From Bugula neritina (lineage: Eukaryota > Bryozoa > Gymnolaemata > Cheilostomatida > Bugulidae), in assembly GCA_964035545.1 (NCBI GenBank), contig CAXIUT010000101.1, positions 1-38,200 on the forward strand: DNA of 38,200 bases, given 5' to 3'. Under the pieces are notes generated by a model. The model worked only from the letters and a program-made list of their open reading frames with translations. It was not told the origin of the DNA and did not search any database. How positions within the stretch are numbered: position 1 is the stretch's first letter; every line of letters begins with the position of its first letter. Of this stretch, positions 1 through 38,200 are shown in pieces. The translations under genes and the position numbers were made by a program.

Positions 1-95
1 CCCAACCCCAACCCCAACCCAACCCAACCCCCAACCCCAACCCCAACCCCAACCCAACCCCAACCCAACCCCAACCCCAACCCAACCCCAACCCC
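1..95. repeat. Left chromosome-end telomere, C4A2 strand
   Basis: Seventeen C-rich units separated by AA. Ten units are CCCC, six are CCC and one is CCCCC, before unique sequence starting ATATAT. This is the orientation of a left telomere (C-strand 5' to 3' from the end). The first unit is CCC, so the complementary 3' end is ...TTGGG, the same phase as the right end of the window. The irregular unit length contrasts with the four perfect G4T2 tracts in this window and suggests homopolymer errors in a little-polished stretch. Real telomerase slippage is the alternative. Confidence 0.95.
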
Positions 96-137
96 ATATA
101 TTTGACAGTTATATAATATTGATATATTAACGAATAA

Positions 138-1297
138 ATGATTCGCGAGAAAGGACTATTTTCCAATAGATATCTTCCAAGAAAAGGAAAAGAAAACTTG
201 CATACAATAAACACAGAATAAAGTGATTTTCCACTTGCTTACACTTCCAATAAATATACCAGCAGATAGCGTACTCCCCTCACAACTAAAAAACCTAAAT
301 AAGTAAAAAAAATAGAATAAAAAGCATAATAAAAACCAACAAAAATAGAACAAAATAAAATATAAACTATAAATAAACTATAAAAATAACTAAAATAAAC
401 AAAAGGTATCTCATCTATTATCAAAGATCAACTAAAAAGAACAACAAAAGATCATAATCTAAAACACACAAAACAATAAACAAAAATAAACTAGCTATGC
501 AAATAAATATCTTAGAAAAGAAATAAAAATGAATAGTTAATTTTACAACTAAAAAAATAATAAAAAAAGATAATACATTTAGATAACTAAATAAAACGAT
601 ACCAAAAAACAATAAAAGATTAAATATATTGGTTTCTTAATATCTAGGCATTAATAGATAAAAAATTAATAACTATATCATAGATGTAGCAATAAATAAA
701 AACACATTTTGTTAATTTTAGACCCTTCATTGATTAACTAAATATCATCAGATAATTATAAATAGCATCTACGTCTAAAATCAATGAAAAGCAGTTGAGT
801 AATTTCAGTAATTTTTAATCTGTTTTCAACCAACCTACAGTAGTCAACGTCAATTCCATGTTTACAGAATAAGTAGATTAGAATAATATAGCTAAAATTA
901 TGGAATTGCAACCTCTCATATAGACTTTTAACAATAATCAGTATGATGTCAATTCATCTCATAGCAAAATAGCTAAAAAATTATTTTCTGATAGCCCTCT
1001 CTTCAATAAGGCATGAGAATCAAAAGCAACATTTCACTCAACTAATAATCCGCATTCGGCAACTAAAGCAGAATAGAATAAAACTAGTTTTTAAACATCG
1101 GCAGTCCTGATATTCAACTACCAAGATAAGTAAAAATAATACAAAATTTTTAACCAGGAAAAGATGAAGATAACTACATCAGTCTTAAAAAAGGATAAAT
1201 AATGAAATTGCTCAGAAAGATTCGTAATAATTTATGGATTGGCTAATACAGATAGAAAATCGGCTTAGTTAATCAGACCTATTTCGAATTGAAATGA
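138..1297 (+). CDS. Coiled-coil protein with C-terminal SH3 domain (frame break in assembly)
   Basis: The ATG at 138 opens about 290 codons of Lys/Glu-rich coiled coil when UAR is read as Glu; the frame meets UGA at 1014. The frame shifted by +2 is open from 992 and ends at UGA 1295-1297, only 25 nt from the end of the SmD3 gene. Its last 57 residues look like an SH3 domain: KIIQNFEP for the ALYDY strand, a KKGE turn, NNLWIGEY with the SH3 Trp, and GLVNQTYFEL for the Gly-x-x-Pro-x-x-Tyr end, with Gln for the usual Pro. I join the two frames. No GT-AG 20-nt intron fits between 989 and 1014, so a missing base near 975-1012 is likeliest. The full protein would be about 386 residues. A scaffold or cytoskeletal adaptor role is inference only. 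If the frames are not joined, the coiled-coil gene ends at 1016 and an SH3 peptide could start at the ATG at 1013. Confidence 0.7.
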
Positions 1298-1322
1298 TTG
1301 AATTAGTTTTAATGATAATGAA

Positions 1323-1707
1323 TCAGATATTTGTTTGATTGACTGAAGATAAAGTTTGCTTCTTTGCCTGCTTAGCATTCAATATAGTATCTCTTGCCTT
1401 CTTGTACTTATCACGCATTTGTTGAGTAATTCTCTGGCGAGCCTGCGCTCTCACTCGCTTAAACATAGGCGCATTTTTGAACATTGAAGGCACAATGATA
1501 AAACGAATCTGAGAGCCTCGTAAATAGACCTGCTCGACCGGCATCGATCGTCCATCTTTGGTCCACATTGTCACACTCATCCAATCTGACGTTCATTGTG
1601 TCTTCGGCGTCAGCTAAGAAACCTCTGAACATTTCTCCTGATTTCATTTAGACAGTGACCACGTGATGTTTTGATTCGTGGAGAAGTTTAACTGGTGCTC
1701 CTATCAT
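1323..1707 (-). CDS. SNRPD3: Small nuclear ribonucleoprotein Sm D3 (one-base frame break)
   Basis: This is a core Sm-ring protein of spliceosomal snRNPs, 127 residues once corrected. It starts MIGAPVKLLHESKHHVVTVE and continues through the Sm1 motif (MKSGEMFRGFLADAEDTMN) and Sm2 motif (EQVYLRGSQIRFIIVP), then KNAPMFKR as in plant and animal SmD3. The span is 385 nt, one more than a multiple of three: the frame up to RLD and the frame from SVTMW are joined by removing one base near 1577-1583. No intron fits, so an inserted base in the assembly is likely. The alternatives are a real pseudogene or a programmed frameshift, both unlikely for an essential protein. The UAA at 1648-1650 sits where plant SmD3 has the Glu of VTVELKSGE and animal SmD3 the Glu of VTCETNTGE, one of the sites that show UAR = Glu. 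The C-terminus is Lys/Gln-rich and lacks the RG repeats of metazoan SmD3. Confidence 0.92.
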
Positions 1708-1901
1708 TATTTTATAAGGGAATCATATAATCCAAAGTTATAAATCAAAACACACATAAAATATCATCTGATTTTCAAAGTTTCAAAGAACATTAAACCA
1801 ATAATACATGTTATTTTAGGAAATATATCAATAGATTTTTTTAGATTAGTATTTTTTTAATCATATCAACGAATTATATTATACTAATCGTTTTAACGTT
1901 G

Positions 1902-3599
1902 ATGAAGAGAGCTCATTCAGTTACTTTACTTAGAAATTTAGCCGATTCTATCCAACACTACACAGCCAAAGCCCAAACAAACAAACTAAATACTCTACAT
2001 AAAACATCTTCAACCATAAACCTAACCCAAAATCAAAAAGAAAGCAGATTGAATCAATAACAAAAAGATAATAGAATATTTATCCTATAAAAACAAATAA
2101 CCTTTCTTGAGAAATAACAATAAAATAGCAAAGGAATGATTCGTAGTTATACAAAATAACTTGAAGATTATGAAATTACAACAAGTCGTATATAAAAATT
2201 AGAACAGAAATTAAAAGAGAAAGTAGAATAGTACGATAGAACTAGAAATAGGATGTTAATGTTGAGATAAGAAATGATATCTTATACATTTAATTCACAA
2301 GAAAGAATAGCATAAAAATAATATTTTTAAGAATTAGTAGAAGCTTATCAACATCAATATTAAAATTAAAGTAAAAATGTTATAAATATCCTTGAAATAG
2401 ATCAACAAAATCATAATCTAAGAAAACAAATAGAATAGATATGTTTTAGTATTAAAGAAAGAGAAGAGTAGATTCAAAATTGGAAAAATTAGAATGATTT
2501 CGATCTCAACAAACACAAATTGAATAACAACATCAAAACTATGAGAATATAACTGATAGCTCAATAAGATAAATGTGACATATTTTGTCAAAATAATAAA
2601 TTAAAAAAGATAAGATAACTTTATTGCCAATATTTTAAAAATTATGCAAAAAAGAACGGAATTGGAAACTAATAGGCCTAAAACGGTATGGATGTTTTTG
2701 TATGTAAATATAAACTTGTCTAAGATTTCACATAATATCTCAGATAACAATTAGTCTACAACAAACCCAAATGCGATGCTTTGTAAAAATATATATATAC
2801 TTTATCTAGAATGGAAGGATTGTTTATTAAAAATCATGGATAGTTAAATAAAAAATTATATGTTTTACTAAAATAGTAAATATAGTAATGCTAGTATTCT
2901 AAAAGATAGAAAGAATAGTAAATATAGAGAAACTAATAGATGATAAAAGAGGAATAAAAGAATATATAGGATAGATTTGCTCATTAAAGTTTAGCTGTTA
3001 TTGAATATTTACGATAGAAAAGTAATAAATACGATATCAATTAAATAAAAACCACTTTAAAATAAAATAAAAAATAACAATAAAATAGAATTAATAAAAT
3101 AAAATAAGCCTATCAACAAATATCACATCTATCGTCCATCATTGATAAAGAAATCAATAACAATCAATAAAATATATTTGACTAAGAAGTATCATAAGTT
3201 AGTAGATAGCTAATTACTCGTTAAGAGGAGTTGGGCATTCTTAGAAGATAAATATGTGTTTTACATAATCAAAAAGATAATATATAAAGTTTGATCAATA
3301 GTGCTATTTCAAAATGGAGAGAAAGAGATCAAAATAAAGTAAAACTTAAACAGTTGTATCAATAACTCAATTAAACTAGTACTTTTTTATCTATTCAGAA
3401 AAATCATACTGTCCAATATCTCATTGCTAGCAATCGATTAGCTTCAAACAAGTATAAAAAATAAAAAGTTCAATCACAAATTAAAGTCACTTAAACGATT
3501 CAAAACAATCACAAAAACATAGTAAATGTGGAAGTATAACCTCGCTATACCAAAGCAAGGCAGTATTATCTTTAAACAACCCTTATAAAAATATAATGA
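1902..3599 (+). CDS. Long coiled-coil protein, 565 residues
   Basis: A single uninterrupted frame from ATG to UGA, with dozens of in-frame UAA/UAG read as Glu. It begins MKRAHSVTLLRNLADSIQHY and is then almost wholly Lys/Glu/Asn-rich heptad-like sequence, typical of ciliate cytoskeletal or basal-body coiled-coil proteins. A small Cys cluster lies in the middle (DKCDIFCQN, RLYCQYF). I recognise no domain. It is divergently placed from SmD3, leaving 194 nt of shared upstream region. Read with the standard code it would be shredded into fragments, which is itself good evidence for the code. The real-gene call rests on the 1.7-kb open frame with a single UGA; the function is unknown. Confidence 0.85.
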
Positions 3600-3640
3600 A
3601 GAAATCAAATCATCACTAACCTATCATAGACGACTGCAAA

Positions 3641-3979
3641 ATGATTCTATCTCATAAATTACCTTCAAAACAAAAACAAAATAAATCAAAATCAAAAACA
3701 TCTGATCTACCAAGTCAATCAAAATAGTTATCTTCTAGTGAAATAAGATAAAATAAAATACTATATAAATGTGAAACCAATGCCAATTTACTAAAAAAAT
3801 CAAAAAATGATAAACAAATGAACAAATAAAATGACTTTTGGGAACTTAGTACCAAAAATAGAACACATTCTAAGTACAACCTATCAATGAAACCCAGTAT
3901 TACTCCATCAGCATACACCATTAAAGGTAAATTAGCCATCAGTTAAAGAGTATCTTTGATAGGAAAGAATAAAAGATGA
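3641..3979 (+). CDS. Small basic hypothetical protein, 112 residues
   Basis: Frame from ATG (MILSHKLPSKQKQNKSKSKT) to UGA in the same orientation as the preceding coiled-coil gene, 41 nt downstream of its stop. It is rich in Lys, Ser and Asn with no hydrophobic segment or known motif, and probably disordered. It could also be the start of a larger product, but the UGA at 3977 is not bypassed by any 20-nt GTA...AG intron that I can see. Confidence is moderate because short low-complexity frames are easy to over-call in AT-rich DNA. Confidence 0.55.
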
Positions 3980-4039
3980 TATAATTGATTTTTTTATTTA
4001 TATAGGTTCTAAAATAAGTATTAAATATCGTTATATTTG

Positions 4040-4453
4040 ATGAAATTTGCAAGCAAATAAGTTCGATAGGCTTTTGCCAATGCAGGAGACTACTCCTTAA
4101 CATCGTTAAGACAAAATACTAAAAATAAATACGAACAGACTCTAAAATTCATGAAAGAATGGAACTCAGATCTGATATAAAGAGAAAACTAACTGGAACA
4201 TGAACGTGAGCAACTATACAAAAGCACTTTAGAAGAAGAATCGAGCAAGCCAGCCGTTCAGATGAAGCATTTGAATGTATAATAGTTGATAAAGTAATAA
4301 TTTTTGAAGAGAGTTGAGAGTTTATATATGAAGCAATTGGTTTTAGGAGATATGAGTGAAACTGACCGAATTAGCGAGGATAGTTTAGATTATCATGAGA
4401 GTAATACATTTGCTGAGGATAATATATTTTTTAGGAATAGCAAAGATGAGTGA
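4040..4453 (+). CDS. Hypothetical acidic helical protein, 137 residues
   Basis: Continuous frame MKFASKEVREAFANAGDYSL... to UGA. The middle (EWNSDLIERENELEHEREQL) is a clear amphipathic, coiled-coil-like helix and the tail is acidic (SETDRISEDSLDYHESN). No family recognised. It sits between two other + strand genes with 60-nt and 20-nt gaps, so either the genes are tightly packed or neighbours share a transcript; the sequence cannot tell which. Confidence 0.65.
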
Positions 4454-4473
4454 ATGATAGTTGATATTATAAT

Positions 4474-5721
4474 ATGGCATTAAAAGATAGAGGCAATTAG
4501 TTTTTTAGAGTAGGTAAATATGAAGATGCACTTCGTTGTTACGAATAGTACATTGATTCTGACCTACAGGCAGATAAAAAGGTAGCATACTGTAATATCA
4601 GTTTTTGTCATTACAAGATGGGTAACTTTTAAGAATCGATCGAATCAGCTAACGATAGCCTTCAAGAAGATTCTACTTATTCTAAAGCTTATTATAGAAA
4701 AATGCAAGGATATAAATAAATACCTGATTCCTAGTATTAACAATTTATCAATGTTGCTTTGTTGTTGAGATATGCAAAATTGTCATAAAAATAAAAATAT
4801 GATTATAAAATCTTTATGAAATAAGTCAAAAACAAATGGATGAATAAAGTTAAATCAAGAAAAATCAATATAGAATAAAATAATCTTATTTTATAAACTT
4901 TCTAATCATAAAATATAGAAAATGAAGATTAACTATCAACAGAACAATGGCTAGAAGAATGGTCAAAATAAAATACTAGCTGTGAAGAACATTTATCTAA
5001 AATATAGAAAATATCATAAAAAGATAGAGAGAATGGTCTTAATATAGCATTTTTTTATCTGAATCAACTATCTAAATAACATCCTAAATATAAATAGATA
5101 TGTTAGAGAATCAAAGCTATGCAAAAACCAATTGAAACAAAGATGGAAATTGAATCTTAGGGTATGATTAGTGAATAAAAAAAGGAAGAAAATCAATAAG
5201 ATCTACCATAAAACGTTGATAAAATAAATTAGAGTAAATCTTAGTCAGATTAAAATTTATTTGCATCTTCTGATCATTCAGGAGAAGGATAAAAATAACA
5301 TAAATAATAAAATAATAATATAACACACATAAAATAAGAAATAGTAATCAATAATACAATAAAATAGTTAACAAATAATAAGATGAGTAATTAATAAGAT
5401 GAAAAAAACAAATAAAAATAATAAACAGTTAATCAATAACAAGATATCAATGCTCTTTATAAAATGTATACTGAAGGATTGGAATAATGCAGAGATACTT
5501 TACAATAGTTTTTGAAAAGAATATAAATAGTTTTATAATCAAATTTACCAAATAAAGTAAAATAATAGCTATTAAATTTATTCACAGTAAAAAAGAAGAA
5601 GTAAATCTCTTTGTTCAAATTATCATTTACTAAAAAATAACAACAAAAAATCCATGATCTCCTCATAAAAAACAATCTACAAACGTTTATTCCCATCTAT
5701 GCATCCAAATTTGCAACTTGA
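4474..5721 (+). CDS. TPR-repeat protein, 415 residues
   Basis: Starts MALKDRGNEFFRVGKYEDAL, a textbook TPR helix pair, followed by a second (VAYCNISFCHYKMGNFQESI) and a third (YSKAYYRKMQGYK). This resembles the TPR clamp of Hsp90/Hsp70 co-chaperones. The Glu of GNEFF is the UAG at 4498-4500; TPRs of this class read GNExF, so this is another Glu assignment. After residue 85 the protein becomes helical and polar, with a Glu/Gln/Asn-rich linker (about 240-320), then a C-terminal helical region (YKMYTEGLEQCRDTLQQFL...). That end resembles the tail domains of dynein-assembly and RPAP3-like factors in character only. Single exon; the upstream gap is 20 nt. Confidence 0.85.
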
Positions 5722-5773
5722 TAGTAAATACTCATAATAATATCAATATGAATATCAATAATCTCTTAAAGGA

Positions 5774-6895
5774 TCATTAATTTGACGTTATCTGTAACAT
5801 CTTCTTACTCTTCTTCTTGTTATTACGAATCTATATATTTTACTTCTACTATAAACGACGTCTCTTAGTAGAACTATTTCCAGTACATAAATTTTTAGAA
5901 CTCTTCTTATCATTCGATACCGGACTCTTCAAATTCAACAACTGACCCAACGGATTGCCAACATTTCCTCTTGATTATTTCGATTCAGTTATTGTTTCAG
6001 TCCTATTCTATTTCTTCTTCTTAAAACTATGATTTCCCTCCTTTATCTTCTTATTTTATACATTATTCAACTCTCTTTTCAGTTCTCCCGTATGCGATAG
6101 ATCAGAAACAACCTTAACATGCTACTTTCTTCTTCTATGCAGCTGCTCATACCGAACCGACTCATCAATAAGCGATGTCAATGAAAAACTCAGCAGATGG
6201 CTATCATTATTGATATTTTTATGACTTATTTAAGCAATAGGTTATTTATTTTATGTTAGCATTTATTACTGATTGAACAAATGATGAAAAAGATTGTCTT
6301 TATTGCTATGAAGATTTTCTGTTTTACTTTTTTATTTTTAAAGAATAAAGTATAAATCATTTTATAGTCTTTTTGATTTTTATCGTTATTGAATTAGCTA
6401 TTCTTTGGTCATTTTTAATTATTACTGTAAAAGTTATATCTAATTCAATCCCTTATTTTATTTATTATTTTTTGTTTATAGTTATCCTTTCAATTATTCA
6501 TTGAGTTGATTAAGCATAGCAATTTCTTATTTATTTTTTATTTTTTCCTGCATAAGTTACCGATAAGCCTCTCTCAAATTTTTATACTCTTCCTTTAAAT
6601 CACAAATAGAATTCATAATATTCTGAGCATTAGGACTATTCTTATTCTGTTGCTTAGATTTCTTCTTATTTCCAGATGAACAATCCTTGTTATTCTAGGC
6701 ATATTGACTCCTTCGTCTTTTGATTTATTCTGATAGTTTAGAAGGAGATTCTTGCTTTATGACTTTGAAATTATTTGATGATCCCAAGTTCTGGTCCTGC
6801 ACTGAAGGAATTCTCTTAGTTCTGAATGATGGACTGCGTTGTTTAGTGAAAAAGTCATGTTTGACGTTATGCTGAGGTGAAAGGAATGGCTGCAT
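5774..6895 (-). CDS. Basic coiled-coil hypothetical protein, 373 residues
   Basis: Single-exon frame starting MQPFLSPQHNVKHDFFTKQR and ending at UGA 5774. There is a Ser/Lys-rich basic N-terminus (RSPSFRTKRIPS), a central coiled coil (SICDLKEEYKNLREAYRQLM onward, about residues 95-190), and a Lys/Arg-rich C-terminus with KKKK and KRRRL clusters that could serve nuclear import. No known domain. It converges with the TPR gene with 52 nt between stops. Confidence 0.75.
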
Positions 6896-7098
6896 TTTCA
6901 AACTGTTATTATATTTTATTAATAAATTCTATTGCCTCAATCATTACTCTTCATAAAACTTTATAAATACCCAACTAAATAATTAATATCTATATTAATA
7001 CTATTATTTCCTTCAAATTGTTATCTTATCCGCTTCTTTAAAGGAAAAGTTACTTTAGATAAAATTAATAATTAATTTATATTAAAAACTTGCAGGAT

Positions 7099-8227
7099 AT
7101 GAGTTAAATAATCGCAAACGTCTTCCGCAATATTTCACAAGAAGAATTAGACATAGCCATTCAATGTGGAATTCTTTTAGGTTCTGCTTCCTCTATCTTC
7201 TACATCTTCTTCGGAAGACTTCTCTCAATACCTGAACTACTCGGCATCTCTCTAAAAGAACCTACCTGTAATCATCCAATAATTCAGCTCCAGGAAGTCG
7301 CAACTCACTCATAGTCATCTCAGGATTCCTCTTCCTCTCAGCCATTCTCAGAACCTTCTATCACTAACATATTTCAGCTTATTATCCCTTCGATGGGGAA
7401 GTATACCTCAAAAAAATATCTACTTTGAGACTGATAATTTCAGGAGGACTAGTGGGACTTGGTTCCCAAATGGCAATAGGAGGTCGCTAGAATAGTGGAG
7501 TAATGGGAGTACCAAGATTTTCAATAGCATCATTAGCATCATTTATAACACTATTCGGATCAGCGATGTTGACAGTTACATATAAAATAGGATAAAAACT
7601 ACCAAAAACACCAAGAATAATATAAATAGCCAACAAATCACTACCTTAGAACATCTCCTTTGACGCCTATCTCTTGGTTGGCCTTCTAACTCCATTCATC
7701 GCTTTCCTCATATCAACTCGTAAATCTCTCAAAGGAATGATCGAAAGTCTCACACATTTCGTAGTTGGTATCATCCTAGCATACTTTCTCATGCTTATGG
7801 GTTGGAGTCGCATCCAATAAACTTATGACTGCTTCAGCATCTCAAAAAAATGGACAGGATAGATGCTAGTCGCCTACGCCATCGCTACCGTCATCTTTGC
7901 ATTCGTATACGTGATAGTACGATATGGATTGTACTTCTACTTTAATTTAGTAAAAAACCATTGTTTAATAATGAACTACAAGACAAGGTGTCACCTCTCA
8001 CCTTTCGAGCTTTTGTTGGATATGCATTGACTGGAATAGGATTCGGATTGGGAGGGATGATCTTCTAATCATTTTTATTGACAATTCCATCCTCAGAAAT
8101 AAGAATAGTAGTTTTTTGGGGAGTACCCTGCATTTTTGCCATGAAAGCCACCCAAGTATTATCAACTGTATAAAAAATCTAAACACCAGTAGCTGAATAA
8201 AAAGCAACTTCAGCACTAAGTCTATGA
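7099..8227 (+). CDS. YeeE/YedE (sulphur transport) family membrane protein
   Basis: A 362-residue polytopic membrane protein encoded by three exons; introns are at 7268-7287 and 7931-7950 (20 nt each, GTA...CAG and GTA...TAG). About eight or nine hydrophobic segments form two related halves. SGVMGVPRFSIASLASF followed by GSAMLTV matches the bacterial YeeE/YedE signature HGVCGISRFSxRS...GMLTV, and ALTGIGFGLGGM opens the second half. Bacterial members import thiosulfate through conserved Cys residues. Here the signature Cys positions are Gly and Met, so the substrate and mechanism may differ. The spliced length is 1089 nt, exactly 363 codons. It converges on AcpS with 73 nt between stops. The family call rests on motif spacing from memory, not on a search. 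Confidence 0.78.
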
Positions 8228-8300
8228 TAGTTTATTGATTAACCATATTTTGATATAGTTGATAAACAAAAATACAAGAATATCTATTGAACATGAGAGA

Positions 8301-8696
8301 TCATTCTGGATATTGTTCTACTACTGCAGTAGCCAATGTGTATTATTTTTAGTGAGAAAGAGTGATATGCCATCTTGATATCTGCAACTCCAATATCAAT
8401 CTTTAATTTTCATCTCCCTACAATCTAGCATCAGGTTTGCCATCCTCGTTTTTCACTATTCGTATCTCATTGAAATGAAGCTACTTTCGACCTATTGCCT
8501 TGTTCAATGCCTACTTTACTGCCCATCTCGATGCCAAAAATTATACCTGCTGCTGCTGTAGTTCAAGACTATTCAAAGTAATGACTTATGAAGGATGCAA
8601 AAACTTTTTATAAAAACGATCTGAATATGTCTGAGCAAGATGCTGTTTGATTCTAGAGTTGCTAACAAGGTCGATTCCTATTCCTAATATTTTCAT
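8301..8696 (-). CDS. acpS: Holo-[acyl-carrier-protein] synthase, AcpS type
   Basis: Transfers 4'-phosphopantetheine from CoA to the serine of acyl carrier protein, probably in the mitochondrion. It has 131 residues, the normal bacterial AcpS length. ILGIGIDLV holds the metal-binding Asp9; SRWAVKEALNKAIG holds Glu62, the second metal ligand, encoded by UAG at 8511-8513; ITLSHQKQYTLATAVVE is the C-terminal SH...A.A.V motif. Reading UAG as Gln would destroy the metal site, so this gene strongly supports UAR = Glu. No presequence precedes MKILGIG. The start codon lies only 40 nt from the telomeric tract at 8737, so promoter and 5' UTR fit in 40 nt. Confidence 0.92.
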
Positions 8697-8736
8697 TATA
8701 ATTATGACTCAATTTCATATTTATCATAAACATAAT

Positions 8737-8817
8737 GGGGTTGGGGTTGGGGTTGGGGTTGGGGTTGGGGTTGGGGTTGGGGTTGGGGTTGGGGTTGGGG
8801 TTGGGGTTGGGGTTGGG
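8737..8817 (+). repeat. Internal perfect G4T2 telomere tract (13.5 repeats)
   Basis: GGGGTT repeated 13 times plus a terminal GGG, without error. The orientation is that of a right-hand chromosome end for the sequence on its left, where AcpS starts 40 nt away. On its right, sequence begins directly inside a nitrilase gene with no C4A2 tract. It ends TTGGG, as does the true right end of the window. Best read as the former right telomere of segment A joined to the broken left end of segment B. Confidence 0.97.
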
Positions 8818-9639
8818 CTGCTTTGTCAAATCCAACCCGTCTACAAACAAAAAGGATAGACTATTGAAAGAATCAAAGTGTCATTGTCGAAGTATAGTTC
8901 AAAAGATAATTTGGATATTATTGTTTTTCCTGAGATGGCTTTTGGAGGCTATCATTTCTAAAATCAAGAAGATGTCAGCTAAATTGCTATATAAATGGGT
9001 AAAGGCATTGATTTCTAGTTTGGTTTTTAACTTGCTAGCAAATTAAAATGCTATGTTGCTTTTGGTTATGTTGAAATAACTAAAAATGGATAATAAAATA
9101 TATTTTATAACTCAGCTGTTGTCATTGATCGAGAGGGAAAGATCGTATGCAACTATAGAAAGTGTCATCTATATTATAATGATAAATTATGGGCTACATA
9201 AGGTTAATAATTCAAAACTTTTACCTTAAAAACATAATAAAATAAAGAACTAACGTGTACACTCGCTTTAAGTAGCGATATAAGTCAAAAAAACTTTACT
9301 TCTGGAATTTATTAGCTATCTAACTATCTAGTATAAACAAAAAGTGATGTATTACTCTTGTTGTCTTGTTGGTCAGATAGTTAAAAAGATGAACTTCACC
9401 GTAATGACATTTCTGGAACCTATAACTATTGGATAAGCAGATTAAATCCTGTAACTCTAAGCAAGAGGACTCTATTGATGCTGTTTGCGGATAGAGTTGG
9501 TTTGTAGTATGATTATTTTTCAAAGAAAAAGACAATATTTTATGGTTCATCCTGCAGCATGATGCTAAATCCTCATAAAATACTAAGCAACCTAGATATA
9601 GATAAAGAAGGTTACTTACTATTATAGACCTTTTTATGA
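8818..9639 (+). CDS. Nitrilase-family N-terminal-amidase-like protein, 5' truncated, catalytic Cys replaced
   Basis: Carbon-nitrogen hydrolase fold closest to yeast Nta1 (deamidates N-terminal Asn/Gln). 273 residues are visible, single exon, ending at UGA 9637. CQIQPVYKQKGETIERIK matches the first strand and helix of Nta1 (VIQLNPQ...TIKR), so only a handful of N-terminal codons plus the ATG are missing at the tract. FPEMAFGGYHF carries the catalytic Glu and NYRKCHLY the catalytic Lys. The nucleophile motif GICxD reads ALSSD, with Ser encoded at 9271-9273. This product may be inactive or have changed chemistry. The frame is open leftward through the G4T2 tract (Gly-Val repeats) to an ATG at 8647; I regard that as accidental. 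Confidence 0.85.
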
Positions 9640-9665
9640 TTATCAATAAATTATTTAGATAGACA

Positions 9666-10472
9666 TCAATTATTTTATGGATTAGTAGTTTGACCTTTAT
9701 TTAACATTGACTTCTTAGATTATAAAAATTTAACCCACTTATCATGTTTTTGTTTATGCAGCTAAATTGCCAGTTTATCTGAAAATTATTTTTGGTTTTT
9801 AGTTGTTCGATATCGTGATTCCTTCTATATTGTCTTATCTTACTATCCATGAGTCTTTTAATGATTTTTTCGTCGTTTTAAATGAGAAACTATCGGAGGA
9901 ATTCTCAATTACTACTTTCTACTGTCTTGTTCCTTTTAATTTCTTAGTTAGTTTTTAATTTAGCTGCTATTTATTGAAGTAATCGGCTCTATCTTTTGTA
10001 AATATTTATTTTTAATTTACGATATATAGTGATTTAATTTCTATTGAGAGGATTGCTTTTTCATTCCATCTTTGCTCTTCTTGTGAAGGTTTGATGATGA
10101 TTGCTTGCTTATCATATCTCGTTACATAGTTGATAGTTATTTTTAGTACACCAATGTTTTAGGACATATATAGTCTGTATATTTTTACTTCAGTCGCACA
10201 GACAACAGTTTCTTTACTTTCTTTTTTTATTTCTAATTAGGTTCATCTATTATTGCTTTTTTGTATCTTTTAAGATGGTCTCTCACTGTCCTAGTTGAAA
10301 AGTAATAAGATGCATAAGGGTCACTTAAAGCTTAGTAGTTTTTGTGTTTTTCTGAGATACTGTATCTCGTTGAAAAGCCTTCTTCTCTTAGATGTACATT
10401 GAAGTGGCTATTAGGATGCTGATATTTATTTTTTACCTTTTTGCTCATATTTTCTATAAAATCCAAGTCCAT
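9666..10472 (-). CDS. Basic hypothetical protein, 268 residues
   Basis: Single-exon frame starting MDLDFIENMSKKVKNKYQHP. The N-terminal part has a distinctive ordered-looking block (HFNVHLREEGFSTRYSISEK, then DPYASYYFSTRTVRDHLKRY). The rest is Lys/Glu/Ser-rich with coiled-coil character and no hydrophobic segment. The N-terminal block resembles short motifs in ciliary and axonemal proteins only in general character. No family recognised. It converges with the nitrilase gene (26 nt between stops) and diverges from the pterin dehydratase gene (130 nt shared upstream). Confidence 0.7.
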
Positions 10473-10602
10473 TTAATTTTATTTTAGTATTATTAAGTTA
10501 AAAAAAGGAAAAATCACTAAAGATCTAATATTATATTTTGATTCCTGTGAATAATAAGATATTAAGAGAAGATAATATTAGCCTGTATTAATTCCAGATA
10601 TA

Positions 10603-11010
10603 ATGTCAAAAGAACTATTCAAAGTAGCAAACGTAGGTTCAATAAAGCGTCTTCTTCAAAACTACACAGGAAAGCCTCTTTCAACTTTCTAAGCATTCCC
10701 CCAATCATACACAATAAACAAATTACCAAAAGATAACTGGGCACAAATATAATTCCAATATTCTGACTTCAAATAGGCATTGGCCAGGTTGACTCTTATA
10801 GCAAATTCATGTAGTCAACTAAACTACTATCCTGAAATATTTAACGTATACAACAAGATCATTATCAAATTGTATAGTCATGGAGATAAAACAGATAAAA
10901 TACTCACAGTTAAAGATTTATATATCTGCCATTTTCTATAACAATTGCAATCTAAAACTGTCGAAGAATCACATCGTATGGCTTTGAAAAATTTGCAAGC
11001 AATTGATTGA
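10603..11010 (+). CDS. Pterin-4a-carbinolamine dehydratase-like protein, active-site His lost
   Basis: 135 residues, single exon. The PCD/DCoH fold is recognisable from WAQIEFQYSDFKEALARLTL to LNYYPEIFNVYNKIIIKLYS and ending DLYICHFLEQ (family: FNEAFGFMTRVAL ... [20 protein letters not shown] ... ASFIEQ). Active enzymes recycle tetrahydrobiopterin and use the two His of HHP plus a later His. Here HHP is YYP (codons 10825-10830) and the following Trp is Ile, while the later His (LYSH) is kept. The enzyme is probably inactive, or it is a structural relative like the DCoH dimerisation cofactor. UAA in FLEQ and UAG in FKEA fall on family Glu positions. Confidence 0.82.
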
Positions 11011-11210
11011 AAAAATATCTTATTGGCTTATTTTATTTAAAATTTGTATTTATTTTTGAGTTTTGTTGATAATGATGGTTAGAATAGTTTAGTTTGGGGT
11101 ATAAAGATAAATATGTTGTTATTTTGTAGAGTGGATAAAGAAGTGATGTTAGTTAGTTATAGTTTAATTTAATTCAAACAAAAGATTGTTAGTTAATTTA
11201 ATATACTATC

Positions 11211-11891
11211 ATGCCGCCAAAAAATATGACTAATCGACCTAGATTCATCTCCATTTAAGGTAATATCGGCTCAGGAAAGTCCACTATCCTCAAAATAATC
11301 AGAGAAAACTTTCCAGAACTAAATATCTTAGATGAACCCCTCACTGAGTGGCAGAATGTTGGATAGAAGAAAAACATCAACCTTCTAGGACTCTACTATC
11401 AAGATCCCAAAAGATGGGGCTTTACTTTTCAAATTTATGCCTTTATGAGCAGAATTAAAAAATGGACATAATACAGCAAACTGTCAGGCAATGGAATCAG
11501 AATATCAGAAAGATCTCTACTCTCAGATAGATACATCTTTGCCAGCATCATGAAAGACAGCAATATCCTCGATTAAGCAGAACACACCATCTATCTGCAA
11601 TTCTATGACCATTTAGTTCAAATGAATTAAATCGTTGATCTGTTTGGAGTTATTTACATTCAATGCCCTCCTGATACTTGCTCAGAAAGAATCCAAAAAA
11701 GGTCAAGGGAAGGAGAAAGTACCATTCCTTTGGACTATCTTTAAAAAATTCATTAGAAACATGAACAATGGCTGAATAAAAGTATTCAAGATAGAGAAAA
11801 GACTTTAATCATTAATAATAGGACTCCTATTGATAAAGATGCAGTAGTTGATCAGATATCTAATTGGCTTTAAAGAAAAAAGATAGAATGA
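11211..11891 (+). CDS. Deoxynucleoside kinase (dNK / dGK / TK2 family)
   Basis: Phosphorylates deoxynucleosides for dNTP salvage. 226 residues, single exon. ISIEGNIGSGKSTIL is the P-loop with the family-invariant EGN; its Glu is the UAA at 11256-11258. LDEPLTEWQNV is the substrate-binding EP..W segment and YYQDPKRWGFTFQIY the (D)P..W.F..Q segment. ISERSLLSDRYIF carries the ERS catalytic/LID region and RSREGESTIPLDYLEKIHEK the Arg-rich lid and C-terminal block shared with Drosophila dNK and human dCK (YLEKLHxKHExWL). There is no obvious mitochondrial presequence before residue 12. Substrate range cannot be read from sequence. Confidence 0.93.
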
Positions 11892-11937
11892 AGTGATTTA
11901 GGTTATTCAATATTATATTACATCATAACATACTTAA

Positions 11938-12612
11938 TCAAGTCGAATAGCAACAGTATTTATGTCCTTTGCCTTCCTCTGGACGATGTAAAGTCGTTAT
12001 TGCTTCTTATCCTTCCAAAGGTTAGCTATTTTTCTTATTTTTTTTACTTTTAGGACCTTTAGCTGCATTGGCTCGATTATAAGAATCTACGAGCATACCT
12101 GCTATCCTTACAAAAGCATCTTCAATATGCTATGAAGTTTTAGCACTGGTTTCAATATATTATATCTCTTTATGTTTACTAACAAATTACTGAACATCTT
12201 CCTGTTTAACTGCTCTATTAGTATCCAAATCACATTTATTGCCTACCAATAATATTTGCGTTTATGGAGGACATGCGCTCTTGATCTAATTATACCAGTA
12301 TCCGATCGCATCGTCAAAAGATTGCTTGTCAGTAATATCAAAGACTATCATAAGCGCATGTGCTCCTCTATAGTATGAACTGGTAATTGTTCTAAAACGT
12401 TCGTGACCAGCTGTATCCCAGATTTGTAGTTTGACTTTGTTTCCTTCAAGAGAAAAAGATTTAAAGCGAAAGTCAACTCCTATGGTTGCTAAGAAGACTT
12501 AGCTAAATTAGTCATCGGCATAGCGGACGACTATCGAAGATTTACCCACACAGGAATTTCCTACAAGAACTACTTTAAAGAGATAGTGGTATTAGCCTTG
12601 ACTTTGAAGCAT
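11938..12612 (-). CDS. Rab-family small GTPase with DTAGHE switch II
   Basis: 224 residues, single exon. G1 is [10 protein letters not shown], switch I is [21 protein letters not shown]3 is [21 protein letters not shown]4 is [10 protein letters not shown] and G5 is ETSAK. RabF motifs are present. The C-terminus ends HKYCCYST, a di-cysteine that fits geranylgeranylation and membrane attachment. The Gln of DTAGQE is His70 (codon 12403-12405), a substitution that in Ras-like proteins slows GTP hydrolysis. UAA codons fall on Glu sites (the SEVFLATIG and QEFV positions relative to Rab1). It is closest in character to the Rab1/Rab8 group, but I do not assign a subfamily. It diverges from the twin CX9C gene (253 nt shared upstream). 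Confidence 0.93.
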
Positions 12613-12865
12613 ATTTGCAATTATTATAGATATTATAACAAAGTTTAAGACAGTTGAGCTAACCAAAAAGAAAAGAAGATATAAATCATAGCTAAAGGAG
12701 AGTTTTAAGATGTAAAAATAAAATTTTTAGAAAGAAGAAAGAACTAAAGATAAAATATGTTGAATATTTATTTCAGCTTATTGAATAGATTTAATAAAAT
12801 CATTGTTTTAGGTTTTGTTTCAACTAATAAATTAAGATTGATTATATTGATTTATCACCAAAGAA

Positions 12866-13268
12866 ATGTCACTATTCACCGAATAATGGAGAAAAGAAGG
12901 TACTCCAATCTTCACAAAGCATACTATCCACGAAACGCTCTTCACCTTAGAGACTTCCCTGAAAACCATATCAAGCGATGTAAAGAAGTTCCTTTTGAAT
13001 TCCACGAATACAAAGTACATTTAATAACATTAAGACTAACAACAAGTTCCCTTGCCTGCCATACGAAAGAACTTTGATCCAATGTCTAAATAACTACGGA
13101 GTTCAGGGTTCATATCAAGTGCCTGAATGTTATCAAATGGCTGAATACTTCAACGAATGCCTAAAAATCAATAAATATTTCGGTCTTCTCAAGAAATGGA
13201 ATCCCGAACACTTTGCAGAAAATGAATATAGTAGAGAAAGAAACAACCTTTCAGACATCGGCTTATGA
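12866..13268 (+). CDS. Twin CX9C protein (mitochondrial intermembrane-space type)
   Basis: Three exons; introns 12900-12919 (GTACTCCAATCTTCACAAAG) and 13015-13034 (GTACATTTAATAACATTAAG), each 20 nt. The spliced frame is 363 nt, 120 residues, starting MSLFTEEWRKEAYYPRNALH. Cys50 and Cys60 (CLPYERTLIQC) and Cys75 and Cys85 (CYQMAEYFNEC) form two CX9C pairs 14 residues apart. That is the coiled-coil-helix-coiled-coil-helix layout of proteins oxidised by Mia40 in the intermembrane space, for example accessory subunits of complexes I and IV. There is no presequence, as usual for this class. The exact orthologue is not recognised. The stop lies 62 nt before the telomeric tract. Confidence 0.8.
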
Positions 13269-13330
13269 TATCAGAAACAATCAATAAAATACAGAACTAA
13301 AGTTATTTATGTTATTTCTAAATCAATTCA

Positions 13331-13405
13331 GGGGTTGGGGTTGGGGTTGGGGTTGGGGTTGGGGTTGGGGTTGGGGTTGGGGTTGGGGTTGGGGTTGGGG
13401 TTGGG
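13331..13405 (+). repeat. Internal perfect G4T2 telomere tract (12.5 repeats)
   Basis: Error-free GGGGTT units ending in GGG. It lies 62 nt after the last stop codon of segment B, a plausible right chromosome end. To its right, sequence starts at once within the 3' part of the MPP gene with no C4A2 telomere, so that gene loses its C-terminus. Same phase (ends TTGGG) as all other tracts here. Confidence 0.97.
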
Positions 13406-14742
13406 TCAAAGTATTGTTTAAAGCTTCAAGAACTTGAGAAGCATTTGTGTTGTCTATTTGAGAAGTGATGTCTTAGTTAGTTTGTCCGAAATAGTAAAGA
13501 GCTTTGGTTCTTTCTTCTAATCTTTTAGCTGAAGAGACGTAGCTTCTGTTGATTCTTCCTTTCAAAGATTGTTTAGCAAGTTCAATATCAGCTCCTGAGA
13601 CCTATCTAAGGATAGATAGTTAATTAGCTGCTACACTAAGGATTTCTTTTGCCTGAATGATTTAAATAGTACATGTGAGGCTGATCCTGATAATTTGAGT
13701 CCGAAAAGACCAGTATCAGAATAGTTGATGTTGAGAGCTTGAGCGCTATCAACAAAGACATGTTTATTGAGGATATTTTTTTGAAGTCTTCCCATTCTTC
13801 TGTTATTTCCAAGGATTTATTCTGCAATCATAAGAGGAATAGATGATCTGTAGCTAGCTCCTTCAAATGCCAAAACTAAATGGATATTATTTGCTTCACT
13901 AAGATTTCTAACTTAACCTCCAGCATATTTAGCTCCCTATCTTTCAACAGCTGAGCTATTAAGGATCGAAGAGCTAAGTTTTTCGTTCACAACATCTACG
14001 AATTCTTCGTGACTTTCAACTCCAGCTGCAGAAATAACGATTCTTCCTGGAGTGAGAGTAGATGCTTGGAATTTTTGGATAATATTAGCTATTAAATTGT
14101 TAACGTTACTTCTGGTTCCTTGGATTGGGTTTCCAAGATTTCTTTTTCCAAAAGCAGCTTGATGAATATGATCATGGAAAACCTAGTTGTTTCCTAGGAA
14201 AGCTTCTAGTTTATGAGTGTTAGCATTTTTATACATACCAACACTGGTTGATACAAAGTTTTTAGGTTAGAGGGCACTATCTGCAACCATTGAGAAGACA
14301 TCAACGACATCATGTGCAAGACAGTGAGCTCTATAGTAGCTATTTTCTCTATTATATTCCATTTAGAATTATCCTCCTGACATTTGAGTAATACCATAGT
14401 TGACAGTTTCACTTGTATTAATGGCAGTTTTGAGATATGTATTTTTAAGTGAGAGCATAGATCCACTGGTTTAGGGAGTTTCGTCTCTACTGCCAACATC
14501 AACAAAGATACCCATGTGGACATTGGATGGAACAGTGACTGATTCTGTGAGGACAGTGATTCCGTTGTTGAGTTGTGTCGATTTATATTCTACAGGTTGA
14601 GGGTCAAAGGTTTTAGCTTCTGTGCTAAGAGGTGAATGAATCGATGATCGGATGAGTCCTTAGTTACTGGATGAGTAGATATGTACGTTTTGGATCCAAA
14701 AATGGAGAAAAAGAATTTGGACTGTGAGATGATTTTATTCAT
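13406..14742 (-). CDS. Mitochondrial processing peptidase alpha-like (M16B) protein, 3' truncated
   Basis: Three exons; introns 13653-13672 and 14667-14686 (20 nt). 432 residues are visible. The N-terminus MNKIISQSKFFFSIFGSK is a typical mitochondrial presequence. QLNNGITVLTESV...GIFVDVGSRDETPETSG is the M16 N-domain start, and the usual HxxEH zinc site is replaced by MLSLKN, as expected for alpha-MPP or complex III core 2 rather than the catalytic beta subunit. Further blocks: HQAAFGKRNLGNPIQG, RIVISAAGVESHEEFVD, YAGGEVRNLSEANNIHLVLA and SGADIELAKQSLKGRI. It stops at the G4T2 tract after EALNNTLT, about 40-60 residues short of the family end. It diverges from the coiled-coil gene at 14911. 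Confidence 0.88.
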
Positions 14743-14910
14743 TGAATTATATGATATTAGTTGAACCCAATATTCAAATAAATATGAGTGATAAATGACT
14801 AGAAACAGCAAAGCTGATTATATTTAAAAAGATAGAACTACTGATGATTATAATAGCTTGATTTAACTTGATGTATAAATATTTGTAATATAACGATGTA
14901 GCGGAACAGT

Positions 14911-16290
14911 ATGAACGTTCTAATATTCGATGACGACGAGCCATCAATCAAATAATACAGAGATTCTCGTACAGTGGTATCATCTAAGCAGGGCAACGGA
15001 TCAACAACTCATCATATTGAAATAATATAGCAGTAGATCCAATATCTAACTGACAAGATGAGGAGTTTAGAGCAGCAAGCAAGCAACGTAAGTCAACTAA
15101 AAAATGAAAGTGCAATTAGTGCTCGACAATCCAATACAAATATTGAGATATCGGACAAACATGCAAAAGAAGTTATGATGATAATCGAGAAGAAGATTCA
15201 AATAATAGTCAGATAGACAAGGAAAATAGTAGAGAAATTAAGTGAAGGATTGGATAAGAAGTTACAAAGTAAAATAAATAAAAAATATGACTAAAGTGGA
15301 ATAACTAAAATTAAAGAAAACTACCATTCCTCGCTAATGAAAATAGAAGATGGATATAGAAAAGAAATAGATAAAATATATAAATAACATAAATCAGTTG
15401 AAGAACATATGATAAGTAAATTAAATTCATTTGAACAAAAAATGATCAACAAAATACAATAGTTCTAAAGAAAATAAAAAGAATACGTCGATTGGATTCA
15501 TCACCTCGAAATACAACTTAAAGAAAGACCTAAATCTAAAAAAATGATATAAATTACTCATGTTAATGGTCCTCCATAAAAACAACTCATCAAAAGATAA
15601 CCTACATAAAATAATAGTTCCATCATGAATGGAGATAATAACTATTCAAATAATCAACAAAAAAGTAATATCAGCTAGAATAGTAAAGTTCAAAGAAGAC
15701 ATAGAATTTTTGATCCAGTAGGAGGAGGTAAATCAACATCTGTAAGTCCTCAAAATGTTGTCAGTCCTATCAGTCCAATGCACGCTCAAACTACAACTAT
15801 ATCTTCTTCTAAAGTCATCAACCCAATCACAAAACAAAAACATACCTAAAATTAAAACCAAATATAAAAACCAGCTCTTGTTATCGACAGAATGACAGAA
15901 CCAATAAAGAACAACTATATATCATAACGTGAATCATCACCTTGGAAGGCAATCGATAAAAGTATCGATAAAAGCAATGTTGAAATAACAAAAAGAAATA
16001 ACAATAAATTAGTTAAAGAAGTAAATGAAGATGAATTTTATCGAGATTTACCTAAAGCTAGCGGAGGATGGTAGAAATTCCAAGATTATCGATAAAATTA
16101 ATAAAGCAGCGATAGTGATGAAGATGTGGTATTTTATCGAAATGAATAAAAAAAAGAAGATACTTGGAGATAAGAATAAAATAGTTGGAAAAATTCACAA
16201 AATCAAGATTAAAGAATAATAATAAATAAACAAATAAAATTTTAGTAACCCTTCGAAGATAAAGTATTCAGTCCTTTTGATTTAAATTGA
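14911..16290 (+). CDS. Coiled-coil protein with Ser/Asn-rich linker, 459 residues
   Basis: Single exon, starts MNVLIFDDDEPSIKEYRDSR. A coiled coil runs from about residue 30 to 200 (EIQYLTDKMRSLEQQASNVS; IEKKIQIIVRETRKIVEKLS). Then comes a disordered Ser/Asn/Pro-rich stretch with RIFDPVGGGKSTSVSPQNVV; the GGGKST is not in a P-loop context. The C-terminus is acidic (SSDSDEDVVFYRNEEKKEDT). It ends at UGA 16288. No recognised family; a cytoskeletal or ciliary scaffold is a guess. Confidence 0.82.
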
Positions 16291-16408
16291 TCAGTTGCTT
16301 TTATCAAATATCCATTTAATATTATTTTTTGTTGATCTATTGAATAAGTGATATTAGTACAAAATAGATGGACTATTTTAGAATATTGTTCAATAAATGA
16401 ATATATTA

Positions 16409-16965
16409 TCATGAACCTGCATTCTAGCAGTTATTGCACTTGCAATATTCATTACATGGCATCCCTTGACTATAACATTCGCAATATTTCTTCTGACAAC
16501 CTGTTTTTTTACAATTACAACCCTTAGCGATCGAAGAAGTTTTATAACCGAAAGCCATTGATGTTTTTGTTATCATCTCATCTATTGCCTTTGCTCGGAT
16601 CTCACTGAATTCTTGAGTATTCTGGCAGCCATCGCAGTTACATCCTTTGCAAAAATGTCCTAGCTAAGTTGAAAGATACCTTTAGCAAAACACTAGCAAT
16701 AAAGCTTTAAACATTTTGACTTCTTACAGTTGCATTTGATTGGACTTTGTGGAGTTGTGTCCTAGCTAGATTGTGATTTTTTGTGGTTTCGAGGTATTTT
16801 GTGATTCTTTTCTGAATAAAGAGTGTTGTAGATGTAGCCCAGGATCTGAGTAGAAGAGTGGGAAGGAGGTTGTTCTTGAGTGGGAAGAAGGGAAGATGGG
16901 TCTGAAGTTCTTTCTCTGGACTCAAATGTCATTTTCAGTAGGAATTCTGTTAATTCTGTCTCCAT
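16409..16965 (-). CDS. CXC-domain (tesmin/TSO1, LIN54-like) DNA-binding protein
   Basis: 178 residues in two exons; intron 16660-16679 (GTATCTTTCAACTTAGCTAG). Two Cys-rich CXC motifs form a CRC domain: [20 protein letters not shown]...FCKGCNCDGC, then the linker EFSEIRAKAI...FGYK, then KGCNCKKTGCQKKYCECYSQ...CNEYCKCNNC. In TSO1/tesmin/LIN54 this domain binds TTYGAA-type promoter elements in cell-cycle regulation; the role here is inferred from the family. The Glu of YCECFA is the UAG at 16693-16695, an invariant Glu. The protein ends five residues after the second CXC and is much shorter than LIN54. The N-terminal 65 residues are Ser/Pro-rich. Confidence 0.92.
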
Positions 16966-17143
16966 AAGAAAGAATGATTTTAAATTTTTAAATTTAAACC
17001 CGTCTTAGGAGAACTGAGATCCGCCATTTAAAATATTTACCCATCTTCAACTACAAATTCATCTAATAAATAGCACTATATCTTTATTTATGTTTTCACT
17101 CAACTATTTTATTTTTCAAAGATATAGTATATTTATCATGAGA

Positions 17144-18205
17144 TCAAATAAGTTCTGTCCAATCATATTTTTTCCATATTTTCATAAAGTTTTACCTCTT
17201 AGCTACTTTCTACTCCTATGTAAACTCCTAAGTCGTCTTTACTTGATGAGTTTCAAGGCCAAGAGATGTCGCTAGTACTTCATAGCAAAAATCTCTTTTC
17301 CAAAACTTTTCATTTTCAATGACATGAGCATATCCCCAACCCAAAGAAAAGTCAATATAGAAATATTGAATAGGCTTTGGTATTTGCTTCTGTATTCCTC
17401 CTTTTTCTTTTTATATCTTGATTATACTTTTATGTGTTGACCAATTTCCTTCAATATCCTATAAAGTTTGTTTAAAGAAAAAAGGAAGATCTTGAGCTTT
17501 TGAATAATTGATAGCCAAACACTCGATATAGATATGACTATTTTTCTTTGAATACTGTTCAAAAAAGATGACTTGTTGATTCATTTTATCAAAAGCTTGT
17601 AATAAACATTTTTTATAGTTGTTTATCTATGTAAGAATATCTTCATTGAGACCAATCATTGTTTGTTAATGATCAACAGGTGCAAGAATAAAATGAAAAT
17701 AGTTTCTGAATGTTTTGTATTTCGCTAAAGCCAAATAAACATAATTTGAAGCACTTAAGAGAAATAATTATTCATTGTCCGGGCAAAAAAGACAATATTC
17801 ATTTATACGATTTGATGTCATTATTGGCTTATCTCTTTTTCTTTAGTTTTTCTTTTTGTTTGTTTACTCCTATTCATCAAAATTTATATTGTATTCGAAT
17901 TTTCCTTTGGATTATTGATTCTAAGTTTTTTACTTGTTTGTGATCTTTTTTTAGTTGATGATTTCAAGCTTTTTTTAAAGTAGTTAAGTTTAACCACTCA
18001 TAAATAAATCATAGCATTCTTGATAAATATTGATCTCTTCTATTTATTCATTTTTGTTTAAAATAGATGAGTAGTCAGGTTGATTTTCTTCTTCTTATTA
18101 CATTAAGGCTTGATTCTTTATTTAATTTGCATTAATGTTGGCTCTAGTGGTACTAATTTATTGTTATTATTGAACTACTTTTGTTTTTTTAAGTCCTTTC
18201 AGCAT
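17144..18205 (-). CDS. CWF19-like spliceosome-associated protein (CwfJ C-terminal domains)
   Basis: 353 residues, one exon, from ATG at 18205 (MLKGLKKTKVVEEEQEISTT). The N-terminal third is acidic and helical. CwfJ domain 1, a HIT-like fold: NRINEYCLFCPDNEE...FRNYFHFILAPVDHEQTMIG...VIFFEQYSKKNSHIYIECLA. CwfJ domain 2: LPFFFKQTLEDIEGNWSTHK...IQYFYIDFSLGWGYAHVIEN...ENFMKIWKKYDWTELI, aligning well with human CWF19L2. The family acts in late spliceosome and lariat turnover. It is shorter than CWF19L2, lacking the long basic N-terminus. The start is uncertain: it is the first ATG in the open frame, 59 nt after the stop of IFT43. Confidence 0.88.
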
Positions 18206-18264
18206 CTCTTTTAATCTAATCACAATATCAAAGCATATAGATGATAATGAAACATCACTTAAAA

Positions 18265-18651
18265 TCAAAGTTGCTTGTTCAGTTTTGTTACCAATTAATA
18301 AACTTCTGTTTTCAACTTTGAAAACTACCAGGGCTCATCTTTTTCCTGTAGTTCTTCACTAGTTCTGATCATACTCAACAAATGACTTAAATCAACTCCT
18401 TACTATGTAGCAGGCAAAGTGCTTTTTCTGGTTTAAATTTGCATATCATAAAAGTCTACTAATTTTTATACTTAGAGACCCATAGGGTTACTAACGTCTG
18501 TATGCAATGCTTCATTTACAGTCTCAATATCAGGTACAACTATGACATTTTAGTTGGCAACCTACCAGAAAGCTTCTTTTTTCTTTTCCACGACTTGGTT
18601 AGTAGCCATTTTTACATTGTTATCTTTAGAGAATCCCCATCCTTGACTCAT
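18265..18651 (-). CDS. IFT43: Intraflagellar transport protein IFT43 (IFT-A complex)
   Basis: 128 residues, single exon, starting MSQGWGFSKDNNVKMATNQV. EAFWEVANENVIVVPDIETV corresponds to the IPVIPDLEEV segment of IFT43. GVDLSHLLSMIRTSEELQEK followed by DEPWEFSKLKTEVYELVTKL matches its conserved C-terminus (IDL..L...L.....V.E.D..WDWD.LF.EV...L). IFT43 is a small subunit of the retrograde IFT-A complex in cilia. It ends at UGA 18265, and the next gene starts 59 nt later on the same strand. I first joined it to the CWF19-like frame by a GTTTTC...CAG pseudo-intron, then rejected that because both parts stand alone. It diverges from the proteasome gene across only 50 nt. Confidence 0.8.
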
Positions 18652-18701
18652 GTTCGATTTGAATATTGAGAAGTTATTTAAATAATTTTTAAATTGCAGA
18701 T
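18652..18701. promoter_or_regulatory. 50-nt bidirectional promoter between IFT43 and proteasome beta1
   Basis: The start codons of the two divergent genes are separated by 50 nt, which must hold both 5' UTRs and both core promoters unless transcripts overlap. The sequence is AT-rich, with runs such as TTATTTAAATAATTTTTAAA in the half nearer the proteasome gene. No further motif can be assigned. It is the smallest start-to-start spacing in the window. Confidence 0.6.
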
Positions 18702-19387
18702 ATGTACTAACCTACCTCAACCCAAGAACGACAACACAAAGATTTCTTCTACCCTGTAGAAACAATGGGTACCACTATCATGGCTATCAAGTATGATGGA
18801 GGAGTTATCGCCTGTGCAGATTCAAGTATCTTATTTCCTATCAAGGAACTTCAGCAGGAGGAACATACACTGTCGATCGAGTTGCTGATAAGATCGATTA
18901 CGTCCATGAACACATTGTTGCTCTAAGAAGCGGACTTGCTGGACAGTCTCAACAGGCAGTTCACAAAGTTAGATTTTTGATTGATTCTCATGTAAACGAA
19001 CAAAACAAGCTGCCTCATGTAAAAACAGCAGCAAGAATGCTTCAAAAGGCTAACTATGAAAAAGGACTATAAACTGGATATATCATTGCTGGCTGGGATC
19101 CTTATTGTGGAGGACAAGTCTACAGTGTCAATTTGGGAGGAGCTACATTGCTCAGAAACTATGTCCTAGGAGGTTCAGGTAGTGGTTTTATTTATGGCTA
19201 TGTTGATGCAAACTACAAAGAAGGCATGAGTTTCGAAGAGGCCAAAAATTTCTGCCTTCATTGTGTTTCTCTAGCCATGAAAAGAGATGGTTCTTCAGGA
19301 GGTATTATCAGATTGTCAAATATTACTGAAAAGGGACTAGAAAAGGAATATCACACATATGAAAGTTTACCTTACAAATCAACCTGA
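18702..19387 (+). CDS. PSMB6: 20S proteasome subunit beta type-6 (beta1, caspase-like)
   Basis: 221 residues, two exons; intron 18826-18845 (GTATCTTATTTCCTATCAAG), the clearest of the 20-nt introns because it interrupts the invariant ADSRTS motif. A 23-residue propeptide ends in Gly, then catalytic Thr24 in GTTIMAIKYDGGVIACADSR. Further matches: GLAGQSQQAV, YIIAGWDPYCGGQVYSVNLG, GGSGSGFIYGYVDANYKEGM and AMKRDGSSGGIIRLSNI. All are characteristic of beta1/PSMB6 (PBA1 in plants). The active-site Thr and Lys are retained, so it should be proteolytically active. Spliced length 666 nt, exactly 222 codons. Confidence 0.96.
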
Positions 19388-19412
19388 TCTATGAAAATGA
19401 TGTTACTGTTTA

Positions 19413-20327
19413 TCAAGAAATAAAAATATCAGCTTTTCTTTCATCTTAATCAATTCCATCTACTGAATGTCCTCTACTATTTCCTCTGTTAAGTCCTCGA
19501 GAAGCTTCATAGAAAGAGTGGTATTTCTTTTTTGCCTATTCATATTAATCTTGACATTTTAGTCTGAATTTTTCAGAAACACTGAGTCTTTATAGAAGAA
19601 CTCTTTCTTTTTCTTAGAGATCACCAATCATCATTTCTTGTCTTTATCTTTATCTAAGTTATTATTTTAGTTTTTGCTATTTAAATTGTTTGAATTGTTG
19701 TAATTTATCAAGAAAATAAAGTTTTCTTTTTTAATGAGCTTATATATGATCCATTCTTATTTTATTTGCTTTTTAAGCATTTTCTTATCGTAAATTTTAT
19801 CTCTGAACCTGATTTAAAACCTAAAGTTGCTGAATATTTTAAAAATTACAGTTAGTTTTTCTTTAAAATTTTTTGATTCTTATTCCATTTTATGATTCAT
19901 AAGAGTAACTACTATTTTTTTGTTATATTTTAGATGATCTTTTATCAACTTGTTAAATTATGCCTTTCTAACTTGATTTTCTTCAGCTTTTTTCCTTTAC
20001 TATATTATCGAAGATCTACTTAGACAGACATATCTTTATGTTATTTAGCCTTTATTTTTACTGCTTCAAGAGAAGTAAGTTTTCTTTTAACATTTAATAC
20101 CTTTTTAACTGTCTTTTCCTATTTCGTTTTCATAAAATTTATTCTTGCTTGAACTGCCTAAATCATTCAATAATTACTTGAATAGCATTTTAAGTATCTT
20201 TATTTCTTAATTTTAGCTCTCTTAAACTGATATGATCGAGTCCATCTGCTTCTCTTGGATATTTTTGGGTCGATTCTTCATTTAGAGGACTCTAAAGACC
20301 TGATGCAGTAGGTTCTGGATGGTTCAT
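19413..20327 (-). CDS. Coiled-coil protein with three 20-nt introns, 284 residues
   Basis: Four exons; introns at 19830-19849, 20000-20019 and 20158-20177, each GTA...AG and 20 nt. Spliced length is 855 nt, 284 residues plus stop. It starts MNHPEPTASGLESPLNEEST, then is nearly all Lys/Glu/Arg-rich long helix (ENAIQAVQARINFMKTKEEK; KQFKEQKLKEELRERERQEM). The tail has YHSFYEASRGLNRGNSRGHS. No recognised domain; in style it resembles ciliary or basal-body coiled-coil proteins. It shows how badly single-frame ORF calling fails in this genome: each of three introns shifts frame. It converges with the proteasome gene (25 nt apart). Confidence 0.8.
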
Positions 20328-20514
20328 TGAATAAAATTAAATTATAAAGTTATCACAAATTGTTTGTACTATTCTTAAGCTGTAATAATACCCGAAAAAT
20401 TAATAATATCAATGTTTTAAGGTCTTCAACAAAATAGATCTAATTTAAAAGATTAATAGTAAGTTGATTTTGATATTTTCATTAATAAATTGTACCATAA
20501 TCATTAATTGAAGA

Positions 20515-20986
20515 ATGTTTAAAGCAGCAAACAACGTCAAAAATCTAGTCTTATCTAACAGATTCTTCTTCTCCAAAGATCTTTTTATCAACGGAAGCAA
20601 TCCTATCAGAGAAAGAGTCATGTCTACTCCATCCTGGCCAGTACCATACTACCAAAGAGTCGTCAAAGCCTATCCTATTAGATGTATTTCCTTATCTATT
20701 CAGAATAAAGCAAGCCGAACCTCGGAGGAGCTGACACTCCTGCTGGTGATGTAACATGGCTCTTTGCCAAATAATTGTTGAACGAATCAGCTAAAGGACG
20801 ACAGATAGTATCCTATACTGAACAAAATATCCAAACAGAAAGTAAAGATGATAGTATAAAGCCTTTTTGATAAAAAAAGATGACTGCGAGACCATGGCTA
20901 AAGCTTATGTGAACGATATCTGTCAATTTTTAGACATAACAAACAAATAAAACTCAAAGATTTTAAAAGGAAAGACTTTGATTTGA
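20515..20986 (+). CDS. Hypothetical protein with probable mitochondrial presequence, 143 residues
   Basis: Three exons; introns 20684-20703 (GTATTTCCTTATCTATTCAG) and 20842-20861 (GTAAAGATGATAGTATAAAG). The spliced frame is 432 nt. The start MFKAANNVKNLVLSNRFFFS is basic, hydroxylated and lacks acidic residues, like a mitochondrial targeting signal. The mature part is globular-looking (VPYYQRVVKAYPIREESKPN; DTPAGDVTWLFAKELLNESA; DDCETMAKAYVNDICQFLDI) and matches no family that I know. With OSCP and a membrane protein close by, a respiratory-chain accessory subunit is possible but unproven. Confidence 0.72.
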
Positions 20987-21043
20987 AACAATTGATCCAT
21001 TCATAATTTAATCTACTAAATGAAGGTATCTGGTTGATAAAGA

Positions 21044-21623
21044 TCAGTGATGACTCTTGTGCTTGAGAGATTCTTTGTAATAATCCAACATCTTTCTATC
21101 TTCTTCAGTCGCGATAGCATCTAGACCAGTCTGATAGTCTTCATATGAATCGACTGTTCCTTCGTATCCAATGTATGAGAAAGTTCTATTCAAGGCTTTT
21201 TCTGATGCAATGAAAGTCATAAAATTTTAAATTGATGTATTTGGTCTAGAAACAACGTTAAATCTGTTATACCAGAGGTCTTCTCTCGCCTTTTTATCAC
21301 TTTGATCATCTTCTAATTTTTTCTTTTATGCTGTAGCTGCAGCTTGCTCTTTTTTCTTTTCTCCTGAATACCAAAGGTAGGAATTGACTGAGAAGATAAA
21401 GATAAAAAATAAAGATCCTCTGAGCTGAGTATAAATATAGTTACGGGTCCTTAACTTCTGGCAGCTCTTGCGATATGATCGAAAAGGAATCCTGGTTGTT
21501 TAGCTTTCATCATTCCAAAGTCATCTTGATTGAATTTAAGGTTGCATTTTCTGAGTTGAATTAGAAGTACCTCCATAGTCTGATGGGATCATAGTTGGAT
21601 CTATCGACGTATTTATACCACAT
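21044..21623 (-). CDS. Single-pass membrane protein, 179 residues, unknown
   Basis: Three exons; introns 21425-21444 (GTAACTATATTTATACTCAG) and 21551-21570 (GTACTTCTAATTCAACTCAG). Spliced length 540 nt. It starts MWYKYVDRSNYDPIRLWRKC. One transmembrane helix (GSLFFIFIFSVNSYLWYSG) is followed by a charged Lys/Glu/Ala stretch and a conserved-looking C-terminal domain (NRFNVVSRPNTSIENFMTFI; YIGYEGTVDSYEDYQTGLDA). The layout is that of small accessory subunits of mitochondrial complexes, many of which are ciliate-specific. An alternative upstream ATG (near 21725) leads only to UGA, so this start is preferred. It diverges from OSCP. Confidence 0.72.
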
Positions 21624-21771
21624 ATATGTTGAAAATAGTTATGAAATAAAGATAAATCAAGTCGAATCAATATTACTTACCATACTCTCATTTAAATAGA
21701 TCACTATTTAGATTGATGAAGTCATTTTATTGAATATTAGTGAGTTGAGAGTAATAAATATTTAACATCAA

Positions 21772-22439
21772 ATGATTTTCAGAAGATTGATGATGCTACC
21801 TCGCTTCAACTTTGCTGAAACTATTCAGTCTATTGATGGTAATACCTATAAACATTCAGGACACAAACCTCCAGCATTCACTGATACTCCGTCAGGTAGA
21901 TATGCAGGATCTCTCTTTACAGCTGCCTCAAAAAGCTCAGCTTTGCAAACCGTTGCTGATGATATGATTCATCTTCAGAAAGTCCTCAAAAAATCTGTAG
22001 AATTTAGATAGGTTTTAAAAAATTCAGCAGTGAGAAAAAGCAAACAGAAATAAATCTTTGCACAATTTGCTCCGACCAACTATAGCCAAATAACTCTCAA
22101 TTTCATCGATACTCTTATAGACGGTGGAAGGTATAGTCATAATAACCTAGATTATCTGAACTCGAAAAAATCATCACAACTTACCTCAAATATTGCAAAA
22201 TTTTGAACAAAGAAGAAGATATCAGAGTCATCTCAGCTACAAGTTTGGCAGAAGGAGAAAGATCTCGAGTTCTCGAATCCTTGAAAAAGAATAAACCAGA
22301 TGTGAGATTTAAAGTTACTTATGAAGTTGATCCTAGTATCCTTGGAGGTCTACAGATCTTTGCAGGATCTTAATTCTTGGATTGTTCTCTCAGATCAAGA
22401 ATGGAAAGACTAAAATCAGAGTTGGGCAGAATAGCATGA
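21772..22439 (+). CDS. ATP5PO: F1Fo ATP synthase OSCP (delta) subunit
   Basis: Peripheral-stalk subunit linking F1 to the membrane arm in mitochondria. 215 residues, two exons; intron 22131-22150 (GTATAGTCATAATAACCTAG). A basic presequence (MIFRRLMMLPRFNFAETIQS) precedes PSGRYAGSLFTAASKSSALQ, matching the family's GRYA.ALF.AA. Then VADDMIHLQKVLKKSVEFRE, NFIDTLIDGGRLSELEKI and RVISATSLAEGERSRVLESL. The C-terminal domain is VRFKVTYEVDPSILGGLQIF, equivalent to the GG..I.VG.....DGS loop. The UAG in EFRE replaces a typical Glu. Spliced length 648 nt. Confidence 0.93.
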
Positions 22440-22518
22440 TGATTATGATCAGATCTTAGATAATCGACCTATTTGATATATTTTCAAGCAATAATTAACA
22501 CAATATTGATAATCCGTT

Positions 22519-23334
22519 ATGTTCCCGAAAAACGAAGGTTCAAGCATAATAAATCTATTCGAAAGAATGAACTCTAATGTAACAAAACTACAATAATCAA
22601 TGAATTCATCTCCATCTGCTTCTAAAACTTAACGTTATCTTAATACAGATGATAGAAATGATTGTTCTTGTACCAAAAGTAAAAATCAAAGATCTTATGA
22701 GAGATAATTTTATTTAAATCAACATTAACTTGTTAGTAAAGCTGCTATCTTACTTGAAGAAGGTTAAGGTAATTAAACTATTGCTAAATTGCTAAGTCTT
22801 ATGTCTTATTATTTTTTAAAGTTAGAAGAGGAATGTAAAAAATAGGTTTTCTGTGATTGTAAACGTGCTATTATCGAATAAAGCAATTAGTTAAAACATA
22901 AGTTGACTTTTCTAAGAGAATAAAATCATAAATTTTTCAAGATGATTTAGTAAAAAAACTAATAATGCTAGGATCTTAAACTAAGAGTAAAAGAGTTATA
23001 AAGTATTACTAATTCACTGATAAAACAATAAATAACACCAAAATCATCAGATATTAAGTCATAGCCTTAGTAAATATAATCAAGAAATGATGAACTTTCT
23101 TCAAGAATGATATCTTCAAATTCAAGTCGAGTTTCATAATTTCATGTAGCTTGGCCGGAACTGATGATCCAACGAAACGAAGGCGTCCATAAAAGTTATT
23201 TCGATCGATCGCCTGGAGACCATCAAGCCTACCTAAATAGTAAAAAAATTTTAACAGATAAAGATTTAAATAATCCATTTGAAAATCACTTTAGAAAGGC
23301 TAAAATATTTAAAGATATTTCATAAAACAAATGA
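22519..23334 (+). CDS. Hypothetical coiled-coil protein, 271 residues
   Basis: Single exon, starts MFPKNEGSSIINLFERMNSN. The central segment (AAILLEEGEGNETIAKLLSL; KLTFLRENHKFFKMIEEKNE; LKLRVKELESITNSLIKQE) is helical with coiled-coil character. The C-terminus is polar (AWPELMIQRNEGVHKSYFDR) with no known motif. It lies 79 nt after OSCP on the same strand, and 62 nt precede the next gene. No function assigned. Confidence 0.75.
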
Positions 23335-23396
23335 TTTCGGTTATTATTAAGTCATAGTAATAGTTATAATTTTACATAAATATTAATAAAAACAAT

Positions 23397-24511
23397 ATGG
23401 GAGGCATTACTGATGGATCTGAATCAAGTGCCCTTAAAAAGAAAGAATAGTTCCTTCAAAATCTAACTCTATACTAAGAGATCACTACTACACAATTTGG
23501 TGCTATCAAAATATGGAAACAAACCTAAAAACCATATCACTACTATATGCTATTTACCTAAAATGGAATAGATGATAGAAATACATTGATGAAAATGCAA
23601 TAAAAACTTGAATGGTATCGATCACTGAAATCTCATGGACACATCGTAGAGATAGAAAGTGTTCGATTAGTCTAAAGTATTATTTATGCTAAATAGAATC
23701 CGAAATGTGTATCAAGAAAATATCATTAGAAGTATATAGCCGCTATTACAACTATACTCTCTAGATGGCTGTAATGAGAAAGCTAAAAAGAAATAAACGA
23801 TTTAAATAGGCAGATATTTTTTATGTCCTTAAATGTTTACTTGATATTTGGAAACATCTCAACGAAACTGTACATAAATATATCGATCTCTTCAACATCA
23901 AAAATATCTTCTTAACGCCCTAGGGATTCATAAAAATGTACCCTTTTCCAATCGATATCGATTTCGTTAGCAGTCCTCTCCGTCCAAAATCTCAAATTAT
24001 CAACCGGTCGCTGCTTCACAATGAATAAATATCAATGGAATTCAGTCCAAAAAAATCATAACATACATAAACAGTATGCACGCCTACTAAATAAATAAGA
24101 CAACTAACCGAAAAAGATAATCTCAAAGATATTGGCCACATACTATTTCAATTAGTACTACTAAATAAAGAAGGAGATGAGATTCTTTAATTTTCAATAG
24201 AAAAACAATACCAACTACTCCAACAACTATAAAATCAACAATATATATCAAAATATCTCAAAGATATACTTTTTAACCTTCTGACTAATTACAAAGAAAT
24301 CACCTATGATGATATCATGAGAATGTTTTAGCTATACAGAGGAGATCTTAATCGACCAGTATCAACTAACATCAAATTAGAAGATGGACCATAGTTTATC
24401 GAACCAAAATAGATATAAAAAACATATAATTTAAGACGTTTATCAGAACATAAACATCTAAAAGCTGGAATGATCAGTATCCTATCAAAAAAAAGTAGTA
24501 AATAGAAATGA
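23397..24511 (+). CDS. Divergent protein-kinase-like protein lacking catalytic motifs (pseudokinase)
   Basis: 364 residues, two exons; intron 23771-23790 (GTAATGAGAAAGCTAAAAAG). FGAIKIWKQTEKPYHYYMLF resembles the VAIK strand; KLEWYRSLKSHGHIVEIESV the alphaC/beta4 region (HxxIV). EADIFYVLKCLLDIWKHLNE and HKYIDLFNIKNIFLTPEGFI sit where kinases have the alphaE helix and HRDxKxxNIL(L). The HRD Asp is absent and DFG is replaced by MYPFPI. DIGHILFQLVLL matches the alphaF D(W)SxGxxLxxL. The fold is therefore inferred as a kinase homologue without catalysis. The family call is from motif order only; a structure prediction would decide it. Confidence 0.65.
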
Positions 24512-24532
24512 TATATTTTTAATAATAATTTA

Positions 24533-25697
24533 TCAAAACCACATCTAGTTATCTGGATTCAATATCGATAGTCCTGCACTTGGAGAAGAACTAAATAGAT
24601 ATTTTTGGATTTGTGAGGGCATATGTCTAGTTATCAGGACTTAATGTTCTTGTTGATTTGATTTTTAGGCTATATAAGCATGGATCATTTTTGATAATTT
24701 AGCTATTACTTCAGCGTATCTGTATTTTTAAACGATAAAAAGACAATATCCTTCGATAAAGATGAATCCCTGTGTAAATAAGTAAATACTTGAAATTTAA
24801 ATTGTTGTTTTAAGTTTTGCATAAATGAAAGAATCTGTTTATCTTGATTTAGGTTGATTTGAATGGCTGAGATTTGGTTGATCAGATCTTCAATATTTAT
24901 TTTTTATGATTCAAAGTCGTTTATTAATTTATCATATTGCTCATTTTTGAAGAATTATGATGAATATTACTTCTATTCATTGATAAAATCTGGCGATAAG
25001 AAGATGAATTTGTACTTTTGGTTAAAAACAACAGATTTAGACTGTTAATTTGTTATTTTAATATAGTTGTGATGATAGTAGTTGAAATAATTTTAAACTA
25101 CTTGATTAAACTTGAATTGTTCGAAAGTTTTAAGTTTATTTATTAATTCTTCTCGACTATACTATTCTATTAAATTATTAATAACCATAATCGACATAAA
25201 AAGACTTACAAGAAAGCTTTTAACATTGTTTTACAGTGATATTGTATTATGGAAGTAAATATACATAAACCCACCTTTGATTTTATTTAAACTGAGATCA
25301 TCAACAGCTAAATCAATTGCTTTTTTCGCCAACAAAGATATTTCAGGCTAATTTTCTTGATTAATGATTTTACCTGAATTTTAAAGTACAATTTATTCTG
25401 AACAATTGCTTGAAATATTAAGTTTATCATCAGAAGTACCTCTAGCCAACAATATGATTGTTCCTTGCTCCATACCAAATGAAATAGATGATTTTGAACC
25501 TCTAGCTAACTCAACTATCTGTTTAGCAACAACATAATGAGTAGGACAATGTGCTAGATAAAAAAAGAAATACTTGGATAAGCTTTCTTGAATGCTTTTT
25601 TGATTTGAGATAAAAGAACAGAATGTTTAGAACATAGTTCATCTTCAATATCTGGGTAGACTGATGATAAACTTGATGTTATTTGAAAAGTATTCAT
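24533..25697 (-). CDS. Hypothetical protein, 374 residues
   Basis: Three exons; introns 24770-24789 (GTATTTACTTATTTACACAG) and 25554-25573 (GTATTTCTTTTTTTATCTAG). Spliced length 1125 nt. The N-terminal half is globular (VAKQIVELARGSKSSISFGM; GTIILLARGTSDDKLNISS; AIDLAVDDLSLNKIKGGFMY), then a hydrophobic stretch (SFLVSLFMSIMVINNLIEEY), a helical region, and a well-ordered C-terminus (AEVIAKLSKMIHAYIAEKSN; ITRHMPSQIQKYLFSSSPSA). It ends 21 nt from the convergent pseudokinase gene. No family recognised. Codon periodicity and exact splice arithmetic make it a real gene. Confidence 0.78.
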
Positions 25698-25868
25698 ATT
25701 TTATAATTATTTATAAGTTTAGTAATTTATAATCACTTGAAGTTTAGATAATAAATAGGAATAAATATATCCATTAAATATTCAAATTAACTTTTAAGAT
25801 GATTAGATCTTTAAATATAAAGTAATATCTCATTTTATTACTTAAATCCATAATATATTTAATTTGAT

Positions 25869-26651
25869 ATGAAAAGGCGAGTCAGCAAAAGAAACTCTGA
25901 TATTTTTATCTAAGAAAGAGATATCTCTCAAAGTGATGAAAGGTCAAAAGATAGTCTTAGTATTCATCCTCTCCCCTATCTCAAAAGAGGTGACTCTTCA
26001 GTCTACATCGATCAGTTCCTTGGAAAAGAAGAACCTTTCTCCCCTCTCAAATCAGAGATTAACATTATTCAGCCTGCGCCTCCCCCTATCGTTCATGAAT
26101 AACCTAAAGAATAAAATGCTGAGCACTCTTAAAAATAAGAAGAACATTCTCCAGAAGAGTCCATAATGTCATCAACACATATGAATCCTTCAGCTTTTCA
26201 TAACTTTCAAAAGCATTTAACAGTTGCATTGAAGCATGCAGTAGTATTTAAGGATGAATAAAAGACAGTTAAAGAATCAGTGAAAGCGGCGGCTAAGTTA
26301 TGGAGGGCTTTTTCTCAATCAAAAGTATGCACTAAAAAAATATTACATTTTTTATTAGGCGACAGAAATTAACATAAAATCACCACAGAAGATTTAAGAC
26401 AGTTTGGATTTGCTAAAATTTATGACTCTTTTGGTGATAAAACAATTAGATAGTCAAGAATATTTTTACTACGAGAAGTTCTCAGACAAATAAAATAAGA
26501 AAAATGTCTCTAGATCTATTTCTAACATAAAAAGATAAAAGACAAAGACAAATTCAAAAGATACGTGAAGATGTTCGTTTAATAGTTAGAGTAAGGATTT
26601 TTAAGAAAAAGATTACCCAGATAAAAAGTATCATAATTGATGAAAAAATGA
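25869..26651 (+). CDS. Hypothetical protein, 260 residues
   Basis: Single exon, starts MKRRVSKRNSDIFIEERDIS. An acidic, disordered N-terminus with a Pro run (PAPPPIVHEEPKEENAEHSE) is followed by a helical domain (FHNFQKHLTVALKHAVVFKD; VKAAAKLWRAFSQSKVCTKK; SFGDKTIRESRIFLLREVLR). The end is basic. No family recognised. It is divergent from the gene ending at 24533 (171 nt between starts), and the DHHC gene follows 76 nt downstream on the same strand. Confidence 0.75.
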
Positions 26652-26727
26652 TTATTATTACTCATTATCCTATTGATAACTTGATAAATAATTGTTTATA
26701 ATAATACAATTGACATCGTACTAGTTG

Positions 26728-27947
26728 ATGTCACACGATAAGAAATCATACTAGAAACTGAATAGCTTCTCACAACCTCCATGTTGTACTCAAATCATCA
26801 GCTATATTGTTATAGTATTACTTAACATTGTTTTCTGGGTCTTCCTGCAAGAACATTTTTAAAATTAATCCACCAGATTCACAATGATCGTTCTATTTGC
26901 CATCTCTTTTGTAATTCTCATTCTTGTTGGCTTCATAACATCCTATCTAGACCCTTCAGATCCAATCATCAGATAATATCTATAGTCCAGCAGCAATATG
27001 TACCTATAATTCTTCTTCAGGTCTAAAAAAAATATCTAATAAAATCTATATTGCGATCACTGCTGCAGCTACGTCCTACCCACATCTCGTCACTGTAAAA
27101 AATGCGATAGGTATTCTTGTTTTAAAACAGATGTGTACACCAATTCGATCATCATTGCATATGGATCAATAACTGCATAGGATAAATCAATTATAGGTTT
27201 TTTATTGCCATGATTCTTTCTGCTTTTACTCATCTTTTTCTATATCTACTCACCTTGGTTCTCTTATGGAGCTAAAATACTTGGGAGGGATATCTTGGTG
27301 AAATGATAGCTGGATGGGTAGGAGGTTTAGTTGCTTTAATTTTTGTAGTATTGATCACAGGATTGATTATTTTGCATTTTTATCTTATTTCTCAAGGAAT
27401 AACTACTTTTTAGTATATTTTATCAAAGAAAACTCAAGTCGAAAGACAAAAATTCTAAAGAGTAGTTCCTGTAAAAAAGATATAAAAAGATGTATAACTA
27501 TAAAACAGATAACATGAAAGAGAAGTATAAAACTAAAAAACAGAAAATGGCATAAATCCTCCAATAAGTGCCTTTCAATAAGTCATAAATCATAGATCAC
27601 AAAAATCTGAATAAATATCAGGTCCTTCAGGTGAATTTTTAAATTAATCAAGAAGCAAACAAACAGCCAACTAAAAACCATTCTAAACAATAAATAACAT
27701 ATAAAGTGCAGCTGATTTATTATATGAATAATAAATGAAATAAGTATATAAAAAAAACAGAAGTTTAAAATTTTTAGTAGGCAATTCGATATCTGTAAAA
27801 TCACTAAAATCAAAAAGAAACAATTTCAGTGAAACCTTTTCCCATCACAAAGGTAAAAGTCAATAACTAAATCTAATAAAAGTTGAATATCTCAGTCATT
27901 AAAGCAACCCCATAGATGATGTAGAATAGTAACATCAAAAAAAATGA
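26728..27947 (+). CDS. DHHC palmitoyltransferase (protein S-acyltransferase)
   Basis: 399 residues, two exons; intron 27111-27130 (GTATTCTTGTTTTAAAACAG). Four transmembrane segments: two near residues 20-75 (YIVIVLLNIVFWVFL; MIVLFAISFVILILVGFI), then DPSDP, and two after the catalytic domain. The zinc-finger DHHC-CRD reads YCDHCCSYVLPTSRHCKKCD, then [20 protein letters not shown], then NYRFF, with Cys137 of DHHC as the acyl carrier. TTFE (219-222) is the TTxE motif and its Glu is the UAG at 27411-27413. The Glu of CIGEINYR is UAA 27183-27185. The C-terminal 170 residues are a polar cytosolic tail. Transfers palmitate to protein cysteines at endomembranes; targets unknown. Confidence 0.95.
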
Positions 27948-28003
27948 CTTTATCCTTAATATTGATATTTCAGTTTTTATTTATATTTTAAAAAATAATA
28001 AAA

Positions 28004-28543
28004 TCATTGTTAAGGATTTTTCTTGTGATTTTTCTTTGTTATTTGGGTTGTCATTAGATATTAATCAAGATTTACATTAAATGTGTTGTTTTTTTTACGT
28101 TTTATTATCTATCGTAACTTCTTACTACTCATTTTCTAAATATTGGCTGCTACTTTTTTTTATCTCTATTGAGAAGTCATAAATTCTATCTGTCTAATTG
28201 GACTCTTATTCCTGCATTTGAGGTACTTACAATAATAAGAATCTTAATCATTTTTAAGCGGTTACAAATTGATATCCATATGCTTGATCGGACAAAACTG
28301 AGTATTACTGCTCGTAAAAGATGGACTTTATAGTACTTTATGTTTAGGTATATGAAGAGAATGATTTCTAGTTGATATTCTTGGTAACTTTATTGGTCCA
28401 AATGAATCAGAGTTGGTCCAATTCGATAGTTATGCGAAAGATGTATGTCTATCATAAGTAGGAATGTTTAATTTGCCAAGACTAGGGATAGAAAAGTCAG
28501 TATTGGAGTAGTTATCTAGTTATTGTTTTATTACTTACTACAT
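28004..28543 (-). CDS. Hypothetical basic protein, 179 residues
   Basis: Single exon. It starts with ATG UAG UAA, i.e. MEEVIKQELDNYSNTDFSIP, two Glu encoded by reassigned codons straight after the start. Ser/Asn/Pro-rich middle, then a helical basic end (QEREKKVAANIEKMSSKKLR). No motif known. It converges with the DHHC gene (56 nt between stops). Confidence 0.68.
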
Positions 28544-28700
28544 TTAGTTATTATTATTGTCAAATCTATTATCTGATAAGATAGAAATCAATATAGCTAA
28601 ATTAATCAATAAAAAACAACTTATTTTATAATTTTAATAAGATCTTTATTTATTTTTGAAGTTATCAATATTTAATATTTGGCAGTTTGGTTCAAAAAAA

Positions 28701-29471
28701 ATGTATATGCATAAATAAACAATAAAAGAGAAGCTAAAACAGAATAAAAGCAATCAATTATGCAGATAGTGTATCTTGCTAATAGAATAATATCAACTAG
28801 AAGAGGAAAAAAACATTCAGATCATCAATGAACAAAAAGAATTGATCGATATTCTCAAAGAAGGAAAAGAATATTACTAAAAATAATATAATAATAATGA
28901 TTTGGAGATTGAAATGATTAAATTACAACAAGAAAATCAACGTTTAGTTGCTGTGATTAAAAATCATATGCAAGCGAATTAGGAACTAAAAATGTGGAAT
29001 CAAAGGATAAAATAAGATAAAAATAGTTTAGAAGATAAAGTTAAATAAACTAATAGAATATTAGCATAGAATTAATAAAAATATTTAAAATTACTTCTCT
29101 AAAAAGAACTATTGGAAAAAGAATGGAATAAAGTAATAAAAGCTGTCAATAAAAAAATAACTAAATTATATCAATAAAGAAGTTATAATCCATAACATGT
29201 CAAAAGCAAATCCTCTGAAATTAAAGATAATATCAATATTGTTAAATTGTAAAGAAAAATTGATAACAAAGATTTATCTTTAAAAGAAAGAGCACTAAAT
29301 ATGGCAAAATTTATCGATAAGTAGTTATAATGTCAATAGCTGAAAGATATCTTCCGAGCTAGTTCTTAAAAGAAACAAAAAGAACAAAAATTAAAATAAA
29401 ACAAAAGAATGATTCTAGGATAACTCAACCAAAACTAATTAGAAGTTCCATTTAATCTCTAGTTTTTATGA
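28701..29471 (+). CDS. Coiled-coil protein, 256 residues
   Basis: Single exon, starts MYMHKETIKEKLKQNKSNQL. Almost entirely coiled coil: EEYQLEEEKNIQIINEQKEL, EMIKLQQENQRLVAVIKNHM and NRILAENEEKYLKLLLEKEL. It ends VPFNLEFL. A second in-frame Met at residue 3 could also be the start. No family assigned. It converges with the Tubby gene (36 nt between stops). Confidence 0.78.
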
Positions 29472-29507
29472 TAGTTGTTAATTTTAAAATTAAATATTTG
29501 ATAATTA

Positions 29508-31340
29508 TCATTGAGACGCCAATTTGAAATCAAAACTTGTCATCGCTACTCCTAAAGCTATTAAAGGACTGAAAGGATAGCATATATCAAAACAAAATTA
29601 ATCTGGCTCTTTTTTAGCCAATAAAAGGCCCTCCTCACTCTGATCTTCAGAATTAACAAAGATCATATTTTTAACTGAAGCATATTTCGTCTTTCCTCTG
29701 AAATTCATCACATATACTTGATGCTAATGACTCCACACAGGCTATTTATTTACATACTTAAATATCTTTTTATAATCCTGATTATTCTTATTCTCATAAA
29801 GGTCCTTCAAATTCTTACTCTTATCATTTGATCCTTCCAACTATTAAAATCTAAATGATTTGTTTTTCAAATAAATCTATACTGTCCGAGTCTTTAACTT
29901 ACAACAAATCCATGCAGGACTGTAATATATAGTTGCCTATAACTATTTTACCATATGATCAGCTTGACTAGCAGTAACATTCCAAAGTGATCCTGTAAAA
30001 TTGCCTTATAATTTACCTGTAAAAAAATCAGAATTCTACTAAAATTGATTTTTAGTCATTGATAAATGATAAGTTGATCCCAAATGAAAAGGCATTTTTT
30101 TACTAGAAAGAAGATGTATTCCATCATTAGTTACCATATCATAGTCTAGATAGCCAAATTTCGAACATCCTCTATTCCGAGTCAAGGTAGTTTATACACA
30201 TTTATCATAAGGAATACATCTATGGATAAAGCCATAAAGATTATTTATATCGTTTTTAGTTATTGCATATTTACCATTCTTTAATACCTTCATATTCTTT
30301 TGCCTTTACTCAAGATTATCTAACTTATCGAATTACTGTAAAGTAAATATTTTTTGTTGTTTTTGCTTGTGATTAAGAGGCATCAGTGAAGGTAGCTTCT
30401 TTTTATTTTTTTATGGACTTATAGGTTCAAGTATTTGTCGAGTTGATAGTTCTTCTCTTGACTATGTTACCTGCAGTCCTGTATCAAGAGATGATTTAGA
30501 ATTAGTATAAGGCATCTAATACTAGATTTATTATTTTGTTTATCCAAAGAAAAATCCTTTAGCCATCTGTTTCTATTTAAGAGGAAGAGTTTCAAGCAAT
30601 CTTGCTTTTTTTGCATTAATTTTTTTTGAAGACTATACTACTAGAGGATCTATCTGTTATTTTGGTTATTAAGAATCTTCTTTTTACTCTTCTTCTTCTG
30701 ATTATTTTTCTTATTCCTATTAAACTGATTTTTATGAAGGTTATTTTTAGATAGTTTTAGGCAACTATCTTTTCTAAAATATATATTCCTGTTAATCTCT
30801 AACTTATTTTTTATTATTTTAAATATCAAGAAAAGAATTACTCTAATTTTCCGATATATCTTTCTTGAAAAGCTACTATTTACCTGTTATTTTGATAGGA
30901 ATAGTATTAGTTTATTACATATTGATAATTTTAGAAGTCACTTTATTTGATGTTTCATAGATATCTTATTCTTAATCTTCATTAAGATCATAAATCTTCA
31001 TTGCTTTTTATAGATTTAACCTTTTATTTTATTGATGAAGTTGATTTTATTTCTGTTCTATTCTTATCCTACCAGTTCTACCTTGACGAGTATGAGTTCT
31101 TAGTTCTTTATCATCGTCTTCTTACATCTTAGGTAAATGTAAATTATAAACTTGTTCTCCTCTTTAAAAAGCAGGTTCGAAAGGATGATTATCTTCAATA
31201 ATTTATTAGTTTTTAGATTGTTTCTACGAGAGTTAAGATTAAATTTATCCATAATTTCGATGGATCAGAACAGGTTGCTCTTTCTGAGAAGAAACGATTG
31301 ATTATTATAGATCAAAGAAAATATCCTCATTGTCTTTCAT
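29508..31340 (-). CDS. Tubby-like protein
   Basis: 610 residues, single exon. The N-terminal 370 residues are a long Glu/Lys/Gln-rich disordered and coiled region (starts MKDNEDIFFDLEESIVSSQK). The C-terminal Tubby domain includes FIHRCIPYDKCVETTLTRNR, LDYDMVTNDGIHLLSSKKMP, GNFTGSLWNVTA, EPVWSHEHQVYVMNFRGKTK followed by YASVKNMIFV, and ends YPFSPLIALGVAMTSFDFKL (family end: YPL...AFAIALSSFDxKLACE). Tubby/TULP domains bind phosphoinositides and carry membrane cargo into cilia with IFT-A, of which IFT43 is also in this window. It lacks the final Cys-Glu and ends ASQ. Confidence 0.88.
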
Positions 31341-31589
31341 TGATTAATATTATTTTGATAATAAAATTGATATTCAATCATTTAATAACCAAATAACAAT
31401 ATCAATAATATATGATAAAAAATATTTTATCAAATTTCACATATTGTCATTAGTTACCTTTAATACGATTTAATCATATATTTTATACTTAAATTATAAT
31501 AGTATCCTATTTTTTTAATTTTTTACTTTTCTATTTATCGAACAGATAGATTTTATAACTAATAGATCTTCTATAATTAGAAAAGTTAG

Positions 31590-33072
31590 ATGATGGTTGA
31601 TTAGGCAGTAGCAGAAGTCATCCCTTCTCACAAAGAGATGTCAAAACCAATACTTGAAGAAGTATTTACAGTTACTCTTGACTCTGAAGTATTCGAAAAA
31701 GTCAAATGTGTCCTCTATGACAGATACATCCTCATCGATTGTAAAGTAAAATTTCCATAAAATAGAAAAATAAACATTAATTCCTTAAAATTAACTTTAA
31801 CTTTGATCTTATCTTTGAACTACAAAGAGAAGAAGGAGAGAATAAAAAGTTAGGAAAACCATTTGGAATAAAGTTTTAAAGATTCCAAAAATCCTTATCT
31901 TTGATCAAAGAAAATGGATAAAAAATGCTTTTAATCTGGAGAGATGCCTTAGCCAAAAAAATAAATCAAAGAGGTTTTCATTAATTATTTAAACCTATCA
32001 AGAAGATTGGAAAAGGTAACTTTGCTACAGTGTATCTGGTATACAAGTACTAAAATGGTCAAAAATCTGCTGTGAAAGCTTTTTCTAAAGAAGGAACCTT
32101 CAGTGAATAGTTTGGAAAAGAATCTCTAGTGAACTAAATAGAAATAATGAGAAAATTCTAACATAAAAATTTAATGAGACTAGAATAAATTTACTAATCT
32201 CAAAACTCAATTTATATTTCAGTACAACTGCTTGAAGGAGGACAACTTTATGACAAAATTAAGGCCAAACATAAATTCACTCCAAGAGAAATAAAGATAG
32301 CCATGAAAGGCATCCTTTAAGGCCTAGAAGTTATGCATGCAAATGACATTATGCATAGAGATTTAAAACCTGAGAATATTCTTCTGAGAAGTGAAGGAGA
32401 TTTTGATTGTGTTATTGCTGACTTTGGATTGGCTCAAAATACTAATGAGGATTATATGTTTGTCAGATGTGGAACACCAGGCTATGTAGCTCCAGAAGTA
32501 GTTAATCTCAAAGATTTGAAGGCCAAGTACAGTACTATCTGTGATCTCTTCAGTGTTGGAGTTATTTTCCATATGCTTGCCTTGAAAAAACCTCCATTCC
32601 CAGGAAAAGAATATGATGAAGTCCTATCTCAAAATAGACATTGCAACATTCACTTCTAAAATCCTATGTATCAAACTCTTCCATAAACTTGTACCTTTCT
32701 TTTTATTCAGGGCTCGATTTAATGAAAAAACTCCTCGAAAAAGATCCATTGAAAAGAATATCAGCAACTTAGGCTCTAAATCACGACTTTTTCTCAAAAG
32801 ATTAATTGTTCAAGGAATTTACTTAAATCAGAAAGAGTTCTTTCCTGGCCGGAGAGGAATGCAACTCTCCTTTGATGATATCCAAAAATGCTGAAAGAAA
32901 GAAGAAACAGCTATTACGTGATGATAGTTGCTTGAAGTTCAAGATGAAAGAGAATATATTGACTGGCAGAACTGACTAGAGTGCAGATATGATAGAATAG
33001 ATTGATTCCCCTGCAGCCATCAAGAAGAAAGTGGTGAAGGTTAATGAAAGTAGATTCAAACAAAAAAGCTGA
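31590..33072 (+). CDS. Serine/threonine protein kinase with N-terminal PH-like region
   Basis: 480 residues, three exons; introns 31746-31765 (GTAAAATTTCCATAAAATAG) and 32691-32710 (GTACCTTTCTTTTTATTCAG). Residues 1-125 alternate strands and end in a helix (ENGEKMLLIWRDALAKKINQ), like a PH domain. Kinase domain: KIGKGNFATVYLV (about 132), AVKAF, IMHRDLKPENILL (HRD about 249-251), ADFGLAQ (DFG 271-273), GTPGYVAPEV, RISATEALNHDFF. All catalytic residues are present. The Glu of the kinase subdomain XI motif RISAxEALNH is UAG 32770-32772. It resembles CAMK-type kinases; there is no EF-hand tail, but a basic C-terminus. The second intron splits the domain just before the WLDLMKKLLEKDP helix. Confidence 0.92.
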
Positions 33073-33104
33073 TTATTACTATTCGATTACATTAAGTATA
33101 TATA

Positions 33105-34421
33105 TCATATTTTCAACTTATCAAAAAGAAGTTTATCCACTATTTTTGAAGGATCTTTCCTCACTTGTTCCAAAATCTACTTTCTCTCCTTCTAAAACTC
33201 TTCCCTGCATTCTTCATCATCTGACTTTTCGACTTTTGATTCTGATTGTTTTAAAGATTTGTATTTTGATATTCCTGTCACAATATTTTTAAAGTTTTGC
33301 TTTAATTCAGGATTTGCTTAATTCTCTTTATTTTTCAGATAACGAGCATAACTCTCGGATTTTAGTTAATTTTAGTCAATAGTTTTATCCAAATTATTCA
33401 CCCAAATTTTATAATTGTTTTCTTAACTTGTCATTTTTTCATATTTGTAGTCAAGATCATTTTATTTTTAAATTTATACTTCCAAACTATCAAGTGATCT
33501 TGACCTTGTTTGGAAAAGATGTCCTGTTTCAAGGTTAATATGTTGATATCCTATTTATTGTACTTAATTTTAAAGAGAAGTAATATTTTTCTTTAATGGT
33601 TCGGCTGTTCTTCCAAAATAAGGAATAGCTCCCATTATTCTAGCTGTTTTGATAGCTTTTCTTGCTGCTTTTTGATCACCATGACTCAAAAAGTTACGAT
33701 ACTTGCTTTTTATATTGCCATTTATTGTCATAAATTGTCTAAGAAGTTCGATATTTCTCCAATGGATATCATATTTGTTAAGTTGTCTCAGATTTTGTTG
33801 TCTTTTCTAATATCGATCAAGAGGTTTGAAAAAATGTCTCAGTGGTTGATGAGGTTTTAATTAATCATATGCTTTTTGTACCGTAAAATTACTAGGACCA
33901 TCATAAGATTGAGGATTGAACTTTTCCTATCTTAAATCTTTGAGTTAGTAAAGCAAATCACCTCTACCTTTATTATCTTTAGCACCTTTTGTTCGAATTC
34001 TGGCCATAGAAGGATCACCTCCAATATCCTGTCTGAGAGCAATATCGATAACATTTTAAACAGTAAATCTATCATTGTTTTTAAGATAAATTTATCTCGC
34101 TTTATGATTTTTTTTCAAAAACTGGAAGAAGGGATCTAATTTAAGTGGTATTCCTTTCTACCTCAATCATAAAATACTTGTGATTTAGATAATAATATCT
34201 ATTATCTTGACAATCCTGTTTCTTATAACTCGTTCATCTTTTTTGTAATTTCTATATTGATCTTCATCCAACAAATAATACTTTAGTTTTTTATTGAGGA
34301 GTGATATCTTTGGTGATTCCCAGTGGAGGTTTAACAAGTGCTAAAAATCTATATCTTCATAGATATACTTTTATTTATTGAGAGGTTTTGTTGTTGAGAA
34401 CAACCTAATAAATCTCATCAT
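33105..34421 (-). CDS. MRPS18: Mitochondrial ribosomal protein bS18m, extended
   Basis: 418 residues, four exons; introns 34158-34177, 34262-34281 and 34349-34368, each 20 nt. The presequence is MMRFIRLFSTTKPLNKEKFL. The S18 core (about residues 205-280) reads KYDIHWRNIELLRQFMTING, then NIKSKYRNFLSHGDQKAARK, then AIKTARIMGAIPYFGRT. It matches bS18 (IDYKNVELL..F.....KI..R..T......Q..L..AIK.AR..ALLP). Long N- and C-terminal extensions of unknown role make it about five times bacterial S18, as is common in ciliate mitoribosomes. Spliced length 1257 nt. The start is 57 nt from the telomeric tract at 34479. Confidence 0.87.
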
Positions 34422-34478
34422 ATTTATATTATTTAACTATGCACATCAAAAGAGATAATTGAACGAATCGATATTTAT

Positions 34479-34547
34479 GGGGTTGGGGTTGGGGTTGGGG
34501 TTGGGGTTGGGGTTGGGGTTGGGGTTGGGGTTGGGGTTGGGGTTGGG
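34479..34547 (+). repeat. Internal perfect G4T2 telomere tract (11.5 repeats)
   Basis: Error-free GGGGTT units, ending GGG. It is 57 nt upstream of the bS18m start codon, so it fits the right end of segment C. To its right, sequence begins inside the 3' coding part of ELP1 with no left telomere. Same terminal phase as the other tracts. Confidence 0.97.
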
Positions 34548-37500
34548 AGCGAATGATTTTACTCTGTATGTGTTGAATACCTCAATATATTCTCGAACTT
34601 CGTTGCGAAGAGTCTAGGCCTAGTCGATCAGATTGACATAGATCAAATGCTGGATCAATAACTTTGCATCCTCTGAATATCAACATTATTACTGACTGCG
34701 TTCTAAACTTTGTCTTCCAACATTTTGAGGTAAGCAAGAAGATACTACTCTTCAAGCGGTGACCCTTCTTTGACATTTCTATTGAGAATAGATCTCTTTT
34801 TATCTTTCTTTTTACGAAGTCCAGTTGTAGTTGACATAGTGTAGTTGCTTTGAGATTTACTTGTGACTGATACCTAACTGTACATATCATCATTTTATCT
34901 TGCTTTGAATGTTGAACTTTAACCGAGGTCTATTTTACTGCTATGAACCTTTTTAAGTCTCTGGTATTTATCAAGAAAATCTTTTCTATCAAAAATGATA
35001 TCATTTTTTTTGAGACTGAAACATAGTTGGAATGCTTCTTTTACTTCTTTGTTTTTGAATTCTTAGCTAACTCTAGGCAAATACTTAAATGCTTTTTTGT
35101 ATTAATTTTGTTTCAAAAATATCAAAATAGCTTCTTCATACTGTCCAACATAGACATACAATTTAGCCAAATCAATTCTATTCTTAATTTATTCTTTAGT
35201 TTCCTCAATAACCTCCAAAACTATTTTATTTCTCTACTATTGTGAATCATATAAGATCTCCAAACACTATTTGATCTTTTTAGTATCCATAGAACTTCTA
35301 GCAATTTCAAGCGCTCTTTGATATAATCCAATAGACTGACATATCCTGTAAGCCTAGTTGACATCTCCACTACTGAATAACTAATCAATAATAAACTATT
35401 TAACTTTGATGAGTTATTATTTTTAGTTGTAGATAACTAATCCATGTTTATAAAGTTTATGTCTTTTTATCAAAACCAATGATTACTATTTTTGCTATCT
35501 ATTGCCCATAGACAGTTCTTTAATCGCTATTTAATATTTTTTAAGATCATTGCATATTTTAGCTCTAAAATCAACCTGATCTTTAATCTATTTTAAACTC
35601 TAGAAATATGGAATATACTCTTTTGGATCCTAAATATCAAATAACATACCTTTTGAGTGCATCGAGCTGTAATAGCCGCCAACTATAAATCATAAGTCAA
35701 CAATGATGCTTCATAGATGGTATTGGGGTCAACTAACCAGCAAATGTATTATAAAATTTGTTGAGCAGACAATTTATTTTTTTGTTTTTTTTGTTATTTA
35801 ACCAAATGAGGAGGCACAACAACTTACACCTAATTTTGTTTCATTTCCTTAATCTAAAAAAGAACACTATTCAACTTGCCCTCTTTAATCTAACTAGTAA
35901 AAATAGATAAAATATACATCTATTTATTGATATTTCTCAAAGTTTCAGCCACAAGTCGACAAATCCTCTTAATTTTACTATCTTTCTTAACCTACAACTA
36001 ACCCACCATATCATCATACTTCTTCATAGGGATAATATACTGCAACTAAGATGATATGTTTTATTTGATATGGGCGATAAACAAATTGATATAATCTGTT
36101 CGTTTTATATCGAGCAAGATGTTTTCAATATCATTTGTAAATTGCTAAGGATTTATATCACACAGTAAGTTGAAATCTAATTTATGGGTTCTTATTATTT
36201 AGAATATCTGTCTGTATTTTTTTTATAACATAAGATTGCTTAATTTGTTTATTGCTATCACTTTTGGATAGATTGCTTAGAAGTTGCCTCGGGGGAGTTG
36301 AAAGACCACCCTTCCTGAAGATATTGTCACTATTTGGGAACCTCTTTCAATCAAACGATGGTTCAATTTTTATTTAGTTTATAATTCAACCAATTTGCTT
36401 TTGATATTTGTCTCTTCTTTATAAATCCAATCATCCAAAATCAAATCGACTACGAACAACTTGTCATACATTTGACTTGTACTCAAAGTAAACACCAAAA
36501 AGTTACGATATAAAATCAAAGAAGAACACTATGAACTAATTGTATTATTATTTATTATCAGTTATTCATTCTAATATACGATCTATAGTTGTTAGTATTC
36601 AGGCATTTTGTAAGTATACTTCAAAGGAAGATGTTTGTAGATTCCATCATCATGAAGACACCCATCTCTTTTGGAATAGATTTTATTATTGACAGTAAAA
36701 TCAATACTATCATTGGTTAGTAATTTAAGAGAAGCCATTCTTTGTCCTTTGAGTTATGCTAATTAACAACTATCAACTATTTTTTGCTATTTGAAATTAT
36801 AAAGAATAATTTATTGTTCAGTCACTACAAGCAAATTGTATTTCTTTTTAGAAACAGCCAAAACATTATTGTTAAATACAGCTTTGAACATACTCATAGG
36901 AGGAGGCATCAAACAATGATTCAAATCGGTTATATTTATTACATTTCCATCAATAAAATAAAAAAATTAATTCACATACTACTTCTACTATTGCTATAAT
37001 TTCCATTCCTTCTCAGGCAACCGAGTTACCAACTCCAATATCTATAATTTATCTTTATGAGTTATTATCAATTGATTTTTTTGTTTCTGACCGATCAATG
37101 GCTAATATAAATTGTCTTTACTCAGAGAAATAACATGTTTAAGATACCAATGATAATTAGAACGATAATAAAGCATTAGTTAGTGTTTGCTATTGTTAAT
37201 AACTTTTAAATAAAGAATCGATGAATCTGTACTCCAATTCATTTGACTAATTTCTTACACTGACGAAGGAAGGTTAAATTCCAAATGTCTCAATCCATTC
37301 TTTTCCCAAAATATAACTCTCATCAACTTCTTACCATCCTTAATGATATAATCAGATCCAGCAACAATGCTACCAGATGGCTGCCAAGCAACCAACCCGC
37401 TCATCTTCATCCTTCCCTTCTCGCTAACAGATTGAACCAGTCCATCTTCAGTAGGATCGCTTTTCGATGGACTTATCATATTATTCATCATGATATCTTT

Positions 37501-38097
37501 AGTAACAGCTTTATGACCATTGACTGTTTGGTAGTTTATAATGAAAAAGTTACCATCCGGACGCCAACTAAATTGGACCTATGAATCGACTACTTACTAT
37601 TGCTAATCTAGAGGTTGCTAGTTGACCAGATCGAATTAGTTATTGAGCTGGATAATAGTTTTATTTTTAGTGATGATATAGATGTACTATTGAGTGGGTG
37701 AGATCGTAGCAGCTGTAATACCATCTTAATTTTGTGCCTTAAAATCAAGTTACCCCATAAGGTCAATAGTAAATATATTTCCATTTTCTGTAACAACAAA
37801 TATATCCTATTTTTACACCAATTCCTAAATCAAAAGTACCTTATCATTCAATTCATCAAATGGACCCAATGTATAGTTATGCTAAAGTTGATAATGTTTT
37901 TGTTGATGGGTGTACTTGGTGATCTTGGATGCATGCAGAAGCAACACTGAGTTGTTCGATGGCTGGTAATGCAATTTGCTAATCGATGATAGTTGATGGG
38001 GAAAGCTAAATGATAGAATAGATACTTTTTAGTGTGATCTAAGTGAATATTTTACATGTTGTTTTTAATATAATATATCAAATGTAAAAGAAATCAT
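34548..38097 (-). CDS. ELP1: Elongator complex subunit 1, 3' truncated
   Basis: Scaffold of Elongator, which modifies wobble uridine 34 of tRNAs. Three exons; introns 34673-34692 (GTAATAATGTTGATATTCAG) and 35630-35649 (GTATGTTATTTGATATTTAG). 1170 residues are visible. The WD40 region includes EVQFSWRPDGNFFIINYQTV, LVAWQPSGSIVAGSDYIIKD, FWEKNGLRHLEFNLPSSV and NYHWYLKHVISLS. The helical part includes DPKEYIPYFEELKKI, CNDLKKYEKAIKELS, YEEAILIFLKQNEYKKAFKY and KEGSPLEEQYLLAYLKMLED, all aligning with human ELP1. It breaks off at the G4T2 tract after YIEVFNTYRVKSFA, roughly 50-60 residues before the human C-terminus. The start (MISFTFDILY) is 16 nt from the right telomere; a later start is possible. 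It is the only gene of segment D. Confidence 0.94.
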
Positions 38098-38113
38098 AAT
38101 TATATCTTTTTTT

Positions 38114-38200
38114 GGGGTTGGGGTTGGGGTTGGGGTTGGGGTTGGGGTTGGGGTTGGGGTTGGGGTTGGGGTTGGGGTTGGGGTTGGGGTTGGGGTTGGG
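38114..38200 (+). repeat. Right chromosome-end telomere, G4T2 strand (14.5 repeats)
   Basis: Perfect GGGGTT units running to the last base and ending TTGGG. Together with the C4A2 tract at position 1 it gives the window two telomeric ends. The unique sequence before it is an A/T-rich flank of 16 nt up to the ELP1 start codon. Confidence 0.97.

Follow-up and report, generated by a model that had tools for sequence, protein, structure and literature searches.

The DNA analyzed here, a 38,200-nt stretch from the genome assembly of the bryozoan Bugula neritina (the whole of which is referred to below as the window), raises the question of whether introns can be locked to one ultra-short length, and in what kind of organism. 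The initial annotation had placed 27 introns in 15 genes between positions 7268 and 35649, each of them 20 nt long; the same totals were recovered, together with two introns beyond that range (3379–3398 and 38006–38025), so that the window contains 29 introns of 20 nt in 16 genes. All 29 read GTA...AG, and no internal stop occurs in any of the 16 spliced frames. Their GT-AG ends and the restoration of a conserved frame upon removal are those of U2-type spliceosomal introns.

Source organism and genetic code

The intron-bearing DNA is that of a ciliate carried along in the animal assembly. In alignments of two genes, those for an M16/MPP-type peptidase (MPP) and IDH, most residues are Glu in 16 of 19 TAA columns and in 6 of 8 TAG columns; read from these columns, UGA is a stop and UAA/UAG encode Glu, as in peritrichs. 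A phylogenomic study places a single origin of UAR as Glu within Peritrichia, according to its available text (PMC10553269), and the peritrich source claimed at the outset is supported by this code. The Gln code (table 6), suggested by one PSMB6 column, was overruled by the Glu columns in MPP and IDH; exon-intron structure is in any case the same under either code because UGA is the sole stop in both. The contig that bears the 20-nt introns also bears a telomere. A search of GTDB contigs gave a single bacterial match, at 27% identity, and a search of IMG/VR gave zero matches, both being weak negatives because the query was hand-edited; a profilin-like protein had zero matches among the solved structures searched.

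Spacing statistics and gene-finder calls

The 20-nt signal is independent of searching for length 20, as seen both in an excess in the window and in a peak under a flat length prior. In the window GTA...AG occurs 86 times at spacing 20, versus a mean of 56.0 (SD 8.4) for the other 50 spacings between 10 and 60, while plain GT...AG at spacing 20 shows no significant excess there (210 versus 188.5, SD 16). Across a 237-kb set consisting of the window and 20 loci drawn from six other contigs, the GTA...AG signal is weak (435 versus 370, SD 31) and only the third highest; when an internal adenine is specified as GTA-N11-A-NNN-AG, the count at 20 nt is 217 versus 134.3 (SD 16.0), the top of 51 spacings, and the corresponding GTA-N-A-NNN-AG pattern shows no excess at 18, 19, 21, 22 or 23 nt in the same 237 kb.

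Introns were called with a six-frame codon-statistics HMM. A strict version found almost none because of its heavy penalty, and was relaxed to a version with a flat length prior of 10–80 nt, in which 62 of 145 GT-AG introns in the 237 kb are 20 nt long and the next commonest length accounts for 9; extension of the length range to 400 nt gave 67 of 160 at 20 nt, and again 9 for the next length. A GTA start is found in 61 of the 62 calls of 20 nt versus 30 of the 83 at other lengths, and five composition-matched control boundary pairs gave no such peak among their ten commonest lengths in the flat-prior HMM. Single introns are weak by this measure (a score of 5 nats is attained by no more than 6 calls at 20 nt and 5 at other lengths among 148), and the claim therefore draws on the aggregate together with homology. 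A further version of the HMM, used for some calls in the catalogue, favours by design a pattern with adenine at intron position 15 (A15).

Intron catalogue of the window

Most of the introns are flat-prior calls with open spliced frames. On the forward strand these are the intron of a coiled-coil gene (1902–3979) at 3379–3398, which has both GTA and A15; introns 1 and 2 of a membrane-protein gene (7099–8227) at 7268–7287, the first in the range originally described, and 7931–7950; intron 2 of gene 12866–13268 at 13015–13034; intron 1 of gene 20515–20986 at 20684–20703; the intron of gene 23397–24511 at 23677–23696; and intron 1 of a protein-kinase gene (31590–33072) at 31746–31765. On the reverse strand they are introns 1, 2 and 3 of a second coiled-coil gene (19413–20327) at 20158–20177, 20000–20019 and 19830–19849; intron 1 of gene 21044–21623 at 21551–21570; introns 1 and 2 of gene 24533–25697 at 25554–25573 and 24770–24789; and intron 2 of the gene spanning introns 34673–38025, which we take, following the initial annotation, to be a putative ELP1, at 35630–35649. 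Two forward-strand flat-prior calls have junctions inside Pfam matches, namely that at 27111–27130 within the DHHC domain of gene 26728–27947 and kinase intron 2 at 32691–32710 within the Pkinase domain.

The A15-aware HMM supplied, with open spliced frames, the intron of a tesmin/CXC gene with a CXC domain (16409–16965) at 16660–16679 (reverse), intron 2 of gene 20515–20986 at 20842–20861 (forward), intron 2 of gene 21044–21623 at 21425–21444 (reverse) and putative ELP1 intron 1 at 38006–38025 (reverse). Intron 1 of gene 12866–13268, at 12900–12919 (forward), is less certain, having the A15 pattern and an open spliced frame with no HMM call. For putative ELP1 intron 3, at 34673–34692 (reverse), the 22-nt HMM call was superseded by a 20-nt intron, with which the frame is open up to the cut gene end.

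In other genes homology bears on the ends. The forward-strand PSMB6 (proteasome beta) intron at 18826–18845 is the best of 33 GT-AG choices by alignment, and that of OSCP (ATP synthase) at 22131–22150 the best of 4, the OSCP of 6yny aligning across the junction gap-free. On the reverse strand, MPP intron 2 at 13653–13672 ranks first both among 29 and among 22 GT-AG choices and is shared by metagenome relatives; intron 1 in the N-terminal part, at 14667–14686, is a flat-prior call with an open frame, and a homology tie of 4 leaves its ends unfixed. The three 20-nt introns originally claimed for bS18m (reverse) were recovered, all with the A15 pattern, and supersede a 72-nt HMM call: intron 1 at 34349–34368 has an open frame and, in a tie of 6, unfixed ends, intron 2 at 34262–34281 is the best of 17 choices, and intron 3 at 34158–34177, aligned to S18 of 6z1p, is the best of 18. 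GTA...AG 20-mers stand at each of the four examples quoted originally (PSMB6, OSCP, DHHC and ELP1) and at the first intron of that range.

A candidate branch point

Adenine occupies position 15 in 68 of 69 introns from the flat-prior HMM on 237 kb, a column that played no part in their selection, and the fixed adenine that the initial annotation proposed to look for is thus present. Position 13 is T in 41 of the 69 and position 16 a pyrimidine in 56. The branch-point consensus is yUnAy; at the sequence level A15 lies in a yUnAy-like setting, which makes it a candidate branch point, with 14 nt separating it from the 5' site and NNNAG completing the intron. As to independence, 10 of the 15 homology-resolved 20-nt introns described below are within the flat-prior list; those outside it (NMT 6795, RBBP4 8870, IDH and two of bS18m) are not independent evidence for A15, and neither is the 29-intron catalogue.

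Homology tests and metagenome relatives

When each intron was scored with the remaining introns of its gene held fixed, 15 of 18 introns tested in 8 genes had a uniquely best GT-AG choice (with 3 ties), as did that of IDH. The length is 20 nt in 15 of these 16 uniquely resolved introns and 22 nt in the remaining one; the share of 20 nt may be overstated because the 8 genes were chosen among those with at least one 20-nt call. The 22-nt intron, in an RBBP4-like gene (L020, 8686–8707), outscores the 17 alternative GT-AG choices by 23 units; its A-NNN-AG end is unchanged, the extra length lying in the 5' arm. Exact 20-nt length accordingly holds for all 29 window introns but fails as a statement about the genome, because this one exception is well supported; 20 nt is the dominant length, not an absolute one. 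In NMT, an 11-nt HMM call (L014, 6777) scores below the 20-nt intron at 6795.

In metagenome relatives of MPP the same intron is read through, and 20 of 22 read-throughs fit exactly 20 nt, residue 5 being encodable by NNA in all 20; the other 2 do not fit that length. The IDH intron is likewise read through in its relatives, where 21 of 28 fit exactly 20 nt, an ANN codon accounting for residue 6 in each of the 21, and where by hand reading five fit 22 nt and one fits 28 nt.

Two other genes have unexplained frame breaks: one lies near 1575 in an SmD3-like gene, and the other near 8823 in L009, where the frame of a V-ATPase gene changes with no A15-pattern 20-mer close by.

Proposed explanation and alternatives

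These sequences are very probably ordinary U2-type spliceosomal introns, from a peritrich ciliate, that share a locked geometry, in which GUA, a predicted branch point at A15, 3 nt and AG follow in fixed order. The spliceosome would pair the two splice sites across each intron, with little tolerance for spacings other than 14 nt between 5' site and branch and 5 nt between branch and 3' end; selection or deletion bias may have pushed introns to this optimum, with rare 22-nt introns coexisting with the 20-nt class. The steric coupling of splice sites and branch point suggested in the initial annotation comports with this geometry, as judged from sequence. Since 20 is 3n+2, an intron left in the mRNA invariably puts the reading out of frame; as UAA and UAG encode Glu and UGA alone stops translation, a frame-breaking length would be a simple label for unspliced mRNA.

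One challenge is that a hunt for frame-restoring GT...AG pairs settles on one length of its own accord. GT and AG are frequent in AT-rich DNA, individual HMM calls are weak, and neither plain GT...AG in the window nor GTA...AG in the 237 kb is clearly in excess at spacing 20; such an artefact is nevertheless very improbable, given a GTA...AG surplus of about 30 in the window, a flat-prior peak missing from all five control boundary pairs, A15 in all but one of the 69 introns, the preference for 20 nt over every other GT-AG pair in 15 of the 16 resolved cases, and the fit of the MPP and IDH relatives to the same introns. Sequencing or assembly errors, to which the frame breaks in the SmD3-like and V-ATPase genes might be attributed, would neither yield GTA/A15/AG 20-mers nor recur at one shared junction in 20 relatives for MPP and at another in 21 for IDH; as a general explanation they are already excluded, and we give them practically no credence. 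Excision from DNA rather than RNA, as internal eliminated sequences (IESs), is a scarcely likelier account: ciliates do excise short DNA segments, those of Paramecium peaking at 26–28 bp in the available text of PMC9942806, but the GTA...AG ends, the fixed inner adenine and its yUnAy-like surroundings argue against it, and a telomere-bearing contig would be expected to be macronuclear DNA already free of IESs.

It is unlikely, though less so, that the lengths form a narrow distribution with mode 20, comparable to those of Loxodes and nucleomorphs, and that the uniformity of the window is partly luck. The L020 intron, the 22- and 28-nt hand readings of IDH relatives and plausible but unproven HMM calls of 19, 21 and 22 nt point that way; the predominance of 20 nt among the resolved introns and the lack of excess of the A-containing pattern at the five neighbouring lengths point to the locked geometry instead.

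Comparison with other tiny introns

Length-locked introns are known in few lineages, and those described here are a new, independent instance of the ultra-short kind. The initial statement that a fixed 20-nt class is not known from a peritrich agrees with the literature searched, in whose listings and consulted passages no report of peritrich intron lengths appeared and which covered few subscription journals. A close likeness is to heterotrichs, with introns of 15–16 nt in Stentor coeruleus (branch adenine at position 10 of 15 in 90.9%) and Blepharisma, and with the same GU-AG ends, GUA start, U-richness and near-invariant adenine followed by NNNAG, in the available texts (PMC9505925; PMC9942806). 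Branch-to-3' geometry is identical in the 15-nt introns of Stentor and the 20-nt introns here, whereas the 5'-site-to-branch distance is 9 nt there and 14 nt here, 5 nt longer; length thus separates these introns from the heterotrich class, as does the Glu code, unlike that of heterotrichs, peritrichs belonging to the Oligohymenophorea.

A single locked length is shared with Mikrocytos mackini, for which the accessible text gives 217 of 224 introns at 16 bp, 7 at 17 bp and a conserved sequence (PMC10245619); mikrocytids differ in having 16 rather than 20 nt and as intracellular parasites in Rhizaria with a reduced genome. Chlorarachniophyte nucleomorph introns (GT-AG, 18–23 nt; 35.8% at 20 nt in Lotharella vacuolata) are described in the parts available as having several lengths, in a relict endosymbiont nucleus, in contrast to the one length here (PMC4494063; PMC4035089). 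Within ciliates a conserved 3'-proximal adenine is not new, because one taken as the branch point is reported for Euplotes vannus, E. aediculatus, Oxytricha trifallax and Fabrea salina, although the available texts give no single locked length for these (PMC10946202; PMC13344042). Introns of Paramecium (~25 nt) and Nyctotherus (21–29 nt) are tiny but variable, with non-3n lengths favoured or 3n introns carrying stops, and with no branch-point motif found in Nyctotherus, as far as the consulted portions state (PMC12862383; PMC2633312; PMC5014332). Those of Loxodes magnus, of another class and code, are depleted in 3n and more broadly distributed (mean 19.3, mode 17 bp) in the available text of PMC11441545.

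Spliceosome components and wider reading

Loss of spliceosome components, raised in the initial annotation, was not what Isy1, the sole factor readable, indicated. Isy1 was found on a contig with in-frame UAR, and its N-terminus (MARNxEKA) aligns from residue 1 to ISY1 of entry 6ff7; it is thus kept, unlike the N-terminus of Stentor Isy1, which is reported as non-conserved. Among the best candidates, which alone were scored, six U2 and two U6 matches all lie on very large contigs (C2, C3 and C8) that are probably the host's, and Cir_N (Cwc25) matches are confined to large contigs C2 and C4.

A broader reading, which we hold tentatively and at slightly under even confidence, is that of a two-part ruler evolved independently in a peritrich-type clade, with a lineage-tuned 14-nt 5' arm, a hard limit in A-NNN-AG and a threshold for Isy1. 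The 3' part is the same as in Stentor, which would make 3' geometry a hard catalytic limit; the 5' arm would be adjustable, at 9 nt in Stentor, 14 here and 16 in the rare variant, and the Isy1 N-terminus would be lost solely under some 5'-arm threshold. Ultra-short locked introns can serve as a test of how strictly the spliceosome gauges the introns it acts on; with a new length but an unchanged branch-to-3' geometry, the two distances to be bridged in splicing become separable, and which of them is hard-wired becomes testable. They also provide an annotation rule, GTA-N11-A-NNN-AG, in whose absence peritrich genes appear frameshifted; in public protein sets, the relatives' MPP and IDH genes terminate at 20-nt introns.

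Predominance of 20-nt introns

The length of exactly 20 nt, given in the initial annotation for all 27 introns resolved between 7268 and 35649, was evaluated by three tests that do not presuppose it. In counts of GTA...AG pairs at each spacing from 10 to 60, the window has 86 pairs at spacing 20 versus 56.0 (SD 8.4), an excess of 30. Over 237 kb (the window plus 20 loci on other contigs) GTA...AG alone gives a weaker signal, 435 pairs versus 370 (SD 31) and the third highest spacing; when A is also required at -6, the 217 pairs at spacing 20, versus 134.3 (SD 16.0), are the highest of all 51 spacings. With a codon-statistics HMM run on both strands, with TGA as sole stop and a flat intron-length prior, 62 of 145 GT-AG calls are 20 nt and every other length has at most 9. 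GT-AG retains 24 of 48 calls at 20 when five control boundary pairs compete, and none of the five shows a comparable peak among the ten commonest lengths compared; nor does a second intron class appear when lengths run up to 400 nt (67 of 160 calls at 20, the next length having 9).

For the homology test, 18 introns in 8 genes were taken, and all GT-AG pairs spanning 8-99 nt in their vicinity were scored against solved relatives. A single best choice emerged for 15 of the 18 (14 at 20 nt, one at 22 nt), and three tie. The IDH intron adds one more at 20 nt (best of 37 choices), and the MPP intron, at 20 nt the best of 29 choices, duplicates one of the 15. The uniquely resolved introns are therefore 20 nt in 15 of 16 cases, which may overstate the share of this length because the genes were picked from those already having a 20-nt call; all 16 start with GTA and have A at -6, although five were found only by a search aware of this adenine. 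A uniform length holds for the introns catalogued in the window but not genome-wide, the 22-nt intron of an RBBP4-like gene being the well-supported exception. Since 20 is 3n+2, retention always shifts the frame, as originally stated: when one of the 29 introns catalogued in the window is retained, the median distance to the next TGA is computed as 34 codons (range 4-233). Of these introns, 11 are in phase 0, 11 in phase 1 and 7 in phase 2.

Two frame breaks were seen in genes labeled by eye. The second half of an SmD3-like gene (window 1323-1707, minus strand) lies in a different frame near 1575, where no 20-mer of the intron pattern was found, possibly a sequencing error; none was found either near a frame change in a V-ATPase subunit a-like gene (locus L009, 8823-8860).

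Putative branch point and spliceosome

The fixed branch-point position anticipated in the initial annotation appears to be present: column 15 (A15, the -6 position) is A in 68 of the 69 20-nt introns from the flat-prior search, which demanded GT and AG alone, and the lone exception belongs to the two introns lacking GTA. The G content of columns 4-14 is 6%; a pyrimidine occupies column 16 in 56 of 69, and T occupies column 13 in 41 of 69. The 22-nt intron (L020, 8686-8707) keeps A-NNN-AG with its A at position 17, and therefore has a longer 5' arm.

Published ultra-short introns of fixed or narrow length measure 15-16 nt in heterotrichs (PMC9505925, PMC9942806), 16-17 nt in mikrocytids (PMC10245619) and mostly 18-23 nt in nucleomorphs (PMC4494063, PMC4035089). 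Intron lengths in other ciliates have a mode of 17 nt in Loxodes (PMC11441545) or are 21-29 nt, about 25 nt or longer (PMC12862383, PMC2633312, PMC5014332); an A conserved close to the 3' end has been described for Euplotes, Oxytricha, Stentor and Fabrea (PMC10946202, PMC13344042). Stentor introns share the A-NNN-AG geometry, whereas the length of 20 is this ciliate's own. No report of peritrich intron length was found in a literature search that reached few subscription papers. The 20-nt introns are a further case of this known kind, in a lineage whose surrounding ciliate relatives have longer introns.

Losses among spliceosome components, also raised initially, are not seen for Isy1. Its gene, on a contig (C35) attributed to the same ciliate by in-frame UAR codons and a G4T2-type tract in the locus, has 18 in-frame UAR codons and starts MARNCEKA, with the alignment to ISY1 of entry 6ff7 beginning at residue 1. 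In Stentor, by contrast, the N-terminus is described as strikingly non-conserved in PMC9505925, where steric avoidance was proposed. With the N-terminus kept here, its loss seems unnecessary for introns of 20 nt. Matches to U2 and U6 are located on very large contigs, probably those of the animal host.

Probable introns in metagenome relatives

Among the first 70 of 120 listed MPP-type metagenome proteins (185 found), V directly follows the intron junction in 22. The seventh residue is R in 20 of these 22 run-ons, as expected for exact 20-nt read-through (GTN ... AG|G), and the fifth residue in those 20 is L, P, I or S, all encodable with a codon ending in A15. P0010, an MPP fragment sharing 79% identity with that of the ciliate, is assigned to a Bdellovibrionales MAG, which contamination probably explains.

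The 200 listed IDH relatives, from searches that scored at most 8000 candidates, comprise 172 that stay in frame over the junction and 28 that run off exactly there; each of the 28 has G first, followed by a residue that ANN codons can encode (GTA). In 20 run-offs the seventh residue is K, Q or E and one stops after six, as for NAG/TAG; in all 21 that fit 20 nt, the codon starting with nt 15 gives an ANN residue. Read by hand, 22 nt fits five (P0244, P0264, P0265, P0267 and P0272) and 28 nt fits P0246; the remaining one, P0288, has no length assigned. Distinct read-through peptides number 13 among the 21 and 4 among the five. This evidence, which consists of proteins rather than DNA and, for the IDH run-offs, of entries with no usable organism name, suggests that the 20-nt length is common to a clade but not invariant within it.

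Genetic code and source of the DNA

Treating TAA and TAG as sense codons makes the longest reading frames much longer, in the window as well as the 20 loci. When spliced MPP and IDH were aligned with 61 and 120 relatives, the majority residue was E in 16 of 19 TAA columns (7 of the 7 with at least 80% one residue); TAG columns gave E in 6 of 8 and K in 2 of 8, the sole column with at least 80% one residue being E. CAA columns gave Q in 12 of 15. UAR thus reads as Glu, a reassignment that, according to PMC10553269, had a single origin among the sampled ciliates, in Peritrichia; the assignment to a peritrich made initially is therefore well supported by these two genes.

The window is contig C99:1-38200 of an assembly of 215.8 Mb in 295 contigs. 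The contig starts with C4A2/C3A2 and finishes with (G4T2)nGGG. It is therefore probably complete and made up of ciliate chromosomes whose DNA was sequenced together with that of an animal host, in line with the U2 and U6 matches on very large contigs. Gene names were obtained from searches or alignments for PSMB6, OSCP, MPP, bS18m, DHHC, kinase, CXC, NMT, RBBP4, Grx5, DUSP and IDH; ELP1, nitrilase, SmD3, V-ATPase, profilin and the remaining labels were assigned by eye or in the initial annotation. Inner telomere tracts lie at 8737-8817, 13331-13405 and 34479-34547, each finishing ...TTGGG as the contig-end tract (38114-38200) does, and the genes to their right (nitrilase-like, by eye; MPP; ELP1) appear cut open; on other contigs inner tracts occur in both orientations. 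Such interstitial tracts are probably chimeric joins between minichromosome ends and broken fragments. Per kb of coding DNA, introns of 20 nt are far scarcer on contigs C40 (0.05) and C258 (0.18; loci of the two contigs: L022, L023, L025 and L026) than on C99 (0.72); the low values could reflect gene content or a second ciliate.
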